NCBI RefSeq assembly: GCF_001412655.1
Contig: NZ_CP012996.1
Span: 4,464,001-4,528,000 of the forward strand
Direction: 5' to 3'
Length of the DNA stretch: 64,000 nucleotides
DNA from: Pedobacter sp. PACM 27299
GTDB lineage: Bacteria; Bacteroidota; Bacteroidia; Sphingobacteriales; Sphingobacteriaceae
Shown in pieces: positions 1 to 64,000 of the stretch (positions are counted from its first letter, which is position 1; the number at the start of each line of letters is the position of its first letter). A program made the translations under genes and the position numbers. The notes under the pieces are model-generated. The model had not been told where the DNA came from. It searched no databases and saw nothing but the letters and a program-made list of their open reading frames with translations.

Positions 1-1418
1 CACAGTATCTAAGAAACTTTTACAACAGCAGGAACTTCCAGTTTGCCTGGCTGGGTGAAAAAGGATTAACGGAACAGGCCCGTGTATTTTATCAATTGAA
101 TAAAGACTATGTAGATAATTTCCGCGACAGTTCCCTGCTGGATGTCAATCTGGACAAGAAGATGGAACTGTTGATGAAAGAGGATACTACTTTCAAAAAG
201 GCGGATAGCAGTCTGGCTCATCTGGACTTACAGCTGACCAGCCATTTCTTCAATTATGTGGCTACAGCTTATGAGGGGAAAGTCAACCCAGAGGTGATAC
301 AATGGCATATTCCGAGGAAAAAGCTGAGCACTGTGGCTTTGCTGGATTCTTTGATGACCAATAAAAACCTTAAAACTGACGACTGGGAACCTGTAAATCA
401 GCAGTATAAAGCATTAAAAAAAGAACTTCAACGGTATTACAGTCTTCAAAAAGAAGGCAATTGGAAAACTATTCCAATAGGCAGCAGAAAAAAATACCAG
501 CTGGGTGATAGCGGTCTGACGGTAAGCTTGGTCAAGCAACGTTTGATTGCAATGGGCGATACACTGGCGAAAGACAGCTTACCTGTATTTGACCAGGCGC
601 TAAAAACCGCAGTAAAAAAACTACAGCCATTATATGGACTTCGCAGTACGGGAACAATCGACCCTGCTTTACTAAAAGAATTGAATGTTCCCATTGAAAA
701 ACGTATTGAACAAATACTCATTAATCTGGAACGTATGCGCTGGATGCCGGTCATGCCTTCAGGAAAAATGATTCTGGTTAACATTCCTGAGTACCAGCTT
801 CATGTTTTTGAAGACCATAAACAGGTATTGAACATGGGCATTGTAGTTGGTAAAGCAGCTAATAAAACGGTAATCTTCAGCAATAAACTGAGAAATATTG
901 TGTTCAGTCCATATTGGAATATTCCTGCGAGCATTGTTCGTGCAGAAATTCTTCCGGCAATGAAACGCAACCGCAATTATCTGGCGAGTAAAAATATGGA
1001 ACAAACTGGAACCAGTAATGGCCTGCCTACGGTTCGCCAAAAGCCTGGCGACAACAATTCACTGGGGCGTGTAAAATTCCTTTTCCCTAACAGTTACGAC
1101 ATTTATTTCCATGATACTCCGGCAAAATCCCTGTTTGCGGAAGAAAAAAGAGCTTTTAGTCATGGCTGCATCCGACTGGCACAACCGGTGAAGCTTGCAG
1201 ACTATCTATTGGCTGATCAGCCGGATTGGACACCGGAAAGGATAGCGAAAGCGATGAAAAGCACAAAAGAAATCTGGGTAGCCTTAAAGAAACCTGTCCC
1301 TGTGTTTATTACCTATTTCACTTCCTGGGTAGATCAGGATGGCCGATTGAATTTCAGAGATGACATTTATGGTCATGATCAGAAGATGGCAGAACAGCTG
1401 TTCCTTACTGCTAGATAA
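1..1418 (+). CDS. L,D-transpeptidase, YcbB/LdtD type (5' end outside window)
   Basis: The reading frame is open from the first bases of the window, so the gene starts upstream; an in-frame TTG at 96 is not the true start. The protein should form 3-3 cross-links in peptidoglycan, or attach proteins to it, in the periplasm. Visible parts, in order, are the scaffold domain typical of large L,D-transpeptidases, a peptidoglycan-binding segment (around GDSGLTVSLVKQRL and LQPLYGLRSTGTID), and a C-terminal YkuD catalytic domain. The catalytic motif SHGCIRL is intact, with the Cys codon at 1167-1169 and an upstream HDTP segment. It converges on the cold shock gene and shares a terminator region with it. 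The enzyme class is near certain; the in vivo substrate is not visible. Confidence 0.93.
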   Translation, partial: QYLRNFYNSRNFQFAWLGEKGLTEQARVFYQLNKDYVDNFRDSSLLDVNLDKKMELLMKEDTTFKKADSSLAHLDLQLTSHFFNYVATAYEGKVNPEVIQWHIPRKKLSTVALLDSLMTNKNLKTDDWEPVNQQYKALKKELQRYYSLQKEGNWKTIPIGSRKKYQLGDSGLTVSLVKQRLIAMGDTLAKDSLPVFDQALKTAVKKLQPLYGLRSTGTIDPALLKELNVPIEKRIEQILINLERMRWMPVMPSGKMILVNIPEYQLHVFEDHKQVLNMGIVVGKAANKTVIFSNKLRNIVFSPYWNIPASIVRAEILPAMKRNRNYLASKNMEQTGTSNGLPTVRQKPGDNNSLGRVKFLFPNSYDIYFHDTPAKSLFAEEKRAFSHGCIRLAQPVKLADYLLADQPDWTPERIAKAMKSTKEIWVALKKPVPVFITYFTSWVDQDGRLNFRDDIYGHDQKMAEQLFLTAR

Positions 1419-1450
1419 GCTATTTAATCCTGCTCTTTTTTACTTAGTTA

Positions 1451-1500
1451 GCCCTGTAAAAAAAACAGGGCAAAAAAAAACTGCCCTTGAGGGGCAGTTT
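1451..1500. terminator. Bidirectional terminator between transpeptidase and cold shock gene
   Basis: Two hairpins lie in the convergent gap: arms GCCCTG/CAGGGC at 1451-1456 and 1466-1471, and arms CTGCCC/GGGCAG at 1481-1486 and 1492-1497. The second is preceded by nine A (nine U for minus-strand transcripts) and followed by a short T run on the plus strand, so it can end transcription from both sides. Confidence 0.75.
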
Positions 1501-1522
1501 TCACAATTTATATTGAGGAAAT

Positions 1523-1714
1523 TTAAATCACCTTAACATTTACTGCATTAAGACCTTTACGACCTTCTTCAACATCATAAGAAACTTTATCGTTCTCACG
1601 GATGTCGGCTAATAAGCCAGTTGAATGAACAAAGATTTCACTTTCGCCCGAGTTTGGAACGATGAATCCGAAACCTTTAGTTTCATTAAAAAATTTTACT
1701 ACTCCTTCTTGCAT
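1523..1714 (-). CDS. Cold shock protein, CspA family
   Basis: A 63-residue single-domain cold shock protein that binds single-stranded RNA or DNA in the cytoplasm. The RNP1-type motif KGFGFI and the RNP2-like segment EIFVH are both visible. The start is the ATG at 1712-1714, giving MQEGVVKFF, which matches the family N-terminus. A longer frame adds 17 hydrophobic residues that would cover the untranslated leader and the -7 promoter element, so I reject it. It is transcribed alone and ends at a strong hairpin with a U tract. Whether it is cold-induced or constitutive cannot be told from the sequence. Confidence 0.93.
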   Translation of the reverse strand: MQEGVVKFFNETKGFGFIVPNSGESEIFVHSTGLLADIRENDKVSYDVEEGRKGLNAVNVKVI

Positions 1715-1740
1715 TGTATTTTTTATTATAATTAATAGGA

Positions 1741-1748
1741 CAAATGTA
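1741..1748 (-). promoter_or_regulatory. -7 promoter element of the cold shock gene
   Basis: Read on the minus strand this is TACATTTG, a perfect match to the Bacteroidota TAnnTTTG -7 element. It lies 26 bases before the chosen ATG. No clear -33 TTTG is seen at standard spacing. Confidence 0.5.
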
Positions 1749-1793
1749 AGTATAAATAATTGCAATACAGTTATTTCATCAAATATAATTTTA

Positions 1794-4325
1794 CTAATAC
1801 CTGAATTTCATGGTAATATAAGGGTAATATCCCTCTTTGGAATGGGCAATCTGTGCCTGTACGACGGTTAAAATGGCGGGTGCATAATACAATCCACCGC
1901 CATAGCTATAATGCCATACATCGGAGTCATCTTGCTTCGTCCACACCCTCCCAGTATCAAAGAAGGCTGTTATTCCAAATTGTCCGGGTAAAATATATCC
2001 CCCAACATTGGCGAGTTTCGTCCGTAATTCCAGGTTATTGTATAAGCTATGCTGCCCACCAAAACGGAAAGAGCGAAATCCTAATAAATTTCCTTGTCCA
2101 CCGATATAATTCGACTGATAAAACGCCTGATTGCCAAAAGTCAACCCTCCTCCCGTTCGGTTTGCCAGCACAAAGCGCTTGGAATTCCCTATTCTTTGGT
2201 AAAATGTATAGCTGGCCAACAACTGCACAGAAGATGCTGCCGCCGCATTTAAGCCGGTGTAAAACCGCAGCTTTGCATCGATCAGGTTCCCCGAAGAAGG
2301 TAATACTTCATTATTCCTAGTATTGCGGATAAAAGCAACCTTCAAACCAGTGTACCATTTATCCTCACTAATCGTGGCGCTATCTGGCGAATGCAGTTGA
2401 TCTGAATTGCTGATAAAGCGATCATTGTTGTCCTCCCTGTTGAAACGATAATACTGAAAGGTAGGCCCGACAGTCCAGGTATTTTTATGGTCGCGCCACC
2501 TTAAAGCAGGATCAAAATCATACAAACTAAACCTGGCCCTATAGTATACGACATAGTCTCCGGTTTTGGAATAAGGTGTTTCATTACCCAGACCGAAGAA
2601 ATTCTGAGAATTTTCAGGCGCAAAAGCACTCGCTTGCAGCACAATATCAGCCTTTCCAAGAGCATGAAACCATTCACTGGAATAGTTAAAGCTGAAAGCT
2701 TTGGTTTTAAAAGAGTGTAAAAAAGAAAAGGAATGTATATTTCCGAAGGGCAGTTTCCGAAAACCGGGACTCATTATTTTATAGGATAAGCCCATAGAAA
2801 GGCCATCATCTGCATTAAAGCCGGCATTGAGCAAGGTCATATTCCTCGAATACAGATCTGTAGGTACGTAATGTGTATTGTTGGTATCATTAGCGAGGTG
2901 TTTGATTAGCCTGGAGGAAGCGCCTGAATAAGTAATCCCTTCTTCCATTCCATAAAAAGGCACCTTGCGCCTGGCTGCCACTACATCATAATGCTTCTTG
3001 CCTTCCCCATTAACCATTCGGATCCGAATATTAGAGTTTTTATTGTTGAGCAGTATACTATCATTTCCATCCCTTACATATAAACGGATTTCTTTAGTCA
3101 CCGAAGGATCGTAATTTCTTGTAAACAAGGTTTCCCCAGCTTTACCATTCTTGTCCAGTTTTTTTAAATTCAGGGTTAAACCTGCGGCACCATGATCGCT
3201 GATCTGAACCAGTTCATTCTTATTGCTGCCCTGAACGTCAACAATCCGATTCATAAAATGATAATAGGTCTTCATTGTTTCCGCTAAGCTTTTTCTTCTT
3301 TCCTTTAGCTGAGCAAGTAATTGATCATGACGAAGGGAATAGCTGGGTTCTGGTAATTTCTTCAGTGCGTGTTCAAAAAGCTTATCCGTCATTGCTGCAG
3401 AAAACTCCTGAATGATCCGATCCCATTCTTCTGCTCCTATCGTTCCCAGGATGCGTCCGTACATACTTCTGCCTTCCCAAAAAAACCAATTGATATTTTG
3501 AACATTTCGCTCATAGCCCTGAATCATAGGAAGCAGCCAGGAAACCTGGGCGAATCTTGGAATCAGGCCTTGTGAAAGGTAATATACCATATCGCGATCC
3601 CTCGGAACCACCACATAACGAGTGCCCTGCGCAGTTTTCTCTGGAACCCAGCGCCATTGATCCTCATGCCTGTCCCAATCTCCCAATAAATAATCCAGCG
3701 CTTTAGCTTTCAGCATTAATGTTGCATCTACTGAATTGTTATGGTTTTCATTTAACTTTCTCAGCATCTTGTCGGTATTATCCGTATCCCCTTCAGGTTC
3801 TCTTTCTTCCAGCAAACAAAGACTATTTTCGAAAACCGGGGCAAACTCTCCAAGTGCGGTATCAGTAACTACCCAGCCGATCATAGGATTGCTATGTGGA
3901 ATCCCTATTGCATCTGCAAAAACAGGGACCACCAAGGCAGAAAAAGGATGCTGTGCCGACATATTGTCTTTCACGATATCTTTCGCAAAAGTAGCTTGTA
4001 ATTCTAAAGGGAGTAATACTTCAGGATATTTCTCTACAGATCGCAATACCCATTCCTTCCCTTGTTTATCTTCCATTCTTAGGGAATGGGTTTGATTCCC
4101 TCCTCCTCTTTTAATGGGTGTTAGTCCTCCTTTAATCTGAGACAGGCGAATCACAGGTACCTTGGTACTGTCTGCATATTCCTTCCGATAGTTCTCGCCA
4201 AAAAGAAAACGGTGGAACTTCCCTACATGGTCGTATTTTGGATAGATACTCACCTTTAAAGAATCCTGTGCATGGGCACAAAAACCCGCAAATATCAATG
4301 TAGAAAAAAGTAACTGTTTTACCAT
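1794..4325 (-). CDS. Omp85-type outer membrane barrel with N-terminal kinase-like domain
   Basis: This is an 843-residue protein with a signal peptide (cleavage near residue 19, CAHAQ). The C-terminal ~350 residues look like a BamA/TamA/ShlB-type beta barrel, with the segment GGQGNLLGFRSFRFGG, a GxFxDTGRVW-like strand, and a terminal aromatic residue (KFRY). The N-terminal ~350 residues are not POTRA-like. They carry a Gly-rich loop (KRGGGNQTHSLR, residues 72-83), then GDWDRHEDQW (215-224) and PRDRDMVY (241-248). This order resembles the catalytic loop and metal-binding Asp of HipA/Fam20/PI3K-like kinases. The kinase reading is my inference. The gene stands alone between convergent and divergent neighbours. 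Function is unknown; it could phosphorylate or bind a ligand at the envelope. Confidence 0.75.
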   Translation of the reverse strand: MVKQLLFSTLIFAGFCAHAQDSLKVSIYPKYDHVGKFHRFLFGENYRKEYADSTKVPVIRLSQIKGGLTPIKRGGGNQTHSLRMEDKQGKEWVLRSVEKYPEVLLPLELQATFAKDIVKDNMSAQHPFSALVVPVFADAIGIPHSNPMIGWVVTDTALGEFAPVFENSLCLLEEREPEGDTDNTDKMLRKLNENHNNSVDATLMLKAKALDYLLGDWDRHEDQWRWVPEKTAQGTRYVVVPRDRDMVYYLSQGLIPRFAQVSWLLPMIQGYERNVQNINWFFWEGRSMYGRILGTIGAEEWDRIIQEFSAAMTDKLFEHALKKLPEPSYSLRHDQLLAQLKERRKSLAETMKTYYHFMNRIVDVQGSNKNELVQISDHGAAGLTLNLKKLDKNGKAGETLFTRNYDPSVTKEIRLYVRDGNDSILLNNKNSNIRIRMVNGEGKKHYDVVAARRKVPFYGMEEGITYSGASSRLIKHLANDTNNTHYVPTDLYSRNMTLLNAGFNADDGLSMGLSYKIMSPGFRKLPFGNIHSFSFLHSFKTKAFSFNYSSEWFHALGKADIVLQASAFAPENSQNFFGLGNETPYSKTGDYVVYYRARFSLYDFDPALRWRDHKNTWTVGPTFQYYRFNREDNNDRFISNSDQLHSPDSATISEDKWYTGLKVAFIRNTRNNEVLPSSGNLIDAKLRFYTGLNAAAASSVQLLASYTFYQRIGNSKRFVLANRTGGGLTFGNQAFYQSNYIGGQGNLLGFRSFRFGGQHSLYNNLELRTKLANVGGYILPGQFGITAFFDTGRVWTKQDDSDVWHYSYGGGLYYAPAILTVVQAQIAHSKEGYYPYITMKFRY

Positions 4326-4572
4326 ATCTGCTTTATATCTGTAGCGTTTTAATCATTACATCTTTTTGAAATGCCTTGAAATCCAAATCGCAATCATCCA
4401 TCTCATCATTTTTTCTTCCTTTTATATGCCTTGTTAAGATAGATAAAGGTATTCCTAAAAATACTCAACTACTCTTGATCTGTGTTAAGAAATGAATAAT
4501 AATGAACAAAAAAAACAAAGAGCAGTTCAGCTAATCTGCCGATATTGAATCAGATAGAAAACCAAATATCAA

Positions 4573-5340
4573 TTGAATTGTTTTAGGGAAAATTACCTTG
4601 ACTACTTAGAATTCATAGGCATTTCAGCACTATCCGATTTACCATACCTACAGCAAATGCCCATGGAAAAGATTCAATTACCCCTAGAATTATTATATCC
4701 AAGTTGCCCAACCATGGATCCGCAGTTGGTAGAGGTGCTGACAGATCTATGTTTTCAGAAAGAAGAACAGCTGGTATCAGACTTATTATTTGTTTTCGGT
4801 TCCAATATAAAACACAAAGAAATTGCAGGAATAATTGCTGAGCTAATGGACAACAACCAAGTGGATCGGGTATTAATTACCGGCGGCGTTGCCAGTTTCG
4901 GAAATTCATTTCCCCAAAACAGACCGGAGTCTGAAGCCATCTTTGCATTACTTCCAGAAAGACATAAACAGCAGCCAATAATTTTGGAAACACGTTCCAG
5001 AAATATGCTCGAAAACATTATCGAAGCACAAAAAATGCTTGCTGCTGAAAAGATAAAGACGATCAGCTTTATTTGCCATGCTTATGCCAGCAAAAGAGCG
5101 GCCCTGACCTTAAAAAGCTTTTTTCCAAATGCGAGCATTCATTGTATCTCAATTGCACTCCCATCATACCAAGCGGAACATCCAATCACCGCAGCCTATT
5201 GGTCAAAAACCAAATATGGACAAAGCCTGATCCTGGGAGAATACCTGCGACTGATCACTTATGGAAATCGGGGAGATTTCCCATTAACCGCAATACAGCC
5301 TTATATAGATCTGGTAGAACGCTTACTATTAAACAAATAA
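4573..5340 (+). CDS. YdcF/SanA/ElyC-like DUF218 protein
   Basis: A 255-residue protein with a DUF218 fold: LLFVFGSN, then ITGG, then a conserved ESEA, then E-T-R-S-R-N-x-x-E-N, which is the usual signature of the family. Members act in envelope maintenance or bind nucleotide-like ligands; the reaction is not established for most. There is no signal peptide, unlike SanA/ElyC, so this is the soluble YdcF type. The frame opens just after a TAG at 4555-4557, and the first start is TTG at 4573; an ATG at 4657 would remove 28 residues. It is divergent from the Omp85 gene, with a 247-base gap in which I see no clear promoter. Confidence 0.8.
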   Translation: MNCFRENYLDYLEFIGISALSDLPYLQQMPMEKIQLPLELLYPSCPTMDPQLVEVLTDLCFQKEEQLVSDLLFVFGSNIKHKEIAGIIAELMDNNQVDRVLITGGVASFGNSFPQNRPESEAIFALLPERHKQQPIILETRSRNMLENIIEAQKMLAAEKIKTISFICHAYASKRAALTLKSFFPNASIHCISIALPSYQAEHPITAAYWSKTKYGQSLILGEYLRLITYGNRGDFPLTAIQPYIDLVERLLLNK

Positions 5341-5452
5341 GTTCAAAATCCCCTCTTAAAAAGCTCTGCTGCTGCTCCTATAACAATCCAATTCTCTGAA
5401 ATGAATTTCAAAATTCTGATAAGAATGCAATTCTTATTTGAGCAATTGAGGA

Positions 5453-5460
5453 AATCTTTG
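5453..5460 (+). promoter_or_regulatory. Possible -7 element of the DinB-like gene
   Basis: AATCTTTG, one mismatch from TAnnTTTG, 29 bases before the ATG at 5490. A TTTG at 5437-5440 lies too close to be a standard -33 element, so support is modest. Confidence 0.35.
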
Positions 5461-5489
5461 CACCTTCGTAACACAAAAAACTGAGCATT

Positions 5490-5990
5490 ATGTATCGTAG
5501 TATTGAAGATTTCCTGACTGAACGTAAAGAAGAAGAGTCAAATACCGTCAAACTATTTTCCAACCTTACCGAGGAAAGCAAATCAGTAAAAATTCATGAA
5601 AATGTACGTTCTCTGGAACGCCTGGCATGGCACATCACCCAGACACTGACAGAGATGGGCAAAAATGCAGGTTTATTTGAAAACGACCTTTTACATGAGC
5701 TTCCAATTCCAGCAACAATTGCAGAACTGATCGAAACTTATGTCGACTATAACACCTTATTGATGCGTACAGTGAGGTTAAAATGGACGGATTCAAATCT
5801 GGACGACCTGGTGAATATGTATGGTGAACAATGGAAAAAAGGAAAAGTTCTTTCTGTTTTAATCGCGCATGAAAGCCACCACAGAAGTCAGATGACCGTC
5901 ATCATGAGAATGCTGGGACTTAACGTACCCGGAATATATGGCCCTTCGAAAGAAGAATGGGAAAGCATGGGCATGCCTCCAATGGAATAA
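5490..5990 (+). CDS. DinB-family putative metal-dependent protein
   Basis: 166 residues, the normal length for the DinB/YfiT-like four-helix bundle family. The metal-binding His triad is visible as H48 (in LAWHITQ) plus H127 and H131 in HESHHRSQM. Many members are thiol-dependent transferases (for example for bacillithiol or mycothiol), but the substrate of this one cannot be read from sequence. The C-terminal tail GIYGPSKEEWESMGMPPME is typical of Bacteroidota members. It stands alone; the 198-base gap after it shows only weak small inverted repeats and no clear terminator. Confidence 0.87.
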   Translation: MYRSIEDFLTERKEEESNTVKLFSNLTEESKSVKIHENVRSLERLAWHITQTLTEMGKNAGLFENDLLHELPIPATIAELIETYVDYNTLLMRTVRLKWTDSNLDDLVNMYGEQWKKGKVLSVLIAHESHHRSQMTVIMRMLGLNVPGIYGPSKEEWESMGMPPME

Positions 5991-6188
5991 TCCAGGCCTA
6001 AATAATAAGGAAGTCTCACATGGAATATCCTTATCAGCTATTCGCTACTCAAAACTAAGTAGTTACTTTAAAAAAACAAGCGCCTAAGTAAAAGAAATTA
6101 CACTTTGTGTGTTTATCTACTTGAACAGCTTGTAATTCATAAAATAACCCATAATAATATATAAATAACTGACCGACAACCGGAATCA

Positions 6189-7622
6189 TCAATCTATCAC
6201 CTGCTTTAAAAATGTTTCTGCTATTTTCCCATAATCTTTATTAAAATGATGATCTCCTGGAATGGTCACCACTTTTAATCCATTATTCAGAAAAACACCT
6301 CGGATTTTAGCACCTTCTCCTGTTCCAAAAATGGACACTGGAACCATTGGCATTAAACTTTTCATTTCAGGGATCACCTTATAACCATCTTTACTGCTGC
6401 TAAAATTCAACAGGTCGACCAGGTGGATTTCAAAATCGGCCGTCACATCCGGAGAAAGTGAAATCACCCCTTTCAGTTCAGTTTTCAAATGAGCAGGCAA
6501 TCTATTTGCGATAAAGGGAACAATCGAGGCCCCAAAGGAATAACCAGCTAAAATGAAGCTTTCTTTACCCAATTCTGAGAGGTAATGCTCCAGTGCCAGG
6601 CTCACTTCTCTGGTGGCTTGATCCGGGGTTTTCGCATTCCAGAAGTACTTTTGTGCATCCATTCCAAGTACAGAAAGGCCTTTTGAAGCCAATTCTTCTG
6701 CCAGAGACTGATCAAAACTAGTCCAGCCACCATCACCTGAAATCATAAACACCATCGGTAATTTATTCTGCTGATTACTTCGGATTAGCGTTAATGGTAG
6801 ATCCCCTCTATAAGGCTGTACGGCCGGTTGATTACTTGCGGTTTTATGTTCTGCAGCTTTTCGTTCTGTAAAACCGGGTGCATTTAGGATCATCTTAAAG
6901 CCATCATTCAGGGCCGTTTTCCAATCTTCTATATTTAAAAAACCATGTCCGGCATTGGGTAAAGCAATCAGCTCAGTCATCGGCATTCCTTTCAAAAATG
7001 TTTCCGTTGCTGGAAAAGGGCATGCCAGATCTTTCTTCCCGTTGATGACGAGCAGCGGGGCAGTCAGGTTGTTTGTACGTCCTAACAAGTACGACACTCC
7101 TTTTTTTATAGGTTTTTGATTTAACCCATTTCCCTGACATAAAGGTTTTTTGATATTGATATCAGGGGAGAAACCAATCGCAATTCCTCCTTTAAACGTA
7201 TTTGCTGGTGCCTGCACCAAAATGCCGTAAATCAAGGTCGCTCCATAAGAATAACCCATTAATACAGGCTTCAGGTAATTCGGCAGTTTATATTTCTTTT
7301 GAATGGATAGGCTCAATTCTTCAAAATCTGCCGCAGGGTATAAACAGGCCGTAGCCATTTTAGACAGATAATACTCATAATGACGCGCATCTATTCCAAG
7401 AACCAATGCGCCATCGTCGGCCATATTTTTGGCCATATTGACCACTACATCTTTCCAGCCCCCATCCCCGGAAACAAATAAAATAACGGCAACAGGCGCA
7501 TGCTGGGGCTGATAAACGGTAATATCTCCAAATTTACCATAAGAAATCTGATCGATCTCCAGGGCAGAAACCGGTTTACTACTAAATAACAACAACAAGA
7601 TAATTACCAATATCGGTTTCAT
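6189..7622 (-). CDS. acvB: AcvB/VirJ family lysyl-phosphatidylglycerol hydrolase
   Basis: A 477-residue exported protein with a signal peptide (to about residue 20) and two tandem alpha/beta-hydrolase-like domains. Each begins with a VSGDGGW or ISGDGGW motif and has a nucleophile elbow: GYSYGA with Ser125 and GYSFGA with Ser362. AcvB of Agrobacterium removes lysine from lysyl-phosphatidylglycerol in the periplasm. Here the gene follows the lysyl-PG synthase gene mprF with only 4 bases between them, which strongly supports the same substrate. Both Ser residues are present, so either domain could be active. VirJ proteins carry only the C-terminal half; this one has both. Confidence 0.88.
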   Translation of the reverse strand: MKPILVIILLLLFSSKPVSALEIDQISYGKFGDITVYQPQHAPVAVILFVSGDGGWKDVVVNMAKNMADDGALVLGIDARHYEYYLSKMATACLYPAADFEELSLSIQKKYKLPNYLKPVLMGYSYGATLIYGILVQAPANTFKGGIAIGFSPDINIKKPLCQGNGLNQKPIKKGVSYLLGRTNNLTAPLLVINGKKDLACPFPATETFLKGMPMTELIALPNAGHGFLNIEDWKTALNDGFKMILNAPGFTERKAAEHKTASNQPAVQPYRGDLPLTLIRSNQQNKLPMVFMISGDGGWTSFDQSLAEELASKGLSVLGMDAQKYFWNAKTPDQATREVSLALEHYLSELGKESFILAGYSFGASIVPFIANRLPAHLKTELKGVISLSPDVTADFEIHLVDLLNFSSSKDGYKVIPEMKSLMPMVPVSIFGTGEGAKIRGVFLNNGLKVVTIPGDHHFNKDYGKIAETFLKQVID

Positions 7623-7626
7623 AGGC

Positions 7627-10215
7627 TTAGGGTTTGATGACTTTCGTTAACACTGTAGGCACTTGCAATAAATCGTAATCATGGTCGTAAATCAGGTACC
7701 TGTTTTGCCATTCCGGGGCAAACTTTTCTTTTGATGCACGCAGCCCTTTATAATGTGAAAATGACCTGATCTTTTCATAAGCAAACTTCATGGAACGCTC
7801 TGGGAAATTATGCGGGTCAATTAAGCCCGACATGGGTGCAAAGCCAAGGTTTACTTTCGTACAGCCTTTTGCTTTCAAATGCTCAAAAAGAGCAACCATG
7901 ATGAAGTCAATAATGCCATTTGGCGCGTCACTGGTTTTTCGGATCAAATCGTAAGTACCTTCTCCCGCTGCATAATCGGGAATCACATTCATAAAAGCGA
8001 CAATCTTCTCTTCCACATTTTCAACGGTAATGATGGTTTGCCCCTTTAATTCTTCCCAGTTGAACATGCCTTGTGAAAAGACCAGCTCCTCCCGGTCCAT
8101 ATCTTCCAGCCAGCCATCTGAAACGGATTTTATTTTTTGCAGCAAGCCATCTTTTATTGGTGGCTCGTAGATTTTAGTATGGTAGCCCTGATCGGCTACC
8201 TTTTTCAAGGCATTGCGAATAGATTTCTTACTTCCTCCTTCCAGAGAAAAGCTGGTCAAGTCTACCAGTCCCTCCTGCCCTAAAAACAAGCGTTTTTTTC
8301 CTAAGGCAAGAAAATCTTCCAGACTTTCTTCCGGAACTCTGTAATACAGGCTTTTCATTCCATTTTCAAAGCAATACCGATCAAAATCTTTGATAAAAGC
8401 CCTTCTGTTTTCAATTGCCGTCACCGGACATTCCAGGACTACCGCAAAATTTCCCGCAATTCTATAGGCCACAAAGCCTTCCATTGACTCTGAAAAATAG
8501 ATCAGTTTATCCTGATAAGTCTTAAAATAATCGATTCCTGAATTCCCATACTTTTCCAAAAGCTGATTCGCACGCTCAAATTCTGCTGCTGCTGTTTCAT
8601 CGCTGGAAATATATGGCCTGATGAGCGTATAGATTAAGAATCCAATCGATAAAAAGCCAGAGATATTGATGGAATACAGAAATCCACGGGCAAAGTGATC
8701 CATTGGCTGTAGGTCATCACTTCCGATCAGGATAAAGTTTTCCAAGGTATAACGAATAGATTGCAGCCAGCTGAAATCAATATTAAAATGCTTTTTATCG
8801 AGAAAATAAAAGCCAATTGTACCATAAATCATGATGCCGAGAATACTGAGCAAGGTAGTCTGGATACCAAAAGACCTGAGCTTCGCATTGTTTCGAATGT
8901 AATATTCTTTTCTGGAGGTCATCAGTATAATCATCACCAGCACAGAAAAGCCTGCTTCTTCATAGTCGATGGCCTTACTGAGGTGTCCTACTAAAGAGAG
9001 TAAACAAAGCGCCATGGCGAAATACCAGGCCATCCGCAAACCTTTCAGCATGAAAGCCGCAGTGACCAGTAGAAATAAACCGGCTACCAGCACAAAGTAG
9101 TTAGAGGCCGTAATCGCTTCCATAGGGATAAAATCCTTGACAAAACGCAATCGCGAATGGATCGCAGGAGTCAGTACAGACACCACATTGATCACCCCCA
9201 GCAAAAGTAAAAATAGTGCCGGAACAACCCTCATCAGCAGTTTGTTGATCCGAAAAAGGAAACTCATTGCTCCGATAAACATCGGAATCCAGAATTCCAT
9301 GAAACGGTAAAGAAAAGTTATAGATACTGCTTGCGGGGCAGAATAACCCAGGCGAATCAAGATGAAAGTCATCGATGCTTCCACCGCTCCCAGCCCCCTT
9401 AAAAATGGAGAGATGATTAGGAAAACAACGGCAACAATATAACTGATCACCGCAATCATCCAAGAAGCAGGCAGATCTAAAGCCAGCATAGCGATGTAAA
9501 TGTGAACAATCCCCACCAATTCAATCAGGCTGCTGTATAAAAACGTAGCAATAAAATGCTTGCGCTCAATCTGGTTATTTCTAAATTCTGCTGCATACAC
9601 CTCAATCACAGGAATGTATTTGATGATAAAGCGGTATAGTGGGCCTCTTTGAATCACCGAACGGTACAGAAAGTAAATGCCCAGCATTAATAATATAGCG
9701 GCGATTAGCCCAAACCATTCACCATAGCCGATACTTCCTTCCAGTATCGCGTAAATAAATACGGGTATGGCAATCACCAATACTGATAAAATCCCTACAA
9801 ATCCATAAATTGAAGAAGCAAAATTGATCTGAGATTTACTGACTCCTTTCTGCTCTATGGGACTGCTAAAAAAAGCAAGTGAAGAGACTCCTCCGGCAGG
9901 TAAAAATACACTGATAAAGTTACGTTTCAGAAAAAGTAAAGTGCCATCTCCAATAGAAATCTTACTGGAAACTGCCGCAAAAGAAGATCGGTACATCATC
10001 CCATGGATAAATACATACACGATGCTGAGCGCAATGCCGATCGTCATCCATACCCATTTGGCAGTACTGAGCAGATGCTCTACCTGCCTGATTTCCCCAC
10101 GTTCCTGCTTTATAAACCAGATAGCCAGCCCAATAAAGAACAGACTAAATACATAACTGGATATAATTTTACCATTCTCCCGTAAAAAGGGCACAAAGAA
10201 TTTCAGTCGCTTCAT
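7627..10215 (-). CDS. mprF: Bifunctional lysylphosphatidylglycerol synthase/flippase
   Basis: 862 residues, close to the usual MprF length (about 840-870). The N-terminal two thirds is a multi-span membrane flippase domain; the C-terminal ~300 residues form the cytoplasmic DUF2156/GNAT-like domain that transfers lysine from Lys-tRNA to phosphatidylglycerol. Recognisable segments include RNFISVFLPAGGVSSLAFF in the flippase part and GEGTYDLIRKTSDAPNGIID and KVNLGFAPMSGL in the synthase part. The enzyme adds positive charge to the membrane and lowers sensitivity to cationic peptides. It is the first gene of a two-gene unit with acvB. Whether lysine or another amino acid is attached cannot be decided from sequence. 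Confidence 0.93.
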   Translation of the reverse strand: MKRLKFFVPFLRENGKIISSYVFSLFFIGLAIWFIKQERGEIRQVEHLLSTAKWVWMTIGIALSIVYVFIHGMMYRSSFAAVSSKISIGDGTLLFLKRNFISVFLPAGGVSSLAFFSSPIEQKGVSKSQINFASSIYGFVGILSVLVIAIPVFIYAILEGSIGYGEWFGLIAAILLMLGIYFLYRSVIQRGPLYRFIIKYIPVIEVYAAEFRNNQIERKHFIATFLYSSLIELVGIVHIYIAMLALDLPASWMIAVISYIVAVVFLIISPFLRGLGAVEASMTFILIRLGYSAPQAVSITFLYRFMEFWIPMFIGAMSFLFRINKLLMRVVPALFLLLLGVINVVSVLTPAIHSRLRFVKDFIPMEAITASNYFVLVAGLFLLVTAAFMLKGLRMAWYFAMALCLLSLVGHLSKAIDYEEAGFSVLVMIILMTSRKEYYIRNNAKLRSFGIQTTLLSILGIMIYGTIGFYFLDKKHFNIDFSWLQSIRYTLENFILIGSDDLQPMDHFARGFLYSINISGFLSIGFLIYTLIRPYISSDETAAAEFERANQLLEKYGNSGIDYFKTYQDKLIYFSESMEGFVAYRIAGNFAVVLECPVTAIENRRAFIKDFDRYCFENGMKSLYYRVPEESLEDFLALGKKRLFLGQEGLVDLTSFSLEGGSKKSIRNALKKVADQGYHTKIYEPPIKDGLLQKIKSVSDGWLEDMDREELVFSQGMFNWEELKGQTIITVENVEEKIVAFMNVIPDYAAGEGTYDLIRKTSDAPNGIIDFIMVALFEHLKAKGCTKVNLGFAPMSGLIDPHNFPERSMKFAYEKIRSFSHYKGLRASKEKFAPEWQNRYLIYDHDYDLLQVPTVLTKVIKP

Positions 10216-10276
10216 TATTTTAATTGGATAATCCGTATCGGTCTTACCTAAATATACGGCTTATCTGGAAAATTAA

Positions 10277-10294
10277 TATGAAGAAATCTTCATA
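10277..10294 (-). terminator. Weak hairpin after the VOC gene
   Basis: Arms TATGAAG/CTTCATA with an AAAT loop, just beyond the VOC stop codon on the minus strand and followed by a T-rich stretch. The stem is AT-rich, so it may be a weak terminator or only a local palindrome upstream of mprF. Confidence 0.35.
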
Positions 10295-10302
10295 CTAGGA
10301 AA

Positions 10303-10752
10303 TTAAAAAGGCTGACCTTCCAAAAATTCAATCACCTCTCCATTTGGACTATAAACTAAAGCATTTCGGACATTTACCGGAGGCTGCCCCAGTGACAGGC
10401 TCATTGGAGCAATATAAGGACTTGCCCCCGCAAGCAAACAACGCTCATAAGCATCTGCCGCATCCACCACGCTCATCGCCAGATGTAACAAAGCGCCGGT
10501 TTTAACCGCTTCCCCAACTTTTACGGCCTCACCTTCCATGGGTACTTCCGCAGCCCCATCAAAGATTTCAATAAAAGTCTGGCCGTTCCAGGATTTTATC
10601 ATTACCGCCTGTTTGATGTTAAACTCCGGCAAAGTCCAGGTATGAACTACAGAAAAATCTAATGCATTTATATAGAATTCCAGTGTTTTATCGAAATCCC
10701 GGGCGCGAATAGCCAGGTGGTGTAAACCTTTAATTTTACTGCGTTCTGTCAT
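10303..10752 (-). CDS. VOC family (glyoxalase/dioxygenase fold) protein
   Basis: 149 residues, one vicinal-oxygen-chelate unit. The N-terminal strand has the GLHHLAIRARD motif with candidate metal ligand H11 or H12; a second His lies in LLHLAMSV and a Glu in VIEFLEG near the C-terminus. These are the expected metal-ligand positions, so an active metal enzyme or a lactoylglutathione lyase-like role is possible; the substrate is unknown. The gene is divergent from an HxlR regulator with a 72-base gap, which suggests that the regulator controls it. HxlR regulators often sense reactive electrophiles, which fits an aldehyde- or quinone-detoxifying role, as an inference only. Confidence 0.88.
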   Translation of the reverse strand: MTERSKIKGLHHLAIRARDFDKTLEFYINALDFSVVHTWTLPEFNIKQAVMIKSWNGQTFIEIFDGAAEVPMEGEAVKVGEAVKTGALLHLAMSVVDAADAYERCLLAGASPYIAPMSLSLGQPPVNVRNALVYSPNGEVIEFLEGQPF

Positions 10753-10771
10753 AGTTCCTATTATTTTTATC

Positions 10772-10779
10772 CAAATTTA
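10772..10779 (-). promoter_or_regulatory. -7 promoter element of the VOC gene
   Basis: Read on the minus strand this is TAAATTTG, a perfect match to TAnnTTTG, 19 bases before the VOC ATG. It lies between the VOC start and the HxlR operator candidate. Confidence 0.5.
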
Positions 10780-10805
10780 CAGCTGAAAAGACCTAGAAAA
10801 CGACA

Positions 10806-10821
10806 CTTACAAAATTGTAAG
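10806..10821. promoter_or_regulatory. Candidate HxlR operator
   Basis: A perfect inverted repeat, CTTACAA-AA-TTGTAAG, ending 3 bases before the HxlR ATG and about 27 bases upstream of the VOC -7 element. Its size and symmetry suit a winged-helix dimer. Binding here would block HxlR translation or transcription and could also affect VOC. Confidence 0.55.
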
Positions 10822-10824
10822 CCC

Positions 10825-11193
10825 ATGAGGAAAAGCAGTTCAACAAATTACGAAAACGAGCAGGTCTTACATGATTTTTGCGATGCTGCATTTGCCCTGT
10901 CGGTATTGAGCGGCAGGTGGAAACTGACGATTCTTGTGAAGTTAATGAAACAGGATTTGAGGTTTGGGGAAATAAAATTGATGATTCCGGAAATCACAGA
11001 AAGGATATTGGCCTTACAATTGAAGAATCTGGAGCAAGACCAGCTGATCTTCAAAATACAGCATACATCCGACAAAAAGGCACCTATTTACCGATTAAGT
11101 TTAAAAGGAAAAAGTCTGGAGCCTGTCATCAATAGCCTGGCAAAATGGGGAGAAAAGTATAAGCAATGCCCGCCGGAGCGGGTCATTACCTAA
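10825..11193 (+). CDS. HxlR family winged-helix transcriptional regulator
   Basis: 122 residues with the HxlR signature: LSGRWKLTILVKLM, then RFGEIKLMIPEITERILALQLKNLEQDQLI, the recognition helix and wing of the winged helix-turn-helix. A Cys at residue 19 (DFCDAAF), just before the DNA-binding domain, is where several redox- or electrophile-sensing members keep their reactive Cys. The inverted repeat just before its start suggests autoregulation, and the divergent VOC gene is the likely target. It converges on the DUF3347 gene with an 11-base gap and no hairpin between them. Confidence 0.9.
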   Translation: MRKSSSTNYENEQVLHDFCDAAFALSVLSGRWKLTILVKLMKQDLRFGEIKLMIPEITERILALQLKNLEQDQLIFKIQHTSDKKAPIYRLSLKGKSLEPVINSLAKWGEKYKQCPPERVIT

Positions 11194-11204
11194 ACCTAAT
11201 CTTC

Positions 11205-11759
11205 TTATTTTATAGTTTCTTTAACTTCTCCGCAAGTCAGCATAGATTCACCATAATATGGATTCTTAATGTCTTTCTGATTGCTCAGCCAGGAAGCGCC
11301 TTTATCATTCATTGCCATTGGGCAGTATTCTACATAAATCTCACCTCCTGTTACTCCAGAAGCTTTTGCTCTTTGGATAAAATCGTCACTCAAAGCCGCA
11401 TACGCAACTCTTTGCACCTCAATATCAGTCGCATCGCCAATTTTGGCAGTCAATGCCAATAGCCCTGCTGGGTTCGATAATTCTTTTGCCCCCAGTTCAA
11501 TCGCCTGAGCAGCAACTTTTGCTTCTGCTACATCACCATTCGTTAAGGCGGTAGTCAAATGAATATAATGAGGATACACTGCATTCAGTTTATCGTCTTT
11601 TAGGCTCACCTGGCTGGTCGTAACAGCTACAGCTGTCTTTCCTTCTGCCGTATGATCATGACCTTCATGAGATTCTTCTGCAGGTTTCTGCGTATTTCCA
11701 CAAGCCGAAAGTAAAGTGGCTGCAGCAATGGTAATGGCTAAACTTGTGATTGTTTTCAT
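11205..11759 (-). CDS. DUF3347 lipoprotein of the copper efflux operon
   Basis: 184 residues with a lipoprotein signal (LLSAC, Cys20). A His-rich stretch (EESHEGHDH) follows the lipid anchor. The DUF3347 domain shows VYPHYIHLTTAL, then YCPMA, WLS, NPYYG and MLTCG, the family's conserved Cys/Met/His positions, which suit copper binding. It is the last gene of the Cus operon, 7 bases after the second adaptor. The likely role is periplasmic metal capture or delivery to the pump, like a functional counterpart of CusF. That role is inferred from position and residues. Confidence 0.85.
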   Translation of the reverse strand: MKTITSLAITIAAATLLSACGNTQKPAEESHEGHDHTAEGKTAVAVTTSQVSLKDDKLNAVYPHYIHLTTALTNGDVAEAKVAAQAIELGAKELSNPAGLLALTAKIGDATDIEVQRVAYAALSDDFIQRAKASGVTGGEIYVEYCPMAMNDKGASWLSNQKDIKNPYYGESMLTCGEVKETIK

Positions 11760-11766
11760 GTTATTG

Positions 11767-12993
11767 TTAATTTAATTTTAAACCTTCTATTGGATTCTTT
11801 CCTTTTTTCAAAATATATTCACTGTACAGTAGGTAAGCACCTGTAACTACCACCTGTTCTCCTCCGGATAAACCGGCGGTGATCTCTACCTGATTGTCGT
11901 TCTCCTGACCGGTAGTCACGCGTTTTGGCTCAAAGCTGTCTTTTCCACTTTTCAGCCAAACATGCATGCCTTTACCATCTCTGATTACCGCATCTACCGG
12001 CAAAGTCAGCGCGCTGGACTTCTGATTTCCCGTAGGGACAAAAACATTGGCCTGAGCACCCGGCTGCCATTGCTGGTTTGGGTTAGGAATACTGCCCCTG
12101 ATCTGCGTCAGCTGAGTACCTGAAAGTAAGGAAGGCGTAATAAAATCAATGGTCATTAGCTGAGGCTGATCTTCCCAGCCAGGAATCACCACTTTCACTT
12201 TCTGTCCTTCTTTGATACTGCCTGCTTCATTTGGATAAACATCTGCTTCTACCCATAATTCCCCGTAGCCTTCCAGCCTCATAATTGGACCGCCTTCTGA
12301 TACATATTGCCCTGGTGTAACTGAAATCTCCGCTACCAAGCCTCCTTGCGGGGCAAAGAAAGTCACATAAGGATTTTTCTTCTGACTCGTCAATAACGCT
12401 TGTAATTGACCTGGCGACTGTCCATACAGCAATAGTTTCTGCTTCGCAGATTCCACCAGCTGCTGTTCAATTTTATCCCCTGGAAATTGCTTTTGCTGTG
12501 CTACAGCCATCAGGTATTCCTGCTGTAAAGCCGCTAACTGCTCTGAATACAATTGGTATAATGGCTGTCCTTTTTTTACGCGGACACCTGTTTCCCGAAC
12601 ATACAGCTGCTCTATTCTGCCTGCGATGCGACTTGATATGTAACTGCTTTGCGCAGGGTCAATCGTCAGTCTGCCATTCAACTGCTTATTTCCTCCCAGA
12701 TGGTTTGAACCAATCATAACCGTAGTAATATTGGCCAGGAGCTGTCTTTTCTCATCGACTTTTAAAGCCTTATCATTGCTATTCTTTTCAAAAGGCACTA
12801 AGTCCATCCCACAAATCGGGCAAGTTCCCATCTCTTCCTTGATCACCTGAGGGTGCATTGGACAAGTATAAGTCTGTTTTTTTGCGGTAACTCCAGCCTT
12901 CGTTTCTTTTACTTCGCTTTTACAAGCGGCAACGAATATGGATGGAACCAGGGCAATCATGGCAAACCGTTTTATAAATAATTTCCGTTCCAT
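11767..12993 (-). CDS. cusB: RND efflux periplasmic adaptor with heavy-metal-binding domain (CusB-like, second)
   Basis: 408 residues with a lipoprotein signal (VAAC). Next comes a heavy-metal-binding domain with YTCPMHP and CPICGMDLVP motifs (about residues 41-68), then the membrane-fusion core: hairpin entry SRIAGRIEQLYV, a coiled-coil segment, and the barrel and membrane-proximal domains. The core would link the inner membrane pump to the outer membrane channel, and the HMBD suggests copper or silver. It is the second of two adaptor genes in tandem, 3 bases after the first. The two are related only in the core, so they are not a recent duplication. Confidence 0.9.
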   Translation of the reverse strand: MERKLFIKRFAMIALVPSIFVAACKSEVKETKAGVTAKKQTYTCPMHPQVIKEEMGTCPICGMDLVPFEKNSNDKALKVDEKRQLLANITTVMIGSNHLGGNKQLNGRLTIDPAQSSYISSRIAGRIEQLYVRETGVRVKKGQPLYQLYSEQLAALQQEYLMAVAQQKQFPGDKIEQQLVESAKQKLLLYGQSPGQLQALLTSQKKNPYVTFFAPQGGLVAEISVTPGQYVSEGGPIMRLEGYGELWVEADVYPNEAGSIKEGQKVKVVIPGWEDQPQLMTIDFITPSLLSGTQLTQIRGSIPNPNQQWQPGAQANVFVPTGNQKSSALTLPVDAVIRDGKGMHVWLKSGKDSFEPKRVTTGQENDNQVEITAGLSGGEQVVVTGAYLLYSEYILKKGKNPIEGLKLN

Positions 12994-12996
12994 ATT

Positions 12997-14238
12997 TTAA
13001 TGCTCCTTATTTTGTGTCATTTTAATAAAGCTCTCGCTGTCTACCAGATAAGCGGCATTTTTACTGATATTCCAGCTACTGATGTCCTCTTTAACCTGTA
13101 CTTTTCCAGCAATGCTGATGCCTGCATCTACCAATTTTGGGATAAACACATTTCCTTCTTTTTTAAAGACTACGCGTTTATTTCCTACGGAAACTACTGC
13201 CTCTTCGGGCAGCCACCAGGATGCCGATAATTGCACCGGAATCCTTGCTGTTACCAGCTGACCGACCTTAATCTTTGGATTGTTCAAATAAGCCCGGGCG
13301 ATCGTGAAGTTTTCCCCGTTCCTGAAAGTCGGCTGAATCAAACCTATTCTGGCGGTCTGGCTTCCTGATTTGTCTGACGTTTTATAAAAGACAAACTTAC
13401 TGCCGACCTTCAAATGGGCGGCTAATGCTGCTTTCAATGAAAACTCTGCCACCAATTGATCCGAGCTATATACTGTAAAAAGAGATGCACCTGCACTTAC
13501 ATATTGTCCTTCTCTTAATAAAACCGGCGAATTAACTGGTGCTGCAGGACTGGTTGGCGTTGAGGCAGTTGCCGCATCACCACTCATACTGCCCATACCA
13601 TCGCCACCTGCAGGAGCAGAGGAAGAAGCCGATGGACTTGCAATTGCGGTGGCAGCCGATTTCTCCAGAATATATCCGGAAACATTGCTGTATACAGGAA
13701 TGCGGTAACTTGGTGTACCGCGTTTTAACAAAGCAGTAATTCCGGAAGAAGTCATGCCCAATAACATCAGGCGCTGTTTTCCTTTCTCCAACATCACCGG
13801 ATCATTTCCAGTACGGTAAATGAAGAGCAATTCCTGCTGTGCAGCAGCCAGATCCGGCGAATAAATCTCCATGATCAACTGCCCTTTTTTCACCGGCTGG
13901 TAATTGTATTTAATCCATAGCCGCTCTATTCTTCCCCCGATTTTACTCGAAATGATATGTTGATTTCTAGTATCATAATTGACAATCCCCTGCACCTCTT
14001 CCGTAAAGATCCTGCTGCCATATTCCGCTTTAATCAGGGGAAGTGAAGACACCACCTGCTCATTTGAAGGCTTCAATAGGTGAAAAAGATTGCTGTCTAA
14101 ATTTACCGTTGCAGGGTCATGATGACTATCTAATTTCTTTTTCTCTTTACAAGCGCTCAACCAAAGCATACTGATCGCCGCCAATCCCATAAAAACACGT
14201 TTGTTTATGCCGGGTTTAACGATATAATTCTTTCTCAT
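12997..14238 (-). CDS. cusB: RND efflux periplasmic adaptor (CusB-like, first)
   Basis: 413 residues, lipoprotein signal with LSAC near residue 30. The membrane-fusion core starts at SKIGGRIERLWI, and the lipoyl-like, barrel and proximal domains follow. Unlike its neighbour it has no CPMHP/CPICG domain; instead an inserted Ser/Ala/Met/Gly-rich linker (around GGDGMGSMSGDAATAS) interrupts the lipoyl region and might bind copper through Met, as an inference. The start at 14238 overlaps the upstream cusC gene by 23 bases; a second ATG at 14190 would still keep a usable signal peptide and remove the overlap. It likely works with the second adaptor in one pump, as in TriABC of Pseudomonas, which needs two adaptors. 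Confidence 0.88.
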   Translation of the reverse strand: MRKNYIVKPGINKRVFMGLAAISMLWLSACKEKKKLDSHHDPATVNLDSNLFHLLKPSNEQVVSSLPLIKAEYGSRIFTEEVQGIVNYDTRNQHIISSKIGGRIERLWIKYNYQPVKKGQLIMEIYSPDLAAAQQELLFIYRTGNDPVMLEKGKQRLMLLGMTSSGITALLKRGTPSYRIPVYSNVSGYILEKSAATAIASPSASSSAPAGGDGMGSMSGDAATASTPTSPAAPVNSPVLLREGQYVSAGASLFTVYSSDQLVAEFSLKAALAAHLKVGSKFVFYKTSDKSGSQTARIGLIQPTFRNGENFTIARAYLNNPKIKVGQLVTARIPVQLSASWWLPEEAVVSVGNKRVVFKKEGNVFIPKLVDAGISIAGKVQVKEDISSWNISKNAAYLVDSESFIKMTQNKEH

Positions 14239-15598
14239 AATCTACGATCATTAAATAAAGTTTCAATTTCTCATCCAATACATTGGCTTGCATCATCGTT
14301 AAAGCCTCCCAGGTACCGATCACTTCCGGCAATTCCATCTTATTTTCACGGTAGCTCAGCATACTCACATCCATGGTTTTTTTTAAGGTTGGAATAATTG
14401 TTTTTTCCATCGCATCGATCCGTTTTTCCATAGACTGAATCTCATACTGCATCCCATACAGCATGCCCTGTGTTTCCTGAAGCATGGCTGCTTTTTCCTT
14501 TTCCATTGCCAGCACTTCATATCCCATGCCCTTTACTTCTGATTTATACATTTTAGAAGACCAAGGGGCGATTGGAATACTCACCATTCCCATGATACTA
14601 TAGGCTTTAGGCATCATTTTCGTTAAGGGCGACATGTGGTCAAAACGCAGTTTGAAATCTGGATTGGCCTGTTTCTGCATGGCTTCAATGTTCAGTTTCA
14701 TCGACTGAATGCTGAAATCCATTTTCTCAATATCTTTCCTCACCATGGCCAGACTACCCGTATCAATTGCCGCAGCAGGCACATAAGTAGGCTGATAAGT
14801 GGAATCAATTGCAAAGTCCATATTGCCTGGGTTGTTCATCAAGCTGTTCAACCAGGCTTTAGATTTCGCCATATCCCCTTCCATCATCCGGATCATATTT
14901 CTATTCTCCTCTATTTTTGCGGTAGCGCGATACACGCTGCTCAATTTCGACTGATTAAAAGGGTACCTGATCTCTTCCACCTTTTTCATGGTTTGCATGA
15001 TCTTTTCATTTTCTTTCAATACGGCAATTCTTTGCATAGCAACCAGCCAGCCAAAATACAGGCGTTTGGCCTGTGCTTTGTATTCATTGAGTGTCACCCC
15101 TCTGGTCGCATTTTCAACCTTCCCTTTCGATTCAATGAATTTCTTGTTGGCTTTTAGCTTTGCGGGATTAGGAATATCCTGCTCCAGCTGTACCATAATC
15201 GATCCTTTATCGCCTTCGTCCATGATCATCTGACCAGGATATGGCGTCATAAAGGTTCCTACACCAACCATTGGCGCCATCCATGCTGTGGCCGCATTAG
15301 CCGTATGCTTAAAGCTTTCTGCCCTTAATCCATAAGACTGCAGCAGCAAGTTGTTACTGTCAATTCTTTTCAAAATAATATCCAGGGAAAGCACGGGCTT
15401 CTCCTGCATCATTTTTTCTTGAAGCAGCACAGATTTTTCTGCGGAACCCCTCGGCTTCAGTTGCGAAACCATCGACTGTACTTGCGGACACTCCTTTTTC
15501 GCTTCATTTTTCAGCTTCGAAACCGCTGGTTTTTCCTGTGCTAACGCAGCAAAAGGCAACATACATACCAATGCTGTTATTCTTTTAATGGTGTACAT
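14216..15598 (-). CDS. cusC: TolC family outer membrane channel of the Cus system
   Basis: About 460 residues from the ATG at 15596-15598, which gives a good signal peptide (MYTIKRITALVCMLPFAALAQ); a start 21 bases earlier is possible but less likely. The coiled-coil outer membrane efflux protein repeats are visible, with long Met-rich helices (for example EGDMAKSKAWLNSLM and MMQANVLDEKLKLY). Met is unusually frequent, as in copper-handling proteins. It overlaps the end of the pump gene by 14 bases and the first adaptor by up to 23 bases, so translation is probably coupled. It would form the exit duct for copper or silver. Confidence 0.88.
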   Translation of the reverse strand: MYTIKRITALVCMLPFAALAQEKPAVSKLKNEAKKECPQVQSMVSQLKPRGSAEKSVLLQEKMMQEKPVLSLDIILKRIDSNNLLLQSYGLRAESFKHTANAATAWMAPMVGVGTFMTPYPGQMIMDEGDKGSIMVQLEQDIPNPAKLKANKKFIESKGKVENATRGVTLNEYKAQAKRLYFGWLVAMQRIAVLKENEKIMQTMKKVEEIRYPFNQSKLSSVYRATAKIEENRNMIRMMEGDMAKSKAWLNSLMNNPGNMDFAIDSTYQPTYVPAAAIDTGSLAMVRKDIEKMDFSIQSMKLNIEAMQKQANPDFKLRFDHMSPLTKMMPKAYSIMGMVSIPIAPWSSKMYKSEVKGMGYEVLAMEKEKAAMLQETQGMLYGMQYEIQSMEKRIDAMEKTIIPTLKKTMDVSMLSYRENKMELPEVIGTWEALTMMQANVLDEKLKLYLMIVDYEKELYR

Positions 15599-17522
15599 CG
15601 TGAACCTCCAGTTTTCCATATTTTCTCAATTCATATTCTTTTGACATCAAAAAGATCAGTGGTGTCACCAGCAAAATGTGCGTAGAAGAAGTCAATACGC
15701 CACCAATCATCGGCAAGACAATCGGCTGCATCACATCCACTCCAACTCCTGTTGCCCATAATACCGGTACCAGGCCAAACAACGACACGCAAACCGTCAT
15801 CAGTTTTGGTCTTAATCTTCTGGCTGCACCAAAAATCACATATTCTCTCAGGTCTTCTTTTGTGATCGTCTCACTGGAATTTCCTTTCAATTTGATCAGC
15901 TGAGCCATGGCATCATTCAGGTAAATCACCATTACAATCCCTGTTTCTACCGCAATCCCGAATAAGGCAATAAAGCCCACAGCTACCCCCACAGAAAGGT
16001 TTACTCCCCAGAAATAGATCATATAAGCCCCACCAATTAAAGCGAAAGGCACGGTAATCAAACTCAGGAAAGCCTCGCGGATCGATTTAAAAGCGAAGTA
16101 TAAAGAGAAGAAAATGATCAGCAATACTACTGGTGCAATCCACATCAGCGTTTGTTTACCACGGATCAGGTTTTCATATTGACCGCTCCATTCCAGGAAA
16201 TAACCTTCAGGAAGCATCCCTTTCTCTTTATTCAATTTCTCCATAGCTTCCTGAACAGTACTTCCTAAATCGCGATCTCTTACGTTAAACATGACTGCTC
16301 CACGAAGAATCGCATTATCAGAACTGATCATCGGCGGACCGTCTTCAAACTTAATGTCGGCAACAGTCGATAAAGGCACCTCACCAAATCCTTTCGACTG
16401 AACTGGAATCCGCTTGATCTGCTCTACACTATTTCTATATTCCTGAGCCAGACGCACACTGATCGAAAAGCGCTGACGCCCTTCAATGGTATTCCCAATG
16501 GTTGCCCCGCCCAATGCGGTTTCTACAATCTGGTTTACATCATCTACATTCAAACCATAACGGGCCAATTCCTCGCGTTTCACGTCTATAGAGAGGTATT
16601 TACCTCCTGTAATCGGCTCCACAAAAAGATCGCTGACTCCTGCTGTCCCCTCCAAAGCTGCTTTTACGCGTTCTGAAACGGAAGCAATCGTATCTAGGTT
16701 TTGTCCAAAAACCTTAATTCCCACATCGGTACGGATCCCCGTAGCCAGCATATTGATTCTGTTGATGATGGGTTGAGTCCAGCCATTCACCACTCCTGGA
16801 ATCTGCAGTTTTGCATCCAGTTCCGTAATGATGTCTTTCTTCGTAATCCCTTTCCTCCACTCAGTTTTCGGTTTCAGCGTAATGATCGTTTCGATCATAC
16901 TGATCGGTGAATTATCAGTTGCCGTATTGGCCCTGCCTGCTTTCCCCAGCACCTTATCTACTTCTGGTACCGATTTAATAATCTTGTCCTGCACCTGTAA
17001 AATCCTTTTCGCCTCTGCGTTGGAAACATCTGGCAAAGTCACCGGCATAAACAGAATACTCTGCTCATCCAATGGTGGAATAAACTCCGTTCCCAGGTTT
17101 TTCAACAAAGGAATGGTGATCAGTAAAGCAATGATATTGATCGCTAAAGTTGTTTTTCTCCAGTTCAACACGGTTCTGATCAGGGGCTCATAAAACCGCT
17201 CCAATACCCGGTTTACCGGATTGGCGCTGTCTGGTCTGAATTTTCCTTTCATAAAGAAAGAGATCAATACCGGCGCTAATGTGACCACCAGCAAGGCATC
17301 AACGATCATAATGAACGTCTTGGTGAAAGCCAGTGGATGAAACAGTTTTCCCTCCTGGCCGGTCAGCATAAATACTGGCAGGAAAGAAGTAATAATGATC
17401 ACTGTAGCGAAGAAGACACCTCTCGATACCTGCTTACTGGATTTAGTAATGATCGCCAGGCGCTCCTCTTCCGTAATCCAATCCGGGGATTTACGGAATC
17501 TATTTTTTAACCACTTGATCAT
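15585..17522 (-). CDS. cusA: CusA-type RND pump, C-terminal part (second ORF of a split gene)
   Basis: 645 residues that correspond to CusA from just before transmembrane helix 5 to the end, including periplasmic domain 2. Visible segments are GQEGKLFHPLAFTKTF, GTEFIPPLDEQSILFMP and the C-terminal helices. The proton-relay Glu is in GIAVETGIVM and the Lys in ARRLRPKLMTV; the matching Asp lies in the other ORF, so neither half can pump alone. It starts at an ATGA overlap with the stop of the N-terminal ORF. The His-rich end (EVHDVHH) may bind metal. This is either a genuine two-chain pump, a programmed frameshift product, or a damaged gene. Confidence 0.88.
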   Translation of the reverse strand: MIKWLKNRFRKSPDWITEEERLAIITKSSKQVSRGVFFATVIIITSFLPVFMLTGQEGKLFHPLAFTKTFIMIVDALLVVTLAPVLISFFMKGKFRPDSANPVNRVLERFYEPLIRTVLNWRKTTLAINIIALLITIPLLKNLGTEFIPPLDEQSILFMPVTLPDVSNAEAKRILQVQDKIIKSVPEVDKVLGKAGRANTATDNSPISMIETIITLKPKTEWRKGITKKDIITELDAKLQIPGVVNGWTQPIINRINMLATGIRTDVGIKVFGQNLDTIASVSERVKAALEGTAGVSDLFVEPITGGKYLSIDVKREELARYGLNVDDVNQIVETALGGATIGNTIEGRQRFSISVRLAQEYRNSVEQIKRIPVQSKGFGEVPLSTVADIKFEDGPPMISSDNAILRGAVMFNVRDRDLGSTVQEAMEKLNKEKGMLPEGYFLEWSGQYENLIRGKQTLMWIAPVVLLIIFFSLYFAFKSIREAFLSLITVPFALIGGAYMIYFWGVNLSVGVAVGFIALFGIAVETGIVMVIYLNDAMAQLIKLKGNSSETITKEDLREYVIFGAARRLRPKLMTVCVSLFGLVPVLWATGVGVDVMQPIVLPMIGGVLTSSTHILLVTPLIFLMSKEYELRKYGKLEVHDVHH

Positions 17523-18817
17523 GATTGTGTATTTTTTGATTGTTCCTGCTCCCAGACCTGATAGCGTTCTGAGAGGTGTTTATAAGCATTTTCACTCATG
17601 ATGATCCCATTGTCTACAATCACGCCGATGGCCAGGGCAATCCCGGTAAGCGACATAATATTGGAAGAAATATCAAAAGCATTGAGTAGAATAAAACTGG
17701 CTGCAATGGTAATAGGAATCTGAATGATGATACTCACCGCACTGCGCCAATGGAAAAGGAAAATGATGACAATAATTGAAACCACAATCATCTCCTCAAT
17801 CAGGGTATGTGTAATGGAATCCACGGATTCTTTGATCAACTCCCCACGGTCGTACACGATATCGAATTTGACACCTTTAGGCAGACCTTTGGAAACTTCT
17901 TTCATCTTTGCTTTTACCTTATCAATTACTTCCGCAGCATTTTCTCCATAGCGCATCACGACAATTCCTCCGGCACGTTCTCCTTCACCATCTTGGTCAA
18001 AAATCCCCAGCCGTGTTTCTCCGGTCATCTGTACCGTTGCCAGATCAGAAATCCGGATCGGCGTCCCATTTTGGTTCTTGACCGGAATATCTGCAATCTC
18101 TTTAATGGATTTCAAATAGCCTGAAGTCTTAATGATATACCCCATATCACTCATTTCAAACTTCCTGCCGCCGGATTCGTTATTGTTGCTACGCACCGCC
18201 GCAATCACCTCCGGGGCAGTTAGTTTATAATAAAGCAATTTATTGGGATCTATGGAAATCTGATATTGTTTCTGAAAACCTCCAAAAGAAGCAATCTCAC
18301 TCACGCCTGGTACGGTTTGCAGGGCGAACTTCACATACCAGTCCTGAATGGCTCGCTGCTCACCCAAATCCATATCCGGAGCATCCAGCGTATACCATAA
18401 TACATGGCCCACCCCTGTTCCGTCAGGACCTAACTGGGGCGCTACCCCATCGGGCAAAGTTTTTGAAATCGTACTGATTCTTTCCAGCACACGTTCCCTT
18501 GCCCAATATACATCCACATCATCCTCAAAAATGACATAGATAAAGCTCATTCCGAACATGGATGATCCACGAACATATTTAATCTTAGGGATTCCCTGCA
18601 AATTGGTAACCAGCGGATAGGTAACCTGATCTTCGATCAGCTGCGGTGAGCGGCCCATCCACTCTGTAAACACGATTACCTGGTTTTCGGACAAGTCCGG
18701 TATCGCATCAATTGGATTTTTCTTGACGGCATAAATCCCCCAAACGAACAATCCTAAAGACAATACCAGCACAATAAACCGGTTGCGCATGGACCATTCT
18801 ATAATTTTATGTACCAT
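17519..18817 (-). CDS. cusA: CusA-type RND pump, N-terminal part (first ORF of a split gene)
   Basis: 432 residues that match CusA from helix 1 through helix 4 and end in the cytoplasmic loop before helix 5. The first helix region (WSMRNRFIVLVLSLGLFVWG) and NPIDAIPDLSENQVIV are typical. The proton-relay Asp is D402 in GVIVDNGIIM. It ends 30 residues later, in the sequence QSKNTQS, with a TGA that overlaps the next ORF's ATG. In E. coli this loop is shorter by about 20 residues than the two pieces joined here. A strong terminator-like hairpin lies between the upstream HMA gene and its start, so it may have its own promoter. Confidence 0.88.
   Translation of the reverse strand: MVHKIIEWSMRNRFIVLVLSLGLFVWGIYAVKKNPIDAIPDLSENQVIVFTEWMGRSPQLIEDQVTYPLVTNLQGIPKIKYVRGSSMFGMSFIYVIFEDDVDVYWARERVLERISTISKTLPDGVAPQLGPDGTGVGHVLWYTLDAPDMDLGEQRAIQDWYVKFALQTVPGVSEIASFGGFQKQYQISIDPNKLLYYKLTAPEVIAAVRSNNNESGGRKFEMSDMGYIIKTSGYLKSIKEIADIPVKNQNGTPIRISDLATVQMTGETRLGIFDQDGEGERAGGIVVMRYGENAAEVIDKVKAKMKEVSKGLPKGVKFDIVYDRGELIKESVDSITHTLIEEMIVVSIIVIIFLFHWRSAVSIIIQIPITIAASFILLNAFDISSNIMSLTGIALAIGVIVDNGIIMSENAYKHLSERYQVWEQEQSKNTQS
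17531..17537 (-). other. Possible -1 frameshift site in cusA
   Basis: On the minus strand the codons TCA AAA AAT place the heptamer A AAA AAT in the exact frame for simultaneous -1 slippage. After slipping, reading continues TAC ACA ATC ATG ATC with no stop and joins the second ORF's frame, 10 bases before that ORF's ATG. I did not identify a stimulating stem-loop or upstream SD. A single-base indel would look similar. Confidence 0.4.
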
Positions 18818-18846
18818 TTTATATTATAAATTATGATGTACCAATG

Positions 18847-18926
18847 AAAAAAATCAGATCAGTCAGGAAGAACATCTGTAAATACAACTGCCCCCTCAGA
18901 CATTGCATTTACAGATTTTCCTGATC
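18847..18926 (-). terminator. Long hairpin plus U tract between the HMA gene and cusA
   Basis: Arms ATCTGTAAAT (18874-18883) and ATTTACAGAT (18907-18916) are a perfect 10-base inverted repeat with a 23-base loop. An outer stem, TCAGGAA/TTCCTGA, extends it with small bulges. On the minus strand it is followed by seven T (18853-18847). It begins right after the HMA stop codon and lies just before cusA, so it is a terminator or an attenuator for pump expression. Confidence 0.7.
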
Positions 18927-18931
18927 AATAA

Positions 18932-19297
18932 TTAGTGTTTCTTAGGTGCTTTTGGCAATTTATCGCCAGCTTCACGATCGTACTGGCAGCAGCCATGCAG
19001 CGCATCGTAAACTTCATTCTTCGCTTTGTATTTAGGCGTATCATAACCTACTGCGGCTACTTTTTTCTGTACTTCATCATTGCTGATCTTTGTACTGTCG
19101 TAGCTTACTTTCAGCATTTTCGTTTCTGTATTCCAATTTGCAGCAGTCACTCCTGAAACCTTTAATGAGGTTTCAATCGTTTTTTTGCACATCGAACAGT
19201 TACCTAATACTTTAATACTTTCAGTTTTTGATTGTGCGAATACAGCACCACCAAGGAAGGTCAATCCGACCACCATAGCAAATCTTAATGATTTCAT
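18932..19297 (-). CDS. Periplasmic heavy-metal-associated domain protein
   Basis: 121 residues from the ATG at 19295-19297, with a signal peptide (MKSLRFAMVVGLTFLGGAVFAQ). An HMA domain follows with the metal site GNCSMC (C34 and C37) and the second-strand motif VSGVTAANWNTETKMLKVSYD. The C-terminal extension HGCCQYDREAGDK adds more Cys and His, as is usual in Bacteroidota members of this type. A longer frame upstream has 23 poor hydrophobic residues and is rejected. It probably binds Cu(I) in the periplasm, near the Cus pump. It sits between the HYC_CC_PP gene and the terminator before cusA. Confidence 0.88.
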   Translation of the reverse strand: MKSLRFAMVVGLTFLGGAVFAQSKTESIKVLGNCSMCKKTIETSLKVSGVTAANWNTETKMLKVSYDSTKISNDEVQKKVAAVGYDTPKYKAKNEVYDALHGCCQYDREAGDKLPKAPKKH

Positions 19298-19395
19298 GAT
19301 AATTATATAAATAGTAAAAAAATGGTTTAATAAAAATGGGCTACAGCAAAGCCATAACCAGGACACGAATGTGTCTTAATCAGAAAAGAAGGGCA

Positions 19396-19794
19396 TTATA
19401 TTCTGTAGGTACAGTTTTTCAGGAAGACAGGCACTTTCAGCCCATCAGGAGGTGCATTACTTAATGCTTCTCTGGTGATTTTTACTGGAACTTCTACGGC
19501 ATAATCCAGGAAAAAAACAACTGGAATAATCGCCTGAAATGGTGGATGAAACTGGAAAACATGTTGACTGGCCGTTTGGCTCTGGTCTAGTTTTGTTTCC
19601 TGCTGCTGATCCTGACAGCAGGATTTGCCTTTCGATTGGGTCTTAGGCATTCCGCAAAGCTCACAAAGCTCGCTACTTTGTTTCTCCAAACCCCAGCTTA
19701 CCAGCTCTCCCATGCAATAATGGAAGTGCAGCGTTGATCCACTGGAAATTCCCAGGTAGAACATTGCAATAATGGTAAGGAGTGTTTTCTTCAT
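19396..19794 (-). CDS. HYC_CC_PP family small exported protein
   Basis: 132 residues from the ATG at 19792-19794. The N-terminus is a signal or anchor (KKTLLTIIAMFYLGISSGS), followed by HFHYCMGELVSWGL, CELCGMPK, the Cys pair in KSCCQDQ and a PP in FHPPF: the HYC, CC and PP marks of this Bacteroidota family. The six or more Cys and several His suggest metal binding. The family's function is not established, but it is often found near copper genes, as here. A start at 19857 would add 21 residues running through the promoter and is rejected. It lies downstream of the AraC gene, with two ACCGG boxes between them. Confidence 0.85.
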   Translation of the reverse strand: MKKTLLTIIAMFYLGISSGSTLHFHYCMGELVSWGLEKQSSELCELCGMPKTQSKGKSCCQDQQQETKLDQSQTASQHVFQFHPPFQAIIPVVFFLDYAVEVPVKITREALSNAPPDGLKVPVFLKNCTYRI

Positions 19795-19799
19795 TAGTT

Positions 19800-19807
19800 C
19801 AAAGTTG
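19800..19807 (-). promoter_or_regulatory. -7 promoter element of the HYC_CC_PP gene
   Basis: Read on the minus strand this is CAACTTTG, one mismatch from TAnnTTTG, 5 bases before the ATG, so the leader would be very short. The first TTAACCGG box sits just upstream, where a -33 region would be. Confidence 0.35.
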
Positions 19808-19813
19808 ATAAAT

Positions 19814-19870
19814 TTAACCGGCTTAATTTTATATAATTCTGAAATTATTTTATACAATTAAACCGGTTAA
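19814..19870. promoter_or_regulatory. Two ACCGG(T) boxes upstream of the HYC_CC_PP gene
   Basis: TTAACCGGCTTAA at 19814-19826 and TTAAACCGGTTAA at 19858-19870 share a core flanked by TTAA. Their centres are 44 bases apart, about four helical turns. The first overlaps the expected -33 region of the HYC_CC_PP promoter. A third similar core (TTACCGGTTA) lies upstream of copA at 23756-23765. They are candidate sites for the neighbouring AraC regulator; no binding can be shown here. Confidence 0.4.
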
Positions 19871-19904
19871 GGCTCAAAAGCGCCTGATGTTCGCTTAAAG
19901 CTAA

Positions 19905-20474
19905 CTAATTTCTGATTTTGTCCAGGGCGTTTCTTAATGATTTACCTTCCGCTTTATACTTGCTCGGTGCAATTCCTGTGATGGTCTTAAATTGGGAAGA
20001 AAGGTGTGCATTGCTGCTGTAACCCATTTTCATCGAAATCTCATTCAGGTTCAACTCCCCATATTCTATCAATTCTTTTACCTTTTCAATTTTCTGGTGA
20101 ATGATAAACTTTTCAATTGTCAATCCTTCCGAATCTGAAAACAGGCGACTTAAAAAAGTATAATCACGGTTAACGCGCATGGCGATAATACTGATCAGAC
20201 TCTGGTTTAAATTTGCCAGGTCGGAATAATGAACAATTTCAATGATCACCGTTTTGATCCGCTCTACCAATTGATCTTTTTCTTTATCCATCAGCTCAAA
20301 TCCAAGAATTTTCAGGGAGGAAGCAATATTTTGTAATTGACGGTCTTCCGGATCAGGATGAATTTGCACCGTTCCTAAAGTAATATCAGAGACCAAGAAA
20401 TTCAGGTTTTCCATTTGATGGCGAACAGCAGTAATGCAGCGTTCGCACACCATATTTTTTATATATAACAACAT
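19905..20474 (-). CDS. AraC family regulator with N-terminal CxxC metal-binding segment
   Basis: 189 residues. The first ~75 look like a degenerate HMA fold with a CxxC site (NMVCERC, C10 and C13), and the C-terminal ~100 residues hold the AraC DNA-binding domain with two helix-turn-helix units (ISMKMGYSSNAHLSSQFKTITGIAPSKYK is the conserved second one). The N-terminus begins like a copper chaperone (MLLYIKNMVCERC). The likely role is sensing cytoplasmic Cu(I) and controlling the surrounding genes. It lies between the Cys-rich exported protein and HYC_CC_PP genes in the same direction. Most AraC regulators sense organic ligands or stress, so this layout is a distinctive alternative. Confidence 0.88.
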   Translation of the reverse strand: MLLYIKNMVCERCITAVRHQMENLNFLVSDITLGTVQIHPDPEDRQLQNIASSLKILGFELMDKEKDQLVERIKTVIIEIVHYSDLANLNQSLISIIAMRVNRDYTFLSRLFSDSEGLTIEKFIIHQKIEKVKELIEYGELNLNEISMKMGYSSNAHLSSQFKTITGIAPSKYKAEGKSLRNALDKIRN

Positions 20475-20503
20475 GAGTATTCAAGCTAAATTAAGTTAAA
20501 ACT

Positions 20504-20521
20504 GCAATGGATTTCCATTGC
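20504..20521. repeat. Perfect inverted repeat upstream of the AraC gene
   Basis: GCAATGGA-TT-TCCATTGC, 8-base arms with a 2-base spacer, 30 bases before the AraC ATG and 45 bases past the stop of the Cys-rich gene. Either an operator or a hairpin ending the upstream transcript; no long T run follows. Confidence 0.45.
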
Positions 20522-20565
20522 GCAATAAAATTTAAAGTTAATGGAGGAAATGATCCTCCGCCTGA

Positions 20566-20964
20566 TCAAATGATGAGGACCCTGTTGGAAAGGTATATAG
20601 GTGTTTTCTTAAAAGCCGGACTGCTGGTATGCGCGGTCCATCTCCCGATATTGGCAGCACTTTCTGTTCTGATGAGGTAAGCATAGACCTGCTGACTCAC
20701 TGCCGACCATACATATCTGGTCTTTAACCCGGCAGTAGCCGAAGTTTTGGCGTTTTCTTTTACAGCATATTCCCCATGGTGCTCACAGCAATCACAGTCT
20801 TTGTCTAAAACTACTGTTCCGGAAACCACTTCTGGTTCCTGATGAGCAGCTGTACTTTCAGGAGAAAAACTGGAAGCCATCGCGCAATGGAGCAAGCACA
20901 CAAATAACCCTGTGGTTAACATCAGGTAGAATGCAGCAAAACTTAAGGCTCCGATTTTCTTCAT
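20566..20964 (-). CDS. Small Cys/His-rich exported protein of the copper island
   Basis: 132 residues from the ATG at 20962-20964 (MKKIGALSFAAFYLM). I do not recognise a named family. A hydrophobic N-terminus with LLHCAM is followed by a Cys/His cluster (KDCDCCEHH), then a region with no clear motif. The pattern, HC near the membrane segment plus a CDCC cluster, resembles other small envelope metal-binding proteins, and its position between copZ and an AraC copper-type regulator suggests a copper role. A longer start at 21009 would place coding sequence across a perfect hairpin, so I prefer the shorter one. Confidence 0.65.
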   Translation of the reverse strand: MKKIGALSFAAFYLMLTTGLFVCLLHCAMASSFSPESTAAHQEPEVVSGTVVLDKDCDCCEHHGEYAVKENAKTSATAGLKTRYVWSAVSQQVYAYLIRTESAANIGRWTAHTSSPAFKKTPIYLSNRVLII

Positions 20965-20978
20965 TGGGTATAGCAAAA

Positions 20979-21003
20979 GCGGAAACCTTTTAATGGTTTC
21001 CGC
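20979..21003 (-). terminator. Hairpin after copZ
   Basis: Perfect 9-base stem GCGGAAACC/GGTTTCCGC with a 7-base loop, between the copZ stop and the next ATG (15 bases before it). On the minus strand it is followed by TTTT only. It could terminate the copA-copZ transcript or limit translation of the next gene. Confidence 0.5.
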
Positions 21004-21040
21004 CTGCAAATATACGATTTAAGGTAGGAAAGCAAATAAA

Positions 21041-21253
21041 TTAAACACGCTCTGCCTGAAATCCTGCTTTCTTCAGCGTCTCTTTAATCAGTTCCTCGTC
21101 CAGACCTAAGTCACTTTCAATAGTTAGAATTTTGTCTGGGTTATTCGTATCTACTTCCCATTTTGATACTTCCGTCAGCCCGTCCAGGTGTGGAGTAACT
21201 GTAGAAATACATCCGCCGCATTTGATATTCGTTTTAAATTTTAAAGTTTCCAT
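21041..21253 (-). CDS. copZ: CopZ-type copper chaperone
   Basis: 70 residues, a single HMA domain with no signal peptide. The metal site is IKCGGC (C12 and C15), and the rest follows the beta-alpha-beta-beta-alpha-beta pattern (TPHLDGLTEVSKWEVD, LIKETLKKAGF). It carries Cu(I) in the cytoplasm and hands it to CopA, encoded just upstream. A 129-base gap separates it from copA and contains a 14-base tandem repeat, so it could be made from the copA transcript or from its own promoter. Confidence 0.9.
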   Translation of the reverse strand: METLKFKTNIKCGGCISTVTPHLDGLTEVSKWEVDTNNPDKILTIESDLGLDEELIKETLKKAGFQAERV

Positions 21254-21273
21254 TTGATGTTATGATTAAAATA

Positions 21274-21311
21274 ATTGATATTGAATGATTGATATTGAAT
21301 GATTGATATTT
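21274..21311. repeat. 14-base tandem repeat between copA and copZ
   Basis: ATTGATATTGAATG occurs twice exactly (21274-21287 and 21288-21301), followed by a partial third copy (ATTGATATTT). It is AT-rich and could change length by slippage. Confidence 0.75.
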
Positions 21312-21382
21312 AGTCAGGTTGTAAATCATTGCGATTACAGTTTAAATTATTACTGTTGCAAATAATCAAGTCCTGTTATTGA

Positions 21383-23611
21383 TTAACTTAATTTGGAGAG
21401 CTTCAATCGCAAGCTATTACTCACTACAGAGACCGAACTCAAGGCCATTGCGGCTCCGGCAATCATAGGATTCAATAAAAACCCATTGATCGGATACAGC
21501 AATCCAGCGGCAATCGGAATCCCGATCAGGTTATAAATGAAGGCCCAAAACAGATTCTGACGAATCGTACGCACCGTTTGTCTGGAAAGCTTCAATGCTT
21601 TTGGTACTTGCTGCAAATCGGAAGAAACCAGGGTAATACTGGCCACATCAATGGCAATATCAGAACCTCTGCCCATGGCGATAGAAACATCTGCCTGAGC
21701 CAGTGCCTGACTGTCGTTGATCCCATCACCCACCATCGCCACTACTTTTCCCTGCGACTGCAATTCTTTTACAAATTCGGCTTTATCAGCAGGCAGTACA
21801 TCTGCGGTATAATGATCGATCCCTGCTTGTTTTGCCACAGATGCCGCAGTATGGGCATTGTCGCCAGTCAGCATATAAACTGCTATCCCTTGTGCTTTCA
21901 ATGCTGCAACAGCTTTTGCCGATCCTGCTTTTACCTGATCCGCAATCGCTACAATTGCCAATACCTGTGTTTTATTGGCCAGGTAAATGACCGTTTGTGC
22001 CTTTTCCTGTAAGCTTAAAACTTTATCCGCCATTGCGGGGGTTACTGGAATATCCTGATCCTTTAAGATCTTATGGCTTCCTGCCCAGTATTTAACGCCA
22101 TCCACTACACCTTCTACCCCTTTCCCGGTCAGACTTTCAAAATGACTCAGCGCTACGGTTTCCGTACCGGTATTCTTTAAATGACGCACAATCGCTTCTG
22201 CCAATGGATGTTCCGAAGCATATTCCAAAGCCATCAGTACCTTGGCTAATTTTTCTATTTCCTCAGGAAGGTCTGTTGCCCATTCTAAAGTAGTGACTTC
22301 AGGTTTCCCTTCGGTAATTGTCCCTGTTTTATCGAGGATGACTGCATTTACTTTATAACCCAGCTCTAATGCTTCTGCATTTTTAATGAGGACACCAGCT
22401 TCAGCTCCTTTACCAATTCCCACCATAATAGCGGTTGGCGTGGCCAATCCTAAAGCACATGGACAAGCAATCACCAATACGGTGACCATGGCCAATAAGC
22501 CATGGGTAAAAGCATGTTCTCCACCCAATAACAACCATGCGCCAAGTGTTAAAACTGCGATGAGCATTACCACCGGCACGAAAATACCGGCAATCTTATC
22601 CACCAGTTTTTGTACTGGTGCCTTTGATCCCTGTGCATCCTGAACCAATTTAATGATCTGTGCCAGCATGGTTTCTCCGCCTACTTTTTCTGCTTTAAAA
22701 CGGAAGGTTCCTTTTTGATTGATCGTTCCGGCAAACACTTGATCACCTTCCATTTTGGCTACTGCCACAGGCTCGCCTGTAATCATGCTTTCATCGACAT
22801 AAGAATTCCCCTGATACACGACACCATCCACGGGAATTTTCTCTCCAGAACGCACCATTAACTGATCGCCAATGCGTACATCAGCAATAGGAATTTCCTT
22901 TTCGCCTTGCTCATTTACCAAAATGACTGTTTTTGGCTGTAAGCCCATTAGTTTTTTAATGGCGGAGGAAGTATTTGATTTCGCTTTTTCTTCCAGCAAT
23001 TTACCCAGCATGATGAAAACAATGACTACTGCTGCTGCTTCGAAATAAACGTGGGGATGTAAACCCCTCGAATACCAGAATTCCGGATAAAAAGTATTGA
23101 AAACACTAAAAATGAAGGCAATTCCTGTACTTAAAGCCACTAATGTGTCCATATTTGCAGCACCATGCTGTGCTTGTTTCCAGGCATTCACAAAGAAGTT
23201 CTTTCCAAAAATGAATAGAATTGGCGCCGTTAAAGCCATCATGTAATAATTTCCATTGGGCATATCCATGAAGAACATCCCAATGATCACCACTGGAATT
23301 GCCAATATGGATGAGGCAATCATCCTCTTCTTTAATTGCTGATAATTATTTTGCTGTATCGCTTCCTGTTTTTCTTTAGCCCCTTCTTCCTCCAGAATCA
23401 AGTCGTAACCAACAGATTGCAATGCTTTCTGCAAATCTGCAGGCTGAATTTTATGCTGATCATAAGTCACCTTTACCGATTGTGTAGCATAATTCACCTC
23501 CGCATGAGCTACTCCTTCCTGTGCGCCAACCATGGATTCGACACTGCTGGCACAGGAGGCACAAGTCATCCCTAAGACGGGAAATGTAAGGGTTTCTATA
23601 TTTTGTTTCAT
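21383..23611 (-). CDS. copA: Copper-translocating P-type ATPase
   Basis: 742 residues, typical length for a CopA with a single HMA domain. The N-terminal HMA has GMTCASC (C17, C20). The P1B signature CPC is at 383-385 in the sixth helix region, the phosphorylation motif DKTGT begins at D427, SEHPLAEA holds the nucleotide-binding HP pair, and MVGDGIND is present. It pumps Cu(I) from the cytoplasm to the periplasm, where the Cus pump can take it further. A perfect TACCTTTG element lies 24 bases before the ATG. CopZ, encoded downstream, is the probable donor. Confidence 0.96.
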   Translation of the reverse strand: MKQNIETLTFPVLGMTCASCASSVESMVGAQEGVAHAEVNYATQSVKVTYDQHKIQPADLQKALQSVGYDLILEEEGAKEKQEAIQQNNYQQLKKRMIASSILAIPVVIIGMFFMDMPNGNYYMMALTAPILFIFGKNFFVNAWKQAQHGAANMDTLVALSTGIAFIFSVFNTFYPEFWYSRGLHPHVYFEAAAVVIVFIMLGKLLEEKAKSNTSSAIKKLMGLQPKTVILVNEQGEKEIPIADVRIGDQLMVRSGEKIPVDGVVYQGNSYVDESMITGEPVAVAKMEGDQVFAGTINQKGTFRFKAEKVGGETMLAQIIKLVQDAQGSKAPVQKLVDKIAGIFVPVVMLIAVLTLGAWLLLGGEHAFTHGLLAMVTVLVIACPCALGLATPTAIMVGIGKGAEAGVLIKNAEALELGYKVNAVILDKTGTITEGKPEVTTLEWATDLPEEIEKLAKVLMALEYASEHPLAEAIVRHLKNTGTETVALSHFESLTGKGVEGVVDGVKYWAGSHKILKDQDIPVTPAMADKVLSLQEKAQTVIYLANKTQVLAIVAIADQVKAGSAKAVAALKAQGIAVYMLTGDNAHTAASVAKQAGIDHYTADVLPADKAEFVKELQSQGKVVAMVGDGINDSQALAQADVSIAMGRGSDIAIDVASITLVSSDLQQVPKALKLSRQTVRTIRQNLFWAFIYNLIGIPIAAGLLYPINGFLLNPMIAGAAMALSSVSVVSNSLRLKLSKLS

Positions 23612-23966
23612 GATGTATCTCTCTATTTCTTTTACAAAGGTACCTCAATACAACAGGAAGAGTTTTATAGGATTTCGGGAAAGATTTATATAATCTCCAA
23701 TAAAGGTTTTTTTATCGATGATCAATTCATTTCAGGATAAAATACAGGGAAAAATTTACCGGTTAGAGCTCTGGTAATGTACTTCTCTTCCAGGCCACAT
23801 CCGCTCTTTTAAACATCTAAGAAACCCATCCATCACAATCTCAAAAAACATTGATCTACAGACACATAATTACATTTACATGAAAAACCAGCAAAACATT
23901 TCCTCCTTTCAAACGTTCTTCTAATAACTTTACTATTAAAACTCATTTAAGTAAATACCGGGCACT
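23612..23966. promoter_or_regulatory. 355-base divergent intergenic region between copA and the FixH-like gene
   Basis: No gene is seen here. It holds the copA -7 element (23635-23642), an ACCGGTT core at 23756-23765 like those upstream of the HYC_CC_PP gene, and a weak -7-like TAACTTTA at 23927-23934 before the FixH-like gene. The rest is AT-rich with no clear hairpin. Confidence 0.6.
23635..23642 (-). promoter_or_regulatory. -7 promoter element of copA
   Basis: Read on the minus strand this is TACCTTTG, a perfect TAnnTTTG match, 23 bases before the copA ATG. No good -33 element is seen, which would fit a promoter that needs an activator. Confidence 0.55.
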
Positions 23967-24215
23967 ATGGCAAAGATTAATATGTGTTTTGATCACCAGG
24001 TTGCAGTAAAAGTCTTTTTTGTTAATAAAGATAAAATCATAAAAAAGCCCATTATCAAATACCTGCGCAGTGATGCGGAAGGAATCCTGGAGATTTCTTT
24101 GGATCATATAGCAAAAGGAAGATGGAAAGTCACTTTGGAGTGGAATTATGAGGATAAGGAATACTCACTGGTCAAAGATATTGAAATTCCTTACCTGGAA
24201 GCGGCAGGTACTTAA
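23967..24215 (+). CDS. Small FixH-like domain protein
   Basis: 82 residues of all-beta character with the pattern PIIKYLRSDAEGILEI, then AKGRWKVTLEWNYEDKEYSL, which resembles the soluble C-terminal domain of FixH proteins (cbb3 oxidase assembly, copper supply). Unlike FixH it has no membrane anchor or signal peptide, and no anchor is encoded in the upstream 355 bases. It is divergent from copA, a relative of the FixI ATPase that works with FixH. The similarity is judged by eye and could be only a shared fold; the protein may be a cytoplasmic orphan. Confidence 0.6.
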   Translation: MAKINMCFDHQVAVKVFFVNKDKIIKKPIIKYLRSDAEGILEISLDHIAKGRWKVTLEWNYEDKEYSLVKDIEIPYLEAAGT

Positions 24216-24251
24216 GCTGCGACCTATTTAGCCGCAGCTGTCTTATAAGAC
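24215..24251. terminator. Hairpin and palindrome in a convergent gap
   Basis: Arms AGCTGCG (24215-24221) and CGCAGCT (24233-24239), followed by the perfect 12-base palindrome GTCTTATAAGAC (24240-24251). It lies between the ends of the FixH-like gene and the retropepsin gene. There is no adjacent T run on either strand, so termination is uncertain. Confidence 0.35.
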
Positions 24252-24273
24252 TCCTCAAAGGCCATTAAGAAAG

Positions 24274-25254
24274 TTATTTTTTTAACACTGCAGCCATATC
24301 ATAACATTTCATGGTGTTTTCCAGGTAATTGATCTGGACATAAAAGTATTTCAGGAACTGAAATCCCAGAATCCCTGATACACCCATTTTTTGGTCGAAA
24401 TCTGGCATTGCATGTAAGCCCATGCCTATTCCCTGCATATTTAATCCGCCGATCCATAGTTCCTGAAGCTGACCGCGACGCACAGTGGCACCTTTTCCTG
24501 AGCCTTCTATCATTTGTACTTCTTTACTTTGCTGCCAGATTTTTCCAATCCTCGGTTCCAGCTGGAGATCTATTACATTGTCTGTTGCGCCCGTATCCAT
24601 GATAAAACGGTAAGGCTGATCTGCAATCCTGACCTCTACAATTGGAAAATTATTGACCATCACGAAAGGGATATTGATAAGAGCAGGAACACCTTTTAAT
24701 ACAGGATCTGTAATCCCATCCTTACTCAGCACCAACTCCCGACTGGCAAAATTCAGGCTCATTTGATAAGATTTAAAAAAAGCACTGCCGATCAGTCCCA
24801 GCACCTTCTCTGAGGTTCCGCTGTTGAGCTGCGACAGCTTTACTGCGGGTAGGAATTGTTTTTCCAGTTTTACATTTTGCCAGAGGAGGCTATGGATTAG
24901 CGTCTGCTCCATGGCTACACCTGCGCTCATTCCTTTTAACTGCTGATTGGTTTTTTCCGTTTTGAAATGGTCTGCATTCAACAGAATAAAGCCATTACTG
25001 CCAGTATCCACCATTAATAACCCTACTATGCCATCGATCTGCACGGCCACGAACATCAATCCGTTAATAAACTTAAATGGGGAACGGATCTCGGCTGGTA
25101 AAATTTCCTCTGTTCTTTCTTTTGACACCAAAACATGGGGTTTATGAAAAAAAATCATATCATTGTGAATCGCAAAAGATCTGAAGATCATTCCGAAAAA
25201 GCAGAGCGTAAAAATGACTCCGAGCTTCCATAAAGAGGTATTGAAAATATACAT
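24274..25254 (-). CDS. Retropepsin-like aspartic protease, membrane anchored
   Basis: 326 residues with an N-terminal hydrophobic segment (about 8-28) that would export it or anchor it facing the periplasm. Two Asp-Thr-Gly catalytic motifs are present: VDTGSNG with D83 and MDTGATDN with D220. This gives a complete pair within one chain, as in the Bacteroidota pepsin/retropepsin-like family (DUF-type aspartyl proteases). It is the last gene of the SusCD unit and its ATG shares its A with the stop codon of the thioredoxin-like gene (TAATG), so translation is coupled. It may cleave imported peptides or a locus protein; the substrate is unknown. Confidence 0.85.
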   Translation of the reverse strand: MYIFNTSLWKLGVIFTLCFFGMIFRSFAIHNDMIFFHKPHVLVSKERTEEILPAEIRSPFKFINGLMFVAVQIDGIVGLLMVDTGSNGFILLNADHFKTEKTNQQLKGMSAGVAMEQTLIHSLLWQNVKLEKQFLPAVKLSQLNSGTSEKVLGLIGSAFFKSYQMSLNFASRELVLSKDGITDPVLKGVPALINIPFVMVNNFPIVEVRIADQPYRFIMDTGATDNVIDLQLEPRIGKIWQQSKEVQMIEGSGKGATVRRGQLQELWIGGLNMQGIGMGLHAMPDFDQKMGVSGILGFQFLKYFYVQINYLENTMKCYDMAAVLKK

Positions 25255-26519
25255 TAGTTGCTGATAATTTGAGGTGTAGGACTAGCGGTCAAAGTTCTCT
25301 TCAGGAATTCCTCTGAGCTAATATTTGGATAATTGGGTCTGCTTTTACGGACTTCGTTCAAGGCTATTCCAGCATGATGTAAAGCCTTTTCCTGCTGCCC
25401 GTCAAAGCCATAGAGCTTGCATAAGGATTGCTGCAGCACAAAATCCTTTGTACTTCCCCATGGAGATAAAAGTGATAAAGCCAGGCGATTATCTTCCTTA
25501 TTCGTTCCTTTTCCAGCCACAATTAAGGCAACTTGTGCAGCCTGGGCAGGATTAAATTCTTTTTCATAACGCGTCAGCAATCGCTTTGCTCCCGCATAGG
25601 CTTCCTGTTGATCTACCAATTTCCATACCGTCACCGCATGAAAAGCGGCCAGAAATTCAGCAGTTTCCTGGGCATAAAACTGCCCGAAGAATTTCAATAA
25701 CCCGGGCTCATCTACCTGATAAATTCTCTTTTGATCAGGACCTGCTACTACTTTCAAAGCCCTCGACATCAATTCTGCATCAATTACTTTCTTCAGGTAA
25801 CGGCTGGCTTTCTCTGCACCCAGTACCTCGGCAAGTTTACTTTCATTCTTCTGCAAAGCCCTGAAATATTTGCTGTCAGTTCCGGTGGTGAGGAACATCC
25901 TCATCTGCACACTTTCCAAAGAAAACTTGTCCTTTTGCAGCAGCAGAAACTCATCAGCAACTACGCCTAGTTGCGCATCACCTGCTGCTGCCAGTTTATA
26001 AACGTAATTTTTCAAGAATTCCACTGTTCTATCGCCTTCCAGGTACTTCCTTTTATAGGAGAGCAGCTGTTTAGCCGGGTCCAATGCTTCCTTTCCAATT
26101 TCAATAAAGTCGGCAGGTTTTAATCCACCCCCACCTGCTTTATGGATCAGTTTCCCTTCCGAATCAAAGAATAAATAACAAGGATAAGAAGTGATTCTAT
26201 AGGTTTTCTCAAACATTTTCGCATCTGCATAGCGGGCTTTTACAAACGCATCATCTTTTGCAGTCTGGTCCATTTGCAACTTAAAGCTGATAAAATTGGT
26301 ATTAAAAAAGTCGCCGACTTCCTTTTGAGGAAAAACCTGTTTATCCATTTGCTTGCAAGGGCCGCACCAGGTAGTAAAAGCATCTACAAAGATCGCTTTC
26401 TTTTCATTTTTGGCTTTCATCAAGACTTCTTTCCAGCCTGGAAGGTTTTCAAAATTAATACCCTGACCATAGGTTGTTCCTGTGATCATACTGATGATCA
26501 CTAATAATAGTTTTTTCAT
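25254..26519 (-). CDS. Exported thioredoxin-fold protein
   Basis: 421 residues with a signal peptide (to about residue 19) and an N-terminal thioredoxin domain. The redox site is WCGPC (C52, C55) in FVDAFTTWCGPCKQ, and cis-Pro lies in ITSYPCYLFF. The remaining ~270 residues are helical and Ala/Leu-rich, without a recognised domain, perhaps a repeat or tetratricopeptide-like scaffold. It should reduce or isomerise disulfides in the periplasm. It is coupled by TAATG to the aspartic protease and follows the PKD-like gene after 109 bases that contain an ATCAGC/GCTGAT hairpin. The pair suggests handling of disulfide-bonded protein substrates. Confidence 0.88.
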   Translation of the reverse strand: MKKLLLVIISMITGTTYGQGINFENLPGWKEVLMKAKNEKKAIFVDAFTTWCGPCKQMDKQVFPQKEVGDFFNTNFISFKLQMDQTAKDDAFVKARYADAKMFEKTYRITSYPCYLFFDSEGKLIHKAGGGGLKPADFIEIGKEALDPAKQLLSYKRKYLEGDRTVEFLKNYVYKLAAAGDAQLGVVADEFLLLQKDKFSLESVQMRMFLTTGTDSKYFRALQKNESKLAEVLGAEKASRYLKKVIDAELMSRALKVVAGPDQKRIYQVDEPGLLKFFGQFYAQETAEFLAAFHAVTVWKLVDQQEAYAGAKRLLTRYEKEFNPAQAAQVALIVAGKGTNKEDNRLALSLLSPWGSTKDFVLQQSLCKLYGFDGQQEKALHHAGIALNEVRKSRPNYPNISSEEFLKRTLTASPTPQIISN

Positions 26520-26628
26520 GAATCATAATTTATTGATCAGCAATGGCTGATGATTTCATTTTATCGATTGTTTTTAAAATAACCAACCTGAAGCAGGGGG
26601 AACTTCTCCAGGCTGATTAGAGGCGTAA

Positions 26629-28125
26629 TTATTTCCAGGCAAAGCCTGTTGAGTTCAGCGAATTATATTTGTATTCTATGTCTCTGATTTTACCAAAAGA
26701 CTCATATTTAGCGAAAAAGGTGTTCCCGTTAAAAGAGCCTGTAGGATCAACTTTGAAGAAATAAACAGCTCCGCTGTTACCGCTTTTGCTGTTGGCTATT
26801 ACCAGGAGCTGTGTCCCGTTGGTCATCAGCTGATCAATGGAAATATCTGTTGCCGAGAAGGTATAAACTACCCTGGCGATGTCATTATTAAAATCATAGG
26901 CATAGATCCTGTTTTCAGCCGCATAATAAGTCAGCGGATTGTTCGAGGCATTGACATAAGCCGTTGCCGTAGAAAAACCTGGCGCTGTCACTTCTTTTAC
27001 GCTTTCACAGTAAGTTACCAATGATTTAAAAAAGCCGAATTTATAAACGAAAGTCTGCCCGGTTACCTTGTCTTTACCATAAGCAATCGGCTTTAAACTG
27101 GCAAAATTTGTTGCGGTAGGACTGGTACCAGGCTGCATGGTATGGTCAAACAGCAGGCAGGTCTTATTCCCAATATCTTCCACATTAAATTTGTCTTCGA
27201 CATTTTTGGTGATAGACATCATCTTTCCTGCTGCTTTATTGAACTTCAGGAAGCGATGGTTCAAATCATCATAAACAAAAGCATAGGCACTCATCAGCAA
27301 GGACTTAGTGGCTTTATAATTGCCAGAAGCCCGGTAACTAAAGATCAGCGGTGTACTGCTGCCCGTTGTAGCATGCAGGCTTCCATTATTGATCAGGTAA
27401 TTGTTCATTCCAAAAAGATCCTGATAAATTACGGTTGGTGCATAGGCATCTGGTGCATCAAAAAACCAGGCACGAGGTTCTTGTAAAAATCCAAAACTAG
27501 GCAATAAGGTATAGCCCCCATTTTTCCGGAACACATATAAAAGACCATTCGCATTGGCCAGAGATTGTACACTGGACAAGCCCGTTCCATCTTTCAGACG
27601 AATGGTATTATTGGCAGAGAAAGCACCATAGAAAACCTCTGGTTTTGTGTTGTCCAGAATGACATCTATGTCCTGAAAACCATCAGCTTTATCATTTAAA
27701 ACCAGAAAACCCTGGGAAGCCTTAGCACGCACAATTAAGCCATAGGTTCTGCTTCTAACTATGGAGGTTACAGGGTCTGCTACTTCCAGATGGATGCTAT
27801 ATTCCCCAATCGGAACCTTGACCGCATACTTTAATTCCCTTTCTTTAGAAACCGTTTTGATACTGGTATCCCCTGTTTTTGCCTTTGCCGGAATTAGCCT
27901 CCAGATATAGGTTAATTTAGTACTGTCGCCGGTAAACTTGACCTCCGGTTTAATTTTCAGGCTGTCCAGCTGCGCCAATGTATAGTTGTCGCTTTTAAAA
28001 ACCGGCCCCGTCACCGTGATCACATCTACCGGCCTGAGGTCATAATTCCCCTTGTCTTTATAACAGGAAGCAAACAATAGCCCTGTCAGGGAAATGAACA
28101 GCATGAGGTTAAATAATCTTTTCAT
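26629..28125 (-). CDS. PKD-like family surface lipoprotein
   Basis: 498 residues with a lipoprotein signal (LLFASC). The first ~140 residues form PKD/Ig-like strands (VPIGEYSIHLEVADPVTSIVRSRTYGLIVR), and the remainder resembles a beta-propeller-like ligand-binding part. This is the Bacteroidota PKD-like lipoprotein family found with SusC/SusD and DUF4843. It likely sits on the cell surface and helps bind the imported ligand. It is 18 bases after the DUF4843 gene. The ligand is unknown. Confidence 0.85.
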   Translation of the reverse strand: MKRLFNLMLFISLTGLLFASCYKDKGNYDLRPVDVITVTGPVFKSDNYTLAQLDSLKIKPEVKFTGDSTKLTYIWRLIPAKAKTGDTSIKTVSKERELKYAVKVPIGEYSIHLEVADPVTSIVRSRTYGLIVRAKASQGFLVLNDKADGFQDIDVILDNTKPEVFYGAFSANNTIRLKDGTGLSSVQSLANANGLLYVFRKNGGYTLLPSFGFLQEPRAWFFDAPDAYAPTVIYQDLFGMNNYLINNGSLHATTGSSTPLIFSYRASGNYKATKSLLMSAYAFVYDDLNHRFLKFNKAAGKMMSITKNVEDKFNVEDIGNKTCLLFDHTMQPGTSPTATNFASLKPIAYGKDKVTGQTFVYKFGFFKSLVTYCESVKEVTAPGFSTATAYVNASNNPLTYYAAENRIYAYDFNNDIARVVYTFSATDISIDQLMTNGTQLLVIANSKSGNSGAVYFFKVDPTGSFNGNTFFAKYESFGKIRDIEYKYNSLNSTGFAWK

Positions 28126-28143
28126 TTTTATCAGTTAAAGAGG

Positions 28144-28935
28144 TTATGGGAAAATGATAGTTATGCCGTTTTCATCTTTTAAGGGATAAGTAAACGGATC
28201 GTTGGCAGCAGGTTTTATCGTTCCTGAGTTCAGGTCGTCCAGCAAAGAGCGCAGTTTCAATTGAAAATAAGCGAATTTAGTACCGCCAAAGATGTATTTA
28301 GAAGGGTCTTCTACTGCCAGTGTGGCCGCGTAATTGATCTCTGGAAAACCGAGATGATACAAAATGAAGCGGTGTTTCGTTTTGGAATAAGGACCAAAGA
28401 AGCGGGACATTCTCAGCTCCCAATCCACAGGCTTCACCATAAAATTAAAGAAGGCCACCTTACTTTTCAACTGTGTCCCTATGCCTACTTCAAAATGATC
28501 ATTTGCCACAAGCTTAAACGTCACTATTTTACGAATGGTTTCCAGGTCTTTTGTATTCCTCAGGATCAATGGGAAAACACCTTTAAAGCTGCCTGCTTTA
28601 ATCACACACTTACCAAAATCAAAGTCTGCCCCAAGCGTAGCATTAGAGCCGGAGGCCTCAAATGCTACTTTAAATTCGCGGTCTACTGAGGCTGTTCTTC
28701 CAGTCAGGTCCACCGGAATAAATACCGTATCTGCCAGCAGGTCTCCTTTGGCAGCAAAAGAGAAATCCGCACTATCTACATATCTGGCCGCAGTTCCTGT
28801 GCCTAACTTTGAGAACTGAATCCGGTCTTTTCCATCATAAAATTTCACTTCTTCCTTTGTGCAGGAAGTGATGGCCAATACTAAAGCCATGGCCAGCCAG
28901 CTTATATTATTCATTAACATATTATTCTTTTTCAT
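28144..28935 (-). CDS. DUF4843 surface lipoprotein
   Basis: 263 residues with a lipoprotein signal (LAITSC). It has the DUF4843 pattern: KDRIQFSK near the N-terminus, Calx-beta-like strands (SNATLGADFDFGKCVIKAG), then VDWELRMSRFFGPYSKTKHRFI. Such proteins accompany SusCD and are thought to help capture the ligand. Two bases separate it from the susD stop, so the genes are in one transcript. An alternative start at the second or third Met would change only the signal n-region. Confidence 0.87.
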   Translation of the reverse strand: MKKNNMLMNNISWLAMALVLAITSCTKEEVKFYDGKDRIQFSKLGTGTAARYVDSADFSFAAKGDLLADTVFIPVDLTGRTASVDREFKVAFEASGSNATLGADFDFGKCVIKAGSFKGVFPLILRNTKDLETIRKIVTFKLVANDHFEVGIGTQLKSKVAFFNFMVKPVDWELRMSRFFGPYSKTKHRFILYHLGFPEINYAATLAVEDPSKYIFGGTKFAYFQLKLRSLLDDLNSGTIKPAANDPFTYPLKDENGITIIFP

Positions 28936-28937
28936 GA

Positions 28938-30350
28938 CTATCTTCCTCCATAAAGTTTCTCATCTTCCGGTAGCGGGAAGACATACATCTTTGCCTGCAT
29001 TTCCGTAACCGGACTGTCTTCAATACGCGCAGCATTCAAGCGTTTGTAATAGAAGAAAGTCTGTCCTTCGGTAAAAAATTCTTTGCGGTATTCCTTTCTG
29101 ATTTCGTTCTGCAAATCGGCAGTGTTCACAATTGCCGACAAACCTCTGCTTGCCAGTACCTTATTCAGATAACCCAGAGCAGCAACCTGGTCTGGAGCAG
29201 TTTCTGCTGCGATATAAAACAGCTCAGAGATCCGCATCATCGGGATATAATTTCTGAGCAGCGGTGTCGTTACATTGACACCTGCCAGGTCTTCATAAAG
29301 GTATTTATGAGGAATCAGGAAGCCTTTAACCCCCAGCATCATGGGTGCTTTAAAGCGTATGTCCGTGGCCTGATTGCCAAATATATTGCCACTCAGCTTG
29401 GACTCCAGCGTATAGTAATAAGGTGCCGAAGTGGTCAGACCGGTGGTAGGCAGAAAATTAGATTCCGCGAGTTTCTCAAACTTATCGCTAAACAAAGCAA
29501 ACAGATGTTCTGAATGGAAAGTACGATCAATACTGACCTCCACCCCTGGCGCACGTAACCTGATTTTATTGGCATCAATCACCTCTTTAGCCTTATTAAA
29601 AGCCATTGTTTTATTGCCCATATACAGGTAAATCCTTGCCTGAAGGCCTTTTACGGCATAGATATTCATCCTGATCTGACGATCTGGACTGCCGGCAGCA
29701 CCCAAAGCATCTGCAACCATTAGCGCTTCTGCCTGATTCAGGTCTGCCAATGCCTGATTGGTCACTTCTTCTACCGTAGAAAATGTTGTATTTTCCTTAC
29801 CATACTGCTTCACGTAAGGTATATATTTCCCATCGCCGCGGTTTAAATAAGACGGACCGAATAAGCGCAGCAAGTCAAAATGGACATAAGCCCTTAAAGC
29901 CAGTGCTTCTCCTTTGATCAGTTCATAGTTCTGGCCTGAGAACAGCGCTTTCTTCGCATCAATGTTTTCGAGTATGGCGTTTACCTGCGCAATCGTATTG
30001 TATTGCTGCAGCCAAACCTTATCAATCATCCCACGGAATTGCCGTACCTCATAATTGAAATTCTCCACTGGTTTTAAATAAGTAACAGCCACTTCTGAGG
30101 AACTGCTCACGGAATAATCGGCTGCCATCACGCTCAGCATACCGTAAGTTAATTCCCTTCCGTAGCCCGCTTCTTTGGTCATGGTCACATAGGCGCCTAC
30201 CATCGCCTCATTGAAGCCCTGCTGACTGGAAAAAAGTTCATCTTGCTTCATTTCTGTTTTCGGCTGTACATCCAGCCACTTTTTGCAGGAGCTTAGCATC
30301 AATACCCCCAACAATACGATCGGCAGAAAGCCGTATTTTAATTGTTTCAT
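28938..30350 (-). CDS. SusD/RagB family nutrient-binding lipoprotein
   Basis: 470 residues from the ATG at 30348-30350 (MKQLKYGFLPIVLLGVLMLSSC). The lipobox Cys is followed by KKWLDVQPKTEM, the usual mature start of SusD proteins. The segment from MVGAYVTM through the TPR-like helices (KGEALALRAYVHFDLLRLFGP) and the C-terminal RKEYRKEFFTEGQTFFYYKRL is diagnostic. It caps the SusC barrel at the cell surface. A frame extended upstream by 11 residues spoils the signal n-region and is rejected. The substrate is not predictable from sequence. Confidence 0.93.
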   Translation of the reverse strand: MKQLKYGFLPIVLLGVLMLSSCKKWLDVQPKTEMKQDELFSSQQGFNEAMVGAYVTMTKEAGYGRELTYGMLSVMAADYSVSSSSEVAVTYLKPVENFNYEVRQFRGMIDKVWLQQYNTIAQVNAILENIDAKKALFSGQNYELIKGEALALRAYVHFDLLRLFGPSYLNRGDGKYIPYVKQYGKENTTFSTVEEVTNQALADLNQAEALMVADALGAAGSPDRQIRMNIYAVKGLQARIYLYMGNKTMAFNKAKEVIDANKIRLRAPGVEVSIDRTFHSEHLFALFSDKFEKLAESNFLPTTGLTTSAPYYYTLESKLSGNIFGNQATDIRFKAPMMLGVKGFLIPHKYLYEDLAGVNVTTPLLRNYIPMMRISELFYIAAETAPDQVAALGYLNKVLASRGLSAIVNTADLQNEIRKEYRKEFFTEGQTFFYYKRLNAARIEDSPVTEMQAKMYVFPLPEDEKLYGGR

Positions 30351-30382
30351 TTTGTTAAAATATCTTTTGAGTAACCGGACCA

Positions 30383-33097
30383 TTATAAAGTAACATTTGC
30401 GCCAAAGGAGATCCGCTGTGCAAAAGGGTATTGCGTACCGCGCTCTATTCTGATCGTTGAAAAACGGACAATATCATTCATGCTGAGGTTCAACCGAAGG
30501 TTTTGAATTTTCAGGCGCTTGATCAATGGGGTATTGTTGAAGGTATAACCCAGGGTGATGGCAGAGATCGTCAGGTAATTGTTTTTCTGCACGAATCTAG
30601 AGGTTGCACCTACCCTGTTGCCCCCAATTGAACTGGAATAACCACTGTATTTGGCTTCATCCCCAGGACGGGTCCATTTCGCATCATAAGCTCTTTCATC
30701 CACGTTGTGATTCATCACATCAATATCTTCTACTTTAGAAACCAGGGTGGAATTGTACAGGTAACCACCATAAGAATAACCTCCAGCAACTACTGCATCC
30801 CAGCCTTTATACCCGAAATTAAGCCCCAAACCACCTGAAACCGTTGGACGCTCGTCCCCGATCACTACTTGTTCGGCTGCTCTCCATTCTGTTCCAATAC
30901 TTCCATCTCTGTACTGATAAATTTCATTTCCGGTAGCCGGATCGATTCCCAGAGAACGAATCGCGTAGATCGCAGATCTTGAAGCACCTTCCACAAAAAT
31001 GTTTGGCGGCAAAGTAGATACTTTATCAAAATCTCTATCGTAACTATACTGCAAATCATCCAGGATAAGCTGGTTACGCTGTTTCATTGCATCCGATATT
31101 TTGGAAATCTTGTTCTTATTGGCCCCAATATTACCCCAGATCCCCAGACGTGCTTTATTTGGCCCACCTTGTAATACCCTGACATTGACGCGGATGTCGA
31201 AGCCATTATTTTGTAAAGAGCCAATATTGTCGGTAAAACTGGCAAAACCTGTAGAGGGTGCCAGGGTTACACTCTGCAGCAGGTTGGAAGTACTTTTCCA
31301 ATAGTATTCTGAATTGATATTCAACAGCCCCGAGAACAGTCCAAAATCCAGGGCTACTTTCTTCTGTCTTGTCGTTTGCCATTTCAGGTTGGCATTCCCC
31401 AATCCCTGGATAATGGCCCCAAAATCTTGTCCGTAGATATTGTCGGTATTGTATTTATACTTGGTCATGGCCTGATAAGGCGCAAAATTCTGACTGGCAG
31501 TTTCGGCAATTGCAGCGGTTAACCTTAAGTTGCTAAACACATTCAGTTTCTGAATAAAAGACTCGCGGTGTAAATTCCAGCCCAATCCAGCCGACCAAAC
31601 CGGAGCATACTTTTCATTTGATCCGAATTGTGAAGAACCATCCAGTTTAAAGGAAAGGTCTATAAAATACCTGCTGTCGTAAGCATAGTTAAAAGTAGCC
31701 AGGAAACCTGCCAGGCGACTGGTATTGTCTAAGCCTTCAGGTCTGGAATTTGCTTTATACTGCTTGGCAAAAGCCAGGTCGTCCATTTTTGGATTCGGAA
31801 AACCTTCTGCTGAAACCCGCATCACGCTGGAATTTGACTCCTTTGCATTAAAACCTGACAACAGGTAAAAGCTATGCTTTTCATTGATCAGCTTGCTGAA
31901 AGTGGCAAACAAGGAAGCTTCATAACCAAAAGATTTGCTGTTAGAAATGTCCAGATCACCACGTAAAGCATAAGCTGCCATATCAGGGCTGATCCCCGCA
32001 AATGCTGTATGTTCTGCAGACCTGAAATCTTTGGAATCGGACAGTCTTTTATTGATTCCCAAAGTTGCCCTTAAGCGGAAATCATCGTTAATTTTCCATT
32101 CCGAAGACAGGTTATTGACGATCTCGGTATACTGACTGATGCTTTGGGTATTCAGCGTTCCATTATACAAAGGGTTCAGAATGTAATTGTTTCTTATGCC
32201 ATTGGCGAAAGTCTCGTATAAAAATGGAGAACCAGCGCCTCCATCCCCCGGAATCGGGAAATATGGTTTTGCATTTACGAAGTCCTGGAAGCTGCCATAA
32301 GGGGAAGCGGTTCCTTTTGTATTCACAATTTGAAGGTCATTCCTAAACAGGAAATTACCAGTATTGTAATTAAAAAGCATATTTCCCTGGTAATTATCAC
32401 GGGAAGAGCCTTTCATGACGCCTGGATTGAAGGCTGCAGAAAACCCAATGCTGTATCTAAATGCCTGATCTCCTCCATCGAGTGTTAAGGAATGACGCTG
32501 TTCCACTGCCGTTTTGAGCGGTTGTGATAGCCAATAAGTATTTGTTCCTGCTTTTAGTAAGGCCAGTCGGTCGTTGTACAATTCCTGTTTCTGAATTTGC
32601 TCCGAAGGGTTTGTCGAACTGTACAATCCGGTTCGTTTTTCAAATTCCAGTAAACGGGTTGCATCCAGCATATTATAATCTCTAAGGTCAGGAATCACCA
32701 TATTGGAACTCAGTGCATAGGTTGCCCTCAGCTTTCCTGCTGCCGGCGATTTGGTTACAATAACCACTACTCCATTGGCAGACCTGGTTCCATAAATTGC
32801 TGCTGCAGATCCATCTTTCAATAGGGTGACAGATTCGATTCTGTTCATATCCAAATCTACAATGCGCTCTAAAGACGTTTCAAAGCCATCCAGGATGAAC
32901 AATGGAAGGTTTGGGTTGCCATAAAATGTTCCCCTGAGATCGCCATTCGCATAATTCTCCGTTAAGCTATTTCCCCCACGAATCTCAATATTCGGCAAGG
33001 CATTCGGATCTGAACCCGCAAGGTTATTGTCGATGATCCTGAAGGAAGGATCCACTAAACCCAGTCCCTGGAGGATATTTCCTGAGCTGAGTTTCAT
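30383..33097 (-). CDS. SusC/RagA TonB-linked barrel, C-terminal ORF of a broken gene
   Basis: 904 residues: the TonB-dependent receptor plug from its start (LSSGNILQGLGLVDPSFRI, IEIRGGNSL, IESVTLLKDGSAAAIYGTRSANGVV) and the whole 22-strand-type barrel, ending in a typical terminal segment (RISFGANVTL). It lacks a signal peptide because the ATG at 33097 is only an internal Met; the signal and N-terminal domains lie in the upstream ORF. The two frames are joined if one base is regained near 33137-33148, giving DRKEETYTGSS, the family sequence. On its own this ORF could not be exported, so the gene is broken, programmed, or misassembled. Confidence 0.9.
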   Translation of the reverse strand: MKLSSGNILQGLGLVDPSFRIIDNNLAGSDPNALPNIEIRGGNSLTENYANGDLRGTFYGNPNLPLFILDGFETSLERIVDLDMNRIESVTLLKDGSAAAIYGTRSANGVVVIVTKSPAAGKLRATYALSSNMVIPDLRDYNMLDATRLLEFEKRTGLYSSTNPSEQIQKQELYNDRLALLKAGTNTYWLSQPLKTAVEQRHSLTLDGGDQAFRYSIGFSAAFNPGVMKGSSRDNYQGNMLFNYNTGNFLFRNDLQIVNTKGTASPYGSFQDFVNAKPYFPIPGDGGAGSPFLYETFANGIRNNYILNPLYNGTLNTQSISQYTEIVNNLSSEWKINDDFRLRATLGINKRLSDSKDFRSAEHTAFAGISPDMAAYALRGDLDISNSKSFGYEASLFATFSKLINEKHSFYLLSGFNAKESNSSVMRVSAEGFPNPKMDDLAFAKQYKANSRPEGLDNTSRLAGFLATFNYAYDSRYFIDLSFKLDGSSQFGSNEKYAPVWSAGLGWNLHRESFIQKLNVFSNLRLTAAIAETASQNFAPYQAMTKYKYNTDNIYGQDFGAIIQGLGNANLKWQTTRQKKVALDFGLFSGLLNINSEYYWKSTSNLLQSVTLAPSTGFASFTDNIGSLQNNGFDIRVNVRVLQGGPNKARLGIWGNIGANKNKISKISDAMKQRNQLILDDLQYSYDRDFDKVSTLPPNIFVEGASRSAIYAIRSLGIDPATGNEIYQYRDGSIGTEWRAAEQVVIGDERPTVSGGLGLNFGYKGWDAVVAGGYSYGGYLYNSTLVSKVEDIDVMNHNVDERAYDAKWTRPGDEAKYSGYSSSIGGNRVGATSRFVQKNNYLTISAITLGYTFNNTPLIKRLKIQNLRLNLSMNDIVRFSTIRIERGTQYPFAQRISFGANVTL

Positions 33098-33798
33098 CAG
33101 TTCCTTGCCGGTAAAGGTGGTAGAACTTCCGGTATAAGTTTCTCTTTGCGATCTGAAATACCGGTCACCACTACCTGATTAAGTTCTGACACTTCTTCTT
33201 TAAGTATGGTGACGATGGTACTGCTTTTTCCTACAGGCACTTCTGTACGTACAAAACCAATATAAGAAAGGATCAATACTTCCTTTTCTGCTACAGAGAT
33301 CTTGTATTTTCCATTCGTATCTGAAAGAGTGGATCTCGAAGGACTTCCTTTAACGCGGACAGAAACACCCGGTAATGGCTTTTTCAAATGATCAATTACG
33401 GTTCCTTCAATCAGCTGAAGATTAACGCCGCCAGTGGCCTGCTCAATCTCAGCAACCTTTGCTTTTACCGCGATCATTGACCCATCCTGTTTAAATTTCA
33501 GGAATACTTTTAATTCCAGTTCGAAGAGCACATCCTGAATAGCACGTGGCTTTTTTGAAAAGCTGATGCGTTCCTGTGGGTTGAGTTTGATGGTACTATA
33601 ATAGAATTTCACCTGGTAGAGCTGTTCTATCTGGCGAAAAGCTTCTTCTATTGTTTTATTTTTAAAGCTCAGGTTTTTCTTTTCTTGTGCCGCTGCTGGC
33701 GACTGAAAAACAAGGAATAATACCGCAGTGCAGCCCATACCGATCCTGCAGCAGGATTTAAGCCCATGCCGCAGCATAGCGACTAGATTTTCTTTCAT
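33097..33798 (-). CDS. SusC N-terminal ORF: signal peptide, STN and carboxypeptidase-like domains
   Basis: 233 residues. A signal peptide (to about residue 38, AAAQ) precedes an STN domain (TIEEAFRQIEQLYQVKFYYS), the part that contacts an inner-membrane FecR-type anti-sigma factor, then a CarboxypepD_reg-like domain (GTVIDHLKKPLPGVSVRVKGS) and the start of the plug at LNQVVVTG. After DRKEK the frame drifts into LIPEVLPPLPARN and stops. The last base of its TGA is the first base of the next ORF's ATG (TGATG). The STN domain and the FecR gene just upstream support sigma-factor signalling. Confidence 0.9.
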   Translation of the reverse strand: MKENLVAMLRHGLKSCCRIGMGCTAVLFLVFQSPAAAQEKKNLSFKNKTIEEAFRQIEQLYQVKFYYSTIKLNPQERISFSKKPRAIQDVLFELELKVFLKFKQDGSMIAVKAKVAEIEQATGGVNLQLIEGTVIDHLKKPLPGVSVRVKGSPSRSTLSDTNGKYKISVAEKEVLILSYIGFVRTEVPVGKSSTIVTILKEEVSELNQVVVTGISDRKEKLIPEVLPPLPARN

Positions 33799-33840
33799 AA
33801 TTTGGGAAGTGGTGGTTGTAGGTTTGTTGGTTGAATTGGA

Positions 33841-34941
33841 TTAGTTGAATCGGAGAATGACCTTCTCTTTTTCTATCTTGAAATTACAGTCGGTCGCAAA
33901 ACAGAACATGTTGAGGACCCGTTCTAAAGATTCATTTTCATAAGTTCCGGAGAATTTACCCGCAGATTTCTGCTCGCCCTGAATCTCAATTGGCACTCCA
34001 TACCAATCTTCTAAAGCAGTAACGACCGCTCTAAAGCTGGTATCTTTGAATTTAAGCTGGCCTTTGACCCAGGCTTGCCGCTGCTGAATGTCGAAAGTTT
34101 CCTTTTCCATCAGGTCTACCGATCTGTTCAGCATCACCATATCTCCGGGGAGGAGAATTTCCGGCTGATTGTCGAGGGTAGATTTATACGCTTTCTGGAC
34201 TTTTAGCTTTCCACTGAGAAGTTCCACCTGCTGTCCGGATTCATGCGGATAGGCACGCATGTAAAAACTCGTACCCAATACCGTGGCTTTCATATCAGCG
34301 GATTCCAGGCTGAAAGGCAATTCGGCATTCGGGCTGATGTCAAAATAAGCGGCACCCAATAAGACTACTTTCCGGCTATCCTTATTGTAGCCATGGGGTA
34401 CTTTCAGGATACTGTTGGCATTTAGAATGACCTTGGAATTATCCGCCAGCGTGATGATCATTCTTTCTCCGAAAGGAGATTTATACACCTGATATTGCTG
34501 CTGTTCTTTCTTAATGGCAAGCTCTACTTTGCGTTCTTCCTGGTAATGATTAAATAAGGCAAGGCCCATCACCAGCAGTACTGCTGCTGCAGAAGCATAC
34601 CATACGCGTACAAAATTACGGCTCTTATACAAAGGCGAACGTCCTTTGGTTTGTCCCTCTTCTTGCAAATACTGTGGCACAGCATTGGGAACTGAGCCTG
34701 CTGCATAGCGTTGTTCCTGCTCCAGGGCTAGTTTCTTAAATTCAGAAAGGGCCATTTTTTCCTCGCGACTTTTCAGCATCTGATTCAGCAGCAACAGCAT
34801 TTTCCTGGCTTCCGTCACTGCTGCTTCATTTTCAGGAGATTGTGCGGCATAACCCTCCCAGGTCTGCACATCCTGCACATTACTTTTATAACAGTAATGA
34901 ATAAAAGTCGGATCTAAAATGAGTTGTTCTATCGTGTACAT
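33841..34941 (-). CDS. FecR family anti-sigma factor
   Basis: 366 residues. The first ~110 residues are cytoplasmic and should bind the sigma factor; one membrane segment (YASAAAVLLVMGLALF, about 115-130) follows. The periplasmic FecR domain (SPFGERMIITLADNSKVILNANS, VLLGAAYFDIS, VLGTSFYMRAY, VELLSGKLKV) and a C-terminal DUF4974 domain (FKDTSFRAVVTALEDWYGVPIEI) come next. The DUF4974 part probably interacts with the STN domain of SusC. It is placed between the ECF sigma gene and SusC, the classic order for this Bacteroidota signalling system. Confidence 0.93.
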   Translation of the reverse strand: MYTIEQLILDPTFIHYCYKSNVQDVQTWEGYAAQSPENEAAVTEARKMLLLLNQMLKSREEKMALSEFKKLALEQEQRYAAGSVPNAVPQYLQEEGQTKGRSPLYKSRNFVRVWYASAAAVLLVMGLALFNHYQEERKVELAIKKEQQQYQVYKSPFGERMIITLADNSKVILNANSILKVPHGYNKDSRKVVLLGAAYFDISPNAELPFSLESADMKATVLGTSFYMRAYPHESGQQVELLSGKLKVQKAYKSTLDNQPEILLPGDMVMLNRSVDLMEKETFDIQQRQAWVKGQLKFKDTSFRAVVTALEDWYGVPIEIQGEQKSAGKFSGTYENESLERVLNMFCFATDCNFKIEKEKVILRFN

Positions 34942-35055
34942 TCGTATTGCGCTTTCTTACTAGACGGGATCAGGACTGTTTTTTACCATCATAATTTTAA
35001 CATTCTCCACAAAACCACCTAAACCTCTGTAAAACAAGAAAATACATTTACATAA

Positions 35056-35643
35056 TTAGGCAAAAATCAAGGTCATAAATATGCTCAGGTCTTTAGGGCT
35101 CAGGTTTTCCTTCGCCATTTCTTCCCTCATTCGTTTAATTCCTTCGAAAAGATTGTTATAAACGCTCCTGATTGTCAATGAAGTCCGTTCTGCAATTTCT
35201 TCATTGCTCAGTCCTTCATAATATTTTAAAAAGATGGCCGTCTGACATCTTCCTGGCAATCCATCATAAATTCTGGATAGTTTTTCTTTAAGTTCATCCA
35301 ATGCCTGGCTATTGAGCATCAGTTCTTCTGTAGAGGGTTCCGACCAGGTATCAGAGAAATCGTCCAGCGATTCTGTTTTATACTTCTGTTCCACCCTATA
35401 GGTATCTATCAATTTCCTGCGGAAAGAAGTGAGGATATAAGCTTTCACATTTGTGATTTTACTGAAATCCGTTCCTTTTTCCAGAAAGCCAAGGAAAGTC
35501 TGGTTGATGTTGTCCTTCACATCAGTTAAATCCATTCCGCTTTTTAAGCCTACAAAGACCAGATAGTTGTAATGCTGCTGATACAGCACATAAATATCGT
35601 CCGATAAAATTACTTCTGGTTGGGTTTCCTTTAGCTCAGCCAT
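35056..35643 (-). CDS. ECF-type RNA polymerase sigma factor
   Basis: 195 residues with sigma region 2 (ILTSFRRKLIDTYR) and region 4 (LKYYEGLSNEEIAERTSLTIRSVYNNLFEGIKRMREEM). It should direct RNA polymerase to the SusC-SusD unit when the FecR protein releases it. It is the first gene of the minus-strand unit, 114 bases before fecR. The protein ends soon after region 4 in a hydrophobic tail (LSIFMTLIFA), somewhat unusual. It is divergent from the PorT-like gene, with a 211-base gap. Confidence 0.93.
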   Translation of the reverse strand: MAELKETQPEVILSDDIYVLYQQHYNYLVFVGLKSGMDLTDVKDNINQTFLGFLEKGTDFSKITNVKAYILTSFRRKLIDTYRVEQKYKTESLDDFSDTWSEPSTEELMLNSQALDELKEKLSRIYDGLPGRCQTAIFLKYYEGLSNEEIAERTSLTIRSVYNNLFEGIKRMREEMAKENLSPKDLSIFMTLIFA

Positions 35644-35854
35644 GATTCAGCACTTCTTAAAATTGAGACTGCAATCTACTATTCTAATTCTTCACCCTAA
35701 AATAAATTTAAAACCGTTATTTCTTACCGATGGTCAACGCTGCTTTACCCTTCATCAAATTCTTTTCCTGGTCTTTTTAATTATTCTCCTTTTTGCAGGA
35801 CAAAGGAAGGCCGTTAAATAGGTCCTTCCCCATCAAATCTTAATTATCATTCAA

Positions 35855-36445
35855 ATGAAAAAACATTTTCTATTGCCTGCCATTGCTTTAATGATGCTGG
35901 CTAACACGGCAAAATCTCAGGACAGCAACCCTATTCATGTGGGCTTAAAAGCAGGTGCTAATTACAACAAACTTTCTCTTTCTGCCCCAAATGTATCCGG
36001 AAAATATGCCACCGGTTTTTCTGCGGGTGCTTTAACCAGAATTGACTTAGGCTCTGCTTATGTACAGGGAGAATTATTGTACAGCAAGAAATCAGGTAAA
36101 CTGGAAGGAAACGCATTAAACGATCAGAAAGCAAAGTGGTCAACGCTTGACGTTCCTGTATTGCTGGGTTATAAAATCCTGAATACAGCGCAGATGAACC
36201 TGAGGATTTTTGGCGGAGCGGTGTACAGTTATACCTTAAATGAAAAAACTTCGGTCTTCAAACAGCTCAATCCAGCCTTTAAAGCATTCAGCAAATCAAA
36301 TATTGGTTACCAGGCTGGTGCGGGAATTGATTTAGGAAAGCTTACTTTTGACCTGCGTTATGAAGGCGCTTTAAAGGACATCGATAAAACATTCAAATCA
36401 CGTCCTCAGTCCTTCCAGGCAAGTGTAGGGTTCTTGATTTTTTAA
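35855..36445 (+). CDS. PorT-like outer membrane beta-barrel protein
   Basis: 196 residues with a signal peptide (to about residue 22, AKSQ) and alternating amphipathic strands typical of the outer membrane beta-barrel (OMP_b-brl_2, PorT) family: HVGLKAGANYNKLSL, GFSAGALTRIDLGSAYVQGELLYSKKSG, then TLDVPVLLGYKI and NIGYQAGAGIDLGKLTFDLRYEGAL, ending in VGFLIF. The function is unknown; such proteins are often assembly or secretion accessories. The two-component genes follow after 27 bases, so it may be co-transcribed with them. Confidence 0.87.
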   Translation: MKKHFLLPAIALMMLANTAKSQDSNPIHVGLKAGANYNKLSLSAPNVSGKYATGFSAGALTRIDLGSAYVQGELLYSKKSGKLEGNALNDQKAKWSTLDVPVLLGYKILNTAQMNLRIFGGAVYSYTLNEKTSVFKQLNPAFKAFSKSNIGYQAGAGIDLGKLTFDLRYEGALKDIDKTFKSRPQSFQASVGFLIF

Positions 36446-36472
36446 TCCTTCTCTTTATTTATCATCTTCGTA

Positions 36473-37546
36473 ATGAAAAAATTCCACTTAAATAAACCAC
36501 TTGTTTTCATCTCCGGCTTTTGGATCTTACTGGGTTTTACCTTATGGTCTCAATTGAAAAGAGATTACCCACTGCTCAATACTTTTGGCACCGCAGCATT
36601 AATGGTTTTATGTTCAGCTGTTATTGCACATACTTTAAGTAACGTTTTACTGCCTACTGCATTGAAAAAGGGGAAAATGACCTTATTTGTGTTTCAAACC
36701 ATTCTGGCCACTGCGATTTTAACCGCAGCAATTGCGGGGGTATTTTATGGTACCTACTGGTTAGCCATTCATGGCTCAGCCTATGACAGTGCTTCACAAT
36801 TAGCACAGAACACTGATTATTTTGTGGTATTCATTAGAACCATCCCCTCTGCTTTACTGATCATTGGCTCGACCTGTGGTTTTCAATTTTACCAGGAACA
36901 TTACCAGATGGCGCAAAAACATACCCTTTTACAGCAGGCGCATCTGGAGGCACAGCTGAGAATTCTGCAGGACCAGATCAATCCTCACCTCATGTTCAAT
37001 GTGCTCAATCACCTGCATATTCTGATGAAGAAAGATGTGGATCTGGCCGCGACCTTACTCGTCAAATTTTCAGACATCCTGAGGTACCAGCTGTATGAAT
37101 GTAACCGGGAAACCATCCCATTGGAAAAAGAAGTGACTTATTTAAAAAACCTGGTCTCCGTCGAGAAGATCCGATGGGGGGAAGAACTGCAGGTAAATTG
37201 TATATGGAATATTGCGAATGGAAAGCGGGACATTGTCCCGCTTTTACTCGTTCCATTTGTAGAGAATGCCTTTAAACATGTTGCCCGTTTACCGTCACAG
37301 AAAGGATTCGTCCGACTGTCCCTACAACAGGAGGAGGAACTCCTTACCTTTACCATTGAGAATTCCAATTCCCCGAAGCCTGCAAGAAAAAGCGACAGCA
37401 GCGGTCTTGGTCTGGAAAATGTGCAGAAACGTTTAGAGATTCTTTATCCGAAGCAGCACGACTTACAAATTATACGCAGTGACACCCTTTTTAAAGTTGT
37501 TTTAACCATTCATTTAGATCAAAAAGCAAACTATGTCGGTTATTAA
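36473..37546 (+). CDS. LytS/YehU-type sensor histidine kinase
   Basis: 357 residues with four predicted membrane segments in the first ~130, then the His kinase domain. The phosphoacceptor H172 lies in DQINPHLMFN; N-box-like PLLLVPFVENAFKH and the GLGLENVQKRL segment form the ATP-binding part. It phosphorylates the LytTR regulator encoded next, whose start overlaps this gene's last 14 bases. The signal sensed through the short membrane part is unknown, but a PorT-like barrel gene is just upstream. Confidence 0.92.
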   Translation: MKKFHLNKPLVFISGFWILLGFTLWSQLKRDYPLLNTFGTAALMVLCSAVIAHTLSNVLLPTALKKGKMTLFVFQTILATAILTAAIAGVFYGTYWLAIHGSAYDSASQLAQNTDYFVVFIRTIPSALLIIGSTCGFQFYQEHYQMAQKHTLLQQAHLEAQLRILQDQINPHLMFNVLNHLHILMKKDVDLAATLLVKFSDILRYQLYECNRETIPLEKEVTYLKNLVSVEKIRWGEELQVNCIWNIANGKRDIVPLLLVPFVENAFKHVARLPSQKGFVRLSLQQEEELLTFTIENSNSPKPARKSDSSGLGLENVQKRLEILYPKQHDLQIIRSDTLFKVVLTIHLDQKANYVGY

Positions 37547-38276
37547 GCCCAACTCAGATGTACCCTTACAATGTCTCGTTGTAGACGACGAACCTATTGC
37601 CCGGGCAGGAATTATAGATTTCATTGATCAGGTAGACTTCCTCCAGGTTGCAGGTTCCTGCGGAACTGCGATGGAAGCTTCCGATTTTATCCATAAAAAT
37701 CAGGTAGATCTATTGTTTCTAGACATTAACATGCCTTATTTATCAGGCTTGGAGTTACTGGAATCCATGGAAAACCCTCCCTTAACTATTTTCACAACGG
37801 CTTATTCTGAGCATGCGCTGGATGGATATCGCCTGCAGGTGGTAGATTATCTGCTCAAACCCATTACTTTTCAGCGTTTTCATCAGGCAGCGAGTAAAGC
37901 CCGGCAGATGTATGAATTGCAGCGCCTGCAAAAGCAACCGGCTGCGATGGATCCTTATTTATTTGTTCGTCAGAAAGACAGCTTTAAAAAAATCCAGTGG
38001 GCTGATATTTTATATGTGGAAGGAATGCAGAACTATGCCAAACTAAAGTTTGCAGATCAGGAACTGATCATTCATCAGACTTTGGTTTCCTTAGAAGAGA
38101 TATTGCCCAGCGATCATTTTTTCAGGATCCATAAATCTTATCTGGTCAATATCTCTAAAATTGATTTGGTGTCGGGAGGAAGGATTTTTATAGCTGAGCA
38201 TGAGCTGCCTATTTCCCGACACCGGAGGGAGGATTTGTTAAAAGAAGTTGTTTACAATAAACTCATCAGTCGTTAG
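37533..38276 (+). CDS. LytTR family response regulator
   Basis: 247 residues. The receiver domain has the acidic pair VVDDEP, phosphoacceptor D64 in LFLDINMP, and the switch residues TTAYSEHA and LLKPI. A LytTR DNA-binding domain follows (DSFKKIQWADILYVEGMQNY, FFRIHKSYLVNISKID). It is translated from an ATG inside the kinase gene. Its stop codon TAG shares two bases with the opposite-strand stop of the DUF6268 gene, so the two genes overlap tail to tail. Targets are not identifiable here. Confidence 0.93.
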   Translation: MSVIKPNSDVPLQCLVVDDEPIARAGIIDFIDQVDFLQVAGSCGTAMEASDFIHKNQVDLLFLDINMPYLSGLELLESMENPPLTIFTTAYSEHALDGYRLQVVDYLLKPITFQRFHQAASKARQMYELQRLQKQPAAMDPYLFVRQKDSFKKIQWADILYVEGMQNYAKLKFADQELIIHQTLVSLEEILPSDHFFRIHKSYLVNISKIDLVSGGRIFIAEHELPISRHRREDLLKEVVYNKLISR

Positions 38277-39199
38277 CGTTTCCCAAAATTCCATTTGAGG
38301 CCTATGGCACCATAAGCTGTGGTCTCAAAATGCGGTGGATTTTCGTCCTTTTCTTTAAAGAAATCTTTTAGTTTCCTGCTGGTAAATTCCATAGACCGGT
38401 ACAATGAAGCACCTGCGGTCAGCTGTAAGGTCAGGGATTTATTCAGCTTAAACTCTGGTTGAAATCCTGAAATCACTTGGAGGTAGGACAGCATGGCTTT
38501 GTCTTCCCTGTTCACATCTGCCGTCATCGAACTCACTTCGGCTACGGCCTTCAGCCTGATCGCCGGACTGGCTTTGAAAGCCAATTCTACCTTTTCCGGG
38601 AAGTTCAGCATCACCTGGAACTTGCCGTTGGTTTTCCAATTTAAAAAGATTGCTGGCAATACCATCGGGACACCAAAGGTATTGGATACTACCGGTCCGA
38701 CACCCAGGGCCAGATTAGGGTTAAACTGCTTGATGAAAATTACCCCGCCCATCAGCAGCACATCTTGAGAAGAAATGCCTTTAAGGTCGGTATACACACC
38801 TGCTGAGGCCATGAACAACATATTCCAGCTCTTACTCAATGGCCTCAGGTGCATCAAGCCTACACTCGCATTCAGCAGCTCATCAGGAAACAACTGCTCC
38901 GGGTAATCCTGGTTCTTTATTTTTGCATAGGAACCGCCCAGGGTGACTGCCCAAACCTTTGGCCTGCCCAGGGAATCCATCTTTAGGGATAAAGGAATGC
39001 TAATGCCACCTTCTACCCTTCTCATGTCGCTTTTCGCTGTAGTATATTCCTCCGTTTTCCCATCAGTTTTTTTTGGTATATACCTGGACATAGGGATGTA
39101 TTCGGCTTTCAGCCTGAAGCCAGACAATTCCGTCTGGGCCTTGCTTTCCAGGCTGATCAAGGCCATAAATAAGACTAAGCCGTAATTAAGAAATTTCAT
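38273..39199 (-). CDS. DUF6268 outer membrane beta-barrel protein
   Basis: 308 residues from the ATG at 39197-39199 (MKFLNYGLVLFMALISLESKAQ, a signal peptide). Repeated amphipathic strands match the DUF6268 barrel family (LSGFRLKAEYIPMSRYIPK, VEGGISIPLSL, SWNMLFMASAGVYTDLKG, AYGAIGLKWNFGKR at the end). Function unknown. A start 18 bases earlier is possible but only adds hydrophilic residues to the n-region. It is convergent with the LytTR gene. Confidence 0.85.
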   Translation of the reverse strand: MKFLNYGLVLFMALISLESKAQTELSGFRLKAEYIPMSRYIPKKTDGKTEEYTTAKSDMRRVEGGISIPLSLKMDSLGRPKVWAVTLGGSYAKIKNQDYPEQLFPDELLNASVGLMHLRPLSKSWNMLFMASAGVYTDLKGISSQDVLLMGGVIFIKQFNPNLALGVGPVVSNTFGVPMVLPAIFLNWKTNGKFQVMLNFPEKVELAFKASPAIRLKAVAEVSSMTADVNREDKAMLSYLQVISGFQPEFKLNKSLTLQLTAGASLYRSMEFTSRKLKDFFKEKDENPPHFETTAYGAIGLKWNFGKR

Positions 39200-39366
39200 A
39201 GTGTTTTTCTGTGTCAATGAATAAATATATTTTTCGGCGAATTACGTCAGGATTCCTGTACTGGAGAAATATTATTGACCAGTGGTAATTCCATGTTGAC
39301 AAGCGGCTTAACTTTGGTTTATTAAATAAGATTATTATAAATTTAACCCGAGTTTCATTTTTTTAA

Positions 39367-39374
39367 TACATTTG
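39367..39374 (+). promoter_or_regulatory. -7 promoter element of the PAS gene
   Basis: TACATTTG, a perfect TAnnTTTG match, 46 bases before the TTG start. A T-rich stretch lies upstream, but no standard -33 TTTG is evident. Confidence 0.5.
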
Positions 39375-39420
39375 CAGCTGAGTGGGTTACCCTAATTTAT
39401 TCTAAAGCAACATCAGCAGT

Positions 39421-40221
39421 TTGAAGACAAGAAACTATAGAATTCCTATCATTTATATCGTAGTTGGTGTTTTATGGATTACAGGGAGCGATTACCTTTT
39501 AAATTCCCTGACTTCCGAACTCAGTCCTAAACTAACCTGGTATACCTCTTCCATAAAAGGAATTTTTTATATTCTGGCTACTGCATTTCTCCTCTACTAT
39601 CTGATTAAGAAAGAAAGGGAACGGATTGCTGCGGTAGACAATAAAAGGATGGCAGAGATTGTCGATAAGATGAATAACCTGATCATCATGTCTGATACTT
39701 CCGGAAAAATCACCTGGGTGAACCGGGCATTTGTCAGCATTACCGGTTACACCATGCAGGAAGCGCTGGGGAAAACACATTCCAACCTTTTATACGGTCC
39801 GAAAACCAATGCGGAAGTGGTCAGAAAACTGACTATCGCCATTGCTAATAAAGAGTTTTTTAGCGGGGAACTGGTCAATTACACGAAAGACGGAAAAGCC
39901 TATTGGTCTCAGTTTAACCTCTCTCCGATGTTCAATATAGATGGTGGACTGGAGGGCTACATTTCGGTAGAGAATAACATTGACGACAGCAAGCATCGGG
40001 AAGACCTGATCGTGCAGCAGCACCGAAAATTAAAGGCGGTTTCCTGGTTTAATTCACATGAAATCCGGAAGCCTGTGGCCTCTATTTTGGCCTTATCAGA
40101 ATTGCTGATGGAGGAGAAAAATGCGATAGAACAACAGGAACTGATAAAATACCTCCGACAAAGCGCTGTCAACCTGGATCTTATCATTCATCAGATCAAT
40201 GAAGCGGCAGCAGTAAAATAA
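39421..40221 (+). CDS. Membrane PAS protein with phosphoacceptor His but no ATPase domain
   Basis: 266 residues from TTG at 39421; a TAA at 39403-39405 closes the frame and no earlier ATG exists. Two membrane segments (residues 8-24 and 44-62) are followed by a PAS domain (IIMSDTSGKITWVNRAFVSITGYT, YTKDGKAYWSQFNLSPM) and a helix pair with WFNSHEIRKPVASILALSELL, where H213 is the expected phosphoacceptor. The protein ends 53 residues after that His, so no catalytic ATP-binding domain is present. It cannot phosphorylate itself, but could receive phosphate from another kinase or work as a dimerisation partner. Confidence 0.85.
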   Translation: MKTRNYRIPIIYIVVGVLWITGSDYLLNSLTSELSPKLTWYTSSIKGIFYILATAFLLYYLIKKERERIAAVDNKRMAEIVDKMNNLIIMSDTSGKITWVNRAFVSITGYTMQEALGKTHSNLLYGPKTNAEVVRKLTIAIANKEFFSGELVNYTKDGKAYWSQFNLSPMFNIDGGLEGYISVENNIDDSKHREDLIVQQHRKLKAVSWFNSHEIRKPVASILALSELLMEEKNAIEQQELIKYLRQSAVNLDLIIHQINEAAAVK

Positions 40222-40227
40222 TTTATG

Positions 40228-40235
40228 TACCTTTG
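40228..40235 (+). promoter_or_regulatory. -7 promoter element of the GNAT gene
   Basis: TACCTTTG, a perfect TAnnTTTG match, just after the PAS gene stop and 30 bases before the ATG at 40266. It overlaps the in-frame TTG at 40233, which supports the downstream start. Confidence 0.55.
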
Positions 40236-40265
40236 ATCCCAGCATCAAACCAACATTTCCTTAAA

Positions 40266-40748
40266 ATGATCCGGCAGTTTACACCATCAGATCTTAACCC
40301 GATGAGGGAGATCTACAATCACTATGTGGAAAATACACTAGTTACTTTTGACGAAGTAGCATTGAATGAGCAAGAATTTGCGGATAAATTGAATCCGGTG
40401 ATCCACAAATATCCATGCTTCGTGTATGAGAAAGAAGGACAGGTTCTAGGCTTCAGTTATGCTACGGAATGGAAAGAAAATCCTGCCTATCGTTTTACAG
40501 TAAGCACTGCTATTTACCTGGATCCGGAAGCCATAGATAAGGGAACTGGTACTGCACTTTACAAGAAACTGATTGAGGAGTTACGCGAAATGAATACTCA
40601 TTCTATCGTTGCCGGGATCTTGATGCCCAATGAAAAGAGTACCAGAATGCACGAACGGCTAGGCTTCAGCAAAGTCGCTCACCTGAGCCAGATCGGCTAT
40701 AAGTTCAATAAATGGATAGATGTCAGTTATTGGCAAATGATATTATAG
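40266..40748 (+). CDS. GNAT acetyltransferase, phosphinothricin acetyltransferase-like
   Basis: 160 residues from the ATG at 40266 (MIRQFTPSDLNPMREIYNHYV). The Pat-type signature YNHYVENTLVTFDE near the N-terminus, FSYATEW, the acetyl-CoA loop region DKGTGTALYKKL and the C-terminal MHERLGFSKVAHLSQIGYKF are all present. It should transfer acetyl from acetyl-CoA to an amino group of a small amino acid-like compound; the substrate is not known. The first frame start at 40233 falls in the -7 element and is rejected. Confidence 0.88.
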   Translation: MIRQFTPSDLNPMREIYNHYVENTLVTFDEVALNEQEFADKLNPVIHKYPCFVYEKEGQVLGFSYATEWKENPAYRFTVSTAIYLDPEAIDKGTGTALYKKLIEELREMNTHSIVAGILMPNEKSTRMHERLGFSKVAHLSQIGYKFNKWIDVSYWQMIL

Positions 40749-40842
40749 CTATAGATATTAAAATAATAAACTTACTGATTCTTTGCAGAAAAAGGATAAA
40801 AGTAAAGTTTTTTAAAAAGTCATGGACTGAATACTGATAGTG

Positions 40843-41082
40843 CTAAATATTTTCAGCACTATCAGATTTTTTAGTATTTCCAGGCTGCTGTGCTGGTAGG
40901 ATATCTTGAATAGAAATCTCCAGTATCTCCGCGATTTGATACAGCCGACTTACCGTCAGACTTGTCAGACCTCTTTCCAACTTAGAATACGAGTTTTGAG
41001 AAAGGTGAAGCCTTTCGGCCATGTAATCCTGAGTATAGCCTTTTATAACTCTCTGGATCCTTAAAGCATTTCCAAATTGCAT
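40843..41082 (-). CDS. Small XRE-family helix-turn-helix regulator
   Basis: 79 residues from the ATG at 41080-41082 (MQFGNALRIQRVIKGYTQDYMAERLHLSQNSYSKLERG). The HTH core with QNSYSKLERG and VSRLYQIAEILEI is typical of XRE/Cro regulators. A longer frame to 41163 adds 27 residues with no homologous look and is less likely. It lies 159 bases after the giant gene in the same direction and may be read from that transcript or alone. Target genes are unknown. Confidence 0.8.
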   Translation of the reverse strand: MQFGNALRIQRVIKGYTQDYMAERLHLSQNSYSKLERGLTSLTVSRLYQIAEILEISIQDILPAQQPGNTKKSDSAENI

Positions 41083-41241
41083 ATTTCTTTGATCTTGAAT
41101 AAATCTAATAAGAATAAATATAATCCAAGCGTTGGTGTGGAGATATTCTGCTTTTAAAGCCAAAAAGGAGTGTTTTTCGCCCTGAAATTAGTATAAATCG
41201 CAGAAAAAAAAAGTACAAAACGCAAATATTAATGGAGCTGA

Positions 41242-44200
41242 TTACTTTAGACATCTCAGCGGCATGGCCTCTGCTTTATTGTTGTCAATGACCTGCAATA
41301 TCCCATTCCAATGAAACATTTTACCTGCAAGATTAGTTCCGGTTGTTCCGGTCCAATAATATAGTGAATTCACTCGCCAAACATAATTACCTGCTGGCAG
41401 TATAGATCCTGCCATATGGATTTTCAGGGGAGAATTGTAAATATGATCCAATGTTGTCCAGGCCTGTGGCGGAGCAATTACGGTACTCATTTCGGTAGCC
41501 GTAGGCAATCTCCAGCCAGAGCCCATCAGCGCGGCGCAGGGGTCATTTGCAGCTGTCCAATCTCCTATTTCATTGATTGCAGTTGTCCAGGCTGTAGCAG
41601 GCGTACGGGTAGTACCATCGTGCTTATAACCTTGTTTCCGATTAAACTGCCAGTACCATCCTGATGCAGCCTCTGAATTGTCGGCTACATTTGTTGCCTG
41701 GCGGTCCGCACCCAGATTCTGGGTGATCCAGCAGCGTGCAGCCCCACTCAAATTACTGCTCAGTGTACTATATGTTACTGTTTTATCTACTGGAGCGCCA
41801 TTTACTCCTGCAACATGACTCAGTGTAATTGGCTTACAAATTTTAAAACTGGCCGCATCTGGGCTGTAACCTGTTCCAGTCGCATTGCTCGCATAGGCAC
41901 GTACATAAATGGCAGATCCTTCTGCAAGACCTGTGATGGTCGCATTAAAGTCACCGGTCGTATTTCCTGTTACCGGCAATACCTGATCGTTCAGGTCCGG
42001 TACTGGATTTATAGTACTCCATACCAATCCCTTTGCGGTAATCGCAGATCTGCTGTTAGAAACTACTGTCGCTGAAGCCGCAGCTGAACTTTCCTTTATT
42101 CCTACAGCCGGAATAACCACTGAAGTCAGCACAGGGACACTAGCTTCTACCCCATCACGTAAACAACGTATTGAATATCCAAAGGATTTATAAGTTTCGG
42201 AAAAAGCACCTTGATTTACCAAACTATTACCGGCAGTAAATTGCAAAGGGATACCATACACAGGGTCGCTTGGATAAGCAAACTGGTTGCTACTCCAATA
42301 ACGTCCATTAGCTCCTCTGGTGGTTCCTTTAACCCCGGTATTGTAATCCAGGTATCCCGCATTGTGTAATTTTAAGTCAGATTGATAAGCTTCCTGATCT
42401 TTCGTCCAATTTTGTGGAGGCGCATCTGCTGCGGTCCATTCTGCGGCAGTCGGCATGCGCCATCCGCCACCAAGTAATAAACGGCAAGGATCATTGGCAG
42501 GCAGCCAGTCGCTGTTTAAACTGACTTTTATCTGCCATGGTGCCCAACTGGTTGCTGCAGGAATCCGGTCTGTAGTATTTTGCTCATAGCCTTGTAAACG
42601 GTTAAACTGCCAGTACCAGCCTGCGGATTCTGCTGAGGCATCGTTAAAGGCTGTGGCTTGCTGTGTGGCCCCCAGATTCTGGGTAATCCAGCAGCGAGCT
42701 GCTCCGGTAATCGTACTACTTACTGTATGGTAAATTACTGTTTTATCGACCGGTGCCCCGTTGAATCCAGCTTTGTGAATCATGGTCACTGGATTACATA
42801 TTTTGAAAGTACTGGCTTCTTCGCTATACACAATGCCTACACTGCTTTGCGCATAAGCCCTAACATAATAAGTAAACTCTTCAGTTAATCCTTCCATCAA
42901 GATGCTATACGTGCCAGAACCGCTACCACTATCTTTGATCTTCTGATCTGCGGTGGTTGGCATTTTATTACTGGTACTCCATACCAAACCACGTTCGGTA
43001 ACTGCAGCAGTTCCCACCCTGCTCATCGTTGCAGTAAGCGTTGCAGCATTGCTGGTCATTCCTGAAGCAGGAACCAGCACATTGCTCACTGCAGGCAAAG
43101 TAGCAGTCGGTTCATCTCTTAGACAGCGTACTGGCATAGCACCTGCTTTATTGTCATCTACGACCTGCAATGACCCATTCCAGAAAAACATCTTAGCCGT
43201 AGTCGTCGTCGCACCTCCCGTGCTGGTCCAGTAATACATAGAAGTGCCACGTCCGGTAAAACTACTTCCTGAAGTGACATATCCAGCCATGTGCATTTTC
43301 AAGGGGGAATTGTAAATCTCTGAAGTTGCTTTCCATGCCTGTGGAATAGCTACCACTGTATTCATTTCTGTAGCGGTAGGCAATCTCCATCCAGAGCCCA
43401 GAAGAGAAACACAGGGATCCTGTTCTGCAGACCAGCCGCCATTTTCATTGATTGCGGTAATCCATGGTGTCCAGGCATTGGAAGGCGTACGGGTTCCTTC
43501 CAGTTTATAACCCTGTTTGCGGTTAAACTGGAAGTACCATCCTGAGGCCGCTTCGGTGTTGTCAGACACTGCGGCTGCCTGGCGATCAGCGCCTAGATTC
43601 TGGGTGATCCAGCAGCGTGCGGCACCGCTCAAACTACTGCTTACCGTACCATAAGTAACTGTTTTATCTACGGCAGCACCATTCAGTCCGGCCACATGAA
43701 TCGCGGTAAAGGGGTTACATATTTTGAAACTGGTGGCCTGTGTGCTGTAACCTGTTCCATTTGCATTGCTTGCATAAGCACGTACATATATGGTAGGTCC
43801 TTCAGCAAGACCTGTGATGGTCGCATTAAAATCACCTGTGGTATTTCCTGTTACCGGTAATACGTTATCATTCAAATCAGGTTTTGGATTCGTGGTACTC
43901 CATACCAATCCTTTTGCGCTGATTGGAGATCCGCCATTAGCAACCAAGGTAGCTGAACCCTCAGCTGAACTTTCTTTCATTCCAGAAACCGGAATGCTCA
44001 CTGGTGTCAGGACAGGAACACTAGCCTCTACCCCATCACGTAAACAACGTATCGAATACCCAAAGGATTTATAAGTTTCGGCAAAAGCACCTTGATTCAC
44101 CAAACTATTACCGGCAGTAAACTGTAATGGGATACCATAAACAGGATCGCTTGGGTAAGCAAACTGGTTGCTGCTCCAATAACGTCCGCTGGCTCCTCTG

Positions 44201-47200
44201 GTGGTTCCTTTAACTCCGGTATTGTAATCCAGATAACCCGCATTGTGTAGTTTTAATTCTGATTGATAAGCTTCCTGATCTTTCGTCCAGTTTTGTGGAG
44301 GTGCATCTGCGACAGTCCATTCTGCGGCAGTTGGCATTCGCCATCCGCCGCCAAGTAATAAACGGCAAGGATCATTGGCAGGCAACCAGTCACTATTTGA
44401 ACTGACTTTTATCTGCCATGGTGCATAGCTTGGTGCTACAGGAATGCGTTCTGTGGTATTCTGCTCATAACCTTGTACCTGGTTAAACTGCCAGTACCAG
44501 CCTGCGGATTCTGGCGTGGCATCGTTAAAAGCAGTTCCCTGCTGCGTAGCGCCAAGATTCTGGGTAATCCAGCAGCGTGCAGCGCCGGAAACCGTACTGC
44601 TTACCGTTGTATAAGTCACCGTTTTATCAACTGGTGCCCCGTTAAATCCAGCTCTATGGATCACAGTGACCGGGTTACAGATTTTGAAGGCACTTGCTTC
44701 CTCACTGTATACCATGCCTACACTGCTTTGCGCATAGGCTCTTACGTAATAAGTAAACTCTTCTGAAAGTCCGTTCATCACCAGATTAAAATCACCGGTA
44801 CCATTACCGATATCCTTGATCTTCTGATCTACGGCAGTCGGCATTTTATTGCTGGTACTCCATACCAAACCACGTTCCGTTACCGCAGCCGTCCCCGCCT
44901 TGCTTACTGTTGCTGTAGCAGCTGCGGAATTATTGATCATTCCTAAAGCAGGAAATAATACATTACTTACTGCAGGTAAAGTAGCCGTGATTTCATCCCT
45001 CAGACAACGTACAGTCATTGCACCTGCTTTATTGTCGTCTACGACCTGCAGTGATCCATTCCAGAAAAACATCTTAGCCGTAGTCGTAGTCGTACCTGCG
45101 GTGCTGGTCCAGTAATACATTGAGGTGCCGCGTCCGGTAAAACTACCTCCTGAAGTAACATATCCGCTCAAGTGCATTTTCAGGGGAGAATTGTAGATCT
45201 CCGAAGTTGCTCTCCATGCCTGTGGAATAGCAATCACCGTACTCATTTCCGTAGCGGTGGGCAATCTCCATCCAGAGCCCAGCAGGGAAATACAAGGGTC
45301 CTGCTCAGCAGACCAGCCGCCATTTTCATTGATTGCGGTAATCCATGGTGTCCAGGCATTGGAAGGTATACGGTTTGCCCCTTCCAGTTGATAACCTTGT
45401 TTGCGGTTAAATTGGAAGTACCATCCTGATGCTGCTTCTGTATTATCAGACACCGTGCTCGCCTGGCGATCAGCACCCAGATTCTGGGTAATCCAGCAGC
45501 GTGGGGCACCGCTCAAACTACTACTTACCGTACCATAAGTAACTTTTTTATCTACGGCAGCACCATTCAGTCCGGCCACATGAATCGCGGTAAAGGGGTT
45601 ACATATTTTAAAACTGGTGGCCTGTGCGCTATAACCTGTTCCATTTGCATTGCTGGCATAAGCACGTACATAAATGGTAGGTCCTTCTGTAAGACTGGTG
45701 ATGGTCATGCTGAAGTCACCTGTTGCATTTCCTGTTACCGGTAATACATTATCGTTTAAACCCGGAGTTGGATTGATGGTACTCCATACCAATCCTTTTG
45801 AGCTGATCGGAGATCCGCCATCAGCAACCAGGGTAGCTGAACCCTCAGCTGAACTTTCTTTCATTCCAGAAACTGGAACACTTACTTGCGTCAGTATAGG
45901 AAGACTAGCTTCTACGGCATCACGTAAACAACGTATCGAATATCCAAAGGATTTATATGTTTCGGAAAAAGAACCTTGATTCACCAAACTGTTACCGGCA
46001 GTAAACTGCAAAGGGATACCATAAATAGGATCGCTTGGATAAGCAAACTGGTTGCTGCTCCAATAACGTCCACTAGCCCCTCTGGTAACCCCCTTAACTC
46101 CCGTATTGTAATCCAGATAACCCCCATTGTGTAATTTTAAGTCTGATTGATAGGCATCCTGATCTTTCGTCCAGTTTTGAGGCGGTGCATCTGCGGCGAT
46201 CCATTCTGCGGCAGTTGGCATGCGCCATCCGCCACCCAGTAATAAACGACAAGGATCATTGGCAGGCATCCAGTCGCTATTTGAACTGATTTTTATTTGC
46301 CATGGTGCATAGCTTAGTGCTGCAGGAATACGATCTGTGGTATGCTGTTCATAACCTTGTATCTGGTTAAACTGCCAATACCAGCCTGCGGATTCTGGCG
46401 TGGCATCGTTAAAAGCAGTTGCCTGCTGGGCGGCGCCCAGGTTCTGGGTAATCCAGCAGCGTGCTGCACCGGAAACCGTACTGCTGACCGTTTTATAAGT
46501 CACGGTTTTATCAACCGGCGCGCCGTTAAATCCAGCTCTATGGATCACGGTTACTGGATTACAGATTTTGAAGGTACTGGCTTCAGCGCTATATACGATG
46601 CCTACACTGCTTTGTGCATAAGCTCTGACATAATAAGTAAACTCTTCAGTAAGCCCATTCATCAATAGATTAAAATCACCGGTACCATTACCGCTGTCCT
46701 TGATTTTCTGATCTGCAGTAGTCGGCATTTTATTGTTTGTACTCCAGACCAAGCCGCGTTCAGTTACCGCAGCAGTTCCTGCCATGCTCACTGTTGCCTT
46801 CGGTGCAGCAGCGTTACTGGTTATCCCTGAAGCAGGAACCAGCACATTACTTACCGCAGGTAAGGCAGCAGTGATTTCATCTCTTAGGCAGCGTACTGGC
46901 ATTGCCTCTGCTTTGTTGTTATCTCCAATCTGCAGTGCTCCATTCCAGTAAAGAAATTTACCCGTAGTGGTGTTGGCACCTAAGGTACTTGTCCAGTAGG
47001 TTAATGTGCTGCCACGTCCGGCAAAACTACCTCCTGCAGTAACAGATCCTGACATGTGGATTTTCAGGACTCCATTATAAATATCTGCCTGCGTTTTCCA
47101 TGATTGCGGCGCAGCAATCACCGCAGTCATTTCCCCAGCGGTAGGCAGTCTCCAGCCAGAGCCGAGCAGGGAAACACAAGGATCCTGTTCAGCAGACCAT

Positions 47201-50200
47201 CCACCATTTTCATTGATTGCGGTAGTCCATGGCGTCCAGGCATTGGAAGGTATACGGTTAGCCCCTTCCTGTTTATAACCCTGTTTACGGTTAAACTGGA
47301 AATACCACCCTGAGGCCGCTTCTGCATTGTCAGATGGGCTGCTGGCTTGGCGATCAGCTCCAAGATTCTGGCTGATCCAGCAGCGCGGGGCACCACTAAC
47401 ACTGCTGCTTACCGTACCATAAGTGACTGTTTTATCCACGGCAGCACCATTTAGTCCGGCCACATGAATCGCGGTAACTGGATTACATATTTTAAAACTG
47501 GTGGCTTCCGGACTATAGCCCGTGCCATTTGAATTGGTCGCATAAGCACGCACATAAATGGTAGGCCCTTCAGCTAGACCCGTTAAATTTCCGGCCATAT
47601 TCTCCAGATTTGCGTTTACCGCCAGCCTCTGATCTGTCAAATCGGGTTTCGTATTCGTGGTACTCCATACAAAACCAGTTGCCGTTACGGCCAGGCCTCC
47701 AGTTGAAGTTAAGAAAGCAGTCGCTTCTGCTGATGCCTCTTTCATTCCAGATACAGGAAGCGTAACCATACTTAATTTAGGTTTCGTCAATGCAATCGTA
47801 TCTCTGATACAGCGAACAGAGAAGGCGTAATTTTTATTCAGGTTCATGACCTGCGGCGTTCCGCCTGTCACCATTAATCGGCCCATATCATTGGCCGACA
47901 TATTACTGCTCCAGAAATACCCGTTTGTTCCTTGATACTGCATGGCTGCTCCAACCGTATATCCTGAACTGATCAGTTTCAACGGAGAGTTATAAGTATC
48001 GGTTACCGTATTCCAGTTTTGAGGCGGCCCATCTGCATTGCTCCACTCTGTTGCGGTTGGCAAACGCCATCCTCCACCCAGTAACAGATCGCAAGGGTCG
48101 TTCTCCGGCAGCCAATCACTATTTTCATTTATGGTTGAATTCCATGGTTTAATGTTATTATCTGGTGTTCTGACTGTGCCTTCTATTTTATACCCCTGAC
48201 TACGGTTGAACTGCCATAACCAACCTGTTGCAGGTTCTGAGTAATCAGAAATCGTAGTCGGTTGACGATCTGCACCCAGATTTTGTGTGGTCCAGCAGCG
48301 TGCTGCGCCAGACATCGAAGAACTCACCGTGCCATAGGTCACCGTTTTAGAAACCGGTGCGCCATTTAAACCTGCAATATGACTGATCGTCATCGGATTA
48401 CAGATTTTAAAGCTCGTGGTTTCTCTGCTATAACCGGTACCATTTAAATTAGTGGCATAGGCACGTACATAAATCGTAGGTCCTTCCGCAAGGCCGGCCA
48501 AGGCAGCAGTAAAGGTTTGCAGGCTTGATCCAGCCACCTTATTGTCTTTCAATTCAGGTACTGTATTTTTAGTGCTCCATACAAAACCACGTTCCAGAAC
48601 TGGTAAACCTGCATCCGAAATCATAGTCGCGGTAGCCTCTGCTGAACTTACTTTCATTCCTGATACCGGAACGCTGACCAAGCCAACTCTTGGTCTCGCC
48701 AGTAAGATTGAATCTCTTAAACAGCGTACAGAGAATGCATAAGATTTAGCCAGGTCCATTACCGAAGCTGTTGAACTGCTGATCATCGCTTTTCCCACAC
48801 TACTAGACACTGCAGTGCTGCTCCAGAAATAACCAAAACGGCCCTGAAACTGTACACTTGATCCATCGCTGTAACCTGTGGTATTCAGTTTCAAAACGGA
48901 GTTATACGTATCTTCAATGGTATTCCAATTTTGAGGCGGTCCATCTGCATTGGTCCATTCTGTTGCGGTTGGCAAACGCCATCCTCCACCTAATAAAACA
49001 TCACAAGGATCATTTTCCGGTAACCAGTCGCCTTTTTCATCAATCACTGCAATCCATGGTGCTACCACGTTATTTGGTGTTCTGGCACTTCCATCCTGTT
49101 TGAATCCCTGACTCCGGTTAAACTGCCAAAACCAGCCTGTAGAAGGTTCCGTATAATCTGTAACGCTGGTGATCTGACGATCCGCACCAAGATTCTGTGC
49201 GATCCAGCATTGTGCAGTACCTGTAATATCTGTACTCACCGTCGTATAATTTACGGTTTTAGTGACCGGAGCACCATTTGAACCTGCGGTATGGGTCATG
49301 GCAAAAGGCTTACAGAATTTAAACCTGTTCACCTCATCGCTATAGCTGATGCCCACACTAGTGATGACATAAGCACGTGCATAATAGGTTGGATTTTCCA
49401 GCAGCTGATCTAAAATACCAGTCAGGTTAGGGCTCAGGCCCGATCCTGTTATGATCTTTTGATCTGCGATGGTTGGTGTTTTTGAGCTACTACTCCAGAC
49501 TAAACCTTGCTCGATTACCTCTGCACCACCATAACTCAATACCTGTGCAGATAAATGAACTGCTGATACTGTAGTTTTATCAATTTTCACTTTAGTGACA
49601 GAGGGTAAGGTCAAAGCCGTTTTTAAACTGTCTAACGGACCGTAACCAGTACCGATCGTGTTTGTCGCATAAGCCTTGAAATAGTACACTGTACCAGGTA
49701 ACAATCCAGTCAGCTTGCTCATAAATACGCCTGTCCCTGCACCATCCAAAGTTTTGGTGGTTAAGGCAACAGTTGGGTTATTTGTAGTACTCCAAACCAG
49801 TCCGCGAGCGGTGGCTTTAATACCTCCTTCATTGGTCACTTCACCCCCAGCAGTTGCCGTAGCCGCTGTGATTTCTGTGGCCCTGCTGGTTTTCAGTGAA
49901 GGCACATTAATGGTAGTTAAGCTGTCCAGATTACCATAAGCAGTTCCCATATCATTGGTTGCATAGGCACGGATATAATATTTTGTTCCTTTGGTTAATC
50001 CAGTGATGGACACGTTGAAGCCCAGCATCCCAGATCCACCAGAGACTTTTGTTTCCAGTGCAATGGTTGGGTTTTTCTCTGTACTCCAGACTACCCCTCT
50101 GCCAGTCACGGTAAGATTTCCTGCATAGGTTACCGTACCGCCGGTTGCAGCGGTAGTTTCTGTGATTCCAGATGCTGCAGTGGTGGTAACTAATGGCAGT

Positions 50201-53200
50201 GCTGGGGTATTTAATACCGTTGGCGCTGCGCTCCATGCGGTACCTATTGCATTGGTGACATAGGCCCAGAAATTATATTTCACACCTGAACTCAGGCTTT
50301 TGATGGTTCCGCTAAAAGTTCCTTCAGTTCCTACTGAAAGGAGGCTGTCTGGATGTAATGGCAATACTGGTGCTTTCGCGGAAGTGCTCCAATAAAAACC
50401 GCGGTCGGTGATGCCACCACCACCGGTATTGGTGATCGTTGCAGCTGCATCTACACCCGTTAACTGTGCCTTTGCTAAGGTCACGACTGATACTACTGGC
50501 ATTTCGGCCAGTGTCGTAAAGCTGTATTCTTCACCATAAGCCAGCCCTTGCGCATTGTTTGCAAAGGCCCTGTAGTAGTATTTTGTAGCTAAAGCAAGGC
50601 CTCTTATTTCACCAGTAAACATTCCTGCAGCAGTTCCAACCACCAGTCTTGAACTGTTTTCATAAGTAGGATTCGGACTGGTACTCCAGCAAATTCCATT
50701 ATTACTTAAAGGCAAACCTCCTTTGTCCAATACATCACCACCACCAATTGCCGAGGTACTTTTGATCGAAGTCATCAATGTGGTGGTTACAATAGGAATA
50801 TCCACGGTATTTAAACTGTCCAAATTACCGTATCCGGTTCCTATGGCATTGGTTGCATAAGCTCGAACATAATATAAAGTTCTTTTCTCCAGACCAGTTA
50901 ATACACTCGCGAAGGCAGCAACTCCTGTACCGTCTGATGTTTTGGTAGGTAAATCTGTGGTTAGCTCTTTTGTTGTACTCCATATCGTTCCTCTGGCTGT
51001 TACCGGCGAACCGCCATCCATAAATGCAGCGGCACCAGAACTTGCACCGGTTTTAAGGATATTATAAGGCTTGGTCGTGCTTAAAACAGGCACCGTTTTC
51101 GTGGTCGTGATGGTTGGCGCAGTACTCAAACCAGTACCCATGCTATTGCTGGCATAAGCCCAGATATAGTATTTTCCTCCGCTGATTAATCCGTTCAACG
51201 TTCCTGCAAAAACGCCGTTCGTACCTGCAGAAACTAAGCTGTCCAGCTGGAAAGGAAGCACCGGTATTTTCGATACTTTGCTGTAATAGAAACCACGATC
51301 CGTGATTTCATCACCGCCATTATTGGTTACTATTCCGCTCAGGTCTATACTATTGCCCAATACATTAGACACAATGGCCAGGCCTACAGCTGGCGGAATA
51401 GCCAGGGTAAAGAAGCTCAGTTCTTCGCCATAGGCGGTACCTTTAATATTGGTTCCAAAGGCGCGCAGATAGTATTTCGTACCTGGCAGTAATCCGGTCA
51501 CAGGAATAGAGAAATCTCCTGTACCCCCAGTGGTATGGTTCAATCTTGTAGTTAAAGCAGTGGTTGGGTTCGGGCTGGTACTCCAGCAAATGCCGCGCTG
51601 GGTTACTGGCATTCCACCATCGTCTATCACATTTCCTCCGGTAATTACCTTGATACTTTCGATTGCTGTCGGGCTGTTCGTTTGCAGGGTTGGCAGCATC
51701 ACCGGCTTAGTGACAAATGAAATCTGGCTGCCATAAGTGGTACCTACTGCATTGGTTGCATAAGCACGAACATAGTAAGTCGTCTCCCCAGACAATCCGG
51801 TCAGGAAGGCTTCAAATTTGCCGATTCCTGTAGTTGTTTTATCAATTGTTTTGGAGCTCTTTTCCAGCGTTGGTTCACCGGTTGTGTTCCAGGTTACGCC
51901 TCTAACCATAATCGGCGACCTACCATCATCGGTAATGTCTCCACCACTGGTAGCAGTAGTTGCAATCACATTTGTAACAGCAGTAGTCACCGTCAAAGTA
52001 GGGAGTGCATCGGTCAGGAAGGTTCTTTCGACACCGTAAGCAGTTCCTATTTTATTTTGGGCATAGGCACGGACATAGTACAAAGTATTCGGAACTAAAC
52101 CGGTCATGACCGCCGCATACGTATCCTGACCAGGGCCATTTGCAGTTTTACTGTCGTTAATGGTTGGGTTGCTTCTGATGCTCCATACCAGACCTTTCTG
52201 GGTCACATCGGCACCGCCATCACTGGTAATCACCCCACCACTGCTGGCGGAATAGCCACCTAGTTCCGTCACCGCTGTGGTGCTTAAAATCGGAGCTGTT
52301 GGGAATAATGTGACGGTAACCTGGTTGCCATAAGCAGTACCGATGCGGTTCTTAGCATAAGCACGAACAAAGTAAGCGGTACTTAATTTCAGGCCAGTCA
52401 TTTCGCTGCTGAACGTGCCCATTCCTACACCGTCGGCTGTTTTGTTCATCAGCTCTGCATCCGGGTTAAAACTGCGGTCGGTACTCCAGACTACCCCTCG
52501 TTCCGTTACCGGAGCTCCGCCATCTTTAGTGATCATACCACCTGTAGTAGCTGTTGATTTAGAAGAAGCCGTTGCGTAATTGGTACTTAATGCTGGCAAT
52601 ATTGCAGGAGTGGTAAAAGTGACTTCATTGCCATAAGCGGTACCCTGACTATTGACTGCGTAAGCACGAACATAATATAAAGTGATCGGCTCTAAACCGG
52701 TCAGGTTACTTCTGAAAGTATTTCCTGTACCGCTGTCATTGCTGGTTTGATTTGGCGTTCCTACCATAGGATTTGGTGTGGTACTCCACACTAACCCTTG
52801 GTTGTTTACTGTTGCTGCCCCATCAGAAATGATGGTACCCCCACCGATAGCGGTGATCCCTGCAGAAGAAACAGTGACTTCCGAAGTGGTCAATGTAGGT
52901 ACGATCAATGTAGTAAAGCTCAGTTCATTTCCATAGGCTGTACCTACGCTATTAATGGCATAAGCACGCATATAATAGGTAGTTCCAGCTTTTAAGCCTG
53001 GAATTGTGCTCAGGAAGCCTCCTTTTCCGAGCCCCGCCTGCACTGTTTTAGACTGAATCACGGTGTCCGGTCTGAAACCAGACTGAGTACTCCATACCAT
53101 TCCTCTGGTAGTTGGTGCTGCGCCGCCATCATCAAAAATATCTCCTCCGGAAGTCGCTGCTGATCCGGTGATCGCAACTGCAGCTCTAGTGGTCAGCTGG

Positions 53201-56200
53201 GCCAATACCGGTGGATCTGTGGTAAAGTTCAGCAGGTTGGCATAGGTTGTTCCGGCAACATTTGTCGCATAAGCCTGTACGTAATAAGTAGTATTTGCTT
53301 TTAGGTTTTTAAGTGGACTTTCAAAGGCACCGCCCCCACTCTCATTGCTGGTTCTGTTCATCGTGATCGTATCCGGATTAAATACCGGTACCGGGCTGTA
53401 CACCACCCCGCGAGCATATACATTAGATCCTCCTTCATCGGTTATATTACCTCCTGAGCTGGCAGTAGTACTGCCAGTTGCTTTTGAAAAAGCAGTAGTC
53501 AATACCGGCAATTGAGGGGTCATAAAGTTGACCACATCGCCATAGGTAATTCCTGCGCTATTGGTCACATAGGCACGCACATGATAAAGCGTATGCTGTT
53601 TTAATCCGGATATTTTTGTGGTAAAACTGCCGGTAAAATAGCCGGTTTCTGAAGTTTTATTTACGGTAACAGTATCCGGATTAAAGTTAAGATCTGTACT
53701 CCAAAGTACTCCTCTAGTGGTCACTAATGCACCGCCATTGGTTAAAATTGTACCACCGGCATTGGCCGTAGTAGTGGAAGCGGCAACAGCCGGATTGGTT
53801 TTCAGCGTGGCAAGGATTGGCGGCAAAGTGGTAAAGCTTTTTTCTTCAGCATAAGCGATGCCTACGGTATTCATCGCATACGCCCGCACATAATAAGTCG
53901 TATTTCCAAGGAGACCGCCTATTGGAGAAACAAAGTTCCCCATTCCTGCCCCATTTCCTAATTGCTGATCACTGATAGTAGGCAATTGATGTATACTCCA
54001 GCATACACCGCTCGAAGTAACCGGGGTACCTCCATTACTGGTAATCGTTCCGCCGGAAATGGCAGTCATGCTGCTGATCGTATTTGCCGCAATATCGCTT
54101 GTACTCAATTTCGGGAAACCGAAAGTGGTAAATTCTATTTCATTAGCGGCATAAGCGGTACCGGCACTATTGGTGACAAAAGCACGCACATAATATACAG
54201 TACCGGGTAATAAGTCGTTCATGGTCATACCGAAATTACCAGCTCCGAATGAGTTCCGTATTTTGGTGTTTGAATCTGCCGGATCGAAACCTTTCTGCGT
54301 ACTCCAAACTAAACCGCGATCACTGATGACAGCTCCGCCGTTGCTGGAAATGGTACCTCCGCTATTTGCAGTTATTCCTTGCGGGCCACTAATCGCCGTC
54401 GTAGTACTGATGGTCGCCAGTACTGGTGGCGCAGTTACAAATTGCTGTACATTACCATAAGCGGGACCTGCACTATTGATGGCATAAGCACGTACATAGT
54501 AAGTTGTGCTTCCGATCAGCTCATTGATGCCCTGAACAAAATTACCAATTCCTGTCCCACCTGCGGTATGTGCATCATCGGTAGTTGGCAAACCTGCGGT
54601 ACTCCAGCAAAGTCCACTTTGTAATACTGGTGTTCCGCCATCTGCAATAATATTACCTCCGCTACTTGCCGTATTTGCAGTAATGGAGTTCACTGGTAAA
54701 GTAGTCAAGGTCGCGATCGTTGCGGTGGTAAAAGTCAGTTCATTTCCATAAACCACACCAACTTCATTGATGGCATAAGCTCGTACATAGTACTTCGTTA
54801 ATGGCAGTAAATCTTTCATTTCGGCAGAGAAAATTCCTTTCCCTGTGCCGCTCGCTTTATTGCCGTCTGTGATTTCCGGATCAGCTGTGGTGCTCCAGCA
54901 AATCCCTCTCGAGGATACAAAACTACCCCCATCATTGATAATTTCTGCTCTTGCAGAGGCGGTTATCCCACCTATATTTTCAATATTCAGCGTCGTGATT
55001 GCTGGTAATACAGCCGGGGCAGTCATGAATGTTTCTTCGTTTCCGTAAACCGTAGCGACGCCATTTCCTGCATAAGCACGTGCATAATATCTGGTACTGC
55101 CGGTTAGCCCGGTCAGGTAACTGCTAAACTGTGCTCCGGTTTCGCCATTGCTGACTACCGTTCCCCAGGTGCTTGGATTTGGGCTGGTGCCATAAGCGAC
55201 GCCGCGGAAGGAAATCCCTGAGCCTCCAGGGTTTAAAATCTGTCCACCAGTACTGGCCGTAAAACTGCTGATTTGTGTCACCGGCAAGGTGCTGATACTG
55301 ATGTACAATGGAGTGATGAAACTCATTTCCCTGGTATACACTGTACCTGCACTATTGGTCGCATAACCTTTTGCATAGTACACGGTACCCGGCAATAGCC
55401 CTTCCAGCTGCACATTAAATCCACCCACATCCCCAGGTTCTATTGCTTCCTGCTGCAGGTAAGTGAGTTTATCAGTGCTATAAGCGACTCCTTTGGATAA
55501 GATTTTTCCACCGCCGTTGTTTTGTATATATACCTGACCATGTGCCTGGGTATCTTTAATATTGTTGATGATTAGATTTTGAGCAGCAAGCGTAGGCAGC
55601 TGAGAAGCTGGTGTCACAAAAGTGAGCAGGTCTCCATACGCTTTTCCAAACTTATTTTCTGCATAAGCGCGGATATAATACGTCGTATTTCCGTACAAGT
55701 TGCTCAGGAAACTCTGATAAGTTCCAGCACCAGGGCCATCCTTGGTCTGGCCAGCTTCCCGGTCATCCCCAGGATCACCGGTTCTACTCCAATATACCCC
55801 TTTAGCAATAATGTCTGCATCGCCATTGCTGGTAATGATTCCACCGCCGGTAGCGGTCATATTGGTAATCGCTATTACCGGCTGTGTACTGACTTCCGGA
55901 ATCCCTGGAATCAGGCTAAAAGTTTTATCGGCACCATAAGAAGTACCCACCACATTGGTGGCGTAAGCCCTCACATGATACACGGCATTTGGTTCCAGGC
56001 CGGTCATGGTGCTACTGAATACGCCAAGACCACTGCCGTTGCTGCTGCTGGAACTGTTGCTCAGTGATGGGCTCTCTAATAAATTCCAGACTACACCACG
56101 GGCAAGAATTGGCGCATCCCCGTCACTCAGCACTTCTCCACCACCTCTGGCTGTGTTGTTGAAGAAAGATCCCGCAGCAAGTGTACTTACTGTCGGATAA

Positions 56201-57990
56201 TCCGGTGTGCGGAATACTTCTTCATTACCATAAGCCACACCCACTGCATTGATCGCGTAAGCACGTACATAATAAGTGGTAGCAGGCACTAAATTCTTGA
56301 TTAGACTGTTGTAAGCCCCGCTGCCATCACCAGAAAAAGACTGCTCTGTTTTAGTGGGCAGCTCAATAGTTGGCGTAGGACTGCTGCTCCAGCAAATGCC
56401 CCTCACAGTAATTTGAACCCCACCATTATGGCTGATCTGACCTCCACTGTAAGCCGAGATTCCGGTTAAGTTGTTTGGCTTAATGGTGGTGATCAGCGCC
56501 AGTGAATTGGTGATGAAACTGGTTTCACTTGTATAAGCGGTTCCTGCAATATTGGTCGCATATCCTTTGGCAAAATAAGTAGTTCCGGGAGCCAGATTGG
56601 TTAGATTCCCAATGTACACGCCAATATCTGTTGGGTGAATGGTTTCTGAAGTTCCATGAATCCAGGTGATGCGATCGGTACTCCAGGTAAAACCTCTGTC
56701 GGAAACTACTGCTCCTCCATTGTTTAATATATTGACTTCGCCTTTGGCGGATTTATCGGTAATGTGGGTCAGGGTGACCGTTGCCGAACTCAATGCTGGA
56801 GGCACTGGCGGCGGCGTGGTAAAGCTCAGTAAATTACCGTAGGCGATGCCCATCGTATTTACCGCATAAGCCCTTACATAATAGGTGGTATTTCCTAATA
56901 AGCCCACTAATGAACTTGGGAAAACGCCTACTCCTGAACCATCGTTGGTCAGTATGGCATCTTTATCTGCTAATGGATCCCCTTTGATGCTCCAACGGAT
57001 ACCGCGGGCAGAAACCGGGCTGCCACCATCATCAGTAATGTCGCCGCCACTGATCGCATCAATACTGCTGATGCTGTTTAAATCTAAAGTAATAATAGTG
57101 GCCAGGTCGAAAAGCGTGGTAAATGTTTTGTCTTCCCCATACACGGTTCCCTGGCTATTGGTGGCATAAGCACGCAAATGATAAGTGGTATTTTGAAGCA
57201 AACCGCTCAATGTATTGCTGAATGAACCTAATCCAGCACCGGTAACATGATTTACTGTTTTTGTGTTTAAAGAAATGTCCGGGTTAGGGCTGATGCTCCA
57301 GCAAAAACCTCTTGCCGTCACATCAGATCCTGCATTGCTGATCACTTCGCCATGCGCCAATACGGTGGTTCCTTTAATATCGGTCACATCCAGGGTCAAC
57401 ACTTCGGCCATACATCTGATGTCCTGCCAAAGTATACCATCAAAATAACGCAGTGTTCTGGAACTTGCATTGAGGTAAAATGCACCGGTTTGTACGGAAA
57501 GGATGGCTGGATCTGTAGATAACACCGGGAGTTTAAAGGTCTGTGCTGCTGTTCCTGCTGCAAAACCTGTGCTTGGTGTGAATAGGCTTCTGCTCAGGTC
57601 TTGAATTTTCACCCATGCTGCTCCGTCATAAATCATGGCCGATTTCTGGATGGAGGAGAAGTAGATCGTGCCTGCTGTGATACTTTTCACTGGATCTTTA
57701 GCCAATACTGGCAAATAAGAAATCCCGGCTTTGACCATAAAATAATCCTCCGGACTCACCATTTGCATGGTATTCGTACACAGGGTTTCCCAGCTGCTGC
57801 CGTTATAGATTAAAGGTTTCGCCAGTACATTACTATAAATCAGCATTCCTGTTTTAGGACTGCTGATGCTTTGCGGGTCTACCACCGCCAAATGCGGGAT
57901 ACCGTTCAGTACGCTAAAAGAATGCTGTGCAACAGCAGTATTCCCTAGAAAGAGTAAAAATAGAAATACAGCGTACAGAATTCTTTTCAA
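41242..57990 (-). CDS. Giant secreted protein, 5582 residues, Fn3-like repeats and FISUMP domains
   Basis: The longest gene in the window. The start codon is TTG (57988-57990), giving the signal peptide MKRILYAVFLFLLFLGN; no better start lies between it and the preceding stop. Three short modules of the kind GxxYxNxxxxxxxYxGxxW fill residues ~20-190. Next come 27 Fn3/Ig-like repeats of about 100 residues each (key positions RGxxWS, then TYYVRAYAxNxxGxxYG), then 9 FISUMP domains (Fibrobacter major paralogous domain: NGAPVDKTVTY, RCWITQNLGA, DPC-x-LLGGGWRLPTATEW, VRCLRD), each separated by one Fn3-like repeat, giving about 35 in all. FISUMP domains each have four recurring Cys. There is no C-terminal T9SS sorting domain; the chain ends inside the last FISUMP (PLRCLK). 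It probably forms a long surface stalk with binding domains at its tip. Only 36 bases separate it from the SprF-like gene. Confidence 0.93.
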   Translation of the reverse strand: MKRILYAVFLFLLFLGNTAVAQHSFSVLNGIPHLAVVDPQSISSPKTGMLIYSNVLAKPLIYNGSSWETLCTNTMQMVSPEDYFMVKAGISYLPVLAKDPVKSITAGTIYFSSIQKSAMIYDGAAWVKIQDLSRSLFTPSTGFAAGTAAQTFKLPVLSTDPAILSVQTGAFYLNASSRTLRYFDGILWQDIRCMAEVLTLDVTDIKGTTVLAHGEVISNAGSDVTARGFCWSISPNPDISLNTKTVNHVTGAGLGSFSNTLSGLLQNTTYHLRAYATNSQGTVYGEDKTFTTLFDLATIITLDLNSISSIDAISGGDITDDGGSPVSARGIRWSIKGDPLADKDAILTNDGSGVGVFPSSLVGLLGNTTYYVRAYAVNTMGIAYGNLLSFTTPPPVPPALSSATVTLTHITDKSAKGEVNILNNGGAVVSDRGFTWSTDRITWIHGTSETIHPTDIGVYIGNLTNLAPGTTYFAKGYATNIAGTAYTSETSFITNSLALITTIKPNNLTGISAYSGGQISHNGGVQITVRGICWSSSPTPTIELPTKTEQSFSGDGSGAYNSLIKNLVPATTYYVRAYAINAVGVAYGNEEVFRTPDYPTVSTLAAGSFFNNTARGGGEVLSDGDAPILARGVVWNLLESPSLSNSSSSSNGSGLGVFSSTMTGLEPNAVYHVRAYATNVVGTSYGADKTFSLIPGIPEVSTQPVIAITNMTATGGGIITSNGDADIIAKGVYWSRTGDPGDDREAGQTKDGPGAGTYQSFLSNLYGNTTYYIRAYAENKFGKAYGDLLTFVTPASQLPTLAAQNLIINNIKDTQAHGQVYIQNNGGGKILSKGVAYSTDKLTYLQQEAIEPGDVGGFNVQLEGLLPGTVYYAKGYATNSAGTVYTREMSFITPLYISISTLPVTQISSFTASTGGQILNPGGSGISFRGVAYGTSPNPSTWGTVVSNGETGAQFSSYLTGLTGSTRYYARAYAGNGVATVYGNEETFMTAPAVLPAITTLNIENIGGITASARAEIINDGGSFVSSRGICWSTTADPEITDGNKASGTGKGIFSAEMKDLLPLTKYYVRAYAINEVGVVYGNELTFTTATIATLTTLPVNSITANTASSGGNIIADGGTPVLQSGLCWSTAGLPTTDDAHTAGGTGIGNFVQGINELIGSTTYYVRAYAINSAGPAYGNVQQFVTAPPVLATISTTTAISGPQGITANSGGTISSNGGAVISDRGLVWSTQKGFDPADSNTKIRNSFGAGNFGMTMNDLLPGTVYYVRAFVTNSAGTAYAANEIEFTTFGFPKLSTSDIAANTISSMTAISGGTITSNGGTPVTSSGVCWSIHQLPTISDQQLGNGAGMGNFVSPIGGLLGNTTYYVRAYAMNTVGIAYAEEKSFTTLPPILATLKTNPAVAASTTTANAGGTILTNGGALVTTRGVLWSTDLNFNPDTVTVNKTSETGYFTGSFTTKISGLKQHTLYHVRAYVTNSAGITYGDVVNFMTPQLPVLTTAFSKATGSTTASSGGNITDEGGSNVYARGVVYSPVPVFNPDTITMNRTSNESGGGAFESPLKNLKANTTYYVQAYATNVAGTTYANLLNFTTDPPVLAQLTTRAAVAITGSAATSGGDIFDDGGAAPTTRGMVWSTQSGFRPDTVIQSKTVQAGLGKGGFLSTIPGLKAGTTYYMRAYAINSVGTAYGNELSFTTLIVPTLTTSEVTVSSAGITAIGGGTIISDGAATVNNQGLVWSTTPNPMVGTPNQTSNDSGTGNTFRSNLTGLEPITLYYVRAYAVNSQGTAYGNEVTFTTPAILPALSTNYATASSKSTATTGGMITKDGGAPVTERGVVWSTDRSFNPDAELMNKTADGVGMGTFSSEMTGLKLSTAYFVRAYAKNRIGTAYGNQVTVTLFPTAPILSTTAVTELGGYSASSGGVITSDGGADVTQKGLVWSIRSNPTINDSKTANGPGQDTYAAVMTGLVPNTLYYVRAYAQNKIGTAYGVERTFLTDALPTLTVTTAVTNVIATTATSGGDITDDGRSPIMVRGVTWNTTGEPTLEKSSKTIDKTTTGIGKFEAFLTGLSGETTYYVRAYATNAVGTTYGSQISFVTKPVMLPTLQTNSPTAIESIKVITGGNVIDDGGMPVTQRGICWSTSPNPTTALTTRLNHTTGGTGDFSIPVTGLLPGTKYYLRAFGTNIKGTAYGEELSFFTLAIPPAVGLAIVSNVLGNSIDLSGIVTNNGGDEITDRGFYYSKVSKIPVLPFQLDSLVSAGTNGVFAGTLNGLISGGKYYIWAYASNSMGTGLSTAPTITTTKTVPVLSTTKPYNILKTGASSGAAAFMDGGSPVTARGTIWSTTKELTTDLPTKTSDGTGVAAFASVLTGLEKRTLYYVRAYATNAIGTGYGNLDSLNTVDIPIVTTTLMTSIKSTSAIGGGDVLDKGGLPLSNNGICWSTSPNPTYENSSRLVVGTAAGMFTGEIRGLALATKYYYRAFANNAQGLAYGEEYSFTTLAEMPVVSVVTLAKAQLTGVDAAATITNTGGGGITDRGFYWSTSAKAPVLPLHPDSLLSVGTEGTFSGTIKSLSSGVKYNFWAYVTNAIGTAWSAAPTVLNTPALPLVTTTAASGITETTAATGGTVTYAGNLTVTGRGVVWSTEKNPTIALETKVSGGSGMLGFNVSITGLTKGTKYYIRAYATNDMGTAYGNLDSLTTINVPSLKTSRATEITAATATAGGEVTNEGGIKATARGLVWSTTNNPTVALTTKTLDGAGTGVFMSKLTGLLPGTVYYFKAYATNTIGTGYGPLDSLKTALTLPSVTKVKIDKTTVSAVHLSAQVLSYGGAEVIEQGLVWSSSSKTPTIADQKIITGSGLSPNLTGILDQLLENPTYYARAYVITSVGISYSDEVNRFKFCKPFAMTHTAGSNGAPVTKTVNYTTVSTDITGTAQCWIAQNLGADRQITSVTDYTEPSTGWFWQFNRSQGFKQDGSARTPNNVVAPWIAVIDEKGDWLPENDPCDVLLGGGWRLPTATEWTNADGPPQNWNTIEDTYNSVLKLNTTGYSDGSSVQFQGRFGYFWSSTAVSSSVGKAMISSSTASVMDLAKSYAFSVRCLRDSILLARPRVGLVSVPVSGMKVSSAEATATMISDAGLPVLERGFVWSTKNTVPELKDNKVAGSSLQTFTAALAGLAEGPTIYVRAYATNLNGTGYSRETTSFKICNPMTISHIAGLNGAPVSKTVTYGTVSSSMSGAARCWTTQNLGADRQPTTISDYSEPATGWLWQFNRSQGYKIEGTVRTPDNNIKPWNSTINENSDWLPENDPCDLLLGGGWRLPTATEWSNADGPPQNWNTVTDTYNSPLKLISSGYTVGAAMQYQGTNGYFWSSNMSANDMGRLMVTGGTPQVMNLNKNYAFSVRCIRDTIALTKPKLSMVTLPVSGMKEASAEATAFLTSTGGLAVTATGFVWSTTNTKPDLTDQRLAVNANLENMAGNLTGLAEGPTIYVRAYATNSNGTGYSPEATSFKICNPVTAIHVAGLNGAAVDKTVTYGTVSSSVSGAPRCWISQNLGADRQASSPSDNAEAASGWYFQFNRKQGYKQEGANRIPSNAWTPWTTAINENGGWSAEQDPCVSLLGSGWRLPTAGEMTAVIAAPQSWKTQADIYNGVLKIHMSGSVTAGGSFAGRGSTLTYWTSTLGANTTTGKFLYWNGALQIGDNNKAEAMPVRCLRDEITAALPAVSNVLVPASGITSNAAAPKATVSMAGTAAVTERGLVWSTNNKMPTTADQKIKDSGNGTGDFNLLMNGLTEEFTYYVRAYAQSSVGIVYSAEASTFKICNPVTVIHRAGFNGAPVDKTVTYKTVSSTVSGAARCWITQNLGAAQQATAFNDATPESAGWYWQFNQIQGYEQHTTDRIPAALSYAPWQIKISSNSDWMPANDPCRLLLGGGWRMPTAAEWIAADAPPQNWTKDQDAYQSDLKLHNGGYLDYNTGVKGVTRGASGRYWSSNQFAYPSDPIYGIPLQFTAGNSLVNQGSFSETYKSFGYSIRCLRDAVEASLPILTQVSVPVSGMKESSAEGSATLVADGGSPISSKGLVWSTINPTPGLNDNVLPVTGNATGDFSMTITSLTEGPTIYVRAYASNANGTGYSAQATSFKICNPFTAIHVAGLNGAAVDKKVTYGTVSSSLSGAPRCWITQNLGADRQASTVSDNTEAASGWYFQFNRKQGYQLEGANRIPSNAWTPWITAINENGGWSAEQDPCISLLGSGWRLPTATEMSTVIAIPQAWRATSEIYNSPLKMHLSGYVTSGGSFTGRGTSMYYWTSTAGTTTTTAKMFFWNGSLQVVDDNKAGAMTVRCLRDEITATLPAVSNVLFPALGMINNSAAATATVSKAGTAAVTERGLVWSTSNKMPTAVDQKIKDIGNGTGDFNLVMNGLSEEFTYYVRAYAQSSVGMVYSEEASAFKICNPVTVIHRAGFNGAPVDKTVTYTTVSSTVSGAARCWITQNLGATQQGTAFNDATPESAGWYWQFNQVQGYEQNTTERIPVAPSYAPWQIKVSSNSDWLPANDPCRLLLGGGWRMPTAAEWTVADAPPQNWTKDQEAYQSELKLHNAGYLDYNTGVKGTTRGASGRYWSSNQFAYPSDPVYGIPLQFTAGNSLVNQGAFAETYKSFGYSIRCLRDGVEASVPVLTPVSIPVSGMKESSAEGSATLVANGGSPISAKGLVWSTTNPKPDLNDNVLPVTGNTTGDFNATITGLAEGPTIYVRAYASNANGTGYSTQATSFKICNPFTAIHVAGLNGAAVDKTVTYGTVSSSLSGAARCWITQNLGADRQAAAVSDNTEAASGWYFQFNRKQGYKLEGTRTPSNAWTPWITAINENGGWSAEQDPCVSLLGSGWRLPTATEMNTVVAIPQAWKATSEIYNSPLKMHMAGYVTSGSSFTGRGTSMYYWTSTGGATTTTAKMFFWNGSLQVVDDNKAGAMPVRCLRDEPTATLPAVSNVLVPASGMTSNAATLTATMSRVGTAAVTERGLVWSTSNKMPTTADQKIKDSGSGSGTYSILMEGLTEEFTYYVRAYAQSSVGIVYSEEASTFKICNPVTMIHKAGFNGAPVDKTVIYHTVSSTITGAARCWITQNLGATQQATAFNDASAESAGWYWQFNRLQGYEQNTTDRIPAATSWAPWQIKVSLNSDWLPANDPCRLLLGGGWRMPTAAEWTAADAPPQNWTKDQEAYQSDLKLHNAGYLDYNTGVKGTTRGANGRYWSSNQFAYPSDPVYGIPLQFTAGNSLVNQGAFSETYKSFGYSIRCLRDGVEASVPVLTSVVIPAVGIKESSAAASATVVSNSRSAITAKGLVWSTINPVPDLNDQVLPVTGNTTGDFNATITGLAEGSAIYVRAYASNATGTGYSPDAASFKICKPITLSHVAGVNGAPVDKTVTYSTLSSNLSGAARCWITQNLGADRQATNVADNSEAASGWYWQFNRKQGYKHDGTTRTPATAWTTAINEIGDWTAANDPCAALMGSGWRLPTATEMSTVIAPPQAWTTLDHIYNSPLKIHMAGSILPAGNYVWRVNSLYYWTGTTGTNLAGKMFHWNGILQVIDNNKAEAMPLRCLK
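42100..47760. repeat. Three tandem copies of a ~1.89-kb unit in the giant gene
   Basis: FISUMP domains 3 to 8 alternate between type A (AIHVAGLNGAAVDKTVTYGTV) and type B (VIHRAGFNGAPVDKTVTY). Matching landmarks recur every ~1880-1890 bases: for type A near 43590, 45480 and 47360, and for type B near 42670, 44550 and 46437. DNA copies look roughly 90 percent identical by eye. Boundaries are approximate. Confidence 0.85.
49320..57410. repeat. Array of 27 Fn3-like coding repeats
   Basis: A repeat of about 300 bases recurs across this part of the giant gene. Protein copies share the RGxxWS and YYVRAYA motifs but diverge more than the FISUMP units do, so the array is older. Boundaries are approximate. 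Confidence 0.8.
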
Positions 57991-58026
57991 TGGTAGAGCG
58001 CTAATTTGTATAAAATGGAGGGTGGT

Positions 58027-58932
58027 TTATTTTCCTTCGTTGAATAGTTTAATCTTGATGTTAATCTCAAAATCTCCACCGGTTCGCTGGCGTTCACCGG
58101 CCAGCTGACTGGTGTAATACCCCTGGATCACATATCTATCGTAAGCCACACCTACCCCAAAACTGGAACTCTTGTCGCTATGGTACATTCCTAAAAATGA
58201 AAGGATGTTATTTTCCAGCTTCACATTGGTTCCGATGTCCCAGATGTTATCAATGTCTTTGGCGCCTCTGAAACTGATCTTTGGTTCAATGGAAACGACA
58301 TCCAGGCTGGTTCCGATTTTATAGGAAGCGGCTACAAAATAAGTAGAGCCGTCTACCGTATTCTGATCGTCCTTCTGCATGAACTTCTTTAAGTTCGGCA
58401 GGGCACCCTGCAGGGTAAACCTTTGGTTGGTAAAGGCAATTCCGAAATCACCATCTACAAATGCTTTGCGCTGATTGAAGTTCTGCGCAGAGATGTCATC
58501 AGGTGCAGCGATGATGTTGTTGTTGTCTAGCTTTTCTTTCATCATGCCCAGTGAAACACCGAAATGCAGACTTCTATTGTCGCCGTTTAAGGGCAAATGA
58601 TACGCATAAGTTCCCATCACCCGGGTACGTCCAATCAGTCCTGCATTGTCGTTGTAAACGGAAAGTCCCAATCCCACTTTTTCAAAGCGATAATCACCGG
58701 TCAGCGACATGGTGACTGGTGATCCTGGAATGGATCTCCATTGATTACGGTAACCTATATTTACATTTAGGCCTTCATTCATCCCTGCAAATGCAGGATT
58801 ACTGAGGTATTGATTTTCATAATATTGGGCACCCAAAGGTCTGATCTGTGCCAAGGCATTCTGCCCTGCTGCAAACAGTCCCATCATTATACTTCCGCTA
58901 ACTAAAATCCTCCGCACTACTAATTTCATCAT
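58027..58932 (-). CDS. PorP/SprF family type IX secretion membrane protein
   Basis: 301 residues from the ATG at 58930-58932 (MMKLVVRRILVSG); a frame two codons longer would use TTG. A signal peptide ending in ALAQ is followed by the PorP/SprF start, with QYLSNPAFAGM, RNQWRSIPGSPVTMSLTGDYRF and GLGLSVYNDNAGL, and a barrel that ends in FEINIKIKLF. Members of this family help export type-B cargo of the type IX system, usually the protein encoded beside them. Here the neighbour upstream has a type-B sorting domain, and the giant gene lies directly downstream. Confidence 0.9.
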   Translation of the reverse strand: MMKLVVRRILVSGSIMMGLFAAGQNALAQIRPLGAQYYENQYLSNPAFAGMNEGLNVNIGYRNQWRSIPGSPVTMSLTGDYRFEKVGLGLSVYNDNAGLIGRTRVMGTYAYHLPLNGDNRSLHFGVSLGMMKEKLDNNNIIAAPDDISAQNFNQRKAFVDGDFGIAFTNQRFTLQGALPNLKKFMQKDDQNTVDGSTYFVAASYKIGTSLDVVSIEPKISFRGAKDIDNIWDIGTNVKLENNILSFLGMYHSDKSSSFGVGVAYDRYVIQGYYTSQLAGERQRTGGDFEINIKIKLFNEGK

Positions 58933-58948
58933 GATCAATTTTATCTGA

Positions 58949-59710
58949 TTATTTGTCTCTTACTATAGAAATAAATCCTGTTTTCTTACCCTTCCCAGAG
59001 TCTAAAGTCAGGATATAATAATACGTATCCTCTTGAAGCGGAATCCCGTTAAACATCCCATCCCAGGAATTGTCATAGCCAAACATGGTAAATACCACCC
59101 TACCCTCGCGGTCAAAAATCTTCAGCTCATTGTTAGGATAGAGTTGGATATTCTTCACGATCCAGGTATCATTCTTCCCATCACCATTTGGAGTGATCAT
59201 GTTATTTCCTTCCAGATCTGCGTACGGTTTCGCTACCGAAGCCACCATACTCACCGCAGTAATGTCTGAAAGCAAGATTGCCTTGGCAAACAGCTGACCA
59301 ATGTATCTGTGATCGGGGTTGACTACACTTTCCGTTACCTGAATAAAATCTTTGGCATTGTTGCTGGTCATCGGCGCATAAGTCAGCACCAGGTTTTTAG
59401 CTTCATTACCATTCAACTCTACATTCTCATAACTCAGGGCCAGTTCTCCATCAAAGCTGAGGGGTTTACTGAACCGATACATCCTTTGAATGCTGTTAAA
59501 TTTCGGAAAAATCACCACCGAAGGCTGTTTACTGATCGTCAGGTTATTCAATTGCAGATCAGTGCTAGGTACCAGGGTTAATCCTTCCGTACTGAATACT
59601 GTTCCATTTTGAATAAAAAGACTTTCCGAATTCACTTTTAGCTGTGCCTTCAATTTTACTGCTGGTAAAAGCAGGAAACCGAAGGCTAGTGATGCGATTA
59701 TTTTCTTCAT
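58949..59710 (-). CDS. Small exported protein with type-B T9SS sorting domain
   Basis: 253 residues with a signal peptide (to about residue 22) and a C-terminal gliding-motility-associated (CHU_C/type-B) domain from about residue 170: NMITPNGDGKNDTW, NELKIFDREGRVVF, NSWDGMFNG, TYYYILTLD and GFISIVR at the end. The preceding ~145 residues are strand-rich (LFIQNGTVFSTEG, VVIFPKFNSIQRMYRF) with no recognised domain. It is exported by the type IX system through SprF-like help, and it is much smaller than usual type-B cargo such as SprB. It may be a membrane anchor or cap for a larger partner. Confidence 0.9.
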   Translation of the reverse strand: MKKIIASLAFGFLLLPAVKLKAQLKVNSESLFIQNGTVFSTEGLTLVPSTDLQLNNLTISKQPSVVIFPKFNSIQRMYRFSKPLSFDGELALSYENVELNGNEAKNLVLTYAPMTSNNAKDFIQVTESVVNPDHRYIGQLFAKAILLSDITAVSMVASVAKPYADLEGNNMITPNGDGKNDTWIVKNIQLYPNNELKIFDREGRVVFTMFGYDNSWDGMFNGIPLQEDTYYYILTLDSGKGKKTGFISIVRDK

Positions 59711-59745
59711 TATGGTCTATTTTAATCCCTTTTATATCGGGCTTA

Positions 59746-61182
59746 TTATTTCATTTCTGCTTCCAACTGGGCAACCGTTTCCGGCAAGCCCACAATCTTA
59801 TTAGTTTTGGCTTCTACCAATACCATTGTTGGCGTAGAAAGCACAAAATACGCTGCAGCTTCCGGGCTTCTAATGCCCTGATCTGCCCTTTTATGTTTGA
59901 AGGAGCTCAGTTTTACTTTTGCCTTTTCCCAGGCTGGAATTTCCGTTTCCGTTTCATCCAGACTGATGGCAAACACGTCCATCATTTCTTTCTTTGCCGC
60001 ATCCTGATACCAGGGATGTAATTTTTCCATCAACTCTTTACAATGCTGGCAATCTGCCGACCAGAATAAGACCAGTTTATATTTGGCTTCTGTTTTAAAA
60101 TCGTGGAAAGGCACCGTTTTTCCCGATGCTAAATTCCATTTGAAATTTGGGGCTACAGCACCTACAGTTAGGGTCTCCATGCCTTTCAGTCTTTGCTCAA
60201 TCGCTTTTCTTTTGCTCGTTAAACAGGAAGGATCATTCAGGTAAGGTTCCAGCATTTTAATACCGGCAGTCATGTTGAAACTTTCAAAGCCATTATAGAA
60301 ATAGTCTACCATCCATCCGTAAACCTGTGGATTTCCCAGTTTTGCTTTTTCAATCGCTCTCTTTCCAGCAAGGGTAAACAGGGAATCACGGAGCTCTATG
60401 GTTTTAGACATTGCACCATAAATGTTCACATATTTATTCATCCATTCCTTTAGCTCATTGGTTTGAATAATTGCGGGATTCTTGAAATTCATGCCATCAA
60501 AATAGTGGTCAATTGCACTGTTCAAGCGATCTGTTTCTGTCCCGTTCCAAACGATTGGCGGGATGTGCTGGAACACAAATGTGTTGCTCACGAAAAGGTT
60601 TTTATATTGTTCGGTTTGTGCGGCTAACCATTTGTTGTAGATTTCACGTCTGCTGTCGTACTCAGCAGTGCCCATAAGGAAAAACTTAGCTGTTGGCTGG
60701 TCATAGTTCATCAGGAAATTCTGCAACAAACCAAGCTGTTCTCTTTTCTTAAAGTTTTCCATGCTGAAGCGGGTCATCAGGGTATTTTCCCTTTCGTCCT
60801 TTTGGAAGTAAGTGCTGTCTGGATTGGACAGTGATTTTGGTTTCACCCATAACTCCAGGTTTTGATCATTAATGAAAATGTGTTTTTCCGAAGGATATGG
60901 GTTGCTGCTTTCCTGTTCCTGGAAATCAAAACGCAATACGAATTCTGCGGGCAGCAATGTTTTTGGAATGTACAGTGTTGCCGTTTGCCCTTTATGGATT
61001 GCAGGATGTTCCACAACCGTTTTAATGGAAGCACCTGTTAAGGAAAGTAAGGAGATCTTACTTTTGGCTACTCCAGATAAATGTATTTTTAAACTGACAT
61101 CCTGTGCCTGTACGGTGATAGACATCATACCCGTTAAGGCAATCGTCAGGATGATACTTTTAAATGGATTAATGGTCATCAT
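59746..61182 (-). CDS. TlpA/thioredoxin-like exported protein
   Basis: 478 residues with a signal peptide (to about residue 26) and an N-terminal beta-rich part like those in DUF4369/DUF5106 proteins (VSLKIHLSGVAKSKISLLSL). The C-terminal thioredoxin-like domain begins around residue 345 (GAVAPNFKW) and has the redox pair C378 and C381 in SADCQHC, then a cis-Pro in STPTMVLV. It should act on disulfides in the periplasm. In this operon it lies between two large Cys-bearing or surface proteins; the giant protein's FISUMP Cys pairs are a candidate substrate, as an inference. Confidence 0.87.
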   Translation of the reverse strand: MMTINPFKSIILTIALTGMMSITVQAQDVSLKIHLSGVAKSKISLLSLTGASIKTVVEHPAIHKGQTATLYIPKTLLPAEFVLRFDFQEQESSNPYPSEKHIFINDQNLELWVKPKSLSNPDSTYFQKDERENTLMTRFSMENFKKREQLGLLQNFLMNYDQPTAKFFLMGTAEYDSRREIYNKWLAAQTEQYKNLFVSNTFVFQHIPPIVWNGTETDRLNSAIDHYFDGMNFKNPAIIQTNELKEWMNKYVNIYGAMSKTIELRDSLFTLAGKRAIEKAKLGNPQVYGWMVDYFYNGFESFNMTAGIKMLEPYLNDPSCLTSKRKAIEQRLKGMETLTVGAVAPNFKWNLASGKTVPFHDFKTEAKYKLVLFWSADCQHCKELMEKLHPWYQDAAKKEMMDVFAISLDETETEIPAWEKAKVKLSSFKHKRADQGIRSPEAAAYFVLSTPTMVLVEAKTNKIVGLPETVAQLEAEMK

Positions 61183-61200
61183 TATGGCTTCAATTCTTTG

Positions 61201-64000
61201 TTATTTTAATCTTTTAAGGATCTGGTCGATCTGCTCCTGTTGTTTAGTCATTTGCGTTTTCAAGTCCTCAATTTCTTTTTGTTGTTCTTTTATGGCTTGA
61301 ATCAGGATTCCCGTCAGCTGGGTATAATCTACTTTTAGAAAACCATCTTTGCCTTCTGTCACCATTTCAGGATATACTTTTTGTAATTCCTGGGCGATGA
61401 CGCCGATTTTCGGTCCTGCTGCATATTTGCGCTGGTCTTTGTATTCGAACCTTACTCCCCTGATCTGATCGATCTTTTGAAGGGTGGAACTTAACGTTTC
61501 AATATGGTTTTTTAACCTGCGGTCTGATGGGGTGTAAAAGTTGGCGCGGATCGTTAAATTCTGTGCAAAAATGGCACTTCCATCGGTTTCAAAAGTGACG
61601 CCTTTTCCTGCCATCCCATCTGCACTGATGGCATTTCCAGCGAGGATCACATTGGTGGTAGCGGTATGGTTACCCAAATTGTCTTTTCCGGCAGCTGCCG
61701 CAGCAGTTAATCCTGCATCCAGGGTTTGCTTATTTACAGCGTCTAGTTTTTCGATTGGATCAGCAACATTGCTTAGTTTAAAATTACCCATATCCAAGTC
61801 TTTTAATGGCAAGCCAAATCCAGATAATGGGATGGCTGTTTTTTCAATTTCTGAGGCTTTACCTGCAGTGTTACCCACTAAAAAGTAATCCTTTTTCAGG
61901 GCGATTGCGTCCGGGTTAAATGACTTTGTATCCAGGTAGTTTTTCGTGACCGCGTCTTGTGCTTCGCTTGGATCAGCAAGGCCAGTAATTTTCACACTAC
62001 CCATTGCCAATGGCGCTGTAGGTACAGCAAATCCTGTTAGTGAGATGGCTGATTTCTCAATTTCCGAAGCTTTGCCTGAAGCATCACCAATAAAGAATTT
62101 TCCTACGGCTAAAGCAGGAAGACCTGTTCCTGCTGTTCTTGAATCCACATAAGCTTTTGTGGCTGCATCCTGACCTGCATCAGGCTCGGCAAGGTTCATC
62201 AATTTAAAATTTGTGGTCCCATCGCCGAAAGAAATGTCTGCTTTTGGACCTGCAAAATCGCTCAGCGAAATGGCTGATTTCTTAAACGGCTCTGCCTTAT
62301 TTACACTATTTCCAACCAGAATATGGTCTGTAGCTAAGGTCATCGTTGCTGGATTGGCCACCTTAAGATCCACATAAGCCTTCGTTGCAGCATCCTGAGG
62401 TTGTTTCGGATCAGCCATAAAATTGATCTGAAACATATTATTTACATTATCTGCATCTCCCATCTCAATATTCGCTATTGGCTTTGCAAATCCACTCAAG
62501 GGGATTTGAACTTTAGGAATCGCGGTTGCTTTTCCTGTCGCACTTCCAACAAACATATTGTCTTCAGGGAGTCTCAATAATTTTTCCGGGGCCGTAAAAA
62601 GACCATCTACATATTTCTTATTTACCCCATCAGTTTCTACTTTAGGTTCGGCAAGGTCAGTCAATATCACACCGCCAAAAGACACACTTTTTATCGGTAC
62701 CCCAAAACCACTTAAAGGGATTGTATTTTTTAACACATCTGCTGCTTTCCCATTGGCATCCCCTACAAAAAAATTGTCTGCCGTTAAGTTCAAACTGGAA
62801 GCTGGGATCTTTAGTTCATCCACATATTTTTTAGTTACTGCATCCAATTCGGTCTCTGGCGCTTTCAGATTGGTAATTTTAAAACCAGCCATAGATAGCT
62901 CCTTAGTAGGATCAGCAAATCCAGTGATTGAGATGCCGCTTTTTAATATTGGGCTCGCCACATTCAGGTCACTACCAATTAAAAAGCTTCCCTTCGCCAG
63001 GGTAATTTTGTTGGGATTGATCGCTCTGGTATCTACATAATTTTTAGTAGCTGCATCCTGCGGATCTAAAGGTTCTCCAAGGTTGACGATTTTAAATTTC
63101 GCTCCTGCTCCGCTTACCCCCATAGATACATTATCTATGGCTTTATCAAATCCAGAAATAGGGATCAGGTTTTTTGGAGTTGGGGTAGCCACATTTAAAA
63201 TACTTCCTACAAAAAAGTTATTGGATGGCAATGTCAGAGCTGCTGGGTCCGCGAACAGGCCATCAACATAACCTTTGGTTGCGGCATCATTCGCTAAAGA
63301 TGGACCTTTCAGATTTTTAATCGCAAAATTACTGGTGCCATTCCCCATACGAACATCCGCTGTTGGGAAACTAAAACCACTCAATGGGATATTTCCTTTA
63401 TCCAACTTTTCGTTGAGAATGGCTAAATTATTAATGGTCAGTTTACCAACACTGTTTAACGTTGCATCACCAGATAGAGGAACAGAAACTGCTTCATTGG
63501 AAGCATTCCCCACAAAAATATGACCTTCACTCAGCACATTGTCTATCGACACCCAGCCGATGCTATTGTAGACATAAAGTTTATGATCAGACTGGTTATA
63601 AAACAAATCTCCTTCTCTTACCTTTACAACCGAAGGATCAGGATTTGTATTTCCCGTAGGCGTAGATCCATTGGTAGAGATTTTAAACCATAAAGCACCA
63701 TTGTAGATATAAGTATTGTTATCGTCTTTATTGAAGAACATTTCCCCTGCCTTTGCCGGATTTGGGAACTCAGATTTAGTACCGCTGGCAATGACTCCAC
63801 CACCTAAAGTGATCCAGCCTTTTTCTGTAAAGGCATAAAGTTTTTTGTCGGTTACGTTATAGAAAATATCACCGAATTTAGGGTTTTTAGGAATCTCTGC
63901 ATCGGTACCCGATTTAAATGCACGTATATCCTTATCTATATCTTGAATTGCGGCATTCATAACCGCTATTTTTAAAGCATCATTTGCATACTCTGGATCA
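61201..64000 (-). CDS. Phage tail fibre-like protein with C-terminal S74 chaperone domain (5' end outside window)
   Basis: The frame is open to the window edge, so the N-terminus is missing; 932 residues are visible. Three short GDIFYNVTDKKLYAF-type modules come first, then eight repeats with NFFVG, a short spacer, LSGF and DAATKAYVD motifs, the pattern of phage and bacterial tail-fibre proteins. The last 108 residues form an S74 intramolecular chaperone (SDRRLKNHI at its start, GVIAQELQKVYPEMV, LKVDYTQLTGILIQAIKEQQKEI), ending in a coiled coil. Such domains trimerise the fibre and then cut themselves off. No phage gene surrounds it. Spacing of 18 bases to the next gene makes one operon likely. 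Confidence 0.9.
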   Translation of the reverse strand, partial: DPEYANDALKIAVMNAAIQDIDKDIRAFKSGTDAEIPKNPKFGDIFYNVTDKKLYAFTEKGWITLGGGVIASGTKSEFPNPAKAGEMFFNKDDNNTYIYNGALWFKISTNGSTPTGNTNPDPSVVKVREGDLFYNQSDHKLYVYNSIGWVSIDNVLSEGHIFVGNASNEAVSVPLSGDATLNSVGKLTINNLAILNEKLDKGNIPLSGFSFPTADVRMGNGTSNFAIKNLKGPSLANDAATKGYVDGLFADPAALTLPSNNFFVGSILNVATPTPKNLIPISGFDKAIDNVSMGVSGAGAKFKIVNLGEPLDPQDAATKNYVDTRAINPNKITLAKGSFLIGSDLNVASPILKSGISITGFADPTKELSMAGFKITNLKAPETELDAVTKKYVDELKIPASSLNLTADNFFVGDANGKAADVLKNTIPLSGFGVPIKSVSFGGVILTDLAEPKVETDGVNKKYVDGLFTAPEKLLRLPEDNMFVGSATGKATAIPKVQIPLSGFAKPIANIEMGDADNVNNMFQINFMADPKQPQDAATKAYVDLKVANPATMTLATDHILVGNSVNKAEPFKKSAISLSDFAGPKADISFGDGTTNFKLMNLAEPDAGQDAATKAYVDSRTAGTGLPALAVGKFFIGDASGKASEIEKSAISLTGFAVPTAPLAMGSVKITGLADPSEAQDAVTKNYLDTKSFNPDAIALKKDYFLVGNTAGKASEIEKTAIPLSGFGLPLKDLDMGNFKLSNVADPIEKLDAVNKQTLDAGLTAAAAAGKDNLGNHTATTNVILAGNAISADGMAGKGVTFETDGSAIFAQNLTIRANFYTPSDRRLKNHIETLSSTLQKIDQIRGVRFEYKDQRKYAAGPKIGVIAQELQKVYPEMVTEGKDGFLKVDYTQLTGILIQAIKEQQKEIEDLKTQMTKQQEQIDQILKRLK

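Follow-up and report, generated by a model that had tools for sequence, protein, structure and literature searches.

T9SS effectors carry a CTD, and type B substrates are extracted by cognate SprF-like shuttles; the available portion of PMC12618676, from which this account comes, gives a length of 150-235 aa for type B signals and describes PorE-free pairs as the mobile ones in Flavobacterium johnsoniae. In the same organism, a Cys-x-Cys C-tail is needed for the link of SprF to GldK, according to the excerpts of PMC12635249. Export of CTD-less fibres together with a separate CTD protein is not described in the titles and abstract openings of the open-licence PMC matches listed. Here we analyse a locus of a soil-dwelling Pedobacter in which large fibre proteins stand beside a small CTD-bearing protein, and we follow the N-terminal domain of that small protein (the head) across its family and class.

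Locus organization

The window is the whole stretch of 64,000 nucleotides that was analysed, bases 4464001-4528000 of the one-contig 6.147 Mb genome of Pedobacter sp. PACM 27299. An earlier note on this DNA had proposed a five-gene minus-strand operon for a surface fibre. The list of open reading frames confirmed its five genes (Table 1), the intergenic gaps of 36, 10, 35 and 18 bases were as first given, and the family assignments held at curated cut-offs (PorP_SprF/TIGR03519, CHU_C/TIGR04131, AhpC-TSA/Thioredoxin_8, Peptidase_S74 and Lcl_C/Fib_succ_major). The boundary of the operon, however, had to be moved: the S74 gene overruns the window, and a sixth gene, 14 bases upstream of it and outside the window, belongs to the set and encodes a 1636-aa protein, COL. 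A 655-base gap and a 732-aa gene precede COL, and several genes flanking the operon recur beside it in relatives. The six genes, whose products have signal peptides as judged by eye, would form one transcript; in a scan of positions 57900-61300, promoter-like sites numbered 8 (7.9 expected) and terminator-like sites 5 (3.3 expected).

Table 1. Features of the locus within the window (all coordinates count from the first letter of the window).
Feature	Position	Strand	Details
Giant gene	41242..57990	-	Signal peptide, then an N-terminal fibre module, an array of Ig/Fn3-like repeats and nine FISUMP modules; 5582 aa
FISUMP (Lcl_C-like) modules, nine copies in alternation with Ig-like repeats	41245..49326	-	Four Cys per module; spacing ~912-960 bases
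Ig/Fn3-like repeats, ~100 aa each	49327..57360	-	
Giant N-terminal module, residues 31-74, related to COL VGIGT module	57769..57900	-	HMM
SprF/PorP-family outer-membrane carrier, 303 aa, no cysteine	58027..58938	-	TIGR03519
Small sorting-domain protein (headCTD), 253 aa	58949..59710	-	Signal peptide, head domain and type B CTD
Type B T9SS CTD, residues 166-253	58952..59215	-	TIGR04131/CHU_C
Head domain, residues 24-158	59237..59641	-	No Pfam family above cut-off
Thioredoxin-family protein (Trx), 478 aa, signal peptide by eye	59746..61182	-	CxxC at 60040-60051
S74 tail-fibre-like protein	61201..64000	-	422 bases continue past the window
Peptidase_S74 intramolecular chaperone domain	61360..61527	-	SDxxxK motif (SDRRLK)

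Two further features of the window lie outside the operon. A 106-aa minus-strand frame at 40843-41163, which resembles an XRE-type HTH regulator by eye, begins 78 bases after the giant gene, and a similar frame follows the giant region directly or within three genes in G362, N36a, KBW06 and G296. The sole array that TRF reported in the window is a 14-base tandem repeat of 2.9 copies at 21270-21310.

Fibre proteins and the giant

COL combines a signal peptide (by eye), an N-terminal module of the VGIGT type, a collagen stretch, DUF5907 and phage-tail repeats. The S74 protein measures 1073 aa from a TTG start or 1068 aa from an internal ATG, and the SDxxxK motif of its S74 domain was seen in all 18 distinct proteins that remained of 20 rows once two duplicates were set aside. 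A prophage origin of the S74 gene was considered and rejected on the strength of the signal peptides and of the flanking genes that recur in relatives; PHROGs were run on COL and S74 only. The VGIGT module matched COL at 7.8e-35 and S74 weakly, at 0.018-0.22, and the giant carries a relative of it near its N-terminus (3.3e-4 with an HMM of the full module; 6.6e-6 with a six-sequence HMM of its second half). Shared in this way by COL, the giant and, weakly, S74, the module is a candidate docking element. Neither Pfam, NCBIfam nor HMMs built from head proteins detected a type A or B CTD in COL, in S74 or in the giant.

The FISUMP modules of the giant scored above cut-off with both PF07603 (Lcl_C; 72.4 bits, cut-off 34.9, E 4.8e-20) and TIGR02145 (69.6 bits, cut-off 41.65). 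A structural model of the module found 8q4e as its top Foldseek match, and the best match in a sequence search against PDB sequences had E 0.73. The array extends to the C-terminus of the giant, and a FISUMP module likewise closes each of the 16 complete giants seen in 13 genomes, whose module numbers range from 2 to 13. Four cysteines occur in 95 of the 100 modules counted, and three or five in the remaining five. When the window's genome is compared with P. polysacchareus, the first two modules pair as orthologues with 86 and 92% identity; the inner modules reach up to 92% (own genome) and 99% (P. polysacchareus) identity within a genome and 60-74% between genomes, like types compared. The inner array thus appears to expand and homogenise within each lineage.

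An arabinosidase assignment of the giant was rejected, since the NCBIfam model NF049889 scored 517 bits, under its cut-off of 600, and repeats carried the score. That match lies in the Ig-like repeats, within the first 3200 aa, and could mislead the annotation of longer repeat proteins. A second giant-like frame, of 3035 aa, lies off the operon in P. gandavensis LMG 31462 (G209:C11:1265101-1265670).

The sorting-domain protein and its carrier

By its domains, headCTD is a type B T9SS substrate and the 303-aa protein encoded directly after it is a SprF-family carrier. The C-terminal domain of headCTD scored 73.7 bits with TIGR04131/CHU_C (cut-off 35), and the carrier scored 163.6 bits with TIGR03519 (cut-off 90.55). 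SprA is present in the genome, and no PorE family member was found among the operon's matches. The predicted structure of the head has a pLDDT of 85-96 over residues 31-150; in a fold search with the whole headCTD model, the CTDs of PorZ and NucA were the two best matches, and the CTD filled the list and left little on the head. Mature headCTD has ~230 aa, and since a minimal type B CTD already takes 150-235 aa, it is scarcely more than a signal. One 68%-identity copy of headCTD (P0041) comes from a eukaryote protein source and is probably bacterial contamination.

The nearest SprF relatives in the same genome, at 46 and 44% identity, follow proteins of 2919 and 2864 aa that carry the CTD on the same chain, which is the usual fused design. 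Five other type B CTD genes of this genome (L012, L013, L015, L017 and L018), with frames of 2865-5768 aa, each have a SprF-family match beside them. The giant departs from this arrangement. Its own CTD, a defining feature of SprB-type substrates, was looked for and not found, so we do not class it as one, and for the same reason it cannot be an ordinary SprF substrate.

Conservation across Sphingobacteriaceae

The earlier note had named a lack of conserved neighbourhood in relatives as the result that would speak against it. We found instead that the unit recurs in Pedobacter and in a second genus (g20). Among 399 family genomes, the head domain was matched in 38 at E<=0.001, and at >=40% identity it occurred in 20 genomes, 14 of Pedobacter and 6 of g20. 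The 14 Pedobacter heads, the window's own included, show 59-100% identity in proteins of 250-262 aa, and the g20 headCTDs have 405-429 aa and 40-47% identity, the alignment showing an insert in proteins of that length. The closest named relatives by headCTD are Pedobacter sp. N36a, P. polysacchareus and P. gandavensis, at 84-95% identity.

The S74 N-terminal domain was found in 19 of 398 genomes (E 1e-87 to 2.5e-5), all of which carry headCTD: the 14 Pedobacter and five of the six g20 genomes, the sixth (G020) having an S74 C-terminus at a contig edge. The Trx N-terminus occurred in 18 of 398 genomes at E<=2e-112, with two further weak matches (E 1.4e-4 and 8.3e-4), and the giant N-terminus in the same 18 genomes at E<=1.3e-12, with three further weak matches at ~5e-4. 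Fisher tests gave 1.5e-31 for S74 against head and 0.005 for Trx against giant within the 20 genomes, values that ignore shared ancestry; phylogenetic independence does not hold for the co-occurrence counts.

We read the gene order at 22 loci: the window's own, those of 13 other Pedobacter genomes, two from named Pedobacter (L034 and L036) and six from g20. It runs COL-S74-[giant]-Trx-headCTD-SprF-[giant], with giants before Trx, after SprF or at both places. The stretch from COL to SprF is whole in 15 of the 22 loci, and contig or fetch edges cut the other seven. Trx and giant are jointly missing in two of the 22, an absence that may be a single loss event. Given this survey of family genomes, the five-gene arrangement is not due to chance.

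Thiol enzyme and giant

Trx tracks the cysteine-rich giant and not the whole gene set. Both Pedobacter genomes without the giant (G179/BAL39 and G302) lack Trx; a search for FISUMP modules was likewise negative in both, and its controls in two other genomes were positive. N36a retains remnants of the giant, and its Trx is missing 80 aa from the end of the thioredoxin fold; in G085, a giant remnant of 107-112 aa lies beside a full-length Trx. Both of these are draft assemblies, in which repeats may have collapsed. The nine FISUMP modules of the giant hold four cysteines each (9 x 4), and mature COL, S74, SprF and headCTD of the same genome have none; other fibre frames of relatives have 0-2. 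Because Trx comes and goes with the giant, and because the other fibres of its own genome have no mature cysteine, the enzyme most likely serves FISUMP disulfides.

The head domain beyond the operon

Outside the 20 core genomes we obtained 29 head matches, all fetched with their flanks, in which 28 head frames were found; a class-wide search yielded a head in 6 of 391 genomes, where the window's own was the sole strong match. Over all loci, core and other, the head starts in 39 of 41 matches at residue 22-43, just after the signal peptide, and all 39 of these N-terminal heads are followed by a CTD, of type A in 12 and of type B in 27. TIGR04183 was above cut-off in nine of the nine type A heads scanned. 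The other two (L230 and L232) are internal, marginal matches in proteins of 3.1-3.5 kaa and were dropped from the last count.

We then compared the neighbours of heads with those of controls. An immediate same-strand neighbour with the VGIGT marker was present for 16 of 28 heads, against 1 of 69 headless type B proteins and 29 of 1033 other frames. Once inspection had led us to widen the markers so as to take in S74, BclA-type and collagen, such a fibre neighbour was present for 20 of 26 N-terminal heads against 2 of 87 headless CTD proteins (1 of 69 type B and 1 of 18 type A), where the S74 and BclA HMMs were built from Pfam-identified proteins of the test loci and the controls were judged with these test-tuned HMMs. 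Six sites known beforehand had prompted the idea of a head-fibre link; without them, 14 of 20 heads retain an immediate fibre neighbour. Within two genes, the figures rise to 22 of 26 heads and 8 of 87 headless CTD proteins, and the pair occurs in 9 of 11 genera.

All 12 type A heads have an immediate fibre neighbour; type B heads have one in 8 of 14 cases, and within two genes in 10 of 14. The misses are L217 and L221, where the fibre lies at one gene distance, and four loci of a further genus (g21), in which a head with CTD lacks a fibre at up to two genes' distance; three of these loci lie on contigs of 3.5-11.2 kb. These g21 heads suggest that the head may have other partners. The 13 other heads, mostly from the Pedobacter operon, run counter to the rule: 2 of them adjoin a VGIGT neighbour and 9 have one within two genes, the few adjacent cases reflecting that Trx and SprF flank the head gene there.

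The fibre partners linked to heads are YadA-head plus S74, BclA_C, collagen, FISUMP, Lcl_C or S74 proteins. None of the 54 fibre frames has a type A or B CTD (seven are cut at the 3' end), and no head-fibre fusion was seen in the head loci. Three partners combining S74 with YadA-head (L229 8642-9814, L231 8706-9857 and L228 10287-11438, the YadA-head falling below cut-off in L228) have a basic C-terminal end, preceded by a stretch that looks hydrophobic; this may be a membrane tail or a sorting signal.

A proposed model of export in trans

Our preferred reading, to which we give a probability of about one half (0.52), is that the locus encodes a multi-protein adhesive surface fibre system whose CTD-less fibres are exported or anchored via headCTD, acting in trans. 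COL and the presumably self-cleaving S74 protein (1636 and ~1070 aa) would form phage-tail-like, probably trimeric stalks, and the giant, with nine putatively C-type-lectin-like FISUMP modules (2-13 in relatives), would be the multivalent binding part. The thioredoxin-family protein would form or correct the two disulfides expected per FISUMP module. HeadCTD would then supply the T9SS signal in trans to large proteins without a recognisable one, its head binding the fibre protein, perhaps at the VGIGT-type N-terminal module of COL and the giant. The type B CTD would carry the complex through the SprA translocon, and SprF would hold the CTD at the outer membrane, such that the fibres are exported, anchored or both. 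A trans-acting partner is the simplest reading because a small protein made of a head and a T9SS signal adjoins signal-less fibres, with type A and type B CTDs alike. Several observations tell against the model: head-fibre fusions were not seen, Trx and SprF rather than a fibre adjoin the head gene in the window and in most core loci, the four g21 heads have no fibre close by, the VGIGT match of S74 is weak, and G085 keeps a full-length Trx next to its giant remnant.

This model retains part of the earlier proposal of a dedicated surface organelle or adhesin: our data support a dedicated fibre unit that has folding and export partners of its own, in a conserved neighbourhood. It also revises that proposal, which had missed the sixth gene; the only CTD found lies on the 253-aa protein, and Trx tracks the giant alone. 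A head domain that links CTD-less fibres to T9SS sorting signals goes beyond the organelle idea.

The strongest competing account treats headCTD and SprF as an ordinary type B substrate and carrier, merely co-regulated with fibres that exit by another route or by an unrecognised signal. Other routes do exist, as Bdellovibrio displays CTD-less phage-like fibres on its surface (PMC10769870, whose available text does not contain the word 'secretion'). The large proteins bear Sec-type signal peptides (by eye), and head genes of the core loci mostly do not lie directly beside a fibre gene, as this account would have it. It sits poorly, however, with a head-fibre neighbourhood within two genes that spans both CTD types and 9 of 11 genera, with adjacency in 12 of 12 type A heads, and with a mature headCTD that hardly exceeds a minimal CTD and so has little room for an independent function; we regard it as unlikely.

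Two further accounts see the fibres differently. In one, they are moving gliding adhesins of the SprB/SprF type that ride the GldJ/K/N track, which would accord with a SprF family member beside a type B CTD and with the lack of PorE among the operon's matches. The SprF proteins of this family lack cysteine in their last 25 residues in 22 of 22 distinct cases, so the Cys-x-Cys C-tail is absent and the gliding account weakened, and the giant has no detected CTD; we consider it highly improbable. A static fibre is to be expected, since the Cys-x-Cys through which F. johnsoniae SprF is linked to the moving track of GldK is missing here. In the other, the fibres stay periplasmic or leave in vesicles, and headCTD merely caps SprF. 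The available part of PMC9143113 speculates that PG1035 caps PorP, and Sec is the only recognisable export signal of the giant, yet putative C-type-lectin-like modules, S74 modules and a homogenised array of 2-13 copies are more in keeping with an exposed adhesin than with a periplasmic location, and we hold this account to be quite improbable.

Export in trans via headCTD may extend beyond this locus. We tentatively propose, at somewhat less than even odds, that the head marks a class of T9SS adaptors, general in Bacteroidota and so far undescribed, in which a small Sec-exported protein with a type A or B CTD exports a pre-assembled, CTD-less trimeric fibre by providing the signal in trans. 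Its cargo would be collagen, YadA-head, S74, BclA-like or FISUMP fibres, taken across and onto the outer membrane, and the version in the window would be an elaborate one, equipped with a giant lectin array and a thiol enzyme of its own. CTD-less Bacteroidota fibres of the tail-fibre, collagen-like and FISUMP kinds are known here by domain only; if the proposal is true, the head-CTD partner explains how they reach and stay on the surface, T9SS can move cargo whose signal sits on another polypeptide, and CTD-less fibres become genetically testable. For annotation, the rule would be to seek a fibre beside a head protein. The giant itself offers a naturally variable, multivalent lectin-like array with an apparent disulfide enzyme of its own.

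Relation to known systems

The closest described systems are SprB/SprF of F. johnsoniae and other type B CTD/PorP-like pairs, as portrayed in the available portions of PMC9143113, PMC12618676 and PMC12635249. Both there and here, the gene of a SprF-family carrier comes directly after a type B gene, the cluster includes a very large repetitive protein, and SprA is present. The differences are that a separate protein of 253 aa bears the CTD here, with none detected on the giant, that the carrier is without the twin cysteines of the C-tail, and that fibre and Trx genes are added. The mosaic adhesive trimer (MAT) fibres of Bdellovibrio, a family marked by a conserved domain of ~130 aa behind the signal peptide, are set apart by their published description: the available text of PMC10769870 describes no T9SS link, and the lectin fold forms a single tip there, against an array of 2-13 copies here. 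The collagen-like adhesin Lcl of Legionella (PMC11162425, in the part available) resembles the locus in the Lcl_C match of the FISUMP modules and in 8q4e as their top Foldseek match, and the Lcl model gives a weak match to the collagen stretch of COL (59.7 bits, cut-off 500). Here, however, lectin-like modules and collagen lie on separate proteins, and each module has four conserved cysteines, whereas Lcl-CTD is without disulfides according to the same part of that source. FISUMP proteins (TIGR02145) are matched above cut-off, and the giant differs from them in joining nine copies and Ig repeats in one 5582-aa protein.
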